Assembly: GCF_001424645.1 (NCBI RefSeq)
Contig: NZ_LMQR01000001.1
Coordinates: forward strand, 923,301-987,300
Origin: Frigoribacterium sp. Leaf415
GTDB taxonomy: Bacteria > Actinomycetota > Actinomycetes > Actinomycetales > Microbacteriaceae
Direction: 5' to 3'
DNA length: 64,000 nucleotides
Positions 1-64,000 of this stretch are shown here, piece by piece (the stretch's first letter is position 1; every line of letters begins with the position of its first letter). The translations under genes and the position numbers were made by a program. The notes beneath the pieces were generated by a model, which was given only the letters and a program-made list of their open reading frames with translations, was not told the DNA's origin and did no database searches.

Positions 1-10
1 GAGGTGCGTC

Positions 11-1033
11 ATGGTCTCCGAACGCGGTCTCGAAGTGCTGCGCGTCATCGTGCACGACTACGTCGCGTCCCGCGAGCCGGTGGGGTCGAAGTCCATCGTC
101 GAGCGACACCAGTTCGGCGTCTCGGCGGCGACGATCCGCAACGACATGGCGCTGCTCGAAGAAGAAGAGCTCATCGCGGCCCCGCACACCTCGTCGGGTC
201 GCGTGCCGACCGACAAGGGCTACCGGCTCTTCGTCAACCAGCTCGCCGACCTGCGACCGCTCAGCGCCGCCCAGCGTCAGGCCATCGAGACCTTCCTCGG
301 CGACTCCACCGACCTCGACGAGGTGCTGGGGCGGACGGTCCGACTGTTGTCGCAGCTCACCAACCAGGTGGCGCTGGTGCAGTACCCCACTTTCTCCCGG
401 GCCCGCGTGCGTCACGTCGAGCTGGTCAGCCTGGGCGACGGCCGCGTCATGACGGTGCTCATCACCGACAGCGGCCAGGTCGAACAGCGGGTCGTCGACA
501 TCCGCACCGCCGTCGACGAGTCCTTCCTGTCCGAGTTGCGGGCCGCCATCAACGCCGCGGTCGGCGGACGACCCCTGGGCGAGGCCTCCACGGCCCTCAC
601 CGACCTGCCGACGCGCTTCCGCCCCGACCTCGCCGCGGTCGTCGGCGTCGTCGTCGCGAGCCTCACCGAGCAGATCGCCGCCGGACGCCAGGACCGCCTC
701 GTCATGGCCGGTGCGGCGAACCTGGTGCGCACGGGCGACGACTTCAGCGGCGACCTCTTCCCGGTGCTCGAGGCGATCGAAGAGCAGGTCGCCCTGCTGC
801 GGTTGTTCGGCGAGATGCAACTCGACGCCGTCGACGTGGCCGCGAGCATCGGGCGCGAGAACGCCTCGTTCGGGTTGTCGCAGGCGTCGGTGCTGGCCAG
901 CGGGTACTCGACCCAGGGCAGCGAGATCGCGAGACTCGGCGTCCTCGGGCCCATGCGCATGGACTACTCGACCAACATGGCGGCGGTGCGTGCCGTCGCC
1001 CGCTACCTGTCGTCGCTGCTCGCCGAGCGGTAG
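11..1033 (+). CDS. hrcA: Heat-inducible transcription repressor HrcA
   Basis: HrcA represses class I heat-shock genes by binding CIRCE operators and is normally kept active by GroEL. The 340 aa length is typical. The N-terminus (about residues 1-75) is the winged-helix part, with the family pattern SAATIRNDM and [11 protein letters not shown]; the rest is the GAF-like dimerisation region. The ATG at 11 fits the family N-terminus ([11 protein letters not shown]). It lies directly upstream of dnaJ, the usual hrcA-dnaJ order in actinobacteria. A CIRCE element would lie outside the window. Confidence 0.95.
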
Positions 1034-1142
1034 CCGACGCCGACGGCCCCGGCCGTCCCACGACCCCCATCCCCGTCCCGGTCCGCCGGGCCCGGCCCCG
1101 CCGGGAAGACCACCACACCACACCAGAGGCAGACGAGAACCA

Positions 1143-2261
1143 GTGGCAGATCATTACGACGTCCTCGGAGTCGACCGTCAGGCGACCCCGGAAGAGATCA
1201 AGAAGGCGTACCGCAAGCTCGCCCGCGAGCTGCACCCCGACGTCAACCCCAGCCCCGAGGCGTCCGAACGCTTCAAGGACGTCACGCACGCCTACGACGT
1301 GCTCAGCGACCCGCAGCAGCGTGAACGCTACGACCTCGGCCCGCAGCCCGGTTTCGGCGGCGGCGGGGGAGGCGGGGCCGCCGGCTTCGGCGACATCTTC
1401 GACGCGTTCTTCGGCGGCGGCGGCGGCCAGGGTCAGCGCCAGGGCCCGCGGTCGCGACGCGAGCGTGGGCAGGACGCCCTGCTGCGCCTCGAGGTCGACC
1501 TCGAGGACATCGTCTTCGGCACCCAGCGCGACATCGAGGTCGACACGGCCGTCCTCTGCGACACGTGCAGCGGCTCGTGCTGCGCACCCGGCACCTCGCC
1601 GCAGACCTGCGACATCTGCGGTGGCTCCGGCCAGATCCAGCGCACCGTGCGCTCCCTGCTCGGCAACGTCATGACGTCGAGCCCGTGCGGCACCTGCCGG
1701 GGCTACGGCACCGTCATCCCGAACCCCTGCCCGACCTGCCAGGGGCAGGGCCGCGTGCGGGCCCGTCGCTCGATCCCCATCGACATCCCCGCGGGCGTCG
1801 ACACGGGCCTCAGGCTCCAACTGCCCGGTCAGGGCGAGGTCGGCCAGGCCGGCGGCCCGAACGGCGACCTCTACCTCGAGGTCAAGGTGCGGCACCACGA
1901 CACGTACAGCCGCAACGGCGACGACCTGCTGGCGACGCTCGAGGTACAGATGGCCGACGCCATCCTCGGCACGTCGACGACGCTCACCGGGCTCGACGGC
2001 GAGATCGAGGTCGAGATCAGGCCCGGCACCCAGAGCGCCGACATCATCACCGTGAAGGACCGCGGAATCACGCGTCTGCGCGGAACGGGTCGCGGCGACC
2101 TCAAGATCGGCGTCCAGGTGGTCACCCCGACCAAGCTCAGCCACAAGGAGCGTGAGCTGATCGAGAAGTTCGCGTCCGGTCGTCGCTCCCCGGCTCCCGA
2201 GCTGTCGCACTTCCAGCAGGGCCTCTTCGGCAAGTTGCGCGACCGCTTCCTGAACTTCTGA
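1143..2261 (+). CDS. dnaJ: Chaperone protein DnaJ
   Basis: Hsp40 co-chaperone that stimulates the DnaK ATPase. The 372 aa protein has a J domain at residues 4-68 with the HPD triad at 31-33, a Gly/Phe-rich linker, and a zinc-finger region from about residue 139. The GTG at 1143 opens with ADHYDVLGV, the normal N-terminus; the frame is open further upstream but that part overlaps hrcA. The first zinc motif reads CDTCSGSC rather than CxxCxGxG, so a Gly is replaced by Cys and another Cys follows. The remaining motifs ([24 protein letters not shown]) are standard. It probably shares a transcript with hrcA. Confidence 0.95.
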
Positions 2262-2263
2262 TC

Positions 2264-3007
2264 GTGGCGCACTTCTACCTGGTCGACGACCTGGTCGCCG
2301 CCGAGGTCGGCTCGACCGTCGAGCTGACCGGTTCCGAGGCTCGGCACGCGGTCACGGTCAGCCGTGTCCGGGTGGGCGAGGCGCTCACCCTCGGCAACGG
2401 TCGGGGCTTGGTGGTCCAGGGCGAGGTGACCGAGGCGGCGCCCGAGCAGCTGGTGCTGCTCGCGACGCGGGTGGCGCGGCACGAGCCGCCGACGACGCGG
2501 CTGGTCCTCGCCCAGGCCCTCGCCAAGGGCGACCGCGACGAGCTCGCGGTGCAGGCCGCGACCGAGCTCGGCGTCGACGAGATCGTGCCGTGGGCCGCGG
2601 CCCGCAGCATCTCCCGGTGGGAGGGCCCCAAGGTCGCCAAGGGGCTCACCCGCTGGTCGACGATCGTGCGCGAGGCGACCAAGCAGTCCATCCGTCCCTG
2701 GGCGCCCGAGGTGTCCGGGCTCGCGACGACGCGGCAGCTGGCCGAGCGCGCCTCCCGCGATCTCGTGCTCGTGCTCGAGCCGTCGGCCGAGCAGGCTCTC
2801 ACGGCGGTCGACCTGACGGCAGGAGGCGCGGTGCCCGACCGTGTCGTCGTGGTCGTCGGTCCCGAGGGCGGGGTGTCGCCCGCCGAGCTGCAGCAGCTCG
2901 CCGAGGCGGGTGCCCGCGCCGTGCGCCTCGGGGACGCCGTCCTGCGCACCTCCACGGCCGGTCCCGCCGCGCTCTCCGTCCTGAGCGCGCGTCTCGGCCG
3001 CTGGTGA
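2264..3007 (+). CDS. rsmE: 16S rRNA (uracil-1498-N3)-methyltransferase
   Basis: SPOUT-class methyltransferase that makes m3U1498 in the decoding centre of the 30S subunit. The 247 aa length is usual. An N-terminal PUA-like part (SEARHAVTVSRVRVGE) precedes the trefoil-knot domain, whose SAM-site signatures VVVVGPEGGVSP and LRTSTAGPAAL are visible near the C-terminus. The GTG at 2264 begins two bases after the dnaJ stop, indicating translational coupling. The dnaJ-rsmE pairing is common in actinobacteria and firmicutes. Confidence 0.93.
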   Translation: MAHFYLVDDLVAAEVGSTVELTGSEARHAVTVSRVRVGEALTLGNGRGLVVQGEVTEAAPEQLVLLATRVARHEPPTTRLVLAQALAKGDRDELAVQAATELGVDEIVPWAAARSISRWEGPKVAKGLTRWSTIVREATKQSIRPWAPEVSGLATTRQLAERASRDLVLVLEPSAEQALTAVDLTAGGAVPDRVVVVVGPEGGVSPAELQQLAEAGARAVRLGDAVLRTSTAGPAALSVLSARLGRW

Positions 3008-3044
3008 CCTCGACGCCCCCGTGGGCCGTGTCGGCGGTCGTCGC

Positions 3045-3050
3045 TACGAT
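3045..3050 (+). promoter_or_regulatory. Predicted -10 element, leaderless HIT-protein transcript
   Basis: TACGAT lies seven bases before the ATG at 3058, so transcription would begin at or next to the start codon. No clear -35 hexamer is visible. It supports 3058 over the in-frame ATG at 3049. Confidence 0.45.
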
Positions 3051-3057
3051 GGGCAGC

Positions 3058-3435
3058 ATGTCCGAGACCTCCGACGAGCCCACCGTCTTCAGCCGCATCG
3101 TCGCGCGCGAGATCCCCGCCGACATCGTGTTCGAGAGCGACACCGTCATCGCGTTCCGCGACATCGCGCCCCAGGCACCCGTCCACCTGCTCGTGGTGCC
3201 CAAGACCCAGGCGTACCGCGACGTCGTCGAACTCGCCGCGGGCGACCCGGCGCTGCTCGCCGAGCTGGTGGCGACCGCCTCCCGGCTCGCGGCCGACCCG
3301 GCGGCGTTCGGGGAACACTCCGGGTCCGAGTTCCGTTTGATCTTCAACACCGGCGCATCCGCCGGGCAGACCGTGTTCCACGTGCACGCCCATGTGCTCG
3401 GCGGACCCCTGGAGGAAGGCACCCTTGCCCACTAG
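3058..3435 (+). CDS. HIT family nucleotide-binding protein
   Basis: Small (125 aa) histidine-triad protein of the Hint branch, expected to hydrolyse nucleoside phosphoramidates or adenylates; the physiological substrate is unknown. The HIT motif is HVHAHV near residue 107, preceded by the family pattern FRLIFNTGASAGQTVFH. The ATG at 3058 is chosen because it follows a -10-like hexamer; an ATG at 3049 would add three residues. The stop overlaps the likely phoH start by 11 bases, so the two genes are coupled. Confidence 0.9.
   Translation: MSETSDEPTVFSRIVAREIPADIVFESDTVIAFRDIAPQAPVHLLVVPKTQAYRDVVELAAGDPALLAELVATASRLAADPAAFGEHSGSEFRLIFNTGASAGQTVFHVHAHVLGGPLEEGTLAH
3411..3420 (+). promoter_or_regulatory. 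Shine-Dalgarno site that fixes the phoH TTG start
   Basis: GGAGGAAGGC lies four to five bases before the TTG at 3425, inside the end of the HIT gene. Its strength and spacing favour the TTG over the ATG at 3392. Confidence 0.6.
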
Positions 3436-4540
3436 CGACACGAACGCCACCGGCCCCTCGACACCGACGACGGGCGACGACGTCCGGCGCGTCGACGTCA
3501 CCGTCGACGGCGTCGCCATGGTCCAGCTGCTGGGCCCGCAAGACCGCCTGCTCCGTGCGGTCGAGAAGCAGTACCCCGAGGTCCGCGTGCTCGTGCGCGG
3601 CAACGAGGTCACCCTCGAGGGGCCCTCGTCCGCCGTCGGCCGGGCCGAAGGGCTCGTAGACGAGCTCGTCTCGATGGTCCGGGGCGGCCACGACCTCGGC
3701 CCGGCCGAGGTCGCGACGTCGGCCCGTCTGCTCGACTCGGGGCAGGGCAGCCCGTCCGAGGTCTTCGGTCAGCCCATCGTCACCAGCCGCGGCAAGGGCG
3801 TCCGGGCGAAGACCCCGGGTCAGAAAGAGTACGTCGACGCGATCGACCAGCACACCATCACGTTCGGCGTCGGCCCGGCCGGTACGGGCAAGACCTACCT
3901 GGCCATGGCCAAGGCCGTCCAGGCGCTGCAGCGCCGCGAGGTCCAGCGGATCATCCTGACGCGTCCCGCGGTCGAGGCCGGCGAGCGGTTGGGGTTCCTG
4001 CCGGGCACGCTCACCGACAAGATCGACCCGTATCTCCGCCCGCTCTACGACGCGCTCAACGAGATGATGGACCCCGAGATCGTGCCCAAGCTGCTCGCGG
4101 CCGGCACCGTCGAGGTGGCCCCTCTCGCCTACATGCGCGGTCGCACCCTCAACGACGCGTTCGTCGTCCTCGACGAGGCGCAGAACACGACGCCCGAGCA
4201 GATGAAGATGTTCCTCACCCGTCTCGGCTTCGGCTCGCGCATGGTCGTGACGGGCGACGTCACCCAGGTCGACCTGCCCACCGGGGCCAGCGGCCTCCAG
4301 CTCGTCACGACGGTGCTCGACGGCATCGACGACATCCACTTCGCCCGTCTCACCAGCGACGACGTCGTGCGACACACGCTCGTCGGCCGCATCGTCGACG
4401 CGTACACGACCTACGACGCCGAGCGTCAGGCCCAGCAGCACCGCCGTCACGAGGCGGCCCACGACCAGGCCGAGTCGGGCAACCGCGCCGAGTCGCGGGC
4501 CGACGCCCGCGACCGCCTGCCCAAGAGAGGAACCCGGTGA
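3425..4540 (+). CDS. PhoH-like ATPase
   Basis: Cytoplasmic P-loop ATPase of the PhoH/YbeZ family, a helicase-like fold linked to RNA metabolism and to YbeY. The 371 aa protein has an N-terminal KH-like region, then Walker A GPAGTGKT near residue 149 and Walker B VVLDEAQN near residue 246. The C-terminus is a charged, Gln/His-rich tail that is probably disordered. The TTG start follows a strong Shine-Dalgarno. The stop overlaps the ybeY start (GTGA), the normal phoH-ybeY coupling. Confidence 0.92.
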   Translation: MPTSDTNATGPSTPTTGDDVRRVDVTVDGVAMVQLLGPQDRLLRAVEKQYPEVRVLVRGNEVTLEGPSSAVGRAEGLVDELVSMVRGGHDLGPAEVATSARLLDSGQGSPSEVFGQPIVTSRGKGVRAKTPGQKEYVDAIDQHTITFGVGPAGTGKTYLAMAKAVQALQRREVQRIILTRPAVEAGERLGFLPGTLTDKIDPYLRPLYDALNEMMDPEIVPKLLAAGTVEVAPLAYMRGRTLNDAFVVLDEAQNTTPEQMKMFLTRLGFGSRMVVTGDVTQVDLPTGASGLQLVTTVLDGIDDIHFARLTSDDVVRHTLVGRIVDAYTTYDAERQAQQHRRHEAAHDQAESGNRAESRADARDRLPKRGTR

Positions 4541-4998
4541 GCATCGAGGTCGCCAACGAATCCGCCGTCGAGGTCGACGAGGCCACGGTCCAACGTCTGG
4601 CCACCTTCGCTCTCGACCAGATGCACGTGCACCCCGAGGCCGAGCTCGCGATCGTCTTCGTCGACGAGGCCGCGATGGAGCAACTCCACGTCCAGTGGAT
4701 GGACGAACCCGGCCCGACCGACGTGCTGAGCTTCCCCATGGACGAGCTGCGTCCCGGCACCGAGGACGAGCCGACGCCGGCCGGCCTGCTCGGCGACATC
4801 GTCGTGTGTCCGCAGGTGGCCGTCGCCCAGGCCGCCACGGCGGGGCACACCCCTCTCGACGAGATGCTGCTGCTCACCTGTCACGGCATCCTGCACCTCC
4901 TCGGGTTCGACCACGCCGAGCCCGACGACGAGCGCGAGATGTTCGGCCTGCAGCGCGAGATCCTCGCGGCCTTCGCCGCGGCCGACACGAGCAGGTGA
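4537..4998 (+). CDS. ybeY: Endoribonuclease / rRNA maturation factor YbeY
   Basis: Zinc-dependent RNase implicated in 16S rRNA 3'-end maturation and ribosome quality control. The 153 aa protein carries the metal-binding motif HGILHLLGFDH at about residues 116-126, and the upstream family pattern PTDVLSFPMDE. The GTG at 4537 overlaps the phoH stop by four bases. It lies between phoH and a CNNM/CBS-domain gene, as in most actinobacteria. Confidence 0.95.
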   Translation: MSIEVANESAVEVDEATVQRLATFALDQMHVHPEAELAIVFVDEAAMEQLHVQWMDEPGPTDVLSFPMDELRPGTEDEPTPAGLLGDIVVCPQVAVAQAATAGHTPLDEMLLLTCHGILHLLGFDHAEPDDEREMFGLQREILAAFAAADTSR

Positions 4999-5002
4999 CG
5001 CC

Positions 5003-6304
5003 GTGATGGTCACGGTCTTCGTCGTCGTGGCGGTCTTCCTGGTGGTCTTCGGCGGCCTGCTGGCCGCGGCCGACTCGGCCCTCGGCGTGCTCAGCCGCCA
5101 GGACCTCCTCGACGAGGCCGACGACGATCCGCGTCACGCGACGGCGCTCACCGCCATCGCGGCCGACGTCGGGGCACACGTCAACGCCGTCAACTTCGTG
5201 CGCATCCTGGCCGAGACGTCGGCGGCCGTCCTCGTGTCGTTGTCGTTCGCGTTCTCGGTCGAGCCCTGGTGGCTGGCCCTGCTGCTCTCGGCGCTCATCA
5301 TGACGGTCGTGTCCTTCGTCCTCGTCGGCTCCAGCCCGCGCAGCGTCGGTCGCGCCCACGCCCGTGGTCTCGTGCGGCTCACCTCGGGGCTGGTGCGGTT
5401 CGTCCGGGTCGTCCTCGGGCCCCTGGCCGACGCCCTCGTGGCCGTCGGCAACCGGGTGACCCCCGGCCGTCCGCGCAGCGCGTCGTTCTCGTCCGAAGAG
5501 CAGTTGCTCAGCATGGTCGACGAGGCGACCGAGCTCGACGTCCTCGAAGAGGACGACCGCGAGCTCATCCACTCCATCTTCGAGTTCAGTGACACCGTGG
5601 TCCGCGAGGTCATGGTGCCCCGCACCGACATGGTCACGCTCGACGCCACCGCCTCGGTCGGATCGGCGATGAGCCTCTTCCTCGGCCGGGGCGTGTCCCG
5701 GGTGCCCGTCGTCGGCCGCGATTCCGACGACGTCGTCGGCATCGTGTACCTGCGCGACCTCGCCCGACGGTTGCACGAGCACAGCGGCGACGACTCGGCT
5801 CCCGTCACGACCCTCGCCCGCCCGGCGGTCTTCGTGCCCGAGTCCAAGAAGGCCGACGACGCGCTGCGACAGATGCAGCTCGACAAGAACCACCTCGCGA
5901 TGGTCGTCGACGAGTACGGCGGCATCGCCGGCCTCGTCACGCTCGAGGACCTCATCGAAGAACTCGTCGGCGACATCAGCGACGAGTACGACCGCGAGGT
6001 CGCCCCGCAGCGCGAGGTCTCCGCGGGGGTCTTCCGGGTGAGTGCCCGTCTCCCCGTCGACGAGCTCGGCGACCTCTTCGGCCTCGAGCTCGACGACGAC
6101 GACGTGGACTCGGTGGGTGGTCTGCTCACCAAGGTCCTGGGGCGACTGCCCGAGCAGGGGTCGGTCGTCCGCGTGTCGGGCCTCGTCCTCACGGCCGATC
6201 GCACCGAGGGTCGTCGGCACGATCTGCAGACCGTGCTGGTCGAGCGCGATGCCGACCTCGCGGACGCCCAGGCCGCGTTCGCCGACGCCGCTCGCGACGA
6301 CTAG
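5003..6304 (+). CDS. CNNM/CBS-domain membrane protein (HlyC/CorC family)
   Basis: Integral membrane protein of the CNNM/CorC-type family, often linked to Mg2+ or Co2+ efflux; historically misnamed hemolysin. The 433 aa protein has a DUF21 domain with about three membrane segments in residues 1-115. Two CBS motifs follow (from MVPRTDMVTLDA near residue 204, and DEYGGIAGLVTLEDL near residue 305), then a C-terminal transporter-associated domain. The start is GTG at 5003 or the adjacent ATG at 5006. It sits between ybeY and era in a conserved order. Confidence 0.9.
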   Translation: MMVTVFVVVAVFLVVFGGLLAAADSALGVLSRQDLLDEADDDPRHATALTAIAADVGAHVNAVNFVRILAETSAAVLVSLSFAFSVEPWWLALLLSALIMTVVSFVLVGSSPRSVGRAHARGLVRLTSGLVRFVRVVLGPLADALVAVGNRVTPGRPRSASFSSEEQLLSMVDEATELDVLEEDDRELIHSIFEFSDTVVREVMVPRTDMVTLDATASVGSAMSLFLGRGVSRVPVVGRDSDDVVGIVYLRDLARRLHEHSGDDSAPVTTLARPAVFVPESKKADDALRQMQLDKNHLAMVVDEYGGIAGLVTLEDLIEELVGDISDEYDREVAPQREVSAGVFRVSARLPVDELGDLFGLELDDDDVDSVGGLLTKVLGRLPEQGSVVRVSGLVLTADRTEGRRHDLQTVLVERDADLADAQAAFADAARDD

Positions 6305-6365
6305 GCGCCGGGTCGTCGCGACCCCCCACCTCCCACCCGTTCCACCACGTTCACGAAAGGCCCCC

Positions 6366-7304
6366 ATGTCGACCACCGGAGACGACTTCACCCCCTCGGC
6401 CGCGCCTCCTCGGGGGTCGACCTACCGAGCCGGGTTCGTCTCGTTCGTCGGGCGGCCCAACGTCGGCAAGTCGACGCTGACCAACGCCCTCGTGGGCCAG
6501 AAGGTGGCCATCACCTCGTCGAAGCCGCAGACGACCCGCCGGGCCATCCGCGGCATCGTGCACCAGGCGTCCGGTCAGCTGGTCCTGGTCGACACCCCGG
6601 GCATGCACCGTCCGCGGACGCTGCTCGGCGAGCGGCTCAACGACATCGTCCAGACCACGCTCGGCGACGTCGACGTGATCGGGTTCTGCGTGCCGGCCGA
6701 CGAGAAGCTGGGCCCGGGCGACCGGTTCATCAACGAGCAGCTCGACCAGTACCCGAGGGCCAAGAAGGTCGCGATCGTCACCAAGACCGACGCGACGTCG
6801 CGGCCCGCGGTCGCCGAGCAGTTGCTCGCGGTCAGTCGACTGCGCGACTGGGAGGCCATCATCCCGTTGTCGGCCGTCAGCGACGTGCAGCTCGACGTCC
6901 TGACCGCCGAGCTCATCAAGCTCATGCCGTTGTCGCAGCCGCTCTACCCGTCCGACGCGGTGACCGAAGAGGGCCTGACCGACCGGGTGGCCGAGTACGT
7001 CCGCGAGGCCGCGCTCGAGGGCGTGCAGGACGAGCTGCCGCACTCGCTCGCCGTGACGATCGACGACATGGTCGAGCGTGACGACAAGGACCTCCTCGAG
7101 ATCTACGCGAACCTGTTCGTCGAGCGGGACAGCCAGAAGGCCATCGTCATCGGCAAGGGCGGTCAGCGCCTGCGCGAGGTGGGCGAGCGTGCCCGGGCGC
7201 AGATCGAGCCGCTCGTCGGCAAGCAGGTGTTCCTGTCGATCCGCGTGAAGGTCGCCAAGGACTGGCAGCGCGACCCGAAGCAGCTCGGTCGGCTGGGGTT
7301 CTGA
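6366..7304 (+). CDS. era: GTPase Era
   Basis: Ribosome-assembly GTPase that binds the 3' end of 16S rRNA. The 312 aa protein shows G1 GRPNVGKST near residue 29, G3 DTPG, G4 in the variant form TKTD, and a C-terminal KH domain with VIGKGGQRL near residue 261. The ATG at 6366 follows GAAAGG. The N-terminal 20 residues are a low-complexity extension, and an AGGAGGCGCG motif lies on the opposite strand there. It ends the housekeeping run that begins with hrcA. Confidence 0.96.
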   Translation: MSTTGDDFTPSAAPPRGSTYRAGFVSFVGRPNVGKSTLTNALVGQKVAITSSKPQTTRRAIRGIVHQASGQLVLVDTPGMHRPRTLLGERLNDIVQTTLGDVDVIGFCVPADEKLGPGDRFINEQLDQYPRAKKVAIVTKTDATSRPAVAEQLLAVSRLRDWEAIIPLSAVSDVQLDVLTAELIKLMPLSQPLYPSDAVTEEGLTDRVAEYVREAALEGVQDELPHSLAVTIDDMVERDDKDLLEIYANLFVERDSQKAIVIGKGGQRLREVGERARAQIEPLVGKQVFLSIRVKVAKDWQRDPKQLGRLGF

Positions 7305-7428
7305 CCCGTTCTGCCGGTCGCCCGGCCTCGTTCCCCTCGGGCGGGTCGGCCTCGTCCCTGCGGATGATCGTGATGGTCCCGAGGTCGTTCGCGCACGGCG
7401 CGAAGCCCGTGCGGGCCGCCGCAGGTCG

Positions 7429-7434
7429 TACGGT
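7429..7434 (+). promoter_or_regulatory. Predicted -10 element, leaderless histidine kinase transcript
   Basis: TACGGT ends six bases before the GTG at 7441. No convincing -35 is seen; the spacing suggests a leaderless mRNA. Confidence 0.4.
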
Positions 7435-7440
7435 GGTCGG

Positions 7441-8703
7441 GTGATCTTCCGACGCCTCGCGCCCTACCAGGTCGCCGTCGACCTGTCGGCGGCGTTCTTG
7501 CTCGGCGTGGTCGGCCTGGTGTTGTCCGACGGCGTCGCGACGACCCCGTTCGTCGTGCTGGGCATGACGGTCACGTTCGCCCTGCGGCGACTGTCGCCCG
7601 GGCTCGCCCTGACCCTCGCCTGGCTGGTCGCCGCGTCCCAGATGATCACGGGCAGCACGCCCGGTGTCACGAACCTCGCGATCTGCGCGGTGCTGTACTC
7701 CACGGCCGCGTACGGCACCGACCGGGTCAAGTGGTCGGGCCTGGTCTCCGTGGGCGTGGGTGCCCTCCTGGGCACGTTCTACCTCTCGTTCGTGCAGCAG
7801 AGCCTGTTCGGCGTCGACTACGACATCTACGCGGTGACCGACGTCGTCCGCATCCTCCTGCAACTGGGGATCAGCCTCCTCGGCTTCCTCGCCCTGCTCG
7901 GCCTGCCCTGGGCCGGGGGACTGTTGGCCCGGGCGCGCTGGTCCGAGCGACTCAGCCGTGAGGCGCGGCTCATCGCCGAGCGCGAGACCGCCCGCGCCGA
8001 GAACGATGCCGCCCGGGCCGAACGTGAGGCCGCCCGAGCCGAGCGGGACATCGCCGTCGAGCAGGAACGCAACCGGATCGCCCGCGACATGCACGACGTC
8101 GTCGCCCACTCGCTGGCCGTCGTGATCGCCCAGGCCGATGGCGCCCGTTACGCCGCCCGGGTCGACCCGACCTCGGTCGACGGGGCGCTCACCACCATCG
8201 CCACGACGGCTCGGGAGGCCCTCGGCGACGTCCGCGTGCTCCTCGGTCAGCTGCGGCACAGCCAGGGCGAGGCGCCGCAGCCCGCCCTCGGTGACCTCGA
8301 CCGTCTGCTCGACCAGATGCGCGGCTCGGGCCTCACGATCGACCTGCGCGTGACGGGCGAACCCCAGGTGCTCGGGACCAACCGGCAGCTCGCCGTGTTC
8401 CGCATCGTGCAGGAGAGCCTGACCAACGTCCTCCGGCACGGTGCCGTCGACCAGCCCGTGGGTCTGCACTTCGACTGGCGCTACGAGGCGCTGCACCTGG
8501 TGATCTCGAACGTCGTGCGGCCGCCGACACGTCCGGTCGACACGACCGGCGACGAGCGGCGGGGCGGCCACGGGCTCGACGGCATGCGGGAGCGTGCCAC
8601 CCTGGCGGGCGGCTCGCTCACCACCCAGAACGCCGACGGACGCTTCGTCGTCCACGCCATGGTGCCGACCCTGGCACTGACCCAAGAGGTACGCATCCGA
8701 TGA
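7441..8703 (+). CDS. Sensor histidine kinase, NarL/DesK type
   Basis: Membrane sensor kinase (420 aa). Residues 1-165 hold about five hydrophobic segments with very short loops, so the signal is probably sensed in the membrane. An Ala/Glu/Arg-rich coiled coil follows, then the HisKA_3 box RDMHDVVAHS with the phospho-acceptor His near residue 218, and an HATPase domain ending in GGHGLDGMRERA. Its stop overlaps the partner regulator by four bases. Together with the downstream envelope genes, this suggests an envelope-stress type system. Confidence 0.9.
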   Translation: MIFRRLAPYQVAVDLSAAFLLGVVGLVLSDGVATTPFVVLGMTVTFALRRLSPGLALTLAWLVAASQMITGSTPGVTNLAICAVLYSTAAYGTDRVKWSGLVSVGVGALLGTFYLSFVQQSLFGVDYDIYAVTDVVRILLQLGISLLGFLALLGLPWAGGLLARARWSERLSREARLIAERETARAENDAARAEREAARAERDIAVEQERNRIARDMHDVVAHSLAVVIAQADGARYAARVDPTSVDGALTTIATTAREALGDVRVLLGQLRHSQGEAPQPALGDLDRLLDQMRGSGLTIDLRVTGEPQVLGTNRQLAVFRIVQESLTNVLRHGAVDQPVGLHFDWRYEALHLVISNVVRPPTRPVDTTGDERRGGHGLDGMRERATLAGGSLTTQNADGRFVVHAMVPTLALTQEVRIR

Positions 8704-9392
8704 TCGACATGCCCGGCCGCTCGACGGCACCCATCCGCGTCGCGCTGGTCGACGACCAGGCCCTGTTCCGTGCGGGCATCAAAATGCTGGTCGGCTCGCA
8801 GCCCGACCTCGAGTTCGTGGGCGAGGCCAGCAACGGCGACGAGGGCGTGGCGATGGTCGCGCGCACCACGCCCGACGTCGTCCTGATGGACATCCGCATG
8901 CCCGTCATGGACGGCATCGCCGCCACCACCGCCGTCCTGGCGCAGGCCGAGGCGGCCTCCCGCCGTCCGCCCCGCATCATCGTGCTGACCACGTTCGACC
9001 TCGACGAGGCCGCCACCCGGGCCATCCGAGGAGGCGCGAGCGGTTTCGTCCTCAAGGACGCCGACCCCGAGTTCCTCCTCGCCGCCATCCGCACCGTGCA
9101 CGCGGGCAACGCCGTGATCGCGGCGTCCGCCACCCGTGAGCTCTTCGAGCACTTCGACGGACGCGCCTCGCGCGCCCGGGCCGTGCCCGAGTCGTTCGGC
9201 ACCCTCACCACCCGAGAACGCGACATCTTCGACCTCGCGGCGCGGGGCCTCAGCAACTCCGAGATCGCGTCGCGGGAGTTCCTCAGCGAGGCGACCGTCA
9301 AGACCCACATCAGTCGTGTGCTGTCGAAGCTGTCCCTGCGCGACCGGGTGCAGCTCGTGGTCTACGCGTACGAACACGGGCTCGCCGAGTAG
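8700..9392 (+). CDS. Response regulator, NarL/LuxR family
   Basis: Partner of the upstream kinase (230 aa). The receiver domain has an acidic pocket (VDDQ), the phospho-acceptor Asp in VVLMDIRMP at about residue 64, and the conserved Lys in FVLKD. The C-terminal LuxR helix-turn-helix reads LTTRERDIFDLAARGLSN through SEATVKTHISRVLSKL. ATG at 8700 overlaps the kinase stop; ATG at 8709 is an alternative. An AGGAGGCGCG motif at 9029 is embedded in its coding sequence. Confidence 0.93.
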   Translation: MIDMPGRSTAPIRVALVDDQALFRAGIKMLVGSQPDLEFVGEASNGDEGVAMVARTTPDVVLMDIRMPVMDGIAATTAVLAQAEAASRRPPRIIVLTTFDLDEAATRAIRGGASGFVLKDADPEFLLAAIRTVHAGNAVIAASATRELFEHFDGRASRARAVPESFGTLTTRERDIFDLAARGLSNSEIASREFLSEATVKTHISRVLSKLSLRDRVQLVVYAYEHGLAE

Positions 9393-9588
9393 GCCCGGGC
9401 CGGCGGCGCGGCACGGTCGGTCGTCGACGGTGCGTCGTGCGATCGACCTGCGGGTGCCGTGTGGACGCTGACGGCACCTGATGAGACTGCTGTGATCGAG
9501 CGGCACGGCTCGTGTCGACCGGCTTCGTGACGGCAGAGTGTCACCTGGGTGGTCACCACCCCGACACTCCGCTGAAAGAAGCCCTCGC

Positions 9589-10920
9589 ATGAACTGGTTG
9601 CTGTCGGTCCCGTTGCTGTCGTCGACGGTGCTGCTGGTGGTCGACGTCGTCGCCGCCCTGGTCGCGATCGGACTCCTCGTCCGTCCGCGGACCCGCCGGA
9701 CGTGGTGGCGGTGGATCGTCCTCGCGGTCCTCGCCGGAGCCGCCCTGGGCGCCGTCGTCACGTGGTGGCTCGGCGACGTGCGCGACGTGCTGGGCCTGTC
9801 GCCGACCTGGGTGGACCGCCTCTGGGTCGCCGCGGTGGTCGCCGGCCTCGGGGTCGTCGTCGTCAACCTGTTCCGCACCCGGTGGTGGCGGAAGGTCGTG
9901 GCCGTGGTGGCGGTCGTGGTGTTCGCCCTGGCCGGGGGCCTGGCGCTGAACCGCGACGGCAGCGTGTACCAGAACCTGCCGCAGGCGCTCGGCCAGGACG
10001 AGGTGCCGGCTCTCCCGGCGACCGCCACCGCGCCTCCGTCCGCCGCTCCTGGCTCGACGGAGTTCGACCCGACCCTCTGGTCGACCTGGAAGGCGCCGGC
10101 CGACCTGCCGGCCACGGGCCGGTACGGCAGCGTGTCCATCCCCGGGACGGTCTCGCACTTCCCGGCACGCGACGCCGTCGTCTACCTGCCTCCGGCGGCC
10201 CTCGTGGCGAACGCCCCCGCCCTCCCGGTGATGATCATGATGTCGGGGCAACCGGCCGAACCGAGCTCGGTGGTCACGGCCGGCCACCTCGTCCGGACGC
10301 TGGACGCCTTCGCGGCGAAGAACCACGGTCTCGCGCCGATCGTCGTCGTGCCCGACCAGCTGAGTGCCGACGCGCACAACCCGATGTGCGTGGACGGCGC
10401 CCTGGGCAACAGCGCCACGTACATCACCACCGACGTGGTCGACTACATGACGAGCCACTTCCACGTGGCCTCCGGCCCGAGGGCGTGGGCGATCGGCGGG
10501 TTCTCGCAGGGGGGCACCTGCTCGATCCAGTTCGCCGCGGCGCATCCCGACCTGTTCTCGACCTTCATCGACGTGTCGGGTGAGCTCGGCCCGTCGATCG
10601 GCGACGAGAAGACCACGATCGCCCAGGGCTTCGCCGGGAACCGAGCCGCGTACGAGGCCGCCCAACCCCAGGCGATCATGGCGGAGCACGCGCCCTACGC
10701 GGACACCGCGGCGTTCTTCGCCGTCGGTGCCACCGACGCTCGGTACGGTCAGTTCATGACGGCGAACTCGGCGGCGGCGGCGAAGGCGGGCATGTCGGTG
10801 ACGCGTTACGTGTCACCCGGCAGCGGACACGACTGGACGACCGCGACCAACGGCTTCGCCCACGGCATCGGGCAGTTCTACCCGCGCCTCGGCCTGAGCG
10901 CGGCGGTGCAGACCCCGTGA
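9589..10920 (+). CDS. Membrane-anchored alpha/beta-hydrolase esterase
   Basis: 443 aa protein with about four membrane helices in residues 1-125, followed by an extracytoplasmic alpha/beta-hydrolase domain of the putative-esterase type. The nucleophile elbow is GGFSQGG (Ser near 306); candidate Asp (GATDARYG, near 383) and His (GSGHDW, near 413) complete the triad. The gene overlaps the next one, an MprF-like synthase, by four bases. A comparable arrangement is Pseudomonas PA0919-PA0920, where the esterase hydrolyses alanyl-phosphatidylglycerol. A similar role here is an inference from context. Confidence 0.75.
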   Translation: MNWLLSVPLLSSTVLLVVDVVAALVAIGLLVRPRTRRTWWRWIVLAVLAGAALGAVVTWWLGDVRDVLGLSPTWVDRLWVAAVVAGLGVVVVNLFRTRWWRKVVAVVAVVVFALAGGLALNRDGSVYQNLPQALGQDEVPALPATATAPPSAAPGSTEFDPTLWSTWKAPADLPATGRYGSVSIPGTVSHFPARDAVVYLPPAALVANAPALPVMIMMSGQPAEPSSVVTAGHLVRTLDAFAAKNHGLAPIVVVPDQLSADAHNPMCVDGALGNSATYITTDVVDYMTSHFHVASGPRAWAIGGFSQGGTCSIQFAAAHPDLFSTFIDVSGELGPSIGDEKTTIAQGFAGNRAAYEAAQPQAIMAEHAPYADTAAFFAVGATDARYGQFMTANSAAAAKAGMSVTRYVSPGSGHDWTTATNGFAHGIGQFYPRLGLSAAVQTP

Positions 10921-13502
10921 GCGCCGACGTGACCGTGGCCGGCCCGGACGCACCGACTCCGCCCGACCCCCACGAGCCGGGGCGGGTGCGACAGGTCGCA
11001 GAGGGCATCGGCACCCGTGTGGTGGCGTTCGTCCGCGTCCGTCCCGTGAGTCTCGCGCTCGCGCTGCTGCTCGTCGTGCTGGCCGTCGCCTCGGGCAGCC
11101 TGACGCACGCTCCGAGCGAGCGACTCCGGGACCTCGTCGGAGCGGGTCTCGACCCGTTCGAGGACCGCACCTCGTGGCTGCTCGTCTTCGGCTCGGTGTT
11201 CTTCGCCGGCGGTCCCGCCCAACTCGTCCTGGCCGTGGTCGGCGTCCTCGTGCTCGTGGGCGCCGCCGAGCGCCGCATGGGCCGGCGCCACACGGTCGCG
11301 GCCTACCTCGTGACGGCCGTCGTGGCGACCGGCGTCGGCGTCGCGGTGCAGGCCCTGGGGCAGGCGGTCGGCGAGACCTGGGCCCTCGAGGTGGCCGCCG
11401 AGTCCACCCTCCACCCGCTCACGCCCGCCCTCGGCACGATCATGACCGCCAGCGCGTTCTTCGGGCCGCTCTGGCGCCGCCGCATCCGGTTGGTCGGCTT
11501 CTCGTTCGTGTTCGCCTTCGTGCTGTACGACGGGCATCCCTCGGGTCTCTACGCACTCCTGGGTGCCCTCGTCGGGCTCGTGTTCGGGGTGGTGCTGGCC
11601 GGTCCTCCCGTCGAGCGCGGGTGGCTGCGCAGCTCGCACCACGAGGTGCGCCGCCTCGCGTCGACCATCGTCGCGGTGACGGCGGTCGGTCCCGTCCTGA
11701 CCCTGCTCACCCGCAGCCCGATCGGGGCGCTCTCGCCCCTCGGCATGCTGTTCCGCGACGTCCTGCCGGGGCGGTCGCTCTCGGCCGCCTGCGCGGCTGC
11801 CGGACAGGGCGCACCCGACCGGCACGCGCCTCCCATCGGGGCCTGCGCGCGGGCCGCGGCCCTCGCCGGCATCGACGGCGTGCCGACCGTCTTGCTCAGC
11901 CTGCTGCCGCTGGCCGTCCTGCTCGTGTGTGCCTGGTACCTGCGGCGGGGTCGTCGCCTCGCCCTCGACGTGGCCGTCGCGGTCAACGGGCTGCTCGCCG
12001 TCTTCGCCGGCCTCTACTACGTGGTGTTGCCCGTCACGACCGACCCGGTCGTCGACCAGCCCCGTCACGTGGTCGAGAGGGTGGTGCTCGCCGTGGTGGC
12101 GGTCGCCGTTCCGGCCGCGGTCGCCGTCGGGCTGTTCTTCCTCCGTCGTCACTTCGGAGTCGGGGCCGAGGGGACGCGACGGCCGCGGTTCGCGCTCGTC
12201 GTCGTGCTGTCGGGTCTCGTGCTGGCCGTGACGTTCGCCGTCCTCGCATGGCTGGGGCGCGCCTCCTTCGTCCCGGCGATCGAACCGTGGACGCTGCTGC
12301 TCGACGTGCCCGAACGCTTCGTGCCGGTCGGGTTCGTCGGGCTCACCCGCATCGGGCCGGTGCCCGACGGCGGCGTCGTCCGGGCCGCGTTCGAGTGGGT
12401 GGGGCCGCTCTGGTGGCTCGTCGTGCTGGTCGGGCTCGTGGTGGGTGCCACACGGCCGGGCGACGTCCGTCCCGACGCGGCGCGTGCCCAGGTGCGCGAG
12501 ATCGTGCACCGGGGGACCCCGGGCACGCTGTCGCACATGGCCCTCTGGGAGGGCAACCGGTACTGGTTCACGGCCGACGGTCGCGCCGCGGTCGCCTATC
12601 GCGTCGTCACGGGCATCGCCATCACCACGGGTGAGCCGCTGTGCTCGGCCGACCGGCTCCCCGAGGTGACCCGCGAGTTCGCCCGCTGGTGCGACGACCA
12701 AGGCCTCACCCCGGTCTTCTACAGCGTGCGGGGTGAGCTCTCGCCCCTGTACGCCGAGATGGGCTGGGCGACGCTGCCCGTCGGCGAGGAGACCGTGCTC
12801 CACCCGGCCACCTTCGCCATGACGGGCAAGAAGTGGCAGGACGTCCGGTCGAGCATCAACCGCGCGACGAAGAACGGGGTCCGGGCCGAGTGGACCCGCT
12901 ACGCCGACCTCCGCCCCGCGGTCGCCCGCCAGATCGGCGAGATCAGCGAGCAGTGGGTCGCCGAGAAGAACCTGCCCGAGATGGGCTTCACCCTCGGCGG
13001 CGTGGACGAGTTGCGCGACCCCGACGTGGCGCTGATGCTCGCCCTGGACGAGGACGACTCGGTCCAGGCCGTGACGAGCTGGCTGCCCTCCTGGCGCGAC
13101 GGAGAGGTCGTCGGCTGGACACTCGACTTCATGCGCCGTCGACCGGACAGCATGAACGGCGTGATGGAGTTCGTCATCGCCTCGTCGGCCCTGGCCATGA
13201 AAGAACAGGGCGTCGAGTTCCTCAGCCTCTCGGCGGCACCCCTCGCGACCAGTGCGCCGTCGGACGGCCCGGCGACGCAGACCGAGCGCGTGCTGACCTT
13301 CCTCGGGCGCGTGCTCGAGCCGGCCTACGGATTCCAGACCTTGCTGACCTTCAAGAAGAAGTTCCAGCCCGAGTTCGTGCCGCTCGTCATGGCCTTCCCC
13401 GATCCCGTGCAGCTGCCGGCCATCGGCACGGCCCTCGGCCGCGCCTACCTGCCCGACCTCTCGGTCGGGGCCGTCGTGCGGCTCGTCCGCACGGTGGTCT
13501 GA
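10917..13502 (+). CDS. MprF-like aminoacyl-lipid synthase (DUF2156) with rhomboid-like N-terminus
   Basis: 861 aa membrane protein. Residues 1-520 contain about a dozen hydrophobic segments, the first group resembling a rhomboid-type fold. From about residue 530 to the end is a DUF2156 domain (GTLSHMALWEGNRYWF, SSINRATKNGV), the catalytic part of proteins that move an amino acid from aminoacyl-tRNA onto phosphatidylglycerol. Such modification lowers envelope negative charge and raises resistance to cationic peptides. The amino acid used cannot be read from sequence. The GTG at 10917 overlaps the esterase stop. Confidence 0.8.
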   Translation: MSADVTVAGPDAPTPPDPHEPGRVRQVAEGIGTRVVAFVRVRPVSLALALLLVVLAVASGSLTHAPSERLRDLVGAGLDPFEDRTSWLLVFGSVFFAGGPAQLVLAVVGVLVLVGAAERRMGRRHTVAAYLVTAVVATGVGVAVQALGQAVGETWALEVAAESTLHPLTPALGTIMTASAFFGPLWRRRIRLVGFSFVFAFVLYDGHPSGLYALLGALVGLVFGVVLAGPPVERGWLRSSHHEVRRLASTIVAVTAVGPVLTLLTRSPIGALSPLGMLFRDVLPGRSLSAACAAAGQGAPDRHAPPIGACARAAALAGIDGVPTVLLSLLPLAVLLVCAWYLRRGRRLALDVAVAVNGLLAVFAGLYYVVLPVTTDPVVDQPRHVVERVVLAVVAVAVPAAVAVGLFFLRRHFGVGAEGTRRPRFALVVVLSGLVLAVTFAVLAWLGRASFVPAIEPWTLLLDVPERFVPVGFVGLTRIGPVPDGGVVRAAFEWVGPLWWLVVLVGLVVGATRPGDVRPDAARAQVREIVHRGTPGTLSHMALWEGNRYWFTADGRAAVAYRVVTGIAITTGEPLCSADRLPEVTREFARWCDDQGLTPVFYSVRGELSPLYAEMGWATLPVGEETVLHPATFAMTGKKWQDVRSSINRATKNGVRAEWTRYADLRPAVARQIGEISEQWVAEKNLPEMGFTLGGVDELRDPDVALMLALDEDDSVQAVTSWLPSWRDGEVVGWTLDFMRRRPDSMNGVMEFVIASSALAMKEQGVEFLSLSAAPLATSAPSDGPATQTERVLTFLGRVLEPAYGFQTLLTFKKKFQPEFVPLVMAFPDPVQLPAIGTALGRAYLPDLSVGAVVRLVRTVV

Positions 13503-15470
<1,968 letters not shown>

Positions 15471-15505
15471 GCGGCCTGCCCCGTCCGGCCCCGCCCGTCC
15501 CGACC

Positions 15506-15534
15506 CGCCCCCGGTGCCCTCGGCGCCGGGGGCG
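15506..15534 (+). terminator. Hairpin 3' of leuA
   Basis: A 9-bp GC stem (CGCCCCCGG / CCGGGGGCG) with an 11-nt loop that can pair further lies 36 bases after the leuA stop. There is no T-tract; rho-independent function is uncertain. Confidence 0.4.
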
Positions 15535-15606
15535 TCGTCGTGCCGCCGGCGTCGTCGTGTGCCGGAGGTGTCGTGGTGCGGCCGGTGTCGTCGCGTGGCC
15601 GGAGGC
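15535..15606. repeat. Degenerate short tandem repeat (GTCGTCGTG type)
   Basis: About four diverged units of roughly 18-20 bp built on GGYGTCGTSGTG run directly into the first GTCGGCAACTCC hairpin element. No coding potential is credible here. Confidence 0.45.
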
Positions 15607-15692
15607 GTCGGCAACTCCTGGCTGGTGTCGCGCGCGGGTGTGGGTGTGCGGCGTGTCGGGGTGTGCTGGCGCAGGGGGCAGGAGTTGCCGAC
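15607..15692. repeat. GTCGGCAACTCC hairpin element, copy A1 (86 bp)
   Basis: Bounded by perfect 14-bp terminal inverted repeats GTCGGCAACTCCTG and CAGGAGTTGCCGAC. The interior (GTGTGGGTGTGCGGCGTGTC and flanks) is GC/GT-rich. First of three tandem copies with a 90-bp period between leuA and the UPF0126 gene. Confidence 0.85.
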
Positions 15693-15696
15693 GGGT

Positions 15697-15782
15697 GCGG
15701 GCAACTCCTGGCTGGTGTCGCGCACGGGTGTGGGTGTGCGGCGTGTCGGGGTGTGCTGGCGCAGGGGGCAGGAGTTGCCGAC
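15697..15782. repeat. GTCGGCAACTCC hairpin element, copy A2
   Basis: Same unit as A1 offset by exactly 90 bp. The outermost bases of the left arm are changed (GCGGGCAACTCCTG) because it abuts the previous unit. The interior differs from A1 at about one position. Confidence 0.85.
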
Positions 15783-15786
15783 GGGT

Positions 15787-15872
15787 GCGGGCAACTCCTG
15801 GGTGGTGTCGCGCGCGGGTGTGGGTGTGCGGCGTGTCGGGGTGTGCTGGCGCAGGGGGCAGGAGTTGCCGAC
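15787..15872. repeat. GTCGGCAACTCC hairpin element, copy A3
   Basis: Third tandem copy at the 90-bp period; it differs from A1 only at the junction base after the left arm and in the outermost bases of that arm. The array ends at the convergent UPF0126 gene. Confidence 0.85.
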
Positions 15873-15977
15873 GGGTGCGGCACGGGCGACACACGCGGTG
15901 CGGGGCCAGCGGGGTGCGGGGGCAGCTGCCGTTCACGGGCGCCCGAAGTCAGCGGGCCCGACGCCCGGGGCCCGGGG

Positions 15978-16640
15978 TCAGCGGGGCCGGCGCCAGCGGG
16001 GGAGCCGGCTGAGGGCGCGCTGTTCGGGCAGGGTCCACCCGAACCGGACCGCCAGCATGCGGATGACCAGCGTGATCGACGTGCCCGCGATGGCGGAGAC
16101 GGCCACGGGTGCCCCGAGCGACACGGCCACGACCAGCACGACGGTGCCGCCGGCCGCCGCCACGGCGTAGAGCGACCCCACGTGCATCATCGCGATGGTG
16201 AGGTTCATCAGCAGGTCGCGCAGCACCGAGCCGCCGACGGCCGCGATGACCCCGACGAACACGGCCGGGATCTCGGGCAGTCCGAGCGAGAGCGCCTTGG
16301 TCGACCCGATCGCGCCGAGCAGGCCGATCGTGAGGGCGTCGAGCACGGTGATGACCCCCGCCAGCCGGGTGAACACCCGCTGCAGCGCCATGCCGACGAT
16401 CGCGGCCGCGACGGCGACGAGCAGGTACCAGTTGCTCGTCATGGCCCGGGGCACCTCGCCGAGCAGGACGTCGCGCAGCACGCCGCCGCCGAGACCGGTG
16501 GCGATGCCGATGATGGCGATGCCGAGCAGGTCGAGACGCCGGTCCTTGTACTCGGAGGCGAACATCGCCCCCTGCAGGCTGCCGATGCCGACGGCGAGGA
16601 GGTCCACCCACAGGGGTACGGCGAAGACTGTGGCGTGCAC
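15978..16640 (-). CDS. UPF0126 (TRIC-like) membrane protein
   Basis: 220 aa integral membrane protein with about seven hydrophobic segments made of two related halves. Each half carries the family signature: [13 protein letters not shown] in the first and [13 protein letters not shown] in the second. The family resembles trimeric intracellular cation channels, and some members are linked to glycine transport. The substrate here is unknown. The GTG at 16640 follows a TACAAA hexamer by six bases. It is divergent from recO with a 34-bp gap. Confidence 0.85.
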
Positions 16641-16646
16641 CTGTCG

Positions 16647-16652
16647 TTTGTA
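16647..16652 (-). promoter_or_regulatory. Predicted -10 element, leaderless UPF0126 transcript
   Basis: On the minus strand TACAAA ends six bases before the GTG at 16640. Confidence 0.4.
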
Positions 16653-16662
16653 CCACGCGTGC

Positions 16663-16668
16663 GATGCT
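16663..16668 (+). promoter_or_regulatory. Predicted -10 element, leaderless recO transcript
   Basis: GATGCT ends six bases before the GTG at 16675. It overlaps the divergent UPF0126 promoter region within a 34-bp gap. Confidence 0.35.
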
Positions 16669-16674
16669 TGGTCG

Positions 16675-17418
16675 GTGCCCGTCTACCGTGATGAATGCGT
16701 CGTCTTGCGCACCCATAAGCTGGGTGAGGCCGACCGCATCCTCACGATGCTCAGCCGCAACCACGGCAAGATCCGGGCCGTGGCCAAGGGCGTCCGGCGG
16801 ACGGCCTCGAAGTTCGGCGCGCGGCTCGAGCCGATGATGGTCGCCGACCTCCAGCTCTACGAGGGCCGTTCGCTCGACATCGTGCAGCAGGCCGAGTCGC
16901 TCGGTTCGTACGGTGCCGTGATCGCGGCCGACTACGAGAGCTACACGGCCGGCAGCGTGATGGTCGAGACGGCCGACAAGCTGACCGAGGCCGAGGCGGG
17001 TCTGCAGCAGTACCTCCTGCTCGTCGGGGCCCTCCGCTCGCTCGCGCGTCACGAGCACGCTCCCCAGCTCACGCTCGACTCGTACCTCCTGCGTGCGCTC
17101 AGCATCGCGGGCTGGTCGCCGAGCTTCGGCGACTGCGCCGTCACCGGTGAACCCGGGCCGCACTCGGCCTTCGTCGTGCAGCTGGGTGGCGTGGTGGCCG
17201 ACTCGCACGCGCCTCCCGGCGCTCCGCGCTTGACGCAGGAGGCGCTGGCCCTGTTGGGCGCGCTGCTCACGGGGGACTGGGGCCACGCCGAGGACTCGCC
17301 CGACGCGACCCGCAACCAGGCGAGCGGCGTCGTCGCCGCCTACACGCAGTGGCACCTCGAACGGGGACTGCGATCGCTGCAGCACGTCGACCGGGTGCCC
17401 GGAAGAGAGAGACCGTGA
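16675..17418 (+). CDS. recO: DNA repair protein RecO
   Basis: Recombination mediator of the RecFOR pathway that anneals ssDNA and loads RecA. The 247 aa length is normal. The N-terminal OB fold starts [20 protein letters not shown] and continues with [12 protein letters not shown]. The C-terminal zinc-binding Cys cluster of many RecO proteins is reduced to a single Cys ([15 protein letters not shown]). The GTG at 16675 gives the canonical N-terminus. The stop overlaps uppS. Confidence 0.93.
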
Positions 17419-18212
17419 AGAAGACCCACCGCGACGCCGCCGACTTCCGCCCGCTCGACTGGACCGGCGTCCACCCGCCGGCGATGCCGAGGAGCGCCGT
17501 GCCCGAGCACGTCGCGATCGTCATGGACGGCAACGGGCGCTGGGCCAACGGGCGCGGCCTCACGCGCGTCGAGGGGCACAAGGCGGGCGAGATGTCGCTG
17601 CTCGACGTGGTCGCCGGGGCGATCCAGATCGGCGTGAAGCACCTGAGCGTCTACGCGTTCTCGACCGAGAACTGGAAGCGTTCGCCCGACGAGGTGCGTT
17701 TCCTGATGGGCTTCAACCGCGACGTGCTGCACCGCCGCCGCGACCAGCTGAACGCCTGGGGGGTGCGGGTCCGCTGGGCCGGACGGAAACCGCGGCTGTG
17801 GGGGTCGGTGATCAAAGAACTGCAGTTCGCCGAAGAGCTGACGAAGGGCAACGACGTCCTGACGTTGACGATGTGCGTCAACTACGGCGGGCGGACCGAG
17901 ATCGCCGACGCGGTGCGCTCGATCGCCGACGACGTCGCGGCCGGCCGGATCAAGCCCTCGGCCGTGGGCGAGAAGCTGATCCAGAAGCGGTTGTACGCTC
18001 CCGAACTGCCCGACGTCGACCTGTTCGTGCGCAGCTCGGGCGAGCAGCGCACGAGCAACTTCATGCTCTGGCAGTCCGCCTACGCCGAGATGGTGTTCCT
18101 CGATCGGCTGTGGCCCGACTTCACCCGTACCGACCTGTGGCAGGCCGTCGACACCTACGCCTCGCGCACCCGTCGGTTCGGGGGAGCGGTGGACACCCCG
18201 ACCCCGGCCTGA
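17415..18212 (+). CDS. uppS: Isoprenyl (cis-prenyl) diphosphate synthase
   Basis: Cis-prenyltransferase that builds the polyprenyl-phosphate carrier for peptidoglycan and glycan assembly. The 265 aa protein has the signature VMDGNGRWA with catalytic Asp at residue 38, HKAGEMS, and the C-terminal [20 protein letters not shown]. The GTG at 17415 overlaps the recO stop, and the recO-uppS order is typical of actinobacteria. Product chain length (C50 or C55) cannot be decided here. Confidence 0.93.
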
Positions 18213-18223
18213 CCGGACGTCCG

Positions 18224-18895
18224 TCAGAACTGGATGTTCGCGCCCAGGAAGATCCGCTCGGCCGGCCACAGGAACTGCAGGGTCAACGGTCCGTCGCTCG
18301 CCCTGTGGAACCAGGCGTTGGCGAAGACCGTGGACTCGCCGGGCAGCAGGTACCAGTTGGCGCTGTCGGCCGGGAACTTCGACTCGAGCGAGGTCTCGTA
18401 ACCCATCTGGGTCAACAGGTCCTGCCCGGCGAAGACGTCCTGCGTCGCGAGGTCGTTGCCGTACGACGAGTAGTCGGCGCTCAGGTCGGTCAGGTCGAGC
18501 CGACGCTGCGAGTTGTTCGTCAGGACGTAGGCCGTGACCTCGACGTCGGTGCCCGCCGGGTAGGGGTCGGTGCCGTCGGGGCGGGCGTAGATCGAGGGTG
18601 CCGAGGTCGTCAGCTCGCCGACGCCGTAGACGTAGATGGTGAGGTCCTTGTAGTTGACCTGGCCGAGCAGCGTGCCGCCGGGGGCGAGGGCGTCGGGTTG
18701 CGACCCCGTGCCGCCGCCGGTGCCGGGGGCGCCGGTCACCTGGGGCTGCGGCGCCCCGCTGGCACCCGGGCCCGAGGTCGCCGCCGACCCGTCCGCGCCG
18801 ACGGGCGTGAGGTCGTCCAGGCTCGGGAAGCAGCCGGTCAGCCCGACGAGGGCCAGCACCGAGACGGCGATGCCGACGGTCAGTCTTCTGCGCAC
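18224..18895 (-). CDS. Lipoprotein of unknown function
   Basis: 223 aa protein with an N-terminal lipoprotein signal (MRRRLTVGIAVSVLALVGL, lipobox LTGC, Cys22). A Pro/Gly/Ala/Thr-rich linker reaches about residue 70. The mature domain has mixed strands and fits a beta-sandwich (YKDLTIYVYGVGE, VEVTAYVLTNNSQRRLDL), resembling DUF4352-like extracellular domains. The GTG at 18895 is preceded by AGGAGAGG. It is convergent with uppS, with 11 bp between stops. Function not recognised. Confidence 0.75.
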   Translation of the reverse strand: MRRRLTVGIAVSVLALVGLTGCFPSLDDLTPVGADGSAATSGPGASGAPQPQVTGAPGTGGGTGSQPDALAPGGTLLGQVNYKDLTIYVYGVGELTTSAPSIYARPDGTDPYPAGTDVEVTAYVLTNNSQRRLDLTDLSADYSSYGNDLATQDVFAGQDLLTQMGYETSLESKFPADSANWYLLPGESTVFANAWFHRASDGPLTLQFLWPAERIFLGANIQF

Positions 18896-18927
18896 GACCT
18901 GCACCTCTCCTGGTTCGTCGGACCAGC

Positions 18928-19884
18928 CTAACCCGGCGCCACCGACGGCTCGCCCCGTCGGACCGGCACGAGGCCCAGCGCGTCGCCGTCCACCTGCTCG
19001 AAGGCGTCCAGGACCGCGCGCACGCTCGGCACGCGGTCGCCGCCCCGCCCGTGGACGACGTGCACCACCCGGGCGAGGCCCTCGTCCAGGCCGACCACGC
19101 GCACCCCGGCAGGCACGGCGGCGGACACCAACGACAGCCCCGGCAGCAGCGCGACGCCGAGCCCCGCCGCGACGAGACCGAGCACGGCCAGGGCGTTGTC
19201 CGTCTCGAGCACGATCTCGGGCTCGAACCCGGACGCGGCGCAGGTGGCGAGCAGGTGGCCCCGGCAGCGGGGGCATCCGCCGATCCACCTCTCGTCCGCC
19301 AGGCCGGCGAAGTCGTCGCCGCCTGCGAACGGGTGCGCCGTCGGCAGGACCAGCACCGTGCGGTCGACGAAGGAGGCGCGGTGCAGCAGCCCGTCGAGGT
19401 CGCGTTCGCCCCCGGTGTCGCCGCCGTGGCGGAAGGTGACCGCGACGTCCGCCGAGCCGTCCCGCAGTCGTGCCAGCGCCTCCGGGGGTTCCGCCTCGAC
19501 GTAGTCGACCGTCAGGCCGGGGTGGCGGTCGCGTAGCCGTGACAGCACGTCGGGGACGATCGTGGACGACGCGCTGGGGAAGCCGGCCAGTGTGACGCGG
19601 CCCGTGGCGACGCCGCCCAGGGCGTCGAGGTCCTGCCGCGCGGCGTCGAGGGCCGCCTGCACGTGCACGGCGTGGGCCGCGAGCCTCTGACCGGCCTCGG
19701 TGAGGGCGACGCCGCGTCCCGCACGCAGCACGAGCGGCTGACCGACCTGGCGTTCGGCCCGCCGGAGCTGCTGGCTGACGGCGGGTTGGCTGTAGCCGAG
19801 CAGGGCGGCGGCCGCCGTGATCGTGCCGGTGTCCGCGACGGCGCGGACGACGCGCAGCGACGCGAGATCGAGATCGTCGGTCAT
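18928..19884 (-). CDS. LysR family transcriptional regulator
   Basis: 318 aa. The winged helix-turn-helix occupies residues 1-65 (SLRVVRAVADTGTITAAAALLGYSQPAVSQQ pattern), followed by a LysR substrate-binding domain with an unusual CPRCRGHLLATC cysteine cluster near residue 205. It is divergent from an aminotransferase gene, with 81 bp between starts, so that gene is the likely target. On the minus strand TATGAT lies six bases before the ATG, suggesting a leaderless message. Confidence 0.9.
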   Translation of the reverse strand: MTDDLDLASLRVVRAVADTGTITAAAALLGYSQPAVSQQLRRAERQVGQPLVLRAGRGVALTEAGQRLAAHAVHVQAALDAARQDLDALGGVATGRVTLAGFPSASSTIVPDVLSRLRDRHPGLTVDYVEAEPPEALARLRDGSADVAVTFRHGGDTGGERDLDGLLHRASFVDRTVLVLPTAHPFAGGDDFAGLADERWIGGCPRCRGHLLATCAASGFEPEIVLETDNALAVLGLVAAGLGVALLPGLSLVSAAVPAGVRVVGLDEGLARVVHVVHGRGGDRVPSVRAVLDAFEQVDGDALGLVPVRRGEPSVAPG

Positions 19885-19890
19885 GCTCGA

Positions 19891-19896
19891 ATCATA
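19891..19896 (-). promoter_or_regulatory. Predicted -10 element, leaderless lysR transcript
   Basis: TATGAT on the minus strand ends six bases before the ATG at 19884. The intergenic region would also hold LysR operator sites. Confidence 0.5.
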
Positions 19897-19965
19897 AGCC
19901 GGGGTGATGGATGACCTCAGACACTGGCGGTTGTCCCGCGATCTCGGCGGGAGGAGCCTGAGGGC

Positions 19966-21006
19966 ATGACCGAGTCCCGTCCCGACCTCTTCGCCCCTGC
20001 TCCGGGGTACCTCGCGGCCTGCACCATGGGCCTGCCGATGCGGTCGACGGTCGAGGCGCTGCGAACCGACCTCGACCGGTGGTCGTCCGGTCGGGCCGGG
20101 CCCGTCGCCTACGGCGCCGTCGTCGAGGAGGCGCGCGCGGCCTTCGCCCGGCTGGCCCGGGTCGACGTCGGCCGCGTCGCCATCGCGTCCCAGACGTCGG
20201 CGATGGTCGCGGTGATCGCGGCCTCGGTCCCGGACGGCGCCGAGGTGCTCGTGCCCACGGGCGACTTCAGCTCGATCGTCTACCCCTTCGTGGTGCAGGA
20301 GGCGCGGGGCGTCCGGGTGCGGAGCGTCCCGCTCGACGAGGTGGCCGGCTCGGTCGGGCCCGACACGCACCTCGTGGCCTGGTCGGCCGTCCAGTCCGCC
20401 ACGGGCGAGGTCGCCGACGACGCGGCCATCGTCGCCGCGGCGGCCCGTCACGGGGCGCTGACGCTGTGCGACCTGACCCAGGCCGCCGGCGTGCGACCCG
20501 TCGACGCCTCGCGGTACGACGCCAGCGTCACGCACGCCTACAAGTGGTTGTGCTGCCCGCGCGGGGTGGCGTTCCTCACCCTGGGGGAGCGGCTGCAGCG
20601 CGTCATGGTGCCGGCGCAGGCCGGTTGGTACGCGGGCGACGACGTCTGGGGCTCGTGCTACGGCCCCGAGATGCGGCTCGCCGCGGACGCCCGGGCGTTC
20701 GACGTCTCGCCCGCCTGGCAGGCCTGGGCCGGGGCCCTGCCCGCGCTCCGCACGTTCGCCGGGCTCGACGCCGACGAGACCTGGGCCCACGCCGCCGGGA
20801 CGGGCGACGCGCTCTGCTCGCGGCTCGGGATCGAGGCGCAGGGCCGCGCGATCGTGACCTGGGCCGATCCCGACGGACGCGACCAGCGCCTCCTCGGCGA
20901 CGCCGGTCTCGTGGTCTCGGGGCGCGCCGGTCGCGTCCGCGTGGCGTTCCACCTCTGGAACGACGAGAGCGACGTCGAGGCCGTCGCCGTCGCGCTCGGC
21001 CGGTGA
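19966..21006 (+). CDS. Aminotransferase class V-fold PLP enzyme
   Basis: 346 aa PLP-dependent enzyme of fold type I, class V. The PLP lysine is K193 in THAYKWLCCPRG, with the upstream Asp in LCDLTQAAG. It resembles kynureninase and isopenicillin-epimerase type proteins but substrate cannot be assigned. ATG at 19966 follows GGGAGGAG. It is divergently paired with the LysR gene. Two AGGAGGCGCG motifs lie in its first third (20126 and 20297). Confidence 0.82.
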   Translation: MTESRPDLFAPAPGYLAACTMGLPMRSTVEALRTDLDRWSSGRAGPVAYGAVVEEARAAFARLARVDVGRVAIASQTSAMVAVIAASVPDGAEVLVPTGDFSSIVYPFVVQEARGVRVRSVPLDEVAGSVGPDTHLVAWSAVQSATGEVADDAAIVAAAARHGALTLCDLTQAAGVRPVDASRYDASVTHAYKWLCCPRGVAFLTLGERLQRVMVPAQAGWYAGDDVWGSCYGPEMRLAADARAFDVSPAWQAWAGALPALRTFAGLDADETWAHAAGTGDALCSRLGIEAQGRAIVTWADPDGRDQRLLGDAGLVVSGRAGRVRVAFHLWNDESDVEAVAVALGR

Positions 21007-21084
21007 CGCGCCGCCGCTAGAGTTGCCGGGTACCTCGACCGACCGGGCACCCAGCTCGGGCCTCAACTCATCGGAGCATCACAC

Positions 21085-22470
<1,386 letters not shown>

Positions 22471-22499
22471 CTGTCTGGGTCGGCGCCCCCGCCGGGCCC

Positions 22500-22690
22500 T
22501 CGTCGTGCACCCCCTGCACGTCGAGGGCCCGTCCTGCGTCGTGCACCCGCCCCGCCCCGCCCCGCGGGCCCGCCCGGCGTCGCCCACCCCGCGTCGCGCA
22601 CCTGCTGCACGTCGCCCCGTCCCGCGTCGTGCACCCGCCCCACGTCGTTTCGTCCGTCGTCCTGCACCCGCCCCACGTCGCCCCGTCGTG
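22500..22690. repeat. Degenerate ~33-bp tandem repeat
   Basis: At least four diverged units built on CGTCGTGCACCCGCCCCACG fill the space after glyS. The minus-strand reading frame shows the same periodicity as an 11-residue repeat, but coding is not supported. The rest of the 580-bp gap to the next gene is two hairpin elements and GC-rich filler. Confidence 0.55.
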
Positions 22691-22691
22691 C

Positions 22692-22777
22692 GTCGGCAAC
22701 TCCTGCCCCCTGCGCCCCCGCGCTTCGAACACCCGGCGTGTCGTGTGCCCGAAGCGCACGGGGCAGGAGTTCCCGAC
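22692..22777. repeat. GTCGGCAACTCC hairpin element, copy B1 (86 bp)
   Basis: Left arm GTCGGCAACTCCTGCCCC; right arm ends CAGGAGTTCCCGAC, with one changed base in the terminal repeat. The stem extends to about 24 bp with two mismatches. An inner GCGCTTCG/CGAAGCGC stem allows nearly the whole unit to fold. Confidence 0.85.
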
Positions 22778-22846
22778 CGCCCCCCGCGCGCGCGCCCGCC
22801 CCCGGTGCCCACGCACCAGGTCGCAGCCGGTCCGCCCGCCCGGTCC

Positions 22847-22932
22847 GTCGGCAACTCCTGCCTCCTGCTGCGCCCGGGGCCGAGCACGCGGCGTGTCATC
22901 CGGCGACGACGCAGGAGGCAGGAGTTGTCCAC
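22847..22932. repeat. GTCGGCAACTCC hairpin element, copy B2 (86 bp)
   Basis: Left arm GTCGGCAACTCCTGCCTCC; right arm GGAGGCAGGAGTTGTCCAC. A perfect 17-bp inner part (CAACTCCTGCCTCCTGC and complement) is flanked by two decayed outer bases. The length matches A and B1 copies although the loop sequence differs. Confidence 0.85.
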
Positions 22933-23050
22933 GCCGGACCGGCGCTCAGTGCGACGAGGGCTCGCCCCCAAGATCCCCGCGTGAGGCTGTCGTCCCCAGG
23001 CCGCCCGCGCTGCCCGCGGTAGAGGGGCACCGTCCGGCACGCTGCGGGAC

Positions 23051-24019
23051 ATGACAACGATTGCCGAACTCGTCTCCGACGCGGGTGGACTCCTGCACAA
23101 ACGCGATCTCGTCGCGTGGGGTGCCACGGACCGCCACCTGACCGCCGCCGTCCGCTCCCGTTCGGTCAGTCGACCCCGACGCGGCTGGTACTCGACGTGG
23201 CCGCGGCACGACCCGCGGTTCGTCGCCGTCGCGGTGGGAGGCCGACTCACCGGGGCCTCCGCCCTGCACCAGCTCGGGGCCTGGTCGTGGCGACGTCCGC
23301 CGATCACGGTCTCCGTGCCCGAGACCGCGTCACGGCTCCGACGGCGACGCGGTGTCCGGGTGGTCTGGGACCCTGTCGAGCTGGGGGCCCGTGGCTCGAC
23401 CTGGGCCGTGGACCCGCGAGACGCCCTCGCCCGCGCGGTGGTCGAGACGCGGTCCCTCGAGGACGCGGTCATCCTGGTCGACTGGGCCCGCAGGGTCGGC
23501 ATCGTGACCGACGACGAGGACGCCACCGAGGTCCTGGCCCGGAAACGTGCCGACGCCGCGGGGCTGGTGGCCTGGAGCGACGGGGGAGCCGAGAGCATCC
23601 TCGAGTCGGCGGCCGGGACGCGGCTCCGGCAGGCCGGGCACCATGTCGTGAGACAGGTGCCCGTCGGAGACACGGGCAAGATCCTCGACATGCTCGTCGA
23701 CGGGATCGTCGGTCTCGAGACCGACGGTCGCGAGCACCACGAGAGACGGTTCGACCGGGACCGTCTCAAGGACGCAGACATCGCCCTCGACGGGCGTGTG
23801 CCCTTCCGGGCGGGGACGACCATGGTCCGTGACCTGTGGGGCCGCACCTCGACCGCGATCGAGGCCCTGGTCACCACGGCGGGCGGCCCGAGACCGGAGT
23901 CACGTGTCGGCAACTCCTGCCTGCCGCGTGTGCTCGGGCCGCGGGGCCGCAGGAATTGGCGGCTCGCCGCACCGGGCCGACGCGGGAGGCAGGAGTTGCC
24001 GACAGGGGAAGGCGGGTGA
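23051..24019 (+). CDS. AbiEi-like wHTH plus DUF559-type nuclease-fold protein
   Basis: 322 aa. Residues 1-50 (IAELVSDAGGLLHKRDLVAW) resemble the N-terminal winged helix of AbiEi-type antitoxins. Residues 180-290 resemble DUF559/Vsr-like endonuclease folds (ESILESAAGTRLRQAGHHVV, then LDMLVDGIVGLETDGREHH). No toxin partner is adjacent, and solitary copies of this architecture are common in actinobacteria. The last 38 or so codons are a GTCGGCAACTCC hairpin element read as protein (SRVGNSCLPRV to GRQELPTGEGG). The ancestral C-terminus therefore probably ended near 23905. Confidence 0.7.
   Translation: MTTIAELVSDAGGLLHKRDLVAWGATDRHLTAAVRSRSVSRPRRGWYSTWPRHDPRFVAVAVGGRLTGASALHQLGAWSWRRPPITVSVPETASRLRRRRGVRVVWDPVELGARGSTWAVDPRDALARAVVETRSLEDAVILVDWARRVGIVTDDEDATEVLARKRADAAGLVAWSDGGAESILESAAGTRLRQAGHHVVRQVPVGDTGKILDMLVDGIVGLETDGREHHERRFDRDRLKDADIALDGRVPFRAGTTMVRDLWGRTSTAIEALVTTAGGPRPESRVGNSCLPRVLGPRGRRNWRLAAPGRRGRQELPTGEGG
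23906..24003. repeat. GTCGGCAACTCC hairpin element, copy C (98 bp), inside a CDS end
   Basis: Terminal inverted repeats of 23 bp with one mismatch (GTCGGCAACTCCTGCC... and complement at 23981-24003). It supplies the C-terminal residues of the DUF559-type gene. It is 12 bp longer in the loop than the A and B copies. Confidence 0.85.
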
Positions 24020-24028
24020 GGGCGAAGC

Positions 24029-24143
24029 GCGACGGAGCGACGGGGCGAAGCGCGACGGGGCGACGGGGCGATGGGGCGATGGGGCGACGGGGCGATGGGG
24101 TGACGGGGCGACGGGGCGACGGGGCGATGGGGCGACGCGTGAG
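24029..24143. repeat. 9-bp minisatellite GAYGGGGCG
   Basis: About a dozen units of GACGGGGCG or GATGGGGCG run head-to-tail with occasional variants, between the DUF559-type gene and the DsbA-family gene. It looks slippage-prone and may be variable between strains. Confidence 0.75.
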
Positions 24144-24187
24144 GGGGCGCCGGGAATGGGAAGGCCCGGGCGCGAGTTGGGCCTGCC

Positions 24188-24856
24188 GTGACCGCAGACT
24201 CCGCCACCCCGTCCGCGACCGTCAAGGTCGACATCTGGTCCGACATCGCCTGCCCGTGGTGCTTCATCGGCAAGCGCAAGTTCGAGGAGGCCGTGCGACG
24301 TTTCGGCGGCCCCGTCGAGGTCGAGTACCACTCGTTCGAGCTGTCTCCCGACACCCCGGTCGACTTCGAGGGCGACGAGGTCGACTTCCTCTCGAAGCAC
24401 AAGGGCATGCCCGCCGACCAGGTCCGCGGCATGCTCGACACCGTCGCCGGCATCGCGTCCGAGGTCGGCCTCGCCTACGACTTCGAGCACCTGCAGCACA
24501 CCAACACGGTCAAGGCGCACGAGCTGCTGCACTTCGCCAAGGCGAACGGTCGTCAGACCGAGATGAAGGAACGCCTCCTCCACGCCTACTTCGAGGAGGG
24601 CCGCCACGTGGGCCGCGTGGACGATCTCGTCGCGCTGGCCGGCGAGGTCGGCCTCGACGAGCAGGAGGCGCGCGAGGCACTCGAGACCGGACGTCACCTC
24701 GACGACGTGCGGGCCGACCAGGCCCAGGCGCAGGCCTTCGGCATCACCGGAGTCCCGTTCTTCGTCCTCGACGGCAAGTACGGCATCTCGGGCGCACAAG
24801 CTCCCGAGACCTTCGTGCAGGCCCTCGAGCAGGTCGCCTCCGAGGTGGCCCGATGA
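24188..24856 (+). CDS. DsbA family oxidoreductase (FrnE-like)
   Basis: 222 aa thioredoxin-fold protein with no signal peptide, so cytoplasmic. The redox motif CPWC is at residues 22-25 and the cis-Pro loop GVPFFVLDGKYGISGAQ is near residue 190, as in FrnE/polyketide-biosynthesis dithiol isomerases. The GTG at 24188 gives the family N-terminus KVDIWSDIACPWC. Its stop overlaps the small downstream ORF by four bases. Confidence 0.9.
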   Translation: MTADSATPSATVKVDIWSDIACPWCFIGKRKFEEAVRRFGGPVEVEYHSFELSPDTPVDFEGDEVDFLSKHKGMPADQVRGMLDTVAGIASEVGLAYDFEHLQHTNTVKAHELLHFAKANGRQTEMKERLLHAYFEEGRHVGRVDDLVALAGEVGLDEQEAREALETGRHLDDVRADQAQAQAFGITGVPFFVLDGKYGISGAQAPETFVQALEQVASEVAR

Positions 24857-25026
24857 CCGAGCCCGTCGAGGTCGAGAAGCCGTCCGTGCCCTTCACCATG
24901 CTCGGCGCACCGGACGCAGCCGCCTGCGAGGGGGACTCCTGCCTCGTCGTCCTGCCGAGCACCGCCGGTGGGTCATCCGACGGGGTCACGGACGACGAGC
25001 CCGGGAGGCGCGGCGTCAGTCGCTGA
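24853..25026 (+). CDS. Small hypothetical protein, 57 aa
   Basis: ATG at 24853 overlaps the stop of the DsbA-family gene (ATGA), suggesting coupled translation. The encoded N-terminus VPFTMLGAPDAAACEGDSC is ordered and has two Cys five residues apart; the tail is polar. It ends 11 bases inside the convergent ybaK gene. A redox or metal role next to the DsbA-like protein is possible but not shown. Confidence 0.5.
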   Translation: MTEPVEVEKPSVPFTMLGAPDAAACEGDSCLVVLPSTAGGSSDGVTDDEPGRRGVSR

Positions 25027-25540
25027 TGTCGGCCACGGTCGCGTCGTACCCGGCGATCAGGTCGTCGGCCTCGACGAAGGCGCTGAAGCCGTGGGCTCCG
25101 GCACCCAGGGCGACGCGCCTCCCGACGATGCGGGAGTCCGCGACCACCGGCCACGCGGTCGAGCTGCCCAGGGGAGTGATCGTGCCCCGTTCGTACCCGG
25201 TGACCTCGAGGGCGACGTCCGCGCTCGGCATGGACAGCTTGTTGACGCCGACGACCGCTCGGAGCTTCGCCCACGAGATCTGCCGGTCGCCCGGGACGAG
25301 CGCGAACAGGAACGACCCGTCGTGGCGTTTGACCACCAGGCTCTTCACGATGTCGGAGGGCTGCAGTCCGAGCAGCGCGGCGGCGGCCTCGAGCGAGTCG
25401 GCCGCCGGACGCGCCACGATCTCGACCGCGAGACCGTGTGCGGCGGCGTCCGTGCGCACCCGCCCCGTGCCGTCGACCCGCCCCGGGTCGCCCCCGACGT
25501 CCGCGTCGTCCACACCACTCGTCAGCCCGCCGTCGCTCAT
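25016..25540 (-). CDS. YbaK/EbsC-type aminoacyl-tRNA deacylase
   Basis: 174 aa protein of the YbaK/ProX-like trans-editing family, which hydrolyses mischarged tRNA such as Cys-tRNA-Pro. Family landmarks are QPSDIVKSLVVKRHDGSFLFALVPGDRQIS and the C-terminal GSSTAWPVVADSRI and GAGAHGFSAFV. The ATG at 25540 is chosen because TACGAT lies six bases upstream on the minus strand. It is divergent from dusB with a 15-bp gap. Confidence 0.88.
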   Translation of the reverse strand: MSDGGLTSGVDDADVGGDPGRVDGTGRVRTDAAAHGLAVEIVARPAADSLEAAAALLGLQPSDIVKSLVVKRHDGSFLFALVPGDRQISWAKLRAVVGVNKLSMPSADVALEVTGYERGTITPLGSSTAWPVVADSRIVGRRVALGAGAHGFSAFVEADDLIAGYDATVADISD

Positions 25541-25542
25541 GG

Positions 25543-25552
25543 GAGAATCGTA
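25543..25552. promoter_or_regulatory. Overlapping divergent -10 elements for ybaK and dusB
   Basis: On the minus strand TACGAT (25552-25547) ends six bases before the ybaK ATG. On the plus strand GAGAAT (25543-25548) ends seven bases before the dusB ATG. The two hexamers overlap by two bases, so both genes appear to be leaderless and mutually exclusive for polymerase binding. Confidence 0.45.
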
Positions 25553-25555
25553 ACG

Positions 25556-26713
25556 ATGTCCACCACCACCCTGCCCTCGCGCGGTCTCTCGATCGGTCCG
25601 ATCGACGTGGCCTCGCCGGTCGTGCTCGCCCCCATGGCCGGCATCACCAACACGGCCTACCGTCGCCTCTGTCGCGAGTACGGCGCCGGCCTCTACGTCA
25701 GCGAGATGATCACGAGTCGGGCTCTGGTCGAGCGCACGCCCGAGTCGATGCGCCTCATCCAGCACCACGAGTCCGAGACCCCCCGCAGCATCCAGCTCTA
25801 CGGCGTCGAGCCCAACACGGTGGCCGAGGCGGTCACCATGCTCGTCGCCGAGGACCGCGCCGACCACATCGACCTCAACTTCGGCTGCCCGGTCCCCAAA
25901 GTCACCCGCAAGGGTGGCGGTTCGGCCCTCCCCTGGAAGATCGGCCTCTTCCGCGAGATCGTCGAGGGTGCGGTCGCGGCCGCGGGTGACATCCCGGTGA
26001 CCGTCAAGATGCGCAAGGGCATCGACGACGACCACCTCACCTACCTCGAGGCCGGTCGCGCCGCGCAGGGCGCAGGCGTGGCCAGCATCGCGTTGCACGC
26101 GCGCACCGCGGCCGACTTCTACTCGGGCACCGCCGACTGGTCGGCCATCGCGACCCTGAAACAGACGATCACCGACGTGCCGGTCCTCGGCAACGGCGAC
26201 ATCTGGTCGGCGGCCGACGCGCTGCGCATGGTCGACGAGACCGGCTGCGACGGCGTGGTCGTCGGCCGGGGCTGCCTCGGCCGACCGTGGTTGTTCGGTG
26301 ACCTCGCCGCGGCCTTCCGCGGTGAAGACCTCAAGGCCGAGCCGACCCTCGGCGAGGTGGGCCGCGCCTTCCGCCGTCACGCCGAGCTCATGGTCGAGTT
26401 CTGGTCGGGCGACGAGGGGCGGGCCTGCCGAGACATGCGCAAGCACGTCGCCTGGTACTTCAAGGGCTACCCCGTGGGCGGTGAGGTACGGGCGGCTCTC
26501 GCCCTGGCCGACTCGCTGCAGCAGATCGACGACCTGCTCGCCACGATGGACCCCGACGAGCAGTACCCCGGCGAGGCGGCCGAGGGGCCGCGGGGTCGTG
26601 CCGGCAGCCCCAAGCGACCCGCCCTGCCCGACCGGTGGCTCGAGAGCCGCGACCTCGACGAGGCCTTCAAGGCCGAGCTCGCCGCCGCCGAACTGCACCA
26701 CAGCGGCGGCTAG
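25556..26713 (+). CDS. dusB: tRNA-dihydrouridine synthase
   Basis: FMN-dependent enzyme that reduces uridines in the D-loop of tRNA. The 385 aa protein has APMAGITNTAYRRLCREYG at the N-terminus, the catalytic Cys near residue 111 in LNFGCPVPKV, and GNGDIWS plus VGRGCLGRPWLF for FMN phosphate binding. ATG at 25556. The C-terminus has a short charged extension. The dusB-dgt-dnaG order is typical of actinobacteria. Confidence 0.93.
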   Translation: MSTTTLPSRGLSIGPIDVASPVVLAPMAGITNTAYRRLCREYGAGLYVSEMITSRALVERTPESMRLIQHHESETPRSIQLYGVEPNTVAEAVTMLVAEDRADHIDLNFGCPVPKVTRKGGGSALPWKIGLFREIVEGAVAAAGDIPVTVKMRKGIDDDHLTYLEAGRAAQGAGVASIALHARTAADFYSGTADWSAIATLKQTITDVPVLGNGDIWSAADALRMVDETGCDGVVVGRGCLGRPWLFGDLAAAFRGEDLKAEPTLGEVGRAFRRHAELMVEFWSGDEGRACRDMRKHVAWYFKGYPVGGEVRAALALADSLQQIDDLLATMDPDEQYPGEAAEGPRGRAGSPKRPALPDRWLESRDLDEAFKAELAAAELHHSGG

Positions 26714-26760
26714 GCACGCCCGTCAGCGACATCCCTTCCCGTCCCGACCGAGAGGCCCCG

Positions 26761-28032
26761 GTGTCCACCGAAGCCCTGCCGAGTGCTGCCCCCGGGTACG
26801 ACCCCGCCGACTCCGAGCGCTGGTTGCCCGAGCAGCACTCCAACCGGCGCAGCGACTTCGCCCGCGATCGGGCACGTCTGCTGCACTCGAGCGCGCTGCG
26901 TCGTCTGGCGGCGAAGACGCAGGTGCTGAGCCCGACCGCCGGCCTCGACTTCGCCCGCAACCGGCTCACGCACTCGCTCGAGGTCGCGCAGGTCGGCCGT
27001 GAGCTCGCGACGAGCCTGGGCCTCGACCCCGACGTCGTCGACACGGCCTGTCTCGCGCACGATCTCGGCCACCCACCGTTCGGGCACAACGGCGAGCGGG
27101 CCCTGAACGAGTGGTCGTCCGACATCGGCGGCTTCGAGGGCAACGCGCAGACCCTCCGGCTGCTGACCCGCATCGAACCGAAGGTGATCGACGCGACCGG
27201 GCGGAGCTTCGGGCTGAACCTGACCCGCGCGAGCCTCGACGCCAGTTGCAAGTACCCTTGGCCGGCGGCCCAGGGCATCCCCGACCCGGGCGGTCGGATG
27301 AAGTTCGGCTTCTACGACGACGACACGGCCGCCTTCGAGTGGCTGCGCCGGGGTGCTCCGCGTCGGCGACGGTGCGTCGAGGCCCAGGTGATGGACCTCA
27401 GCGACGACATCGCGTACTCCGTCCACGACTTCGAGGACGCCGTGGTCAACGGGTACGTCGACGTCGCGGCCCTGGGGGCCCGGGTCGACCACGACTCGCT
27501 CGTCACGGCCATGCACGCGTGGGTCGGCGGCGAGCTCAGCCGCGACGAGCTGACCGAGGCCTTCGACCGGTTGCAGGCGCTGCCGTTCTGGCTCGAGTCG
27601 TACGACGGCAGCCGGTTCGCGCAGGCCCGCCTCAAGAACCTCACGAGTCAGCTGATCGGCCGGTTCGCCGGCTCGGCCACGCAGGCGACCCGCGACTCGT
27701 ATCCCGGTGACGCCCTGATGCGCTTCGGCGCCTCGGTCGTCGTCGCCCCCGACGTGATCGGCGAGATCGCCGTGCTCAAGGGCATCGTCGCGGCCTTCGT
27801 CATGACGAGTGACGACCGGCAGCCGGTCTACCTGCGGCAGCGCGAGGTGCTCACCGGCCTCGCCGACGCCCTCTGGCAGGCGGGCCCTTCCGAACTCGAC
27901 CGGGGCTTCGCGGCCGACTGGGCCTCGGCCGACGACGACGCCGCGAGGCGTCGGGTCGTCGTCGACCAGGTCGCCTCGCTGACCGACCAGAGCGCCATGG
28001 CCTGGCACGACCGGCTGACCGCCGGCCGCTGA
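26761..28032 (+). CDS. dgt: Deoxyguanosinetriphosphate triphosphohydrolase-like protein
   Basis: HD-domain dNTPase (423 aa) that converts dNTP to deoxynucleoside and triphosphate, controlling pool size. Metal-binding residues are in RLTHSLEVAQ and in LAHDLGHPPFGHNGE (HD near residues 100-101), with a later Asp in MDLSDDIAYSVHD. The GTG at 26761 follows GAGAGG. It lies between dusB and dnaG, the standard location. Confidence 0.92.
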   Translation: MSTEALPSAAPGYDPADSERWLPEQHSNRRSDFARDRARLLHSSALRRLAAKTQVLSPTAGLDFARNRLTHSLEVAQVGRELATSLGLDPDVVDTACLAHDLGHPPFGHNGERALNEWSSDIGGFEGNAQTLRLLTRIEPKVIDATGRSFGLNLTRASLDASCKYPWPAAQGIPDPGGRMKFGFYDDDTAAFEWLRRGAPRRRRCVEAQVMDLSDDIAYSVHDFEDAVVNGYVDVAALGARVDHDSLVTAMHAWVGGELSRDELTEAFDRLQALPFWLESYDGSRFAQARLKNLTSQLIGRFAGSATQATRDSYPGDALMRFGASVVVAPDVIGEIAVLKGIVAAFVMTSDDRQPVYLRQREVLTGLADALWQAGPSELDRGFAADWASADDDAARRRVVVDQVASLTDQSAMAWHDRLTAGR

Positions 28033-28038
28033 GCCCCC

Positions 28039-28080
28039 CGAGGAGGCGCGGGTCCTCCCCAGCCCCACCGCGCCTCCTCG
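28039..28080 (+). terminator. Inverted AGGAGGCGCG pair hairpin, 3' of dgt
   Basis: A perfect 13-bp stem (CGAGGAGGCGCGG and complement at 28068-28080) with a 16-nt loop begins seven bases after the dgt stop and precedes the dnaG promoter. No T-tract. Confidence 0.55.
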
Positions 28081-28127
28081 TCCTCCCGCGGTCGGCCCAC
28101 CGGGTCGGCGCCGTCGGTGGCGCGATC

Positions 28128-28133
28128 TAGAAT
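28128..28133 (+). promoter_or_regulatory. Predicted -10 element, leaderless dnaG transcript
   Basis: TAGAAT ends six bases before the GTG at 28140, so the transcript would start at the initiation codon. Confidence 0.55.
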
Positions 28134-28139
28134 CGACAC

Positions 28140-30047
28140 GTGCCCGGCCTGATCAAACGCAACGACATCGACGAGGTCCGGTCGCGCACCAACATCGCCG
28201 ACATCGTCGGCGACCACGTCACGCTCAAGGGTGCCGGTGTGGGGTCGCTCAAGGGCCTCTGTCCGTTCCACGACGAGCGCAGCCCGAGCTTCCACGTGCG
28301 ACCCCAGGTGGGTCGCTACCACTGCTTCGGCTGCGGTGAGGACGGCGACGTCTTCAGCTTCGTGATGAAGACCGACCACACGACCTTCCAAGAGGCGGTC
28401 GAGCGCATGGCGGCCCGCATCGGCTTCGAGCTGCACTACGAAGACGGCGGTCAGGCCAGCGACCACGGCAACCGGGCGCGACTGATCTCGGCGAACGAGG
28501 CCGCCCGAGAGTTCTTCGTGGACCACCTGACGGCCGCCGACGCCGAGCCCGCCCGGCGCTTCCTCGGCGAACGGGGTTTCGACCCGGCCGCGGCCGAGAG
28601 GTTCGGCGTCGGCTTCGCGCCGAAGTCGTTCGACGCCCTGCGGTCCCACCTCAAGGGGCTCGGCTACCGCGACGAAGAACTCGTCACCGCGGGGCTGCTG
28701 AGCCAGGGCGACCGCAGCCCCTACGACCGCTTCCGGGGGCGGCTCGTGTGGCCGATCCGCGACGTCACGGGGTCGACCATCGGGTTCGGCGCCCGTCGAC
28801 TGCTCGAGGACGACAAGGGCCCGAAGTACCTCAACACCCCCGAGACGCCGATCTACCACAAGTCCCAGGTGCTCTACGGGCTCGACCTGGCCCGTCGTGA
28901 CATCTCGAAGGGCAAGCAGGTCGTCATCGTCGAGGGCTACACCGACGTCATGGCGTGCCACCTGGCAGGGGTCACGACGGCCGTGGCGACCTGCGGCACG
29001 TCGTTCGGCGTCGACCACATCAAGCTGTTGCGTCCCATGCTCGGTGATGTCAGCGGGGCCGACACGTCGACCGGCGGCGAGGTCGTGTTCACCTTCGACC
29101 CCGACGAGGCGGGCCAGAAGGCGGCGTCCCGAGCGTTCGCGGAAGAACAGCGGTTCGCCGCACAGACCTTCGTCGCCGTCGCTCCCGACGGGCTCGACCC
29201 GTGCGACCTCAGGCTCAACCGTGGCGACGACGCCGTGCGCCGTCTCATCTCGACGAAACGTCCGATGTTCGAGTTCATGATCCGTCGGCTCATCGACGGG
29301 CACGACCTCGAGACGGTCGAGGGTCGCGTGTCGGCGCTCCGGGCGGCCTCTCCGGTGGTGGCGGGCATCCGTGACCGGTCGATGACGCAGGGCTACGTGC
29401 GATCGCTGGCGGGATGGCTGGGGCTCGACCCGGCCGACGTTGCGCGATCCGTCGACGACGCGAGTCGCGCCTCCTCGGCCCAGAACGCGCTCGAGCGGTC
29501 GCAGCCCAAGAGCGTGACCGACGGCCGGCAGTCGATCACGAGCCTGCCCCCGGTACCCGACGAGCCGGCCGGCCCGAGCCTGCTGACGCTGCCGGGAGAC
29601 CTGACCACCCGGACCGAGCGCGACGCGCTCATGGCGATGCTCCAGCACCCGGCGACGGTCGGCTTCGAGCTCATGCAGCGGGCGGCCCGAGCACGCATCG
29701 AGAACAGTGCCCTGGCGGTCGTCCGCGACGCGATCGGGGCGAGCCTCGACCGCTTCGACTCGGCGGACTGGCTCGACGTCGTCCTCGGCCAGACCCCGTC
29801 GCCGTTCGACGCCCTCGCCAAAGAGCTCGCGGTCGCCCCCATCCCCGAACGCGAGGGACGCGAGATCACGACCTACTGTCGCGGCATAGTCGTCTCGATC
29901 GTCGAACGCGACCTGATCCGTGAGAAATCCGAACTGCTCGGTCAGTCGTTCCGCACCGACATGAAGTCCGAGCCCGATCGCTGGCGCGAGATCCAGGTGC
30001 GCATCGCCGCCGTCGAGGCCGAGCGCCGGTCCGTCCGCCAAGAGTGA
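28140..30047 (+). CDS. dnaG: DNA primase
   Basis: Makes RNA primers for replication. The 635 aa protein has the N-terminal CHC2 zinc finger (C41, H44, C62, C65), a TOPRIM domain (VVIVEGYTDVMA, then FTFDPDEAGQKA), and a C-terminal DnaB-binding region ending in a helical QIRVAAVEAERRSVRQE-like tail. The GTG at 28140 gives the standard MPGLIKRNDIDEVR. An AGGAGGCGCG motif on the opposite strand (29466) lies in the linker near residue 443. Confidence 0.97.
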   Translation: MPGLIKRNDIDEVRSRTNIADIVGDHVTLKGAGVGSLKGLCPFHDERSPSFHVRPQVGRYHCFGCGEDGDVFSFVMKTDHTTFQEAVERMAARIGFELHYEDGGQASDHGNRARLISANEAAREFFVDHLTAADAEPARRFLGERGFDPAAAERFGVGFAPKSFDALRSHLKGLGYRDEELVTAGLLSQGDRSPYDRFRGRLVWPIRDVTGSTIGFGARRLLEDDKGPKYLNTPETPIYHKSQVLYGLDLARRDISKGKQVVIVEGYTDVMACHLAGVTTAVATCGTSFGVDHIKLLRPMLGDVSGADTSTGGEVVFTFDPDEAGQKAASRAFAEEQRFAAQTFVAVAPDGLDPCDLRLNRGDDAVRRLISTKRPMFEFMIRRLIDGHDLETVEGRVSALRAASPVVAGIRDRSMTQGYVRSLAGWLGLDPADVARSVDDASRASSAQNALERSQPKSVTDGRQSITSLPPVPDEPAGPSLLTLPGDLTTRTERDALMAMLQHPATVGFELMQRAARARIENSALAVVRDAIGASLDRFDSADWLDVVLGQTPSPFDALAKELAVAPIPEREGREITTYCRGIVVSIVERDLIREKSELLGQSFRTDMKSEPDRWREIQVRIAAVEAERRSVRQE

Positions 30048-30127
30048 CGCTCTCGGTCGTGTCGAGGGTCCTCGTGTCTGAACGCGCATACATCGCGTGC
30101 ATCAGCCGTCCGGCCCGACCGGACCAG

Positions 30128-30156
30128 TTGGCAAGGGTTCGTTGCGGGCCTGTAAA
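30128..30156 (+). promoter_or_regulatory. Candidate sigma-70 promoter of the ABC transporter operon
   Basis: TTGGCA and TGTAAA are separated by 17 bp in the 229-bp gap after dnaG, which is visibly less GC-rich than its surroundings. It would give a 5' leader of about 115 nt before the substrate-binding protein, whose start at 30277 has a GAAAGAGG Shine-Dalgarno. Confidence 0.4.
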
Positions 30157-30276
30157 CAGTTGCGCGATGAGTCCGTATCAGGCTCACGGGTGTGTTACCA
30201 ATGGACGTTCCCTGAAACGGCCGCGTCCACAGCACGGCCCGGGGCCCCTTGCACACAGAGAAAGAGGTAACCGGAT

Positions 30277-31899
30277 ATGACATCCGACTCCACGCTCGCC
30301 CGACGCGCTCTCGCCGTCGTCGGTGGCGCCGCTGCCACCGCACTCGTCCTCTCGGGCTGCGCCTCCGGTGGTGACGCGACCGACGCCCTCGACGGTCTCA
30401 GCATCGGCACGACCGACGTCATCACGTCGCTCGACCCGGCCGGTTCGTACGACAACGGCTCGTTCGCCGTCCAGAACCAGGTGTTCGGCTTCCTGACGAA
30501 CGCCCCGTACGGCAGCCCCGACGTCGAGCCCGACCTGGCCGAGTCCGCCGACTTCACCAGCCCGACCGAGTTCACGGTCAAGCTGAAGGACGGACTGACC
30601 TTCGCGAACGGCAACGCGCTCACCTCGAGCGACGTCAAGTTCAGCTTCGACCGCCAGCTGGCCATCGCCGACCCCAACGGCCCGTCGTCGTTGCTCGGCA
30701 ACCTGGCGAGCACCGACGCGCCGGACGACACGACCGTCGTCTTCACGCTGAAGTCGGCCGACCAGACCTGGCCTCAGGTGCTCTCGAGCCCCGCCGGCCC
30801 GATCGTCGACGAGGACGTCTTCTCGGCCACCGGGTTGACCGACGCCGACGACATCGTCAAGGGCAACGCCTTCTCGGGCCAGTACACGATCACCGACTAC
30901 TCGCAGAACGAGACGATCGCCTACGCGGCGAACGACGCCTACGACGGCGTGCTCGGTGCTCCGAAGACCGACTCGGTCACGGCGACGTACTACACCGAAG
31001 AGACCGACCTGAAGCTCGCCGTCCAGAACGGCGACGTCGACGTCGCGAACCGCAGCCTGAGCCCGACCGACCTGGCCGACCTGGCCAAGGACGACGCACT
31101 CACCGTGCACAACGGCCCCGGCGGCGAGATCCGCTACCTGGTCTTCAACTTCAACACCATGCCCTACGGCGCCACGCAGCCCGACGCCGACCCGGCCAAG
31201 GCCCTGGCCGTGCGTCAGTCGGTGGCCGACACGGTCGACCGTGCCGCCCTCGCCAAGGACGTCTACAACGACACCTACACGCCGCTCTACTCTGTCGTCC
31301 CCGACGGCCTGACCGGTGCGACCAAGCCCCTCGAGAGCCTCTACGGCGACGGCCAGGGCGGCCCGGACGTCGACAAGGCCGCCGCGGCCCTGTCGGCCGC
31401 CGGCGTCAGCACCCCGGTGTCGATCGACCTGCAGTACAGCCCCGACCACTACGGCGCGTCGAGCGACGAAGAGTACGCGCTGATCAAGTCGCAGCTCGAG
31501 GCGAGCGGCCTGTTCACCGTGAACCTGCAGTCCACCCTGTGGGACACCTACAGCACCGAGCGCCGCGAGGACGCCTACCCCGTGTACCAGCTGGGTTGGT
31601 TCCCCGACTTCTCGGACGCCGACAACTACCTGACGCCGTTCTTCAGCGCGGACAACTTCGTCGGCAACCACTACGACAGCCCGACCGTCCAGGGTCTGCT
31701 GACGCAGGAGATCGGCGAGCAGGACGCCTCGGCCCGTGAGGCGACCATCGGTCAGATCCAGGACGCCGTCGCGGCCGACCTGCCGACGCTGCCGCTGTTG
31801 CAGGGCACGCAGGTCGTCGTCTCGCAGTCCGACGTGAAGGGCGTGGACGACACGCTCGACGCGTCGTTCAAGTTCCGTTACGGTGCGCTGAGCCGCTGA
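30277..31899 (+). CDS. ABC transporter substrate-binding lipoprotein, peptide/nickel family 5
   Basis: 540 aa extracytoplasmic lipoprotein with signal peptide and lipobox VLSGC (Cys near 28). It belongs to the SBP_bac_5 (oligopeptide, dipeptide, nickel) family: LKDGLTFANGNALTSSDVKFSFDR near residues 105-128 and the C-terminal AVAADLPTLPLLQGTQ. Ligand is not identifiable from sequence. First gene of a six-gene operon; two hairpins follow its stop, which may keep its mRNA more abundant than the permease part. Confidence 0.9.
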   Translation: MTSDSTLARRALAVVGGAAATALVLSGCASGGDATDALDGLSIGTTDVITSLDPAGSYDNGSFAVQNQVFGFLTNAPYGSPDVEPDLAESADFTSPTEFTVKLKDGLTFANGNALTSSDVKFSFDRQLAIADPNGPSSLLGNLASTDAPDDTTVVFTLKSADQTWPQVLSSPAGPIVDEDVFSATGLTDADDIVKGNAFSGQYTITDYSQNETIAYAANDAYDGVLGAPKTDSVTATYYTEETDLKLAVQNGDVDVANRSLSPTDLADLAKDDALTVHNGPGGEIRYLVFNFNTMPYGATQPDADPAKALAVRQSVADTVDRAALAKDVYNDTYTPLYSVVPDGLTGATKPLESLYGDGQGGPDVDKAAAALSAAGVSTPVSIDLQYSPDHYGASSDEEYALIKSQLEASGLFTVNLQSTLWDTYSTERREDAYPVYQLGWFPDFSDADNYLTPFFSADNFVGNHYDSPTVQGLLTQEIGEQDASAREATIGQIQDAVAADLPTLPLLQGTQVVVSQSDVKGVDDTLDASFKFRYGALSR

Positions 31900-31917
31900 C
31901 GCGCCTCCCCGTCTCCT

Positions 31918-31961
31918 GAGTCCCGCCGGTCCGCCGGCCGGTCTCGGGGGCCGGGGGACTC
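31918..31961 (+). terminator. Intra-operon hairpin 1, after the substrate-binding protein
   Basis: GAGTCCC (31918-31924) pairs with GGGACTC (31955-31961), with further inner GC pairing such as CCGGCCGG. No T-tract. Confidence 0.4.
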
Positions 31962-31977
31962 CGCACCACGGCCGTAC

Positions 31978-32020
31978 GCCGAGGGGGCGACCCGCGACAC
32001 CGCGGGGCGCCCCCTCCGGC
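31978..32020 (+). terminator. Intra-operon hairpin 2, after the substrate-binding protein
   Basis: A stem of about 18 bp with one A-G mismatch and one bulged C closes on an ACAC loop. With hairpin 1 it could act as partial terminator or 3' stabiliser, a common device for raising binding-protein levels over permeases. Confidence 0.5.
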
Positions 32021-32057
32021 CTGCGACCGGCACCACACCATCGAAAGGCCCAACGAC

Positions 32058-33152
32058 GTGACCCTGATCACCGACGGCTCCCTCACGGCGCCGCCCACAT
32101 CCAGCCCCGGGAAGTCCCGAAGTTCCGGGGGCGGCGGCCTCGGACGCTACATCGTGATCCGCGCGATCCTGATCGTGCCCACCGTGTTCATCCTCGTCAC
32201 GCTCGTGTTCTTCCTGATGCGCGTGGTCGGCAACCCGATCACCGCCTCCGTCGGCGGCCGTCTCACCGAGGCCCAGCTGCAGGAGCGTCTCGCCGCCGCC
32301 GGCTACGACCGCCCCGTTATCGTCCAGTACCTCGAGTACCTCGGCCAGATCGTCCGGGGCGACTTCGGCACCACCGCGACCGACAACCGCGAGATCAGCG
32401 GCATCCTGCTCCAGTACGGCAGCGCCACCATCGAGCTCGTCTTCTACGCGCTGATCGTCGCGCTCGTGCTGGGCATCCCGCTCGGCATGCTCGCCGCCTA
32501 CGTCCGTGACCGCTGGCCCGACGCCATCCTGCGCGTGCTCGCGATCCTCGCCTACGCGACCCCGGTCTTCTTCGCCGGCCTGCTGCTCAAGCTCACCTTC
32601 TCGGTCTGGCTCGGCTGGCTGCCCCTCGGCGGTCGTGCCAGCACCCGCGTCGCGATCGCCCTGGGTCGCATCGACAACCCCACGGGCATCTACATCGTCG
32701 ACGCCCTGCGCACCGGCAACTCGACGATCATCGTCGACGTCCTGTCGCACGCCGTGCTGCCCGCCCTGGCGCTCGGCGTCCTGACCGCCGGCATCTTCCT
32801 GCGCCTCGTGCGCACCAACGTGATCGGCACGCTCGGGTCCGAGTACGTCGACGCGGCCCGCTCGCGGGGCGTCAGCGAGTTCCGGCTCGTCCGGGCGCAC
32901 GCGCTCAAGCCCGCCCTCATCCCGATCATCACCGTCATGGGCCTCCAGATCGCGATGCTGCTCGGCGGCTCGGTGCTGACCGAGACGACCTTCGGCTGGC
33001 GGGGGCTCGGCTTCCAGCTGCAGCAGTACCTGTCGGCCCGCGACTTCATCGCCGTGCAGGGCATCGTCGCCGTGCTCGCCGTCATCGTGGCCGTGACCAA
33101 CTTCGTGGTCGACGTGATCGCCGCCCTGATCGACCCCCGCGTGAGGTACTGA
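32058..33152 (+). CDS. ABC transporter permease (DppB/OppB type)
   Basis: 364 aa inner-membrane permease with six predicted helices and a Gly/Ser-rich cytoplasmic N-terminus (SSPGKSRSSGGGGLG). The binding-protein-dependent transport signature with the EAA-type loop is seen in YVDAARSRGVSEFRLVRAHALKPALIPI. The GTG at 32058 is preceded by GAAAGG. It works with the next permease and the ATPases as a peptide-type importer. Confidence 0.9.
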   Translation: MTLITDGSLTAPPTSSPGKSRSSGGGGLGRYIVIRAILIVPTVFILVTLVFFLMRVVGNPITASVGGRLTEAQLQERLAAAGYDRPVIVQYLEYLGQIVRGDFGTTATDNREISGILLQYGSATIELVFYALIVALVLGIPLGMLAAYVRDRWPDAILRVLAILAYATPVFFAGLLLKLTFSVWLGWLPLGGRASTRVAIALGRIDNPTGIYIVDALRTGNSTIIVDVLSHAVLPALALGVLTAGIFLRLVRTNVIGTLGSEYVDAARSRGVSEFRLVRAHALKPALIPIITVMGLQIAMLLGGSVLTETTFGWRGLGFQLQQYLSARDFIAVQGIVAVLAVIVAVTNFVVDVIAALIDPRVRY

Positions 33153-33154
33153 CC

Positions 33155-34168
33155 ATGACCGATGCAGCCGTCGCGGCCGACCGCCGCGAACCCCTCTACA
33201 AGCGCCTCCCCGTCGTCGCCCAGATCCGCCGCTCGGTGGGACTGCAGCGCGGCATGCTGCTGACCGGCGTCGTCATCGTCGCCGTGTTCGTGCTGCTGGC
33301 GATCTTCGCCCCGCTCATCGCGCCCTACGGCTTCGGCCAGCTGCGCGGTGCCACCGAGGCCTTCCCGCGCCAGGCGCCGCCCTCGGCCGAGCACCTGTGG
33401 GGCACCACGGTCGGCGGCTACGACGTGTTCAGCCGCGTCATGTGGGGCACCCGCACCGCCGTGGCCGTGGTCATCGTGGCCGTCGTGCTGTCGATCACGA
33501 TCGGCGTGACGCTCGGCCTGATCTCGGGCTACCTGGGCGGCTGGCTCGACCGGGTGCTCGTCGTCATCGCCGACGCGGTCTACGCGTTCCCGTCGCTGCT
33601 GCTCGCCATCGTCGTCTCGATCGTCATCAGCGGGGGCCAGTCCAGCCTGTGGGGTGGCATCGTCTCGGCGGGCATCTCGATCACCGTGGTCTACGTCCCG
33701 CAGTACTTCCGGGTCGTCCGCGCCGAGGCCACGAGGCTCAAGGCCGAGGCGTTCGTCGAGTCGGCCAAGGTGAACGGCAGCAGCACGGGCCGCATCATGT
33801 TCAAGCACGTCCTGCGCAACGCCACACGCAGCCTGCCCCTGATCCTCACGCTGAACGCGTCCGAGGCGATCCTGACCCTGGCGGCCCTCGGCTTCCTGGG
33901 CTTCGGCATCGGCCCGACCGCGGCGGCCGAGTGGGGCTACGACCTGAACCGCGCCCTGTCCGACACGGCCAGCGGCATCTGGTGGACCGGCGTGTTCCCC
34001 GGCGCGGCGATCGTGCTGATGGTGCTCGGCATCACGCTGATGGGCGAGAGCCTGAACGACCTGGCCGACCCGCGCCTCCGGACCCGACGTCGCGCGAAGC
34101 GCAAGACGAAGGGCACCCGCGGTGCCGAGCAGGCGCCGACCACGACGAACGACGAGGTGACCGCATGA
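33155..34168 (+). CDS. ABC transporter permease (DppC/OppC type)
   Basis: 337 aa second permease subunit, starting two bases after the first. The N-terminal DppC helix is followed by a short extracellular segment with the family pattern HLWGTTVGGYDVFSRVMWGTR. The EAA loop is FVESAKVNGSSTGRIMFKHVLRNA. The tail is basic (RRRAKRKTKG). The stop overlaps the ATPase gene by four bases. Confidence 0.9.
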   Translation: MTDAAVAADRREPLYKRLPVVAQIRRSVGLQRGMLLTGVVIVAVFVLLAIFAPLIAPYGFGQLRGATEAFPRQAPPSAEHLWGTTVGGYDVFSRVMWGTRTAVAVVIVAVVLSITIGVTLGLISGYLGGWLDRVLVVIADAVYAFPSLLLAIVVSIVISGGQSSLWGGIVSAGISITVVYVPQYFRVVRAEATRLKAEAFVESAKVNGSSTGRIMFKHVLRNATRSLPLILTLNASEAILTLAALGFLGFGIGPTAAAEWGYDLNRALSDTASGIWWTGVFPGAAIVLMVLGITLMGESLNDLADPRLRTRRRAKRKTKGTRGAEQAPTTTNDEVTA

Positions 34169-35907
34169 CCGCCGACACGACCACGACCGGCCGACCGGCG
34201 GCCCCGCGCGACGAGCGCCCCGTCGCCGTCGGCATCACCGACCTCGAGGTGACCTTCGCGACGGACGGCGGTGACGTCGCCGCCGTGCAGGGCGTGACGC
34301 TCGACGTCCGCGCCGGCGAGGTGCTGGCGATCGTCGGCGAGTCGGGCAGCGGAAAGACCGTGACCGCCAAGACGATCCTGGGCCTGTTGCCCGAGACGGC
34401 GGTCGCCACCGGTGCGGTGCTGCTCTCGGGGCAGAACGTCCTCGAGGTCGGCCCGAAGAAGGTCCGCGAGCTGCGCGGCACCGACGTCGCCATGGTTTTC
34501 CAAGAGCCGTCGACCGCGCTCAACCCCGTCTACACGGTGGGCTGGCAGATCGCCGAGGGCCTGCGGGCCCACGGCAAGGTCGGACGCAAGGAGGCGCGGG
34601 TCAAGGCGATCGACATCCTGCGTCGCGTGGGCATCCCCGACCCCGAGACCCGCGTCGACTACTACCCGCACCAGTTCTCGGGCGGGCAGAAGCAGCGCGT
34701 GGTGATCGCGATGGCGCTCGTCCTCGACCCGTCGGTGATCGTCGCCGACGAGCCGACCACGGCCCTCGACGTGACGGTGCAGGCCGAGATCCTCGACCTG
34801 CTGCGCCGCTGCCGCGACGAGTTCGGCACGGCCATCGTCCTGATCACGCACAACATGGGCGTCGTCGCCGACCTCGCCGACCGGGTCGCGGTCATGTACC
34901 TCGGCAAGGTCGTCGAGCAGGCCCCGGCCGTCGAGCTGTTCGCGAACCCGCAGGACGACTACACCAAGCGCCTCCTCGGCTCGGTGCCGAAGCTCGAGGC
35001 CCGCGGTCACACGCAGCAAGAGCAGCCCGCCGACAGCGAGGTCGTCGTGCGCGCCCGCGGACTCGAGATCGAGTACCCGGGTCGCCTCGGCCGCGGCGGC
35101 TTCCGGGCCGTCAAGGGCGTCGACTTCACGATCGCCCGCGGCGAGGTGCTCGGCCTGGTCGGCGAGAGCGGTTCGGGCAAGACCACGATCGGGCGGGCCA
35201 TCGCCGGGCTGACGAAGGTCACGGGCGGGTCGCTCGAGGTGCTCGGCGTCGAGATGAACGGGGTGCACGAGCGTGACTTCAAGCCGAAGCGCGCCGACAT
35301 CGGCTTCGTCTTCCAGGACCCCGCGTCGAGCTTCAACCCCCTGCTGACGATCGCCGAGTGCGTGGCCGAGCCGCTCATCGTGCACGGCCGCGCGAAGGAC
35401 GCGCGGGCCGCCCGCCCTCGCGTCGACGAACTGCTCGAGGCGGTCCAGCTGCCGAAGTCGTTCGCCGACCGTTACCCCCACGAGCTGAGTGGCGGGCAGC
35501 GCCAGCGGGCGAGCCTCGCCCGGTCGCTCGCCCTCGACCCGACGTTGCTGATCGCGGACGAGCCCACCAGCGCCCTCGACGTGTCGGTGCAGGCCCGCGT
35601 GCTCGAGCTCTTCACCGAGCTGCAGGCACAACTGGGCTTCGCCGCGCTGTTCATCAGCCACGACCTCGCCGTCGTCAACATGCTGGCCGACCGGATCGGC
35701 GTGCTGTTCCACGGCGACCTGATCGAGAGCGGTCCGAACGACCAGGTCCTCGGCGCACCCGAGCACCCCTACACGCAGCGCCTGCTGGCGTCGTTGCCGG
35801 TGCCCGATCCGATCGAGCAGGCGTCTCGTCGTGAGCGGTTGGCCGCCCTGGACCGCCGGGCGGCGGACGACGCCGCCCTCGGCACCGCCACCGACGGGGC
35901 GGCCTGA
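34165..35907 (+). CDS. ABC transporter ATPase with two fused nucleotide-binding domains (DppD-DppF type)
   Basis: 580 aa. The first ATPase domain has Walker A GESGSGKT near residue 57 and Walker B VIVADEPTTALD. The second has Walker A GESGSGKT near residue 332, signature LSGGQRQRASLARSL and Walker B LLIADEPTSALD. The fusion supplies both ATPases of a peptide importer in one chain. ATG at 34165 overlaps the permease stop. An AGGAGGCGCG motif lies at 34589 in the coding sequence. Confidence 0.92.
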   Translation: MTADTTTTGRPAAPRDERPVAVGITDLEVTFATDGGDVAAVQGVTLDVRAGEVLAIVGESGSGKTVTAKTILGLLPETAVATGAVLLSGQNVLEVGPKKVRELRGTDVAMVFQEPSTALNPVYTVGWQIAEGLRAHGKVGRKEARVKAIDILRRVGIPDPETRVDYYPHQFSGGQKQRVVIAMALVLDPSVIVADEPTTALDVTVQAEILDLLRRCRDEFGTAIVLITHNMGVVADLADRVAVMYLGKVVEQAPAVELFANPQDDYTKRLLGSVPKLEARGHTQQEQPADSEVVVRARGLEIEYPGRLGRGGFRAVKGVDFTIARGEVLGLVGESGSGKTTIGRAIAGLTKVTGGSLEVLGVEMNGVHERDFKPKRADIGFVFQDPASSFNPLLTIAECVAEPLIVHGRAKDARAARPRVDELLEAVQLPKSFADRYPHELSGGQRQRASLARSLALDPTLLIADEPTSALDVSVQARVLELFTELQAQLGFAALFISHDLAVVNMLADRIGVLFHGDLIESGPNDQVLGAPEHPYTQRLLASLPVPDPIEQASRRERLAALDRRAADDAALGTATDGAA

Positions 35908-35909
35908 CG

Positions 35910-36809
35910 GTGCCGGGTCGCGAGCTCGACCTCGACCAGCCGGTCGTCACCGACGACCTGTCGCTGCTCTACCCCGCGCGGGCGGGCCACCCGGCCGTGC
36001 GGGCCGTCGACGGGGTCACCCTGCGGGTCGCGCCGGGCGAGATCGTCGCGGTGCTCGGCGAGAGCGGCTCGGGCAAGTCGACGCTCGCGATGGCCTTGGC
36101 CGGGCTGACCGGGACGGGACGCGTCGACGAGGGTCGACCCCGTCTGGTCGGCGGCACCGCGCGCGTCTTCGGCCAGGACGTCGGCAAGCTCTCGGGCCGA
36201 CGACGCGACCGGCTCTCGGCCATGGTCGGCTACCTGGCGCAGGACGACGGCGAGCGGCTGAGCCCCGACCTGACCGTCGGCGAGGCCATCGCCGAGCCGA
36301 TCTACCAGCGCGACCGGAAGTTCGACCGCACCGAGGCCGGGCGCATCGTCGCCACGCTCGTCGACGGCGTGCACCTGCCGCTCGGCACCATGCTCAAGCA
36401 GACCTGGGAGCTCAGCTCGGGTCAGCGCCAGCGGGTCGCCCTGGCTCGCAGCCTCGTCCTCGAACCGCCCCTGCTGATCGCCGACGAGCCCGCTCGCGGT
36501 GTCGACGTGCTCGTCCGGCAAGCCGTCCTCGACGTGATCAAGAACCTGCACGAGGGACGCCAGTTCTCGGCGCTCGTCGTCACCTCGTCGGTGGCCGAGG
36601 CGCGGGCGATCACCGACCGCGTCGCCGTCATGCGGGGCGGTCGTCTCGTCGGGCTGGGCGACATCGACGACGTGCTCCGGACCGGCATCGACCCGTACGT
36701 CAAGGTGCTCTCGCAGACCACGCCGATCGACATCATCCGCCCCGAAGAACGCGAGGCCGGGCGTCCGCTCGACCCCGACGTCGAACCCCGCGGCGATCAG
36801 GCACCGTGA
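35910..36809 (+). CDS. Third ABC transporter ATP-binding protein of the operon
   Basis: 299 aa. Walker A GESGSGKST is near residue 50, the signature LSSGQRQRVALARSL near residue 168, and Walker B LLIADEPARGVD near residue 188. The usual SALD/TALD after DEP is replaced by ARGVD, and the signature reads LSSGQ for LSGGQ. This ATPase is therefore divergent from the fused pair. It begins two bases after that gene and overlaps the next by four. Its role beside an already complete importer is unclear. Confidence 0.85.
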   Translation: MPGRELDLDQPVVTDDLSLLYPARAGHPAVRAVDGVTLRVAPGEIVAVLGESGSGKSTLAMALAGLTGTGRVDEGRPRLVGGTARVFGQDVGKLSGRRRDRLSAMVGYLAQDDGERLSPDLTVGEAIAEPIYQRDRKFDRTEAGRIVATLVDGVHLPLGTMLKQTWELSSGQRQRVALARSLVLEPPLLIADEPARGVDVLVRQAVLDVIKNLHEGRQFSALVVTSSVAEARAITDRVAVMRGGRLVGLGDIDDVLRTGIDPYVKVLSQTTPIDIIRPEEREAGRPLDPDVEPRGDQAP

Positions 36810-37867
36810 CCACCGAGCCGGCGTCGGACGCCGCCCTCGCCTCGGCGGACGACACCGTCGCAACGAGCCCAGGAGGCGCGCGCGGCCACCGCGCGGTCGT
36901 CACCCCGGGCCCCGTCCTCGCGCCGGGGCGCCGCCCGACCCCGGGGGCCGTCTCGGTGGCCCCCCGTCCGACCCCGGTCTTCGTCGACGCCGTGCGTGCC
37001 GGGGGAGCGGAGGTCGTCCCGCTCGGCCCGGACACCCGCGGCCTGGTCTGGCTCTCCTACCGCGACCCCGACGGCCTCGCGCGGGCCCTGGACGAGAACC
37101 CGGGCGTCGAGTGGGTGCAGCTGCCCTACGCCGGGGTCGACGCCTTCGCCGAGGTCATCGCCGCACGTGCCGACCGCGCGCTGCCGCTCTGGACCAGCGC
37201 GAAGGGGGCGTTCGCCGAGCCCGTGGCCGAACACGCCCTCATGCTGGTGCTGTCGTTGCTGAGGGTCGTGCCCCAGCGTGTGCGCGCGAGGTCCTGGGCC
37301 ACCGAACAGCAGGGCCGCTCGCTCTACGGTCGGCACGTCGTCATCGTCGGCGCCGGCGGCATCGCGATCGAGCTGATGCGCCTCCTGGCCCCGTTCGACG
37401 TCCGCGTGACGATCGTGCGCCGGTCGAGCGAACCCGTGCCCGGGGCCGACCGCACGCTCCCCGTCGAACGCCTGGACGAGGTGCTGCCCACCGCCGACGT
37501 CCTCGTCCTCGCCGCTGCGGCCACGCCCGGCACGTCGGGCCTCCTCGACGCCCGTCGGCTCGCCCTGCTGCCCCAGACGGCCGTGCTCGTGAACGTCGCG
37601 CGGGGCAGCCTGGTCGACACGGACGCCCTCGTCGACGCGGTCCGCTCGGAGCGTCTCTGGGGAGCCGGGGTCGACGTCACGACGCCCGAGCCGCTCCCCG
37701 ACGGTCACCCGCTCTTCGGCGAGCCGCGCGTCATCGTCACACCGCACCAGGCGGACACCCCCGAGATGACGGCCCCGTTGCTGGCCGAACGCATCCGGCA
37801 CAACGTGCGGGCGTTCCTCGGCGACGGCGAGTTCGTCGGGGTCGTCGACCCGCACGACGGGTACTGA
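36806..37867 (+). CDS. D-isomer-specific 2-hydroxyacid dehydrogenase
   Basis: 353 aa NAD(P)-dependent dehydrogenase. The Rossmann motif GAGGIAIE is near residue 182, followed by catalytic Arg in NVARGSLVD (near 267), Glu in TPEPLPDGHPLF, and His in VTPHQADTPEM (near 313). The first 45 residues are an Ala/Pro/Gly-rich extension, so a start further downstream is possible. GTG at 36806 overlaps the ATPase stop. Its place in the operon suggests it acts on the imported compound or a product of it. Confidence 0.85.
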   Translation: MTTEPASDAALASADDTVATSPGGARGHRAVVTPGPVLAPGRRPTPGAVSVAPRPTPVFVDAVRAGGAEVVPLGPDTRGLVWLSYRDPDGLARALDENPGVEWVQLPYAGVDAFAEVIAARADRALPLWTSAKGAFAEPVAEHALMLVLSLLRVVPQRVRARSWATEQQGRSLYGRHVVIVGAGGIAIELMRLLAPFDVRVTIVRRSSEPVPGADRTLPVERLDEVLPTADVLVLAAAATPGTSGLLDARRLALLPQTAVLVNVARGSLVDTDALVDAVRSERLWGAGVDVTTPEPLPDGHPLFGEPRVIVTPHQADTPEMTAPLLAERIRHNVRAFLGDGEFVGVVDPHDGY

Positions 37868-37934
37868 CGCCGGGGCCGCAGTCGTCCGACGCGCCGCGTC
37901 ACCACCGTGGTCCGTGGGGGCCTCAGATCTTTGC

Positions 37935-37940
37935 TAGAGT
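37935..37940 (+). promoter_or_regulatory. Extended -10 element upstream of tRNA-Asn
   Basis: TGCTAGAGT combines a TGn extension with the hexamer TAGAGT, 41 bases before the mature tRNA. Confidence 0.45.
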
Positions 37941-37981
37941 TGTCTCCGCTGTCACGGACGAAAATCCGGGGCGGTTGCCAT

Positions 37982-38054
37982 TCCTCGATAGCTCAATTGG
38001 CAGAGCAGCCGGCTGTTAACCGGCAGGTTGTTGGTTCGAGTCCAACTCGGGGAG
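37982..38054 (+). tRNA. tRNA-Asn (anticodon GTT)
   Basis: A 73-nt cloverleaf with acceptor stem TCCTCGA/TCGGGGA, D-arm GCTCAATTGGCAGAGC, anticodon arm CCGGCTGTTAACCGG reading GTT, and T-arm GTTGGTTCGAGTCCAAC. CCA is not encoded. Confidence 0.97.
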
Positions 38055-38056
38055 CG

Positions 38057-38090
38057 AAGGCCCAGAGGCTCCACCCTCTGGGCCTTTTCT
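38057..38090 (+). terminator. Rho-independent terminator of tRNA-Asn
   Basis: A 12-bp perfect stem AAGGCCCAGAGG / CCTCTGGGCCTT is followed by TTTTCT. A related CGCCCGTTCCGTCCCAGG segment is repeated just downstream. Confidence 0.85.
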
Positions 38091-38146
38091 CTTGCCCGTT
38101 CCGTCGCAGGCTTTTTCTCTCGCCCGTTCCGTCCCAGGGCCGAACG

Positions 38147-38189
38147 CGAAGGAGGCGCGTCCTGCGGTTCGCAGGACGCGCCTCCTTCG
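38147..38189. terminator. Inverted AGGAGGCGCG pair: 20-bp perfect hairpin
   Basis: CGAAGGAGGCGCGTCCTGCG (38147-38166) and its exact complement (38170-38189) flank a 3-nt loop. It lies between tRNA-Asn and the end of the convergent def gene, and would serve as a bidirectional terminator although T-tracts are weak. Confidence 0.65.
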
Positions 38190-38212
38190 TCTCGGGTCGG
38201 CTCGGTTCGAGG

Positions 38213-38779
38213 TCAGTCCTCGAGGTGGTCGACTCCCGGCAGCCAGGTGCTGCCCGGCTGGCCCCAGCCCTTCTTGCGGACGGCCTTGGCGGCCGCCTTG
38301 TGGAACGGGTGCTCGAGCCGGTCCGCGTAGAGGATGCCGTCGAGGTGGTCGTACTCGTGTTGGAAGATGCGGGCGAGCCAGCCCCAGGCCTCGATCTCGA
38401 CCTCGTCGCCGTCGAGGTCGGTGGCCCGCAGCACGACGCCGTCGGCGCGGCGCAGCGGGAACCTCTCGCCCGGCACCGACAGGCAGCCCTCGGACTCGGA
38501 GTCGTCGTCGAGCGGCTCGATCGAGAGCGGGCTCTGCCAGAGCGTCGGGTTGATCGCGACGCCCCGCCACAGCTCGCCGTCGTCGTCGGTCCACGAATAG
38601 ACGAACAGGCGCTTGCCGACGCCCACCTGCGGGCCCGCGAGGCCGACGCCCGGGGCGGCGTCCATCGTCTCGAACATGTCGGCGACGAGCGTGCGCAGCT
38701 CGTCGTCGACGACGGTCACCTCGGAGGCGGGGGAGTGGAGCACGGGGTCACCCGTGATGGAAATGGGTCGAACGGCCAT
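38213..38779 (-). CDS. def: Peptide deformylase
   Basis: Removes the formyl group from nascent proteins; Fe2+ or Zn2+ enzyme of 188 aa. The three motifs are GVGLAGPQVG, EGCLSVP and QHEYDHLDG with metal ligands Cys, His and His. The C-terminal extension (KAVRKKGWGQPGSTWLPG) is typical of actinobacterial enzymes. On the minus strand TAGTCT ends six bases before the ATG at 38779, implying leaderless mRNA. Divergent from the next gene. Confidence 0.95.
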   Translation of the reverse strand: MAVRPISITGDPVLHSPASEVTVVDDELRTLVADMFETMDAAPGVGLAGPQVGVGKRLFVYSWTDDDGELWRGVAINPTLWQSPLSIEPLDDDSESEGCLSVPGERFPLRRADGVVLRATDLDGDEVEIEAWGWLARIFQHEYDHLDGILYADRLEHPFHKAAAKAVRKKGWGQPGSTWLPGVDHLED

Positions 38780-38785
38780 TCGTCC

Positions 38786-38791
38786 AGACTA
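38786..38791 (-). promoter_or_regulatory. Predicted -10 element, leaderless def transcript
   Basis: TAGTCT on the minus strand lies six bases before the def ATG. Confidence 0.5.
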
Positions 38792-38807
38792 TCCAGCGCC
38801 ACGGCGC

Positions 38808-38813
38808 TAGCGT
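38808..38813 (+). promoter_or_regulatory. Predicted -10 element, leaderless transporter transcript
   Basis: TAGCGT ends seven bases before the GTG at 38821, which favours 38821 over the in-frame GTG at 38812. It lies back-to-back with the def promoter. Confidence 0.45.
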
Positions 38814-38820
38814 GGACGCC

Positions 38821-39735
38821 GTGACGACGGACATCGGGGAGCTCACCCAGCAGGTATCCCTGACCCCCTACCAGGCGCTCGGCATCCCCATCGCCCTGAT
38901 CGGAGCGGTGTTCCTCTCGATCGGCGCGCAGCTGCAACACCAGGGCGTCGCCAAGGTCGAGCGGCGGATCGGTGCGGCCAAGAGCGGCATGAACGTCCGC
39001 CAGGTGCTCGCCCTGGTCGGCCGCCCCTCGTGGGTGCTGGGCACGCTGATGCTCGGCCTCGCGATCCTGTTCCAGCTGACCAGCCTGCGCATCGCCCCGT
39101 TGCTCGTCGTGCAGCCGCTCGGAGCGGTCGCGCTCGTCATCACGGCGGTCCTGAACTCCCGGTCCACCGGGCGACGGCTCGACCGTCGCGCCAAGCGGGC
39201 GATCCTCTTCTGCGTCGGCGGGGTCGGGCTCTTCGTCACCGTGGCGGCCTTCACGGCCATCGAACCCGAGATCACGACCCGACAGCTCGTCACCGTGCTC
39301 GTCATCCTCGCCGTCGTCGGAGCCGTGCTGGGCGTCGCCTTCGCGCTGCTGCGTCGCCGTCGCAGCGCGCTGTTCTACATCATCGCGGCGGGCGTGCTCT
39401 ACGGTTTCGTCGCGACCCTCGCCAAGGTCGTCCTCAACCGGGTCTTCGCCGGCAACTTCGACTGGTTGACGATCGTCTGCATCGTCTTCCTGCTCGCCGC
39501 GGGCCTGCTCGGCGGGTACTTCGTGCAGAACGCCTACTCGTCCGGTCCGCCCGACCTCGTCATCGCCGGCCTCACCGTCGTCGACCCGCTCATCGCGGTC
39601 GGCATCGGCATCGTGGTGCTGGGCGAGGCGCAGAACGCCCCCGCGATCGCCGGGGTCTTCTTCGTCGTCGCGGCCGCGATCGCCGTGTACGGCGTGTTCC
39701 AACTCGCCAAATACCATCCCCAGACCCGAGCCTGA
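38821..39735 (+). CDS. DMT/NIPA-like multi-span membrane protein
   Basis: 304 aa protein with about nine to ten hydrophobic helices arranged as in the drug/metabolite transporter superfamily (EamA-like, near the NIPA-type Mg2+ transporters). Features include IAPLLVVQPLGAVALVITAVLN and the C-terminal VVDPLIAVGIGIVVLGE. The substrate is unknown. The start is placed at GTG 38821 because of the -10 spacing; GTG 38812 would add three residues. Confidence 0.8.
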   Translation: MTTDIGELTQQVSLTPYQALGIPIALIGAVFLSIGAQLQHQGVAKVERRIGAAKSGMNVRQVLALVGRPSWVLGTLMLGLAILFQLTSLRIAPLLVVQPLGAVALVITAVLNSRSTGRRLDRRAKRAILFCVGGVGLFVTVAAFTAIEPEITTRQLVTVLVILAVVGAVLGVAFALLRRRRSALFYIIAAGVLYGFVATLAKVVLNRVFAGNFDWLTIVCIVFLLAAGLLGGYFVQNAYSSGPPDLVIAGLTVVDPLIAVGIGIVVLGEAQNAPAIAGVFFVVAAAIAVYGVFQLAKYHPQTRA

Positions 39736-39830
39736 GCTACCGTGGGGTCGTCTCGTCCGTCGGTCCCACGACCCTGCGGATGCCTGACACGACGCACACC
39801 TCACCGAGCACGAGAAGGACGCCACGACCC

Positions 39831-41114
39831 GTGACACCTGCCCCGACGCCCTCGGAACCCGGCCGACCCGACGACGCGACGTCGGCTGCCGCCGCGACCC
39901 GCGCCTCCTCGGGGTCGTCGGACCGGCTGACCGTCCTGATCGCGGGCGACACGTTCCCGCCCGACGTCAACGGCGCCGCCAACTTCACCGAGCGGCTCGC
40001 CGTGGGCCTGGCCCAGCGTGGGCACGACGTCCACCTCATGGTGCCGGCGGCCAGCCGCCACCACGGCACCTTCCTCGAGCAGCACGGCGGCGTGACGCTC
40101 ACCGTCCACCGGCTCTACTCGACCCGCTGGCCCCTGCACGACTGGCTGCGCTTCGCGACCCCGTGGCGCGTGCAAGAGCACGCCGAGAAGATCTTCGACG
40201 AGATCCACCCCGATGTCGTGCACATCCAGTCGCACATCGTGATGGGCCGGGGCGTGGCGCAGGTCGCCGAGCGTCGGGGCGTGCGCATCGTCGCGACGAA
40301 CCACTTCATGCCCGAGAACCTGCTCGAGCACACCGGCCTGCCCAAGGGGCTGCGGGCGAAGGCGACCCAGATGGCGTGGAACGACGCGAGCAAGACGTTC
40401 CACAAGGCCGCGGCGATCACGACTCCCACGCAGAAAGCGGCGACGTTCCTCGAGAAGTCGGTCGCGGTCACCGGCGTGCTGGCCGTCTCGTGCGGCATCG
40501 AGGCCGCCCACTACACCGCCCTCGACACCCGTCCCGAGCAGAACCGCATCGTGTTCGTCGGCCGGGTGACGGCCGAGAAGCAGATCGACGTGCTGCTCAA
40601 GGCGATGACCCTGCTCGACCCCGCCCTCGGCGCCACACTGACGATCGTGGGCGGGGGGGACCTGTTCAAGCAGCTCCAGACGACCAGTCGCGACCTGGGG
40701 CTCGCCGACGTGGTCACCTTCGCGGGCTACCTGTCCGACGACGAGTTGCGCCGCACGCTCACCGAGTCGACCGTGTTCGCCATGCCGTCGATCGCCGAGC
40801 TGCAGAGCATCGCCAGCCTCGAGGCCATGGCCTCGGGCCTGCCGATCGTCGTGGCCGACGCGATGGCCCTGCCCCACCTGGTCGACGAGGGCGAGAACGG
40901 CTACCTGTTCCGTCCGGGCGACAGCCGCGACCTCGCCGACAAGCTCACGACGGTGCTGACCGCACCCGACGACGAGTATCTCGCCATGCGCCGGGCCAGC
41001 CTGAAGATGATCGAGGGGCACGACATCGAGCGCACGCTCAGCGTGTTCGAGAGCCTGTATCGTGGTCAGCCGGTGGTCCCCTCCACCGACGCGGCGTCCG
41101 ACCGCGCGCACTGA
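39831..41114 (+). CDS. Glycosyltransferase family 4 (group 1)
   Basis: 427 aa GT-B glycosyltransferase. The N-terminal acceptor domain opens with TVLIAGDTFPPDVNGAANFTERLA. The donor domain has IVFVGRVTAEKQIDVLLKA, TIVGGGDLF and the EX7E-like site PSIAELQSIASLEAMASGLPIV. It resembles mannosyl- and glucosyl-transferases that elaborate phosphatidylinositol or envelope glycans. GTG at 39831 follows AAGGAC; an in-frame ATG at 39780 is possible. A reverse AGGAGGCGCG (39900) lies in the disordered N-terminus. Confidence 0.88.
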   Translation: MTPAPTPSEPGRPDDATSAAAATRASSGSSDRLTVLIAGDTFPPDVNGAANFTERLAVGLAQRGHDVHLMVPAASRHHGTFLEQHGGVTLTVHRLYSTRWPLHDWLRFATPWRVQEHAEKIFDEIHPDVVHIQSHIVMGRGVAQVAERRGVRIVATNHFMPENLLEHTGLPKGLRAKATQMAWNDASKTFHKAAAITTPTQKAATFLEKSVAVTGVLAVSCGIEAAHYTALDTRPEQNRIVFVGRVTAEKQIDVLLKAMTLLDPALGATLTIVGGGDLFKQLQTTSRDLGLADVVTFAGYLSDDELRRTLTESTVFAMPSIAELQSIASLEAMASGLPIVVADAMALPHLVDEGENGYLFRPGDSRDLADKLTTVLTAPDDEYLAMRRASLKMIEGHDIERTLSVFESLYRGQPVVPSTDAASDRAH

Positions 41115-41171
41115 CGGTCGACCGCGGCACCACCCCGGCCGGCCCCGGCTCGCACCGGTGGGCCGACGCGA

Positions 41172-41245
41172 GGGGCGGTAGCTCAGCCGGTTAGAGCAGT
41201 CGACTCATAATCGATCGGTCACGGGTTCAAGTCCCGTCCGCCCTA
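41172..41245 (+). tRNA. tRNA-Met (anticodon CAT, elongator type)
   Basis: A 74-nt cloverleaf: acceptor GGGGCGG/CCGCCCT with a closing G-U, D-arm GCTCAGCCGGTTAGAGC, anticodon arm GTCGACTCATAATCGAT, and T-arm ACGGGTTCAAGTCCCGT. The CGACTCATAATCG core matches elongator Met rather than the lysidine-modified Ile2 type. A weak hairpin (CCCTGC/GCAGGG, 41265-41281) follows. Confidence 0.93.
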
Positions 41246-41347
41246 CTCGTCGCGTTCGGTCGTGCCCTGCCGCCAGCAGGGGCTGATCCGGCCTACGGGC
41301 CTGCTGTGAGCGCGGCCGTGTCGTCGCGTGGTGCCCGTCGCGCATGG

Positions 41348-41353
41348 CACGAT
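41348..41353 (+). promoter_or_regulatory. Possible -10 element before a hypothetical gene
   Basis: CACGAT ends seven bases before the ATG at 41361, matching the leaderless pattern seen for other genes here, though the first base is not T. Confidence 0.3.
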
Positions 41354-41360
41354 GTCGTCC

Positions 41361-41711
41361 ATGTTCACCAGACGGCCCCGACGGCCGGAACCCGAACCCG
41401 ACGCCTGGGGCGGCGATTCCTCCTCCTCCTCCGACGACGTCGGGCGCTCCGGTCCGGCGCGCATGGGGGTGGGCGCGCAGGTGTACGTTCTCGACTCCGA
41501 CGAGGACCCGGCGACGCCGTTCCCGTACGGCCCGACCGGCATCGTGGTCCGGGCCGGCGGCAGTGCCTGGCAGGGCGTGTCGGCGATCGGCGGCTCGGCC
41601 CGCACATGGTGGGTCGAGTTCGACTCGCCCCAGATCGACCGCGACGGCGACGGACCCGTCTCGCAGGCGCAGGTCGCCGAGCGCTGGCTGCGCCTCGCCC
41701 CCCTCGCCTGA
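41361..41711 (+). CDS. Hypothetical protein, 116 aa
   Basis: N-terminal 30 residues are Arg/Pro then Ser/Asp-rich and look disordered. The C-terminal half (GVGAQVYVLDSDEDPATPFPYGPTGIVVR through TWWVEFDSPQID) has strand-forming, SH3-like character. It is not recognised. Starts at 41352 or 41328 are also in frame. The gene stands alone between tRNA-Met and a 1-kb repeat-rich gap. Confidence 0.6.
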   Translation: MFTRRPRRPEPEPDAWGGDSSSSSDDVGRSGPARMGVGAQVYVLDSDEDPATPFPYGPTGIVVRAGGSAWQGVSAIGGSARTWWVEFDSPQIDRDGDGPVSQAQVAERWLRLAPLA

Positions 41712-41724
41712 ACCCCGCCCCCGC

Positions 41725-41935
41725 CGCACCCCTGCGCCGTCGGACCCCGCACCCCGAACCGCCGGCCCCCGGACCCCCGCACCGTCGGACCCCGCACCCC
41801 CGCGCCTCCGCACCGCCGGACCCCCGCGCCGCCGGCCCCCCCCCCGCACCCCCGCACCGTGGGACCCCCGCGCCGTCGGACCCCCGCACCCCCGCACCGC
41901 CGGACCGCCCTCCGCTCCGCCCGGCCCGCACTTCC
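41725..41935. repeat. C-rich low-complexity repeat (CCGGACCCCCGCACCG type)
   Basis: Many diverged units of about 15-16 bp around CCCCGCACCGCCGGACC, including a run of about ten C. No coding potential is supported in any frame. It starts directly after the hypothetical gene and leads toward the D-cluster hairpin elements. Confidence 0.6.
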
Positions 41936-42042
41936 CGCATGACCTCCCGCCCCGCGCCAGTCTCACCCGTGCTACCCACACGACCTCCCCTCCCGCCCAC
42001 CCCAGCCCCTCCGGCCCATCCCGCTTCGGACCCCGTCGCGTG

Positions 42043-42138
42043 GTCGGCAACTCCTGTCTCCTGCAGCAGCGGTCGCCGAGGGCGCCGTGTTTCCCGGCCC
42101 GGGCATCGGCGGTGCAGCACCAGTCCGGAGTTGCCGAC
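42043..42138. repeat. GTCGGCAACTCC hairpin element, copy D1 (96 bp)
   Basis: Terminal inverted repeats GTCGGCAACTCC / GGAGTTGCCGAC are perfect over 12 bp. The interior (GCAGCAGCGGTCGCC ... GGGCATCGGCGGTGCAGCAC) differs from the A and B copies but is shared with D2 to D4. It is separated from D2 by 125 bp of ordinary sequence. Confidence 0.85.
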
Positions 42139-42263
42139 GCGGGCCGGTCGTGATGCGGGGAATCGACTCGACTGCACCCGTCCCGATCCCGCCCGCACCC
42201 GTCCCGATCCATCCGCAACCGCACCTTCCCTTCTCCACCGCGCCCCGAGTGTCCCGGCGCGGT

Positions 42264-42359
42264 GCGGGCAACTCCTGGCTCCTGTTGCACCGATCGGCGC
42301 GGGCCTCGTGTTTCTTGGCCCGGGCATCGGCGGTGCAGCAACCGTCCGGAGTTGCCGAC
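42264..42359. repeat. GTCGGCAACTCC hairpin element, copy D2 (96 bp)
   Basis: Left arm GCGGGCAACTCCTG, right arm CCGGAGTTGCCGAC. It is the first of three units at an exact 100-bp period; the interior is closely related to D1. Confidence 0.85.
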
Positions 42360-42363
42360 GCGT

Positions 42364-42459
42364 GTGGGTAATTCCTGGCTCGTGCAGCACCGGCCGGCGT
42401 GGGTCCCGCGTTTCCAAGACTGGGCATCGGCGGTTCAGCACCCGTCCGGAGTTGCCGAC
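42364..42459. repeat. GTCGGCAACTCC hairpin element, copy D3 (96 bp)
   Basis: The left arm has decayed (GTGGGTAATTCCTG) while the right arm GGAGTTGCCGAC is intact. Second unit of the 100-bp-period array. Confidence 0.8.
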
Positions 42460-42463
42460 ACGG

Positions 42464-42559
42464 GCCGGTAACTCCTGCCTCGTGCAGCACCGGTCGCCGT
42501 GGGTCCCGTGTTTCCGGGCCTGGGCTTCGGCGGTGCAGCACCAGTCCGGAGTTGCCGAC
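42464..42559. repeat. GTCGGCAACTCC hairpin element, copy D4 (96 bp)
   Basis: Left arm GCCGGTAACTCCTG, right arm CCGGAGTTGCCGAC. Third unit of the array; it ends 173 bp before the LLM oxidoreductase start. Confidence 0.85.
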
Positions 42560-42694
42560 ACGGCGAACGCCGCACACCGAGGTCGAGGCGAGGCGAGGCC
42601 GAGGCCGGGGCCGAGGCCGGCGTCGGCAGCGGCACGTTCCCGACGGCAGTCGCACGTCCGGGAATGCCACGCCCCACCCTCCGGTTCACCAAAG

Positions 42695-42712
42695 TGCATG
42701 CAAACGCATGCA
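42695..42712. promoter_or_regulatory. TGCATGC inverted repeat, candidate operator
   Basis: TGCATGC and GCATGCA flank a 4-nt AAAC spacer, 20 bases before the LLM oxidoreductase ATG and upstream of its Shine-Dalgarno AAGGTGGAG. Size and symmetry fit a MarR- or TetR-type operator; no regulator gene is adjacent. Confidence 0.5.
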
Positions 42713-42731
42713 GATGTTCTAAGGTGGAGCA

Positions 42732-43868
42732 ATGCAGTTCGGAATCTTCAGCGTCGGCGACATCACGACCGACCCCACCACCGGCGTCACCCCGACCGAG
42801 GGCGAGCGCCTCAAGGCGATGGTCACCATCGCGAAGAAGGCGGAAGAGGTCGGCCTCGACGTCTACGCCGCGGGCGAGCACCACAACCCGCCCTTCGTGA
42901 ACTCGAGCCCGACGACCCTCCTCGCCTACATCGCCGCGCAGACCGAGCGCATCGTGCTCAGCACGGCCACGACCCTCATCACCACGAACGACCCGGTCAA
43001 GATCGCCGAGGACTTCGCGCTGCTGCAGCACCTCGCCGGCGGTCGGGTCGACCTCACGCTCGGTCGCGGCAACACGGGCCCGGTCTACCCCTGGTTCGGC
43101 AAGGACATCCGCCAGGGCATCAACCTGGCGATCGAGAACTACGCCCTGCTGCACCGCCTCTGGCGTGAGGACGTCGTCGACTGGAAGGGTCACTTCCGCA
43201 CCCCGCTCCAGGGCTTCACGGCGACCCCGCGTCCGCTCGACGGCGTCGCGCCCTTCGTCTGGCACGGCTCGATCCGCAGCCCCGAGATCGCCGAGCAGGC
43301 CGCGTACTACGGCGACGGCTTCTTCGCCAACCACATCTTCTGGCCGGCCTCGCACACGAAGCAGATGGTCGAGCTCTACCGCAACCGCTTCGAGCACCAC
43401 GGGCACGGGCGTGCCGACCAGGCGATCGTCGGTCTCGGCGGTCAGGTCTTCCTCGCGAAGAATTCGCAGGACGCCAAGCGCACCTTCCGCCCCTACTTCG
43501 ACAACGCCCCGGTCTACGGCCACGGCCCGTCGATGGAGGACTTCACGAGCCAGACCCCGCTCACCGTCGGCAGCCCGCAGGAGGTCATCGACCGCACGCT
43601 CGGCTTCCGCGACTACGTCGGCGACTACCAGCGCCAGCTCTTCCTGATGGACCACGCCGGCCTGCCCCTCAAGACCGTCCTCGAACAGCTCGACATCCTC
43701 GGCAGCGAGGTCGTGCCCGTCCTGCGTCGCGAGTTCGCCGTGAACCGTCCGGCCGACGTGCCCGACGCCCCCACGCACGCCTCGCTCGTCGAGGCCGCGA
43801 CCCGTGCGTCGCAGACCACGAGCGCACCCACCGCGCACGACGCGCTCACCGCGTCGTCCGCCCGCTGA
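42732..43868 (+). CDS. LLM class flavin-dependent oxidoreductase (CE1758-like)
   Basis: 378 aa luciferase-like monooxygenase, FMNH2-dependent. Family features are the N-terminal FGIFSVGDIT, AAGEHHNPPFVNSSPTTLLAYIAAQTERI, and LTLGRGNTGPVYPWFG. It resembles the actinobacterial CE1758 subfamily, which is paired with a dedicated flavin reductase, and such a gene follows directly. Substrate unknown. A TGCATGC operator candidate lies upstream. Confidence 0.9.
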   Translation: MQFGIFSVGDITTDPTTGVTPTEGERLKAMVTIAKKAEEVGLDVYAAGEHHNPPFVNSSPTTLLAYIAAQTERIVLSTATTLITTNDPVKIAEDFALLQHLAGGRVDLTLGRGNTGPVYPWFGKDIRQGINLAIENYALLHRLWREDVVDWKGHFRTPLQGFTATPRPLDGVAPFVWHGSIRSPEIAEQAAYYGDGFFANHIFWPASHTKQMVELYRNRFEHHGHGRADQAIVGLGGQVFLAKNSQDAKRTFRPYFDNAPVYGHGPSMEDFTSQTPLTVGSPQEVIDRTLGFRDYVGDYQRQLFLMDHAGLPLKTVLEQLDILGSEVVPVLRREFAVNRPADVPDAPTHASLVEAATRASQTTSAPTAHDALTASSAR

Positions 43869-43887
43869 GACACGCAGGAGGCGCGCC

Positions 43888-44529
43888 ATGAGCACCAAGA
43901 AGATCGTCGCCCTGTCCGCGGGGCTGAGCCAGCCCTCGTCCACCCGTCTGTTGGCCGACCGCCTGGTCGAGGCCACCACGCGTGACCTCGTCGGCCGCGG
44001 CTCGTTCGTCGAGGTCGAGGTCGGAGAGCTGCGGGACCTCGCTCACGAGGTGACGGACGCGATGCTCACCGGCTTCGCGCCTCCTGCCCTCGCCGAGGCG
44101 CTCGAGAAGGTGACGAGCGCCGACGGCGTGATCGCGGTCACGCCCGTCTTCTCGTCCTCGTACAGCGGCCTGTTCAAGTCGTTCGTCGACGTGATGGACC
44201 ACAAGGCGCTCACCGGTACGCCCGTGCTGATCGGGGCGACCGGTGGCACGGCCCGCCACTCGCTCGCCCTCGAGTACGCGGTGCGACCTCTGTTCGCCTA
44301 CCTCCAGGCCGTCGTCGTGCCCACCTCGGTGTTCGCGGCGTCCGAGGACTGGGGAGAGGGCGACGGCACCTCGACCACGCTGCCCGAGCGCGTGACCCGT
44401 GCCGCGGGGGAGTTCGCCGAGCTCGTCGCCCGGCACGAAGGCGCTCTCGACGACCCCTTCGCGGCGGTCGTCCCCTTCGACGAACAGCTGCGACGCCTCG
44501 CCGTGGGCGGCGACGACCCGCAGCCCTGA
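43888..44529 (+). CDS. NADPH-dependent FMN reductase (CE1759-like)
   Basis: 213 aa flavodoxin-fold reductase with the FMN loop SAGLSQPSSTRLLADRL and VTPVFSSSYSGLFKSFVDVMD, expected to supply FMNH2 to the upstream monooxygenase. It starts 19 bases after that gene. Its Shine-Dalgarno lies in AGGAGGCGCG at 43876, so here the iterated 10-mer doubles as a ribosome-binding site. A reverse copy of the motif lies at 44076 in the coding sequence. Confidence 0.9.
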   Translation: MSTKKIVALSAGLSQPSSTRLLADRLVEATTRDLVGRGSFVEVEVGELRDLAHEVTDAMLTGFAPPALAEALEKVTSADGVIAVTPVFSSSYSGLFKSFVDVMDHKALTGTPVLIGATGGTARHSLALEYAVRPLFAYLQAVVVPTSVFAASEDWGEGDGTSTTLPERVTRAAGEFAELVARHEGALDDPFAAVVPFDEQLRRLAVGGDDPQP

Positions 44530-44538
44530 GACGTCGGA

Positions 44539-44602
44539 CGAGGAGGCGCGGTGCCGGTCTCGACCACGTCCCGCCCGTCGGGGCATGAACCGCGCCTCCT
44601 CG
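44539..44602 (+). terminator. Inverted AGGAGGCGCG pair hairpin, 3' of the FMN reductase
   Basis: A perfect 14-bp stem (CGAGGAGGCGCGGT and complement at 44589-44602) with a 36-nt loop lies 9 bases after the stop and 32 before the next start. The loop is longer than in the other four pairs. Confidence 0.5.
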
Positions 44603-44634
44603 GCGTTGCCCACCGTCAGACCCCAGGAGGACCG

Positions 44635-45522
44635 ATGACCGACAGCACCGACAGCACCGACAGCACCGCCGGCACCGCTGACGCCACCCGCACGCCCGAG
44701 GACGCCGCCGCGCAGGCCGAGCTCGACCGCTTCCACACCCTGCGCCGCGCCCGCGCCGTGTCGCCGCAGGGCCCGCTCGCCCTGACCGGTACGCAGTGGG
44801 TGGACCTCGAGCAGACCGTCTGGGGTGTGCCGGGCCGCTGGGCGCCGACCCCGCAGGGCGTGTCGGGGCTGGCCCTGACGGCGACCGCCGCGGACGGCAT
44901 CCACGTCGACGGCGACCTGGTCGACGGCACCGTGATCGTGGCGGGTGACGACTCCCTGGCCCCGAGCAGCCTGCGGTTCTCCGAGACCACCACCGGCACG
45001 GTGATCGCGAACGACGATCACACGGGTTACGCCCTGCGCGTCTGGGACTCCGCGTCGGACGCCGTCACGGGTTTCGGCTCGATCGACGCCTTCCCGTACG
45101 ACCCCGACTGGGTCGTCACCGCCGACTTCGTGCCGACCGCGCCGGACGCCCAGATCGACATCCGCCACCAGAAGGACCTCGACCTCAGCCGCCCCAAGCC
45201 GTTGCCCGGTCTCATCCGGTTCCAGCGCAACGGGGTCGACCACGAACTCGCGGCGTTCCCGTCGGGTGACGGCGACCGGTTGCAGCTCGTCTTCGGCGAC
45301 GCGACCAACGGCGACAGCACGTACTCCGTCGGGCGGTTCCTCTTCCCGACGCCGAACGGCGACGGCACCATCACGCTCGACTTCAACCGGGCCGTTCTGC
45401 CGCCCTGCGCCTTCTCGTACGCCTTCAACTGCCCGATCCCGCCGGCCCAGAACCGGTTCGCGTCGCCGATCGAGGCGGGCGAGAAGAACGTCCTCGACGC
45501 CGCCGGTCAGCCTCTCCACTAG
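44635..45522 (+). CDS. DUF1684 domain-containing protein
   Basis: 295 aa. The N-terminus has a Thr-Asp-Ser repeat (TDSTDSTDST) and a helix (AELDRFHTLRRARAVSPQGPLALTG) typical of DUF1684. The core shows DIRHQKDLDLSRPKPLPGLIRF and the C-terminal LDFNRAVLPPCAFSYAFNCPIPPAQNRF, the most conserved family part. The function of the family is not known. ATG at 44635 follows CAGGAGG. It may be co-regulated with the flavin monooxygenase pair, although a hairpin intervenes. Confidence 0.88.
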   Translation: MTDSTDSTDSTAGTADATRTPEDAAAQAELDRFHTLRRARAVSPQGPLALTGTQWVDLEQTVWGVPGRWAPTPQGVSGLALTATAADGIHVDGDLVDGTVIVAGDDSLAPSSLRFSETTTGTVIANDDHTGYALRVWDSASDAVTGFGSIDAFPYDPDWVVTADFVPTAPDAQIDIRHQKDLDLSRPKPLPGLIRFQRNGVDHELAAFPSGDGDRLQLVFGDATNGDSTYSVGRFLFPTPNGDGTITLDFNRAVLPPCAFSYAFNCPIPPAQNRFASPIEAGEKNVLDAAGQPLH

Positions 45523-45552
45523 GCGCGGGCCGACGGCGTCGGTGCGGGGTGG

Positions 45553-45558
45553 GATGAT
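45553..45558 (+). promoter_or_regulatory. Predicted -10 element, leaderless PolA-like transcript
   Basis: GATGAT ends six bases before the GTG at 45565. Confidence 0.35.
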
Positions 45559-45564
45559 CAGGCG

Positions 45565-47226
45565 GTGTTCTTCCTGCTGCGTCGACTGCCCGACGGCGAC
45601 GTCGAGCTGACGCGGTACGAGCGTGGCCCGTCGGGCCGTCTCGAGGTGATGGGCGTCGAGACGATCGCCGCGGCCGACCTGCCGACGCGCGTCGTCGGGC
45701 TCGAGCGCGAGGCCTCGCCCCGCTGGGTCTGGGACGACACCCCGCGGTGGTACCCGCGCCTCCTCGACGCCGGGGTCACGGTGGCCCGCTGCGTCGACCT
45801 CCGGCTCGTCCACGCGATCCTGCGGCGGTCGACGGCGGCTCCCGGCTTCCCGGCCGGAGGCGCGGCTCCCGGCCCGTGGGACGTCGCCCAGGCGGTGCCC
45901 GGCGAGTCCGACGGCCTGTTCGAGGTCGTGCCCGACTCGTTGCCCGACCCGGCGGGCGAGTTCCTCGCCCAACGCGAGGCGGTCGAGGCGTCGCCGACCC
46001 GGGGTCGGCTCGAACTGCTCGTCGCCGCCGAGTCCACCGGAGCCCTGATCGCGGTCGAGATGCGACACCGGGGCATCCCGTGGTCGCCCCTTGTGCACGA
46101 CGAGCTCTTGACCGCCGCGCTCGGGCCGAGGCCCTCCCCGGGTGAGCGCCCGGCCCGCATGCGCGCGGCCCTCGACGAGGTGCGGCAGGCCCTCGACGCC
46201 CCTGACCTCAACCCCGACTCCCCGGCCGAGTTGATCCGTGCGCTGAACCGTGCCGGTGTGCTCGTGCAGTCGACGCGTCAGTGGGAGCTCCAACGGCACG
46301 AGCACCCCGCGATCGAGCCGCTGCTGCGCTACAAGAAGATGCAGCGGCTGCTCGTGGCCAACGGCTGGGCCTGGCTCGACGCCTGGGTGCACGGCGGGCG
46401 CTTCCGCCCCGACTACGTGCCGGGCGGCGTCGTCACCGGTCGCTGGGCGACGAGCGGAGGAGGCGCGTTGCAGCTCCCCAGGGCGGTCCGCGGCGCCGTC
46501 GTGGCCGACCCGGGCTGGAAGCTCGTGGTCGCCGACGCCTCGCAACTCGAGCCGCGCATCCTCACCGGCCTGTCGGGCGACCGCTCGATGGCGCGGGCGG
46601 GGTCCGGCGACCTCTACGAGGGCATCGTCGCCAGCGGAGCCGTCGCGACCCGCGCCGAGGCCAAGGTCGCGATGCTCGGCGCGATGTACGGCGCGACCCA
46701 GGGCGAGAGCGGCCGGCTCGTGCCGCGCCTGGCCCGACGGTTCCCCGACGCCATGGCACTCGTCGAGACGGCGGCCCGCACGGGTGAGGCCGGGGGAGTC
46801 GTCGACACGCTGCTCGGGCGCAGCTCACCGCGGCCGTCCGACGACCCCGACGCCGCCGGTGGTGCCGGGGCGGGCGCCCTGCCGCCCGAGATGGGCGTAC
46901 GGCCGGCCGATCGCGACGCGCGTTCGTGGGGTCGGTTCACGCGCAACTTCGTGGTCCAAGGCACCGCCGCCGAGTGGGCTCTCTGTTGGATGGGTGCCCT
47001 ACGTCGGCGCCTGCACGAGAGGTGGGGAACCGGCGTCCCGGCTCCCCACTTCGTGTTCTTCCTGCACGACGAGGTGGTCGTGCACGCACCGGCTGCCGCG
47101 GCCGACGAGGTCGCGGCGCTGGTCGCCGAGAGCGCGGTCGAGGCCGGTCGTCTGCTGTTCGGCGATGCCCCGGTCACCTTCCCGGTGACGGTCGCCGTCG
47201 TGGACGACTACTCGCAGGCGAAGTGA
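45565..47226 (+). CDS. PolA-like DNA polymerase with degenerate exonuclease domain
   Basis: 553 aa family A polymerase found widely in actinobacteria besides PolA and annotated as bifunctional 3'-5' exonuclease/polymerase. The N-terminal third is exonuclease-like but lacks clear DEDD acidic motifs. The polymerase domain has motif A VVADASQLEPR (Asp near 324), an O-helix RAEAKVAMLGAMYG where the usual Phe is Leu, and motif C LHDEVVV near residue 500. It may act in repair. AGGAGGCGCG motifs lie at 45755 (reverse) and 46458. Confidence 0.85.
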   Translation: MFFLLRRLPDGDVELTRYERGPSGRLEVMGVETIAAADLPTRVVGLEREASPRWVWDDTPRWYPRLLDAGVTVARCVDLRLVHAILRRSTAAPGFPAGGAAPGPWDVAQAVPGESDGLFEVVPDSLPDPAGEFLAQREAVEASPTRGRLELLVAAESTGALIAVEMRHRGIPWSPLVHDELLTAALGPRPSPGERPARMRAALDEVRQALDAPDLNPDSPAELIRALNRAGVLVQSTRQWELQRHEHPAIEPLLRYKKMQRLLVANGWAWLDAWVHGGRFRPDYVPGGVVTGRWATSGGGALQLPRAVRGAVVADPGWKLVVADASQLEPRILTGLSGDRSMARAGSGDLYEGIVASGAVATRAEAKVAMLGAMYGATQGESGRLVPRLARRFPDAMALVETAARTGEAGGVVDTLLGRSSPRPSDDPDAAGGAGAGALPPEMGVRPADRDARSWGRFTRNFVVQGTAAEWALCWMGALRRRLHERWGTGVPAPHFVFFLHDEVVVHAPAAAADEVAALVAESAVEAGRLLFGDAPVTFPVTVAVVDDYSQAK

Positions 47227-47274
47227 CCGCGCGACACGTCCGGGACGGCGCCGTCATTCGCAGGTGTTACACAG

Positions 47275-47304
47275 TTGTGATTTCTCAGGTGGGTCGGTCA
47301 TAAT
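47275..47304 (+). promoter_or_regulatory. Candidate sigma-70 promoter of the DUF3145 gene
   Basis: TTGTGA and CATAAT are 18 bp apart in a locally AT-richer stretch. It would give a 5' leader of about 110 nt, and the gene has a GGAGGAA Shine-Dalgarno. Confidence 0.55.
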
Positions 47305-47423
47305 TCACAGAACGGGCATCGTCCCGCGCACCACCGGGCCTTGGCCCGCACAATCGAAGAACGCACACGAATCACGTCTGACAGGTCGATGGGGAAGTCG
47401 CACCTGAACCAGATGGAGGAATC

Positions 47424-47927
47424 GTGGCTGCTGCAACCGCTCGGGGAGTGCTCTACGTGCACTCGTCCCCTCGTGCACTGTGCCCACACGTCGAGTGGGC
47501 CGTCGGTCGTGCCCTCGGGCACGGCGTGAACTTCGCCTGGGTCGACCAGCCCGTGCTGCCCGGTGCCCGCCGCACCGAGTTCTCGTGGCAGGGCGACGAG
47601 GGCTCCGGTGCGCGCATCGCCTCCGCCCTGCGCGGCTGGGAGCACCTGCGCTACGAGGTGACCGAAGACCCGGGTGAGACCCACGACGGTGGTCGGTGGA
47701 TGCACTCGCCCGACCTCGGCGTCTTCTTCGCGCAGACCGACACCGCCGGCAACACGGTCATCCCGGAGGACCGCATCCGCTACGCCATGGAGATCGCGGG
47801 GTCGAACACCCTCGAGCTGCACCGCGAGCTGCGTCTCGCTCTCGGCCAGGCCTGGGACGACGAACTCGAACCGTTCCGCTACAGCGGCGAGGGCAACCCC
47901 GTCGTCTGGCTGCACAAGGTCGGCTGA
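47424..47927 (+). CDS. DUF3145 domain-containing protein
   Basis: 167 aa cytoplasmic protein of a family restricted to actinobacteria (GVLYVHSSPRALCPHVEWAVG, FSWQGDEGSGARIASALRGWEHLRYEVTEDP). The function is unknown. It lies convergent to fabF; in Streptomyces too a DUF3145 gene lies next to the fabD-H-P-F cluster, so a link to lipid synthesis is plausible. It has its own promoter and a Shine-Dalgarno at normal spacing from the GTG at 47424. Confidence 0.9.
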   Translation: MAAATARGVLYVHSSPRALCPHVEWAVGRALGHGVNFAWVDQPVLPGARRTEFSWQGDEGSGARIASALRGWEHLRYEVTEDPGETHDGGRWMHSPDLGVFFAQTDTAGNTVIPEDRIRYAMEIAGSNTLELHRELRLALGQAWDDELEPFRYSGEGNPVVWLHKVG

Positions 47928-47977
47928 CCCGCCGCGGCCCCGGCGACGTGCGGCCCGGGCGCACCAGGTGACGACGA

Positions 47978-48017
47978 AGGAGGCGCGGGTGGCGTGATCA
48001 CGCCACCCGCGCCTCCT
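47978..48017. terminator. 40-bp perfect palindrome from an inverted AGGAGGCGCG pair
   Basis: AGGAGGCGCGGGTGGCGTGA is followed immediately by its exact complement, giving a 20-bp arm palindrome centred on TGATCA. It sits in the 106-bp gap between the convergent DUF3145 and fabF genes, the position of a bidirectional terminator. Confidence 0.7.
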
Positions 48018-48033
48018 GCGCTGCTCGCCTCGG

Positions 48034-49272
48034 TCAGACCGAGCGGAAGCCGACGACGGCGTTGTGGCCGCCGAAGCCGAACGAGTTGCTGATCGCGACG
48101 ATCTCGCCCTCGGGCAGGGGGCGGGGCTCGCCGACGACGACGTCCATGTCGATCTCGTCGTCCATCTGCGTGACGTTGATCGTCTGCGGGGCGACGCGCT
48201 CGTGCAGCGCCTTGACCGTGAACAGCGCTTCGATGCCGCCCGCGCCGCCGAGCAGGTGGCCCGTGGCCGCCTTGGTCGCCGAGACGATCAGCTTCGAGGT
48301 GTGGTCGCCGAACACACGCTTGATGGCGTGGTACTCGGCGATGTCGCCGACCGGGGTGCTCGTCGCGTGGGCGTTGACGTGGACGACCTGGTCGCGGTCG
48401 ACCCCGGCGTTCTCGAGCGTCGCGATGACGGCCCGGGCCGCACCGGTGCCCTCGGGGTCGGGAGCGGTGATGTGGTACGAATCGCTCGTGACGGCCCCAC
48501 CGATGAGCTCGGCGTAGATGCGGGCCCCGCGGGCGAGGGCGTGCTCTTCCGTCTCGAGGACGAGCGCGGCGCCGCCTTCGGCGAGGACGAAGCCGTCGCG
48601 CGTGACGTCGTAGGGGCGCGAGGCCGTGGCGGGGTCGTCGTTGCGCTTCGAGAGGGCCTGCATGGCGGCGAACGAGGCGAGGGGCATCGGGTGGATGGCC
48701 GCCTCGGAACCGCCGGCGACGGCGATGTCGGCCAGGCCGGACTGAAGGTGCTCGTAGGCCATGGCGATCGACTCGGTGCTGGAGGCGCAGGCCGAGACGA
48801 CCGTGCGGGCTCCGGCGCGTGCGCCCAGGCTCATCGAGATGGCGGCGGCGGGGCCGTTCGGCATGAGCATGGGGACGGTCATCGGCAGGACGCGACGCGG
48901 GCCCTTCTCGCGCAGGGTGTCCCACCCGTCGAGCAGCGTCCAGACGCCGCCGATGCCGGTGGCCCAGTCGACGATGAAGCGCTCGGGGACGACCTCGGGC
49001 GAGCCGGCGTCGGCCCAGGCCTCGCGGGCGGCGGTGAGCGCGAACTGGCTCGACGGGTCGAGGCGCTTGATCTCTCGACGATCGAGCACGTCGGCCGAGG
49101 GGGTGCGTGCCTGTCCGGCGAAGGTGACGGGCAGCTCGTACTTGGCGACCCAGTCCTGCTCGAGCGTGGTGATGCCCGACTGGCCGGCGAGCAGGTTCTG
49201 CCAGCTCTCGGTGGCGGTGCCACCGAGCGGGCTCGTGGCGCCGAGTCCGGTGACGACGATCTTCTTGGTCAT
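48034..49272 (-). CDS. fabF: Beta-ketoacyl-ACP synthase II
   Basis: Elongating condensing enzyme of FAS-II (412 aa). The active-site Cys162 lies in VVSACASSTES, with His in NAHATSTPVGD and ATKAATGHLLGGAGG. The C-terminal SNSFGFGGHNAVVGF is typical. Last gene of the minus-strand fabD-fabH-acpP-fabF cluster, 156 bp after acpP with a strong hairpin in between. Confidence 0.96.
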   Translation of the reverse strand: MTKKIVVTGLGATSPLGGTATESWQNLLAGQSGITTLEQDWVAKYELPVTFAGQARTPSADVLDRREIKRLDPSSQFALTAAREAWADAGSPEVVPERFIVDWATGIGGVWTLLDGWDTLREKGPRRVLPMTVPMLMPNGPAAAISMSLGARAGARTVVSACASSTESIAMAYEHLQSGLADIAVAGGSEAAIHPMPLASFAAMQALSKRNDDPATASRPYDVTRDGFVLAEGGAALVLETEEHALARGARIYAELIGGAVTSDSYHITAPDPEGTGAARAVIATLENAGVDRDQVVHVNAHATSTPVGDIAEYHAIKRVFGDHTSKLIVSATKAATGHLLGGAGGIEALFTVKALHERVAPQTINVTQMDDEIDMDVVVGEPRPLPEGEIVAISNSFGFGGHNAVVGFRSV

Positions 49273-49392
49273 TGACGTTCCTTCTGGGAGGGCCGGTCGG
49301 TGGGCTGTGCCGATGTGGAACGACGCCGTGACCCGGGCTGCAGCCGAGGCTGGTGGCGTGGGGTCGACGGCGTCGAGGGCACAGCGGCGGGG

Positions 49393-49417
49393 CCCGGTCG
49401 CCCGAGGGGCGACCGGG
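49393..49417 (-). terminator. Hairpin between acpP and fabF
   Basis: A perfect 11-bp stem CCCGGTCGCCC / GGGCGACCGGG with a 3-nt loop begins about 10 bases after the acpP stop. With no T-tract it probably stabilises or partly terminates acpP mRNA, helping acyl carrier protein outnumber the enzymes. Confidence 0.6.
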
Positions 49418-49428
49418 CAGCCGACGTC

Positions 49429-49677
49429 TTAGTTCTGCGCCTTGTGGATGTACGTGACGGCGTCGCCGACGGTCTTGAGGTTCTTGACCTCTTCGTCGGG
49501 GATCTTGACGTCGAACTTCTCTTCGGCGTTGACGACGATGGTCATCATGGAGATCGAGTCGATGTCGAGGTCGTCGGTGAACGACTTGTCCATCTCGACG
49601 GTGTCGGTGGCGATCCCGGTCTCGTCGTTGACGAGCTCGGCGAGGCCGGCGAGGACTTCTTCGGTGGACAGTGCCAT
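49429..49677 (-). CDS. acpP: Acyl carrier protein
   Basis: 82 aa carrier of growing acyl chains. The phosphopantetheine serine is S41 in DLDIDSISMM; the common DSL is DSI here. Four-helix acidic protein of normal length. Shine-Dalgarno AAGGAG precedes the ATG. A TATAGG hexamer on the minus strand (49726-49721) may be an extra -10 giving acpP its own promoter. Confidence 0.96.
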   Translation of the reverse strand: MALSTEEVLAGLAELVNDETGIATDTVEMDKSFTDDLDIDSISMMTIVVNAEEKFDVKIPDEEVKNLKTVGDAVTYIHKAQN

Positions 49678-49720
49678 GGTGTTGTCTCCTTGAGGGGGTG
49701 TCGTTGTGACCGGGGTAAAG

Positions 49721-49726
49721 CCTATA
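49721..49726 (-). promoter_or_regulatory. Possible internal -10 element before acpP
   Basis: TATAGG on the minus strand lies about 44 bases before the acpP ATG in the only AT-rich spot between fabH and acpP. The -35 region is not convincing. Confidence 0.3.
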
Positions 49727-49758
49727 CAGCGCCCCGCGGTCGGGCGGGCAGCGGCGCG

Positions 49759-50769
49759 CTAGGGCAGCACGACCACCTGGGCGCCGAACACGAGTCCGGC
49801 TCCGAAACCGATCTGCAGGGCGAGACCGCCGCTGAGCTCGGGGTGCTCGTCGAGCAGTCGGTGGGTCGCGAGCGGGATGCTCGCGGCCGAGGTGTTGCCG
49901 GTGGTCGCGATGTCGCGACCGATCACGACGGACTCGGGCAGACCGAGCTGCTTGGCGAACTCGTCGATGATGCGCATGTTGGCCTGGTGCGGCACGAAGG
50001 CCGAGAGCTGGTCGGCGGTGACGCCCGCGCGGTCGAGGGCCTCTTTCGCGACCTTCGCCATCTCCCAGACGGCCCACCGGAAGACCGTCTGACCCTCTTG
50101 GCGCAGGGTGGGCCAGGGGATCTCGCCCGCGCCCTCGCGGTACTCGCTCATGGTGTTGGTCATGCCGATGGCGTCCCACTTGGAGCCGTCCGAGCCCCAG
50201 ACCGTCGGGCCGATGCCCGCGCTGTCGGACGGGCCGACGATCGCGGCGCCCGCCCCGTCGGCGAGGAGGAACGAGATGGTGCGGTCGGTCGGGTCGATGA
50301 CGTCGCTGAGCTTCTCGGCGCCGACGACCAGGACGTACTCGGCGAGGCCCGACTTGACGAACGAGTCGGCCTGCGCGATGCCGTAGGTGAATCCGGCGCA
50401 GGCGGCCGAGATGTCGTAGGCGGCGGCGGGGTTCGCGCCGACGCGCTCGGCGAGCAGCGACGCGACCGAGGGGGTCACGACGCCCGCCCCGATGGTCGAC
50501 ACGAGGACGGCGCCGATCTGGTCGGGCCGGATGCCCGACTTGGCGATGGCCTCGGTGGCGGCGGCCTCGGCGAGGTCGACGACCTTGACGTCCTTGCCCG
50601 CACGGCGACGGGTGATCACGCCGGTGCGCTGCTGGATCCACTCGTCGCTCGAGTTGATCGGCTCGATGATGTCGGCGTTCGGCACGACGTTCTCGCCGCG
50701 GGCCGCACCGAGTGCGTAGATGCGGGTGAACTGCGCACCGGTGGTCTGGTTGAGCTGGGGGGTGGTCAT
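49759..50769 (-). CDS. fabH: Beta-ketoacyl-ACP synthase III
   Basis: Initiates FAS-II by condensing an acyl-CoA primer with malonyl-ACP; in this group branched primers are usual. The 336 aa protein has Cys124 in ISAACAGFTYG, His in VPHQANMRI and Asn in TTGNTSAASIP. ATG at 50769 overlaps the fabD stop by four bases. Confidence 0.95.
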   Translation of the reverse strand: MTTPQLNQTTGAQFTRIYALGAARGENVVPNADIIEPINSSDEWIQQRTGVITRRRAGKDVKVVDLAEAAATEAIAKSGIRPDQIGAVLVSTIGAGVVTPSVASLLAERVGANPAAAYDISAACAGFTYGIAQADSFVKSGLAEYVLVVGAEKLSDVIDPTDRTISFLLADGAGAAIVGPSDSAGIGPTVWGSDGSKWDAIGMTNTMSEYREGAGEIPWPTLRQEGQTVFRWAVWEMAKVAKEALDRAGVTADQLSAFVPHQANMRIIDEFAKQLGLPESVVIGRDIATTGNTSAASIPLATHRLLDEHPELSGGLALQIGFGAGLVFGAQVVVLP

Positions 50770-51686
50770 GCTGCTCCCTCGATGAGGTCGACGGCGGCCT
50801 GCAGGTCGTCGGGTGTCTTGACGGCGACCGAGGGGACACCCCTCAGCGCACGCTTGGCGAGGCCGGTGAGGGCTCCGGCCGGGGCGAGTTCGACGATGCC
50901 CGTCACACCGGCGTCGGCGAACGACCGCATGGTGGCGTCCCACCGGACGGGGGACGAGACCTGGCCGACGAGCAGCTCGACGAAACGGGCGCCCGAGTCG
51001 ACCGTGCTGCCGTCGTGGTTGGTCCAGAGCGTCAGCGAGGGGTCGGCGGCCGTGACGGTGGCCGCAGCCGTCCTGAGGCGCTCGACGGCCGGCTGCATGT
51101 ACCGCGTGTGGAAGGCGCCGGCGACCTGCAGAGGCACGACTCGGCTCTTGGCCGGCGGGTCGGCCGCCAGCTCGGCGAGGGCCGCGGTCTCGCCGGCGAC
51201 GACGATCTGGCCGCCGCCGTTGTAGTTGGCTGGGGAGAGCCCGAGGGCCTCGAGACGAGCGAGGAGTTCGGCCTCGTCACCGCCGAGGACGGCGCTCATG
51301 CCGGTCTCGACGAGGGCGGCGGCGTCGGCCATGGCCCGGCCACGCTCCGCGACGAGCGTGACGGCGTCGACGTCGGTCAGGACGCCGCTGACGGCCGCAG
51401 CGGTGAACTCGCCGACCGAGTGGCCCGCGACGCCGGCGACCGCGGATCGATCCACGCGGCGGAAGAGGGCACGGGCGGTCAGGATGCCGGCCGCGACGAT
51501 GAGGGGCTGGGCGACGGCGGTGTCGCGGATCGTGTCGGCGTCGGACGTCGTGCCGTGGCCGACGAGATCGACGCCGGCCGCGTCGGAGAGCGACGTCAGC
51601 AGGTCGCGCTGGTCGGGGTCGGCCAGCCAGGGTTCGAGGAAACCAGGAGTTTGGGAGCCCTGACCGGGCGCTACGACAACGATCAC
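50766..51686 (-). CDS. fabD: Malonyl-CoA:ACP transacylase
   Basis: Loads malonyl groups onto ACP. The 306 aa protein has N-terminal VAPGQGSQTPGF, active-site Ser90 in AGHSVGEF and His in VAGAFHTRYM. The GTG at 51686 is six bases after CATGAT on the minus strand, which suggests that the fab cluster has its own leaderless promoter separate from aceE and the regulator gene. Confidence 0.94.
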   Translation of the reverse strand: MIVVVAPGQGSQTPGFLEPWLADPDQRDLLTSLSDAAGVDLVGHGTTSDADTIRDTAVAQPLIVAAGILTARALFRRVDRSAVAGVAGHSVGEFTAAAVSGVLTDVDAVTLVAERGRAMADAAALVETGMSAVLGGDEAELLARLEALGLSPANYNGGGQIVVAGETAALAELAADPPAKSRVVPLQVAGAFHTRYMQPAVERLRTAAATVTAADPSLTLWTNHDGSTVDSGARFVELLVGQVSSPVRWDATMRSFADAGVTGIVELAPAGALTGLAKRALRGVPSVAVKTPDDLQAAVDLIEGAA

Positions 51687-51692
51687 TGGTCC

Positions 51693-51698
51693 ATCATG
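51693..51698 (-). promoter_or_regulatory. Predicted -10 element of the fab operon
   Basis: CATGAT on the minus strand ends six bases before the fabD GTG. The 106-bp gap upstream would also hold operator sites for the PucR regulator; an imperfect GC hairpin (CGGGCC/GGCCCG) lies at its distal end near 51770-51790. Confidence 0.4.
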
Positions 51699-51792
51699 CC
51701 AATGAGTCGCGGGTCTGCGGTGTAGCAACTCGACCAAAGATGCGCGTGAACGTTGTCGAAGCGCACAGCCGGGCCCTCGAGCGGCCCGACGG

Positions 51793-53019
51793 TCATTTGC
51801 GTCGGACGCCTGACCCGTCGGGGTCGGCGATCGATCCGAGCACGAGCGCGGACTGCAGGATGAGCGCTTCACGGGCCCCGGTGGCATCCCAGCCGATCAC
51901 GTCCGTGACGCGCTTGAGGCGGTAACGCACGGTGTTCGGGTGCACGAAGAGTTCGCGTGCCGTGGCCTCGAGCGAGCGTCCGTTGTCGAGGTAGCACCAC
52001 AGGGTGGTCAACAGCTCGGTGGAGTGCGTCTTGAGCGGCTTGTAGATGCGGTTGACGAGGGTCGACCGTGCCACCGGGTCTCCGGCGAGGGCGCGCTCGG
52101 GCAGCAGGTCGTCGGCGAGGACGGGACGGGGCGCGTTGCGCCAGGCCCGAGCGACGGCGAAGCCGGCGAGGGCGGCCTTGGCGCTCTTCGATGCGTCGAC
52201 GAGGCTCGGCACCTCGTGACCGAGCACGAGGTGCCCGTCGCCGAAGCCGGGTTCGAGGGCGCGCGCGATCTCGGTGAAGCTGGGGTGCGTCGAGGAGGCG
52301 CTGCTCTCGTCGACAGGTCCGGCCCGCCCGATGACGAGCACCAGTCGACTGCCTTGCACGCCGATGAGCACGTCGGCCTCTCGATGCCGGGCCGTGCGTC
52401 GCAACATGTCGACATCGAGCATGCGGGGAGCCGTGCCGACGAGCACGGCGACCTCGCCGTGACCGTGCCAGCCGAGCGCGGCGATGCGGCTCGGCAGCTC
52501 GTCGTCGTATTCGCCGCTCAGGATCGAGTCGACGACCAGGGCTTCGAGCCGGGCGTCCCAGAGTCCGCGGGCCTCGGCGGCCCGGGCGTAGACGTCGGCG
52601 GAGGCGAAGGCGATCTCGCGCGAGTAGAGCAGGATCGCCTCGCGGAGCGAGTCGTCGCCGTCCTTGACGCGTTCTTCGACGACCTCGACGGTGATGCGGA
52701 TGAGCTGCAGCGTCTGGGTCAGGCTGACGGAGCGCAGCAGTTCACGCGGGGCGGAGCCGAACACGTCCGCCGCGATCCAGGGGGTGGACCGGGGGTCGGC
52801 GAACCAGCTGATGAACGAGGTGATGCCGGCCTGGGCGACGAGCCCGACCGCCGAGCGGCGCCCGGGAGGCATGTCCCCGTACCAGGGCAGCGTCTCTTCG
52901 AGGCGCTTGATGGTCGCGGTGGACAACTCGCCCGAGACCGTCCGCAACCACGCGAGCGTGCGCTCTTTGGTGGCCGCGGACGGCTGCAGGGGCGAGGTGG
53001 GCACCCGCTCGGTGCTCAC
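51793..53019 (-). CDS. fasR: PucR-family regulator of fatty acid synthesis (FasR-like)
   Basis: 408 aa regulator with a C-terminal PucR-type helix-turn-helix (GRSLEATARELFVHPNTVRYRLKRVTDVIGW). It stands between aceE and fabD, exactly where Streptomyces FasR and mycobacterial Rv2242 lie; Streptomyces FasR activates the fabD-fabH-acpP-fabF operon. The same role is inferred here. The GTG at 53019 begins seven bases after the aceE stop with GGGGAGG upstream, so it is probably co-transcribed with aceE. Confidence 0.85.
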   Translation of the reverse strand: MSTERVPTSPLQPSAATKERTLAWLRTVSGELSTATIKRLEETLPWYGDMPPGRRSAVGLVAQAGITSFISWFADPRSTPWIAADVFGSAPRELLRSVSLTQTLQLIRITVEVVEERVKDGDDSLREAILLYSREIAFASADVYARAAEARGLWDARLEALVVDSILSGEYDDELPSRIAALGWHGHGEVAVLVGTAPRMLDVDMLRRTARHREADVLIGVQGSRLVLVIGRAGPVDESSASSTHPSFTEIARALEPGFGDGHLVLGHEVPSLVDASKSAKAALAGFAVARAWRNAPRPVLADDLLPERALAGDPVARSTLVNRIYKPLKTHSTELLTTLWCYLDNGRSLEATARELFVHPNTVRYRLKRVTDVIGWDATGAREALILQSALVLGSIADPDGSGVRRK

Positions 53020-53026
53020 GGGGTCG

Positions 53027-55771
<2,745 letters not shown>

Positions 55772-55954
55772 CCTTGACCTCAATCATCTGTGTGGAGCAG
55801 CCGTCTCTTGGAGGGCCACCGCGTGGAGTGGACAAACAGATGTCAGGCCCGTCGTGCCCGGGTTCCGAGACGTACTCCGCCTGACGCGACCACTCTAGTT
55901 GCCCCGACCGACACAGGCTCGGCACGCGCTGGGAACGCCCGGCCACGCCGTCGC

Positions 55955-55982
55955 TTGAAATCCGACGCGTGAGGCGTAGGAT
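55955..55982 (+). promoter_or_regulatory. Candidate promoter of the peroxiredoxin gene
   Basis: TTGAAA and TAGGAT are 16 bp apart, giving a 5' leader of about 45 nt before the ATG at 56036, which has a GAAAGGAA Shine-Dalgarno. Nothing else is clear in this 264-bp divergent gap to aceE. Confidence 0.55.
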
Positions 55983-56035
55983 CGGCGATCGTGTCAGTCG
56001 CCGACCGCCCGGGTCGACGCGAAAGGAACGCACCC

Positions 56036-56509
56036 ATGGCTCTGGAGAACGCCATCCAGGCTCCCGACTTCGACCTGCCGAACCAGTTCGGCGAGCGAGT
56101 GCGGTTGAGCGACTTCCGGGGCGTCAAGCCCGTGGCCCTGGTGTTCTTCCCCCTGGCGTTCAGCAGCACCTGCACCAAAGAGCTCTGCACGTTGCGCGAC
56201 AACCTCGCGATGTTCCAGGACCACCGCGTCGAACTGCTGGTCGTCTCCGTCGACTCGAAGGCGACGCTTCGCGCTTTCGCCGAGGAGAAGGGCTACGACT
56301 TCACCCTGCTCGCGGACTTCTGGCCGCACGGCGAGGTCTCGAAGGAGTACGGCGTCTTCCTCGAGAACAAGGGCTTCGCGACCCGCACGACCTTCCTGAT
56401 CGACGTCGACGGCGTCATCCGCGAGCACTTCGGCACCGAGCCCGGCCAGGAGCGTTCGCTCGCCGACTACCGCGCCGCGCTCGACCTGCTCGTCCCCGTC
56501 ACGGCCTGA
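56036..56509 (+). CDS. Peroxiredoxin, AhpE-like
   Basis: 157 aa thiol peroxidase. The peroxidatic Cys46 is in FPLAFSSTCTKELC and a second Cys51 is five residues on, the C-x4-C spacing of PrxQ/BCP enzymes; mycobacterial AhpE is a one-Cys enzyme. It is divergent from aceE; ahpE also lies close to aceE in Mycobacterium tuberculosis. ATG at 56036 gives the family N-terminus APDFDLPNQFGE. Confidence 0.9.
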   Translation: MALENAIQAPDFDLPNQFGERVRLSDFRGVKPVALVFFPLAFSSTCTKELCTLRDNLAMFQDHRVELLVVSVDSKATLRAFAEEKGYDFTLLADFWPHGEVSKEYGVFLENKGFATRTTFLIDVDGVIREHFGTEPGQERSLADYRAALDLLVPVTA

Positions 56510-56593
56510 GGCCTCGGGCGACGGACCAGGAGGCGCGGGTCGGCTCGCTCACCCGCTAACCTGTACTCGCTCGCCCGGCTCGTCCCGGCGCGA

Positions 56594-56666
56594 GGGCCTT
56601 TAGCTCAGTTGGTAGAGCGCCACGTTTACACCGTGGATGTCATCGGTTCGAGCCCGGTAGGGCCCA
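56594..56666 (+). tRNA. tRNA-Val (anticodon TAC)
   Basis: 73-nt cloverleaf: acceptor GGGCCTT/AGGGCCC with a T-G pair, D-arm GCTCAGTTGGTAGAGC, anticodon arm CCACGTTTACACCGTGG and T-arm ATCGGTTCGAGCCCGGT. CCA is not encoded. An AGGAGGCGCG motif lies 56 bases upstream. Confidence 0.97.
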
Positions 56667-56866
56667 CCCTCAGAAGTGCTGGTCAGCAATGACCCCCTGA
56701 GCAAGACGACCGTGAGCACGTTCGGGAAGCGGCCACTGGCATCGCGCTTCAGGAAGCGGCTGACGAACGTGACGTGGTCACACACAGCCACGGTGGTGTT
56801 CTCGATGAGTACCTCGGCCGAATCGGGGCGGAGCTCGAGGACTTTCTGGCCTGGCATAGTCGAGTC

Positions 56867-57961
56867 ATGTGGTGGAAGAAGACGAGCGACGACGAAGCGG
56901 TCCCGGTCGTCTCGCTGGAGCCTTCCCGTCACACGGCTGTCCCGGCGGCGCACCCGTTCTTCACCGGTGACGGGTTCACCCTGTCGAACCCGGAGCGGGA
57001 GACCATCGTTTACTCGGAGGGCGACCGGCGCTGGTCGCTGCTGGCGGCGTGGGGTGTGTCGCCTCCGGAAGTACGTGTCCCACGTCCCGAGGTGTGGGAC
57101 GCGGTCGTCCCGCCGTGGCTCCGCGGCCGGTACGACATCGTCACCAGCCGGCTCATCGAGCATTCGGGTCACACGGTCGTGTTCGACCCTGACTCCTGGT
57201 ACGACGAGACGCTGCAGTTAGTCGGCATGGAGACCGGCGGCACCCGGCAACCATGCCCGTGCTGCGACGCGGAGGTCATGACGGTCGAGCAGACGTACCC
57301 ATCCGGGCAGGTCGCCCTCGAAGTCGGGCCGACGCAACGGGCCATCGAAGAGCGTCTGTCCGATGGCCGGTTCGAGGTCATCCGCGCCGACGTCCCTGTC
57401 GACGAGATCGTCGACTTGCTGATCAGCCACACGAAGTACACCATCATCACGTACCTGCGCTGCACAGTGTCGAACGAGACCATCCTGTGGGGCCTCGCCA
57501 TCCGAGGCACCCCCATCTACCAGCACGTCCTGCCCATGGCGCCGTTCGCCCGGCGCTGGGAAGACGGCTACCCGCGCGTGGACAACGCACCCGACCGGCC
57601 GACGCTGAACCCCGACGCGAAAGTCTCCCCGGGCGTGCTTCCGGTGCCTGTACCGCCGTCGCGTCCGAGGCTGGCCGGCAACCGTCCCGGGGCCGACAGA
57701 GACCTCCACATCGGTGTCGGTTACTCCATCGCCGAGGCGAGCGACGGCGTCGCCTACCTGGTGCCGTTCCGCGGCCGTCACGTGTTCCCGACCCGGTGGA
57801 CCGGCCGGAGGCCTGCTGTGCTCCTGCCCCGGCCCGAGCTGTGGGACGCGAATGTCCCACGGTTCCTTCGTGGGAGACGGGAGATCGTCGCCGCGCGGCT
57901 GCAGGAATGGAGCGGCCACGACGTCGAGTCCGTCACCGACGGCGTCGACGTCGAGGAGTGA
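56867..57961 (+). CDS. Unknown protein with duplicated terminal domains
   Basis: 364 aa from the ATG at 56867 (GTG at 56774 would add 31 residues). Two related segments lie near the ends: one around residues 60-105 and one around residues 310-355, both with PRPE-WDA-VP--LRGR--IV--RL-E-SGH. The middle has a PCPCC cluster near residue 140 and a compact region ending in ILWGLAIRGTPIYQHV. Composition is visibly less GC-rich than its neighbours, and it starts 200 bp after tRNA-Val, so transfer is possible. No family recognised. Confidence 0.65.
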   Translation: MWWKKTSDDEAVPVVSLEPSRHTAVPAAHPFFTGDGFTLSNPERETIVYSEGDRRWSLLAAWGVSPPEVRVPRPEVWDAVVPPWLRGRYDIVTSRLIEHSGHTVVFDPDSWYDETLQLVGMETGGTRQPCPCCDAEVMTVEQTYPSGQVALEVGPTQRAIEERLSDGRFEVIRADVPVDEIVDLLISHTKYTIITYLRCTVSNETILWGLAIRGTPIYQHVLPMAPFARRWEDGYPRVDNAPDRPTLNPDAKVSPGVLPVPVPPSRPRLAGNRPGADRDLHIGVGYSIAEASDGVAYLVPFRGRHVFPTRWTGRRPAVLLPRPELWDANVPRFLRGRREIVAARLQEWSGHDVESVTDGVDVEE

Positions 57962-58140
57962 CACCGCACGTCAGGTGACCTGTCGGGGGTCGTCGTCGCG
58001 GCGGTCGTCGGATGTCCGACCGGTTGTCGCCGGGGCCACGTCGACGTGGTCGTCGCGACCCACGCCGGTCAGGAGGAGCGTCCCGCAGTCCTGCGTCCCG
58101 ATGGGCCAGGATGGTCCCAGGACGTCGACAGGGGGCTGGG

Positions 58141-59001
58141 ATGGACGGACGACCACAGGAGCCGGTCGACGGGGCGCAGGTCGAGGGCGCAGCGACCGAG
58201 CACACGACGACGACCGGTCGGGGCAGCGGCGTCGCGGTCGCCCTGACGTTGCCGGTGGCCCTCGTCGTGGGCTGGATCGTGCAGCTGACGGCCGTCCTGT
58301 CGCGCCTCCTCGAGCCGACCGACGATCCGACGGGCGGCTTCGGCCTCACCGGGTGGCTCGTCGTCGGTGCCGCGATCGGCGTCGGCGTGCCGCTGGTCGC
58401 GTTCGTCGGGCAGGTGCGCGCCCGGCGCCGCGACCCGTCGCTCTCGGGCGTGGCCTTCGTCGTGGCCACCCTCGTGCTCGTGGTCGGACTCGTGACCTGT
58501 GGACTCGCCGTCGTCCTGCAGTTCTCCTCGGTGGCGGCGGACCGGTACCGGACGGCGCAGCCGCCGTCCGTGGCCGAGCAGCGGTACACGGGCGAGGAGG
58601 CGGGCGACGAGCTGCGCGCGCTCGGTGACGACACCGTCCGAGCCCTCGGCGGCGATCCGACCGAGGGCTTGCGCGCCGACGGCTCGACCGTCCGGGCGTA
58701 CAGCGAGGAGTGCCTCCTCGACAACGACGATCCCGGGGTCGTGTGGAGCTACTCGTACTCCGCGGACGGCCTCGTCGACGCGTCCGGCGACCCACTGCTG
58801 CCCGACGGGGTCCACGTGCTGCCGGGCACCCGCACCGACCTCGACGGCGTGCGCGAGCTCTGGTCGAGCGAGGGGATCGGGGCCGAGCAGGACCTGGTCG
58901 ACTTCGACCAGATCGTCCCCGAGGCCGACTGGCTCGAGCGATGGTCGTACGTACGGGCCGGGCCGACGGTCGACATCACGACGATCTGCCTGGGGCCGTG
59001 A
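58141..59001 (+). CDS. Membrane protein of unknown function
   Basis: 286 aa with about three transmembrane helices in residues 30-130 and a soluble, acidic C-terminal domain (residues 135-286), probably extracytoplasmic. Two Cys (EECLLDND and TTICLGP) could form a disulfide. ATG at 58141 follows AGGGGGC. No family is recognised. A reverse AGGAGGCGCG (58301) falls in the first helix-loop region. Confidence 0.6.
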   Translation: MDGRPQEPVDGAQVEGAATEHTTTTGRGSGVAVALTLPVALVVGWIVQLTAVLSRLLEPTDDPTGGFGLTGWLVVGAAIGVGVPLVAFVGQVRARRRDPSLSGVAFVVATLVLVVGLVTCGLAVVLQFSSVAADRYRTAQPPSVAEQRYTGEEAGDELRALGDDTVRALGGDPTEGLRADGSTVRAYSEECLLDNDDPGVVWSYSYSADGLVDASGDPLLPDGVHVLPGTRTDLDGVRELWSSEGIGAEQDLVDFDQIVPEADWLERWSYVRAGPTVDITTICLGP

Positions 59002-59061
59002 CGGTCGAATCCGGTCGGGCGCCGGCGCGCTGATCGGCACTCAGTCGGGCGGCAGCCGGGG

Positions 59062-59067
59062 TATCGT
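59062..59067 (+). promoter_or_regulatory. Predicted -10 element, leaderless esterase transcript
   Basis: TATCGT ends seven bases before the GTG at 59075. Confidence 0.4.
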
Positions 59068-59074
59068 CGCGGCC

Positions 59075-60043
59075 GTGACCACGCGCCTCACTCGGATGCT
59101 CTCCCGCGCCTCCCGCACCTCCCGCGACACCGTCCGGGTGCCGCTCGCCGCGAGGCTCGTCCTGCCACGGGCGGCGGTCCCGGTGTTCCTCCGGGCGACC
59201 GGGGCGAACCGCACCTTCGTCACCGAGGCCGGGGCGCGTCGGCGCATCCGACGAGCGTCCCTCCGCCCGGCACCGTACGGCCCGCCTGCCGTCCTCCGGG
59301 GCGACGTCCGGGTCGACGTCGAGCAGCGCGGCGGCTGGCCCGTCTACACGATCAGGCGGCGGGACGGCGCGTCGCGCGGCACCGTCGTCTACGCCCACGG
59401 CGGCGGCTGGGTGGGCGAGATCGTGTCGCAGCACTGGCACCTCGTCGCCCAGCTCGCCGCCGAGGCCCGCACGACGGTCGTCCTGCCGATCTACCCGCTG
59501 GTCCCGTACGGGACGGCTGAGGAGGCGCGGGTCGGCATCCTCGACCTGGTCGCCTCGGCAGACGGTCCGGTCGCCCTCGCGGGGGACTCGGCCGGCGGTC
59601 AGATCGTACTGTCGGCCGCCCTGTCGTTGCGTGTCGCGGGCGTCGTCGTCGCCCGGACGGTGCTGATCGCCCCGGCACTCGACCTCACCTGGAGCAACCC
59701 CCGCATCCCCGAGGTGCAGCCGACCGACCCGTGGCTCGGGACGCCCGGCGGACGCGTGCTCGCCGAGCACTGGCGGGGCGAGCTCGACCTGCGCGACCCC
59801 GTCGTCAGCCCCCTGTTCGGCGACCTCGCGGGGCTGGGCCCGGTGACGGTGTTCACGGGGACGCGAGACGTCCTGAACCCCGACGCGCACCTCCTTCGCG
59901 ACCGTGCCGCGGCGGCCGGCGTCGAGCTCGAGTGGCACGAAGGGGAGGGCGACGTGCACGCCTACCCGCTGCTGCCCACCCGATCGGGTCGTGCCGCCCG
60001 CGCGCAGATCGTCCGCACGCTCCGCCGCTCGCTCGCGACCTGA
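59075..60043 (+). CDS. Alpha/beta hydrolase, HSL/esterase family
   Basis: 322 aa carboxylesterase-like protein. The oxyanion-hole motif HGGGW follows VVYAHG, the nucleophile is in LAGDSAGGQIV, and the C-terminal Asp (TGTRDVLNPDA) and His (GDVHAYPLL) complete the triad. Substrate unknown. GTG at 59075 is chosen for its -10 spacing; ATG at 59096 is possible. An AGGAGGCGCG motif (59520) encodes part of TAEEARVG. Confidence 0.85.
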   Translation: MTTRLTRMLSRASRTSRDTVRVPLAARLVLPRAAVPVFLRATGANRTFVTEAGARRRIRRASLRPAPYGPPAVLRGDVRVDVEQRGGWPVYTIRRRDGASRGTVVYAHGGGWVGEIVSQHWHLVAQLAAEARTTVVLPIYPLVPYGTAEEARVGILDLVASADGPVALAGDSAGGQIVLSAALSLRVAGVVVARTVLIAPALDLTWSNPRIPEVQPTDPWLGTPGGRVLAEHWRGELDLRDPVVSPLFGDLAGLGPVTVFTGTRDVLNPDAHLLRDRAAAAGVELEWHEGEGDVHAYPLLPTRSGRAARAQIVRTLRRSLAT

Positions 60044-60104
60044 GCCCGGCGGTCGATCGTCGGCCGGGGCGGCCGCTGCGTGCGACCACCCCGGCGACCG
60101 GGGC

Positions 60105-60386
60105 TCAGCGGCGAGCGGCGCTGCGGCGACCCGAGACGGTGACCCAGATCACGAGGACGACGATGGCGCCGATGATCGAGCCGATGATGCCGGCGGGCTG
60201 GAAGAAGCCGTCCGTCGGGTCGTGCTGGAACAGCAGGAACCCGAGGAACCCTCCGACGAACGAACCGATGATGCCCAGCAGGATCGTCATGGCGATCGAG
60301 AGGCTCTGGCGACCCGGGACGACCGCGCGGGCGATGAACCCTGCGATGAGGCCGACGACGAGCAAGCTGATGATGAGACCGATCAT
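60105..60386 (-). CDS. GlsB/YeaQ/YmgE family stress-response membrane protein
   Basis: 93 aa, three hydrophobic helices with the family pattern GFIARAVVPGRQSLSIAMTILLGIIGSFVGGFLG. Such transglycosylase-associated proteins are often induced by stress. The ATG at 60386 has AAGGAGAA upstream. It is divergent from the response regulator at 60506, with a 38-bp palindrome between them. Confidence 0.88.
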   Translation of the reverse strand: MIGLIISLLVVGLIAGFIARAVVPGRQSLSIAMTILLGIIGSFVGGFLGFLLFQHDPTDGFFQPAGIIGSIIGAIVVLVIWVTVSGRRSAARR

Positions 60387-60455
60387 GGTGTTCTCCTTCC
60401 GGGAGAGATGGGCGACCGGCACCGTCGGTGCCGTGGTGTCGCAGGACCCAGCAGA

Positions 60456-60493
60456 CCACCCCTGGAGGTGTGGCGGCACACCCCTCGGGGTGG
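60456..60493. promoter_or_regulatory. 38-bp imperfect palindrome between divergent stress and regulator genes
   Basis: Two 19-bp arms match at 15 of 19 positions, with outer arms CCACCCC/GGGGTGG and inner arms GGTGT/ACACC. It ends 12 bases before the response regulator ATG and lies 70 bases from the YeaQ-like start. It may be an operator for the orphan regulator. Confidence 0.5.
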
Positions 60494-60505
60494 GATGGTG
60501 TCCTC

Positions 60506-61174
60506 ATGCCCCTCGCTCCGACCCGGTCGATCACCGTCGCACTCGTCGACGACTACGACGTCGTGCTCGCCGGTCTCGCCCACATGTTCGACCGCTACCG
60601 CGACCGGGTCGTCGTCGCCGAGATCGACGCCACGACGTCCCTGTCCGACCGGGTCGACGTCGTCCTCTACGACTCGTTCGCGCAGCCGGAGTCCGACCAC
60701 CACGAGCTCGCCGAACTGGTCGCCAACCCGGCGGCCGGCAAGGTCGTCGTCTACACCTGGAACTTCCACCCCGAGCTCGTCGAGGCGGCTCTCGCGCAGG
60801 GCGTGCACGGGTACCTGTCGAAGACCCTCGCCGCCCGCGAGCTCGTGGAGGCGCTCGAAGCGGTCCATCGCGGAGAGCAGGTCGTCAGCGAGGTGCGGGG
60901 GCGCGCACCGAGCGCGCCGGGCCTCGACTGGCCCGGCCGCCGCGAGGGCATCACCGACCGTGAGTCCGAGATCCTGGCCCTGATCACCCAGGGTAAGAGC
61001 AACGCCGAGGTCGCGGCGCTGACCTACCTCAGCCCGAACACGGTCAAGTCCTACATCCGATCGGTCTACCGGAGGATCGGCGCGACGAGCCGGACGCAGG
61101 CCGTGCTGTGGGGCGTCCAGAACGGCTTCCGCCCGGACCACCACCGCATCGACCATTGGCTCGGCGGCCCGTAG
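60506..61174 (+). CDS. Orphan response regulator, LuxR family
   Basis: 222 aa. The receiver domain is divergent: VDDYD acidic pocket, Asp in VVLYDSFAQ, Thr in VVVYTWNF, and Lys in YLSKTL are present, but the MP motif after the phospho-Asp is missing. The C-terminal HTH (ITDRESEILALITQGKSNAEVA through NTVKSYIRSVYRRIG) is intact. No histidine kinase is adjacent. ATG at 60506. It probably controls the divergent YeaQ-like gene or itself through the palindrome. Confidence 0.85.
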   Translation: MPLAPTRSITVALVDDYDVVLAGLAHMFDRYRDRVVVAEIDATTSLSDRVDVVLYDSFAQPESDHHELAELVANPAAGKVVVYTWNFHPELVEAALAQGVHGYLSKTLAARELVEALEAVHRGEQVVSEVRGRAPSAPGLDWPGRREGITDRESEILALITQGKSNAEVAALTYLSPNTVKSYIRSVYRRIGATSRTQAVLWGVQNGFRPDHHRIDHWLGGP

Positions 61175-61209
61175 GAGGCGCGCCGCGGCCTGGTCGACGG
61201 ACGCTCGGC

Positions 61210-61821
61210 TCAGTGCGCCAGGGGTTCGCCGTCCCACGAGACGGCGACCCAGCCGCCGTCGGTCGAGCCCTCGAGGACGACGGAGCCGGTGTTGCGCAGC
61301 CCGTGGGTGCGGCTGAACTCGGCGTCGAGGTTGCGGGCGGTGTCGGCCGCCCAGACGCAGATGGCGGCTTCGTGCGACACGAGGACCGCCATCGAGTCCT
61401 CCGGCGTCGCCTCGACGACCCGATCGACCGCCGCGTGGAACCGGGCCGTGAACTCGGTGCCGCTCTCGCCCCCGGGGATGCGCGCCTCCGGATCGGTCCA
61501 CCACTGCTGCATGGTGCCCGCGTACCGGGGCAGAGCCTCGGCGTAGGGCAGCCCCTCGAGATCGCCGGCGTCGATCTCGTGGGCGCCGTCGACCTCCTGG
61601 TGAGGGAGACCGAGGCTGTCGGCGACGATCGCAGCGGTCTCGCCGGCCCGGCGCAGGCGCGACGAGTGCACGGTGGCGATCGGTTCGTGGGTCAGGGCCG
61701 ACGCGAGGTCGGCGGCCTGCTCGCGGCCGAGCGGAGAGAGCGGCGGGCCCGGGGGGCGCGAGCCGATGGTGCGGGCGACGTTGTCGGCGGTCTCGCCGTG
61801 GCGGATGAGGAGGAGGCGCAT
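61210..61821 (-). CDS. Histidine phosphatase family protein
   Basis: 203 aa phosphoglycerate-mutase-like phosphatase. The catalytic RHGE is at residues 7-10, the second His is in LVSHEAAICVW, and LDAGDLEG-like (EIDAGDLEGLPYAEA) is present. Substrate unknown. The ATG at 61821 puts RHGE at the usual position; an ATG at 61851 would add ten residues. Confidence 0.85.
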   Translation of the reverse strand: MRLLLIRHGETADNVARTIGSRPPGPPLSPLGREQAADLASALTHEPIATVHSSRLRRAGETAAIVADSLGLPHQEVDGAHEIDAGDLEGLPYAEALPRYAGTMQQWWTDPEARIPGGESGTEFTARFHAAVDRVVEATPEDSMAVLVSHEAAICVWAADTARNLDAEFSRTHGLRNTGSVVLEGSTDGGWVAVSWDGEPLAH

Positions 61822-61881
61822 CGTGGCTTTCGATCGGGGCGGTTGATCCATCGTGCCACGGTGACCACCGCCGACCTGCTC

Positions 61882-63282
61882 CTAGCGCGCGGTGCGATCC
61901 GCCAACACGGCCCGGGCCGCCATGCCGATCACGGCGCTGTAGGTGGGGTAGGCGAAGCGCACCTCGGCCAGCGTGGCGACGTCGACACCGCCGGCCATGG
62001 CGGTGGTGACCGCCTGGACCACCTCGACGGCGTTCTCGCCGACGGCGTGGGCGCCGAGCACGAGTTCGCGCCGACGGTCGGCGATCAGCTTGAGGAAGCC
62101 CGTCTCACGGTCGTCGATCACGGCCCGGTCCACGGTCGAGTACGGGATCGTGACGACCACGCACGACTCGTCCGCCTCACGGGCCTGTTCTTCGGTGAGG
62201 CCGACGCCGGCGTAGTCCGGGTCGGTGAACCCTCCGGCCGGCAGGAGGTGGTGCGGCGTGCGGCGGTTGGCGCCGAGGACGGCGTTCTCGGCGGCGGCCT
62301 CGCCCTCGAACTGGGCGGCCTGGACGAGCATGTCGCGGCCGTTGGCGTCGCCCACGGCGAACACGTGCGGCACGACGGTCCGGAAGTACCGGTCGACGGG
62401 GATCGACGAGCGCTCCACGTCGATGCCGGCCTTCTCGAGACCGAGGTCGTCCACGTCGGCGGGCCAGCCCGTGGCCATGACGACGACGTCGAAGTCGGCC
62501 GAGGACGTCGTGTCGTCCTGCCGCCAGGTCAGGGTGATCGAGCCGTCGTCGACGCGGGCGAGGCTCTCGACGCCGTCGATGCCCGTCCGGACGTCGATGC
62601 CCTGATCGGTGAAGGCACCGGCGACGACCTCGGAGACGGAGGCGTCGGACGCCATCAGGACCCGCGGCGCGAGGTCGAGGAGCGTGACCGCACTGCCGAA
62701 CGCGTCGAACACGGTGACGAGCTGCGCGCCCGTGTTGCCCGCGCCGATCACGGCGACCCGACGGGGGAGGGTCGGCAGGTCGAGGACGTGCTCGGGAACC
62801 GTGGCCAGTTCGCTACCCGGGATCGGCAGCCGGCGCGAGTGGCCACCGACGCAGATCAGGATCGACGCGGCCGAGATCGTCCGACCGCTGTCGAGGACGA
62901 GGGTGGAGTCGTCGACGAACCGGGCCCGGCCTTCGTGGACCAGGTCGACGCCGGCGGCCTCGAACCGCTCGGCCTCCCGCTTGATGGACCGCACCTTGTC
63001 GACGCGCTCCCGGACGCGCGCGACGGTCGACGCCCAGTCGATCGTCGGGGGAGCGACGTCGACGCCGTAGACGTCGGCATGTCGGGTCTCGCGGATCAGC
63101 CGGGCCGTCTTGGCCAGCACGCGCGTGGGCACGCACCCGGTGTTCACGCAGGTGCCGCCCTCGAGCCCCGCTTCGAGGACGACGACGCGTGCCCCGAGTT
63201 CGGCTGCGCGCAGGGCTGCCGCGGTGCCCGCCGGACCGGCGCCGATGACGGCGACGTCGTAGTCCTTCTCCGAGATGCCCAT
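61882..63282 (-). CDS. FAD-dependent pyridine nucleotide-disulfide oxidoreductase
   Basis: 466 aa flavoprotein of the dihydrolipoamide dehydrogenase/mercuric reductase group. FAD motif GAGPAGTAAA is at residues 14-23, the redox pair C45-C50 is in GGTCVNTGC, NAD motif GAGNTGAQ near residue 180, and FAVGDANGRD. The C-terminal His-Glu dyad region reads FAYPTYSAVIG, so the catalytic His is Tyr. It is therefore unlikely to be a true lipoamide dehydrogenase; mycothione reductase or another role is possible. Confidence 0.85.
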   Translation of the reverse strand: MGISEKDYDVAVIGAGPAGTAAALRAAELGARVVVLEAGLEGGTCVNTGCVPTRVLAKTARLIRETRHADVYGVDVAPPTIDWASTVARVRERVDKVRSIKREAERFEAAGVDLVHEGRARFVDDSTLVLDSGRTISAASILICVGGHSRRLPIPGSELATVPEHVLDLPTLPRRVAVIGAGNTGAQLVTVFDAFGSAVTLLDLAPRVLMASDASVSEVVAGAFTDQGIDVRTGIDGVESLARVDDGSITLTWRQDDTTSSADFDVVVMATGWPADVDDLGLEKAGIDVERSSIPVDRYFRTVVPHVFAVGDANGRDMLVQAAQFEGEAAAENAVLGANRRTPHHLLPAGGFTDPDYAGVGLTEEQAREADESCVVVTIPYSTVDRAVIDDRETGFLKLIADRRRELVLGAHAVGENAVEVVQAVTTAMAGGVDVATLAEVRFAYPTYSAVIGMAARAVLADRTAR

Positions 63283-63366
63283 GTGCTGCCTGCCCTTCGT
63301 CGCGTCGGTCGTCTGGGCGAACTCAACCAGGTGCGGATGGGCGGAAGCCGTCGACGACAGCGGAGG

Positions 63367-63636
63367 CTAGGGAGCGTCCTGGGCCGGGGGCGCCGGACGG
63401 GGATGCCGGATGGTCGACACCGTGCCCGTCACGCACACCGCGCTCGCCAGCCCGAGGGCGACGAGGAAGAGGATGCCGAGCACACCGGGAGATCCCTCGC
63501 GCATCATGCCGAGACCCGAGCCCACGAAGCAGGACAGCCACACCACGGCCGAGATGCCCCACCCGACCGCCGACCCCCGGAACGTCGGCCGGTGCAGCCT
63601 CAGCCGGCCTCGGTCCCGTGTCGTCTCGTCATCCAT
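63367..63636 (-). CDS. Small membrane protein, 89 aa
   Basis: Two hydrophobic helices (about residues 23-43 and 50-72) with a basic N-terminus (RDRGRLRLHRPTFRG) and a Pro-rich tail. No family is recognised. It follows the flavin reductase gene upstream on the minus strand, 84 bp apart. Confidence 0.6.
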   Translation of the reverse strand: MDDETTRDRGRLRLHRPTFRGSAVGWGISAVVWLSCFVGSGLGMMREGSPGVLGILFLVALGLASAVCVTGTVSTIRHPRPAPPAQDAP

Positions 63637-63720
63637 GGAGCCCCCTCGTCGTCGTCGACCTCTCCACCGTACGTCTGGGGCCCGGTGGGCTCAAGGGTCC
63701 CCACGACGCCACGGCAGGGT

Positions 63721-64000
63721 TCAGATCCCGGGCTTGGCCAGCTCGCCCGTCACGTACTGGGCTCGTCCGAAGCCGAACGACCAGTCGGCGGCGGTGTTCT
63801 CGACGAAGCCGATCACGAGGTCCTCTCCGGCGACGCCGACGTCGGCGAGCCCGGACGCGAGCGCGGCGAAGAACGCCTGCTTCTCGTCGGTGCTGCGGCC
63901 TTCCTGGGTGAAGATCTGGATGATGACGACCTGCTCGGAGCGGTCGATGCCGAGACCGACGTCGAGGGCGGTCAACCTGCCGACGGGGTGCTCGGTCACG
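63721..64000 (-). CDS. Tautomerase family protein, 5' end outside window
   Basis: The C-terminal 92 codons are present, read from the window edge. The pattern VVIIQIFTQEGRSTDEKQAFFAAL and ENTAADWSFGFGRAQYV matches larger tautomerase-superfamily proteins of about 130 aa. The apparent GTG at 63999 is most likely an internal Val (VTEHPVGR), so the gene is partial and the catalytic N-terminal Pro is not seen. Confidence 0.7.
   Translation of the reverse strand, partial: VTEHPVGRLTALDVGLGIDRSEQVVIIQIFTQEGRSTDEKQAFFAALASGLADVGVAGEDLVIGFVENTAADWSFGFGRAQYVTGELAKPGI

Follow-up and report, generated by a model that had tools for sequence, protein, structure and literature searches.

The 10-mer AGGAGGCGCG is reiterated throughout the genome of Frigoribacterium and probably acts, with its core GGAGGCGC and in its preferred form AGGAGGCGCGGGTCG, as a DNA uptake signal of this genus that is read by a pilus-linked receptor. 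Within the window (the whole stretch of 64 kb that was analysed), we recovered the same 30 exact copies on both strands that the initial annotation had located, 18 on the plus and 12 on the minus strand (Table 1). The estimate that composition alone would yield fewer than one copy was borne out, with a mean of 0.70 (maximum 3) in dinucleotide-shuffled versions of the window and 0.51 expected from an order-3 Markov model. Across the 3.42-Mb Frigoribacterium genome the exact word occurs 1,570 times, nearly equally on the two strands (796 and 774), as compared to 15 occurrences (9 and 6) of a reversed-word control. Copies were present on all 38 sampled chromosome segments; contigs C2 and C3, which were checked for absence of the word, carried 33 copies in 60 kb and 17 copies in 40 kb, respectively.

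Table 1. Exact copies and inverted pairs of the 10-mer in the window
Feature	Positions	Strand	Location and remarks
AGGAGGCGCG copy	2821..2830	+	coding, rsmE
AGGAGGCGCG copy	6401..6410	-	coding
AGGAGGCGCG copy	9029..9038	+	coding
AGGAGGCGCG copy	12258..12267	-	coding; gene's MprF/LysX similarity under curated cut-offs
inverted pair	13519..13557	13519 plus, 13548 minus	hairpin between genes, 16 nt after stop codon
AGGAGGCGCG copy	19371..19380	+	coding
AGGAGGCGCG copy	20126..20135	+	coding
AGGAGGCGCG copy	20297..20306	+	coding
AGGAGGCGCG copy	24663..24672	+	coding
inverted pair	28041..28078	28041 plus, 28069 minus	hairpin between genes, 8 nt after stop codon
AGGAGGCGCG copy	29466..29475	-	coding
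AGGAGGCGCG copy	34589..34598	+	coding, ABC transporter ATPase gene; exact in 4/4 other Frigoribacterium genomes compared
AGGAGGCGCG copy	36871..36880	+	coding; exact in 4/4 other Frigoribacterium genomes compared
inverted pair	38150..38186	38150 plus, 38177 minus	near-perfect hairpin outside genes, 282 nt past plus-strand gene and 26 nt from end of minus-strand gene; between tRNA gene (37982-38054) and minus-strand gene's end
AGGAGGCGCG copy	39900..39909	-	coding
AGGAGGCGCG copy	43876..43885	+	ribosome-binding position ahead of gene called at 43888
AGGAGGCGCG copy	44076..44085	-	coding
inverted pair	44541..44600	44541 plus, 44591 minus	hairpin between genes, 11 nt after stop codon
AGGAGGCGCG copy	45755..45764	-	coding; exact in 4/4 other Frigoribacterium genomes compared
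AGGAGGCGCG copy	46458..46467	+	coding
inverted pair	47978..48017	47978 plus, 48008 minus	near-perfect hairpin outside genes, 50 nt after stop codon
AGGAGGCGCG copy	56528..56537	+	intergenic, ahead of tRNA gene (56594-56666)
AGGAGGCGCG copy	58301..58310	-	coding
AGGAGGCGCG copy	59520..59529	+	coding
AGGAGGCGCG copy	61173..61182	+	gene end (called to 61174); counted intergenic

Gene calls placed 17 of the 30 window copies in coding sequence, in several reading frames as had been described, and 13 between genes. The distribution, shuffle, strand, spacing and mismatch counts were taken from an 847-kb sample of the genome containing 364 sites. There, site density was 5.3 times higher between genes (1.507 per kb) than within them (0.285 per kb), with 151 of the 364 sites falling in the 12% of the DNA that is non-coding. 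Neighbouring copies on opposite strands lay within 60 bp of each other 26 times, versus ~4.6 by a simple random estimate; 19 of these pairs converge and 7 diverge, and 23 overlap no called gene. The initial annotation had described such pairs as hairpins at gene ends, which agrees with what we observed: all five inverted pairs in the window are intergenic and fold as hairpins (z-scores of −2.33 and −2.91, both modest, and −3.86, −9.16 and −9.23), and four of them begin 8–50 nt past a stop codon. As in known uptake signals, spacing was more regular than random, although weakly so: after merging pairs within 100 bp, the gap coefficient of variation was 0.894 versus 0.996 for random placement (2% tail), and counts in 5-kb bins had a variance-to-mean ratio of 1.00. 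Site density correlates with GC content (Spearman 0.43), a correlation that could reflect composition. Copies had also been said to avoid the fab/aceE block; an 8.5-kb gap is indeed found there, in which aceE is located, but it is not significant alone, because the mean gap of 2.24 kb leads one to expect ~0.7 gaps of that size among 30.

The strongest unit of the word is the 8-mer GGAGGCGC, surrounded by graded base preferences that span ~18 positions, beyond which the flanks of the copies have no sequence in common. Perfect copies of the 10-mer (364) are about as numerous as those of all 30 of its one-mismatch words combined (370), while the corresponding counts for the reversed-word control are 2 and 142. 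Only the 10-mer reaches this parity, as the 9-mer form gave 537 perfect and 752 one-mismatch copies (control, 30 and 750) and the 8-mer form 693 and 1,906; the near identity of the 9-mer mismatch total to that of its control points to a background set by composition. Individual words with a single mismatch at positions 2–9 occurred only 0–10 times each, versus 193 perfect copies.

At this level the word appears, within our family sample, only in Frigoribacterium: all five genomes sampled from the genus contain 730–1,570 copies, whereas 244 genomes from 84 other Microbacteriaceae genera contain no more than 216. The positions of the word turn over, with few sites common to different species while core density holds steady at 47–52 per 80 kb; in this comparison, which left most intergenic pairs without an alignment, related species sometimes carry versions with one or two substitutions at the alignable sites. 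One genome outside the genus, G055, whose AceE is nearest to that of Leifsonia sp. Leaf336 among the named AceE loci compared, contains 216 copies versus 75 of the control. In 80 kb it has 41 cores, not much below the 47–52 of the Frigoribacterium genomes compared, and 7 exact words where those have 10–16; it is also enriched 3.4-fold in TGGAGGCG (52 versus 15.5 in 120 kb) and about twofold in GGAGGCG (197 versus 99.6). The core and TGGAGGCG counts indicate that the core is not wholly confined to Frigoribacterium, and G055 may be a weak carrier of the word; given its mild enrichment and lack of a clear flank signature, we did not count it as a second one.

Other genera display other words. CGGATGCCGC is abundant in many Microbacteriaceae genomes (up to 2,441 copies) and at control level in Frigoribacterium, and GTATGCCGCG occurs 1,197 times in Phycicoccus, which suggests dialects. 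We regard it as an evenly balanced proposition that Actinobacteria possess DNA-uptake dialects of their own, in which G(G/T)ATGCCGC is the general form of an older word that persists as CGGATGCCGC in many Microbacteriaceae and as GTATGCCGCG in Phycicoccus and Humibacillus, and Frigoribacterium switched to GGAGGCGCG with loss of the family word. Small samples from additional genera bearing pilB also contained possible words (GCAGGATGCC in g5, GGATCCTGC in g47 and CGGCATCTCCG in g50).

Genes for comEC, a comEA-like protein and dprA were all found in Frigoribacterium. The comEC and dprA genes both score above their profile cut-offs, as does the comEA-like gene for HHH_3, SLBB and TIGR00426 (its TIGR01259 score is below cut-off). 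The genus also has a type IVa pilus operon with pilB-, pilT-, pilC-, pilA-, pilD- and pilM-like genes and minor pilins, in which the pilT and pilM matches exceed their cut-offs and the pilB match, at 4.9e-188, nevertheless falls under its curated one; one further T2SSE-family ATPase perhaps belongs to a Tad system. A basic minor pilin of 229 residues (pI 10.4), whose relatives are found in Frigoribacterium and, in diverged form, in Curtobacterium, is a candidate receptor only. Within the family, comEC is near universal (244 of 249 genomes) and pilB-like genes, none above the curated cut-off, occur in 125 of 249, so that neither predicts which genomes carry AGGAGGCGCG; as predictors of which word is present, both fail. 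CGGATGCCGC is abundant in four genomes with no pilB match (G057, G060, G142 and G215), and a type IVa pilus therefore cannot be its general reader.

Under the uptake reading, of which uptake specificity, the receptor and molecular drive are the parts that we infer, a surface receptor (most simply a type IVa minor pilin) would bind double-stranded DNA bearing the word, and retraction driven by PilT would hand that DNA to ComEA. One strand would then enter the cell through ComEC and be recombined by DprA and RecA. Preferential uptake of word-bearing alleles, coupled to recombination, would raise the number of perfect copies and keep them dense wherever the sequence tolerates them, most of all in intergenic DNA and in many cases as inverted pairs that resemble terminators.

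An alternative that we consider unlikely is that the word is an unoriented site for a chromosomal protein, involved in nucleoid organisation or marking a hotspot of gene conversion or repair, that is kept dense by selection or biased conversion and has no relation to uptake. The equal use of both strands and the presence of copies on every sampled segment would suit such a site, and differently spelled iterated words in other actinobacteria, including genomes with no pilB match, are what a general function predicts. Sites of regulatory proteins, however, are described in the cited part of PMC1626085 as having a more relaxed consensus, whereas one-mismatch words are few here. The turnover of word positions between species and the agreement of the inverted pairs outside genes with the pattern of known uptake sequences also argue against it.

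An oriented signal of the chi or KOPS kind, serving recombination or the segregation of chromosomes, is disfavoured and very unlikely. AGGAGGCGCG shares with those elements its shortness, high copy number and strong consensus, but chi and KOPS are strand-biased and it is not: 180 sites lie on the leading and 179 on the lagging strand relative to the origin (with the five sites of L134 excluded), coding copies are found 95 times on the gene's strand and 118 times on the opposite one, and inverted pairs are present. Of the possibilities raised initially, an uptake-type signal fits best and a chi-type one does not fit.

The notion that codon choice, Shine-Dalgarno sites or terminators gave rise to the word as a by-product is refuted as a main cause. 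AGGAGG, contained in the word, is an ideal Shine-Dalgarno core, 14 of the 364 sites occupy a ribosome-binding position, and the pairs do form terminator-like hairpins; yet synonymous shuffling of coding sequence left 28.8 copies (36 in the highest of 30 shuffles) where 213 are observed, so that codon usage yields ~29 of the 213, in keeping with the earlier view that codon bias was insufficient. Nor would it account for coding copies on both strands, for intergenic pieces longer than 30 nt containing 147 copies versus 0.8–1.6 by Markov models (a ~95- to 190-fold excess), or for the lack of such a level of the word in other genera of the family. The codon, Shine-Dalgarno and terminator uses of the word look secondary.

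A word tied to a methyltransferase or restriction system, in whose favour we found nothing, is very unlikely: restriction sites tend to be depleted in genomes, and a preference graded over ~18 positions does not look like that of a modification site. Very unlikely too is a tiny element that copies itself, which the abundance of perfect relative to one-mismatch copies might have suggested, in view of flanks that share nothing beyond graded preferences and of the substituted versions at alignable sites in related species; among the intergenic pairs, few of which could be aligned, some copying may nevertheless occur.

An uptake word in this branch of the bacteria would be unexpected. Our literature search on Frigoribacterium and natural competence returned no paper that joins the two, and one by title and abstract opening, with most subscription journals outside its range, found no uptake word in actinobacteria among the matches listed. 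If the uptake reading is correct, high-GC Gram-positives would supply a third case, independent of the others and with words that differ between genera; uptake signals would then be shown to evolve repeatedly, a fresh system for receptor discovery would be available, and plant- and soil-associated actinobacteria could become transformable in practice by addition of the right word to DNA. If the dialects are real, sequence-selective transformation would influence how genes move within a major phylum of Gram-positives.

The initial annotation had likened the arrangement to that of the Neisseria DUS and Haemophilus USS, and the counts, distribution, pairing and absence of strand bias do resemble the published hallmarks. 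The DUS of Neisseriaceae, as described in the cited part of PMC3630211, are 10-mers that occur 943 to 3,603 times per genome in the dominant-dialect cases given there; their dialects track phylogeny, and they are found at permissive sites between genes and, as inverted pairs, in terminators. The Frigoribacterium word resembles them as an abundant 10-mer with an intergenic preference and terminator-like inverted pairs, and differs in its spelling, in its high-GC Gram-positive host and in that no ComP orthologue was identified. For the USS of Pasteurellaceae, the corresponding part of PMC1626085 reports no orientation bias, close opposed pairs, a preference for non-coding DNA, one type per subclade and perfect copies that rival singly mismatched ones. 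Orientation, pairing, non-coding preference, the sharing of one word by members of a genus and the rivalry of perfect with mismatched copies are all paralleled here, in a different word whose excess of perfect copies gets only to parity and whose ~0.46 exact copies per kb lie below the published USS density of ~1 per kb. Micrococcus luteus, a naturally transformable actinobacterium, has comEA and comEC and depends on pili, of the Flp/Tad type (PMC6370729, in the part cited, which mentions no uptake word); Frigoribacterium is likewise an actinobacterium with comEC and comEA-like genes, and unlike M. luteus it has a type IVa operon.

The initial annotation's 30 copies of the 10-mer AGGAGGCGCG were recovered in the window at exactly the same positions, and its estimate that composition predicts fewer than one was upheld by 100 dinucleotide-preserving shuffles (mean 0.70, maximum 3) and by an order-3 Markov model of the window (0.51 expected). 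The iteration is real and strong: across the Leaf415 genome (3,423,183 bases, four contigs) the word occurs 796 times forward and 774 times in reverse, far above a control consisting of its letters written backwards (9 and 6 copies). Contigs C2 and C3 carry it as well as the window's own contig, C1 (33 copies in 60 kb and 17 in 40 kb, respectively).

The strongest unit, in 464 kb analyzed, is the 8-mer core GGAGGCGC, with A preferred at the base before and G at two bases after, and with weaker preferences that extend to approximately 18 positions and give the form AGGAGGCGCGGGTCG. Single-substitution variants of AGGAGGCGCG at positions 2 to 9 each occur 0–10 times in the same 464 kb, near or below Markov expectation; those at position 1 (C 52, G 30, T 9) and position 10 (T 24, C 12, A 10) exceed expectation. 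In an 847.3 kb sample of C1, we counted 364 perfect copies of the 10-mer versus 370 for all 30 one-mismatch words summed (reversed control: 2 and 142), 537 versus 752 for the 9-mer (control: 30 and 750), and 693 versus 1,906 for the 8-mer. Samples from other Frigoribacterium have the core in common, at 0.6–1.3 per kb and 4- to 7-fold over expectation, and favor G less strongly at position 9 (0.41–0.65 versus 0.77).

Gene calls over these 847.3 kb, made with a home-made codon-based caller, divide the 364 copies into 213 coding and 151 intergenic (0.285 and 1.507 per kb); 14 of the 364 occupy a ribosome-binding position. As had been proposed, coding copies use several frames (95 on the gene's strand, 118 on the opposite) and codon bias alone is insufficient to produce them: within-gene synonymous shuffling leaves a mean of 28.8 (maximum 36, 30 shuffles) or, in a second run, 30.0 (maximum 39, 20 shuffles), versus the 213 seen. 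Intergenic pieces longer than 30 nt hold 147 copies versus 0.8–1.6 expected. By type of intergenic region, density is 1.93 per kb for convergent, 1.61 for tandem and 0.95 for divergent ones. Neighbors within 60 bp form 26 opposite-strand pairs (19 inward, 7 outward) and 9 same-strand pairs, where a simple estimate gives approximately 2.3, 2.3 and 4.7. The suggestion that inverted pairs form hairpins also held, with all five such pairs in the window folding accordingly (three with z-scores below −3.8). Of the 26 sampled pairs, 23 overlap no called gene.

With the terminus taken as the majority gene-strand switch near 1.15 Mb, 180 copies lie on the leading strand and 179 on the lagging strand (an origin-spanning stretch with 5 copies left out), so that no strand bias relative to the origin is seen. 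Chi and KOPS are strand-biased; this balance therefore does not suit an oriented signal of their type, including the chi-like site raised previously. Neither codon usage nor terminators, Shine-Dalgarno sites or oriented signals explain the enrichment. Gaps are slightly evener than random (CV 0.894 versus 0.996; 2% of 500 simulations as low), and counts per 5-kb bin are Poisson-like (variance/mean 1.00). Density climbs with GC: it is 2.0 per 10 kb where GC is below 68% and approximately 5.2 where GC is above 72%. Acquired DNA may hold fewer copies, or the trend may be purely compositional.

Other repeats are also visible. In the window, repeats of the AGGAGTTGCC type cluster in either orientation, some of them as 90-bp and 100-bp tandem arrays; GGAGTTGCCGAC occurs 13 times. 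Interspersed through the genome is a REP-like palindrome of ∼56 bp, with TCGTGACATCTCG at its ends and GCCGCTCAC in its stem.

Among 249 Microbacteriaceae genomes, taken from a larger group, a high level of AGGAGGCGCG is found in all five Frigoribacterium (1,570, 730, 952, 892 and 857 copies; controls 15 to 48). Most of the remaining 244, which represent 84 genera, stay close to their controls, and none exceeds G055 (216 versus 75). Near comEC, 80 kb of G055 hold 41 cores and 7 exact words, versus 47–52 and 10–16 in each of four Frigoribacterium; in 120 kb of G055, GGAGGCG is enriched twofold and TGGAGGCG 3.4-fold, without clear flanks. We read this signal as background or a weak relative. Among the best 80 of the candidate list, the window's pyruvate dehydrogenase AceE matches Frigoribacterium sp. 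ACAM 257 at 92% identity and, next, Curtobacterium at 84%, which places the window in Frigoribacterium.

The 80 kb that follow comEC in each of the four other Frigoribacterium were aligned with the window, covering 39–51 kb of it at 82–83% identity. Exact words remain at 3 of 21, 3 of 20, 4 of 18 and 5 of 21 alignable copies, counts for which most intergenic-pair copies are unalignable or within gapped alignment. By our own arithmetic, a ten-letter stretch stays unchanged at 82% identity with a chance of about 14%. Positions are therefore little conserved, whereas density is conserved, each genome keeping its complement of cores.

Many Microbacteriaceae carry numerous copies of a second 10-mer, CGGATGCCGC (counted in the form GCGGCATCCG): 2,441 in G142, 1,702 in G102, 1,358 in G063, and hundreds in G001, G025, G029, G060, G215 and others. 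Its counts in the five Frigoribacterium are close to those of the control (36 versus 53, 31/53, 31/48, 42/35, 30/49). Its coding copies exceed synonymous shuffles about tenfold in G063 and G142 (119 versus 12.25; 42 versus 4.05). GTATGCCGCG reaches 1,197 copies (control 6; coding 62 versus 1.9 shuffled) in Phycicoccus elongatus (G249; stretches L104, L193-L204) and 330 (control 16) in Humibacillus (G250); the matches listed for the latter include two inverted pairs with a spacing of 20 bp. The remaining four genomes of that search hold 1–16. Intergenic enrichment for these words is 1.43, 1.92 and 2.39 (0.83 for the 8-mer GGATGCCG in G063), and close pairs are few. These words carry uptake-word hallmarks less fully than AGGAGGCGCG. 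Judged by eye, GGATGCCGCG, GTATGCCGCG and GGAGGCGCG appear related. Short samples of three other pilB-bearing genera, g5 (L179-L180), g47 (L187) and g50 (L185), suggest that GCAGGATGCC, GGATCCTGC and CGGCATCTCCG may be iterated words as well.

Competence genes are present in Leaf415: comEC ∼9 kb upstream of the window, a comEA-like gene directly before it (Pfam HHH_3, SLBB and TIGR00426 over cut-off, TIGR01259 below), and dprA. We found comEC in 244 of the 249 family genomes and 14 of 14 chosen genomes. The Leaf415 comEC frame runs without a stop into sequence resembling DNA polymerase III delta (holA) by eye; this may represent a fusion, or just a high-GC frame that stays open. Two genes that resemble rpoC and rpoB by eye adjoin a type IVa pilus operon. 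Genome-wide, only the operon's pilA-like and 229-aa genes match the pilin signature, and one pilin has as its nearest relative a protein from Frigoribacterium. Of the 249 family genomes, 125 have a PilB-like match, all five Frigoribacterium included, each below the curated cut-off. The word-rich G057, G060, G142 and G215 are absent among them, and the family word may therefore use another pilus, such as a Flp/Tad type, or have another role. A Flp/Tad-type pilus is used by Micrococcus luteus, according to a passage in PMC6370729.

Locations of features in the Leaf415 genome (unprefixed positions are those of the window; L numbers are sampled stretches)
Feature	Location	Remark
dnaA	C1:2768661-2769986	
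dprA	C1:650600	
comEC frame with holA-like run-on	C1:912617-916102	
type IVa pilus operon	C1:2408698-2420946	
pilB	type IVa operon	TIGR02538 at 4.9e-188, below curated cut-off
pilT	type IVa operon	over cut-off
pilM	type IVa operon	over cut-off
pilC-like gene	type IVa operon	
pilA-like pilin	type IVa operon	
minor pilin, 229 aa	type IVa operon	
471-aa gene	type IVa operon	weak PilV similarity
593-aa gene	type IVa operon	no family match
prepilin peptidase	type IVa operon	
AGGAGGCGCG copies	34589, 36871, 45755	exact in 4/4 other Frigoribacterium
AGGAGTTGCC-type clusters	15607-15872, 22692-22858, 23906-24003, 42043-42559	
REP-like ∼56-bp element	L015:18388-18443, L022:10802-10857, L023:9674-9729, L028 (three places)	
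single ends of REP-like element	L010, L019, L149, elsewhere	

We consider a putative DNA uptake signal, the reading favored from the start, to be the best explanation of AGGAGGCGCG, and a likely one; the main rival is a site for an unoriented chromosomal protein. A 2025 paper names only Neisseriaceae and Pasteurellaceae as known users of such words (PMC12616744), and a 2023 paper gives none as reported for mycobacteria (PMC10526031). AGGAGGCGCG resembles the words of those two families (DUS and USS) in its lack of orientation bias, close opposite pairs, non-coding preference and presence throughout a genus, and matches them weakly in evenness of spacing. Only the 10-mer attains parity between perfect and one-mismatch copies, and its density is approximately half of theirs (0.46 per kb).
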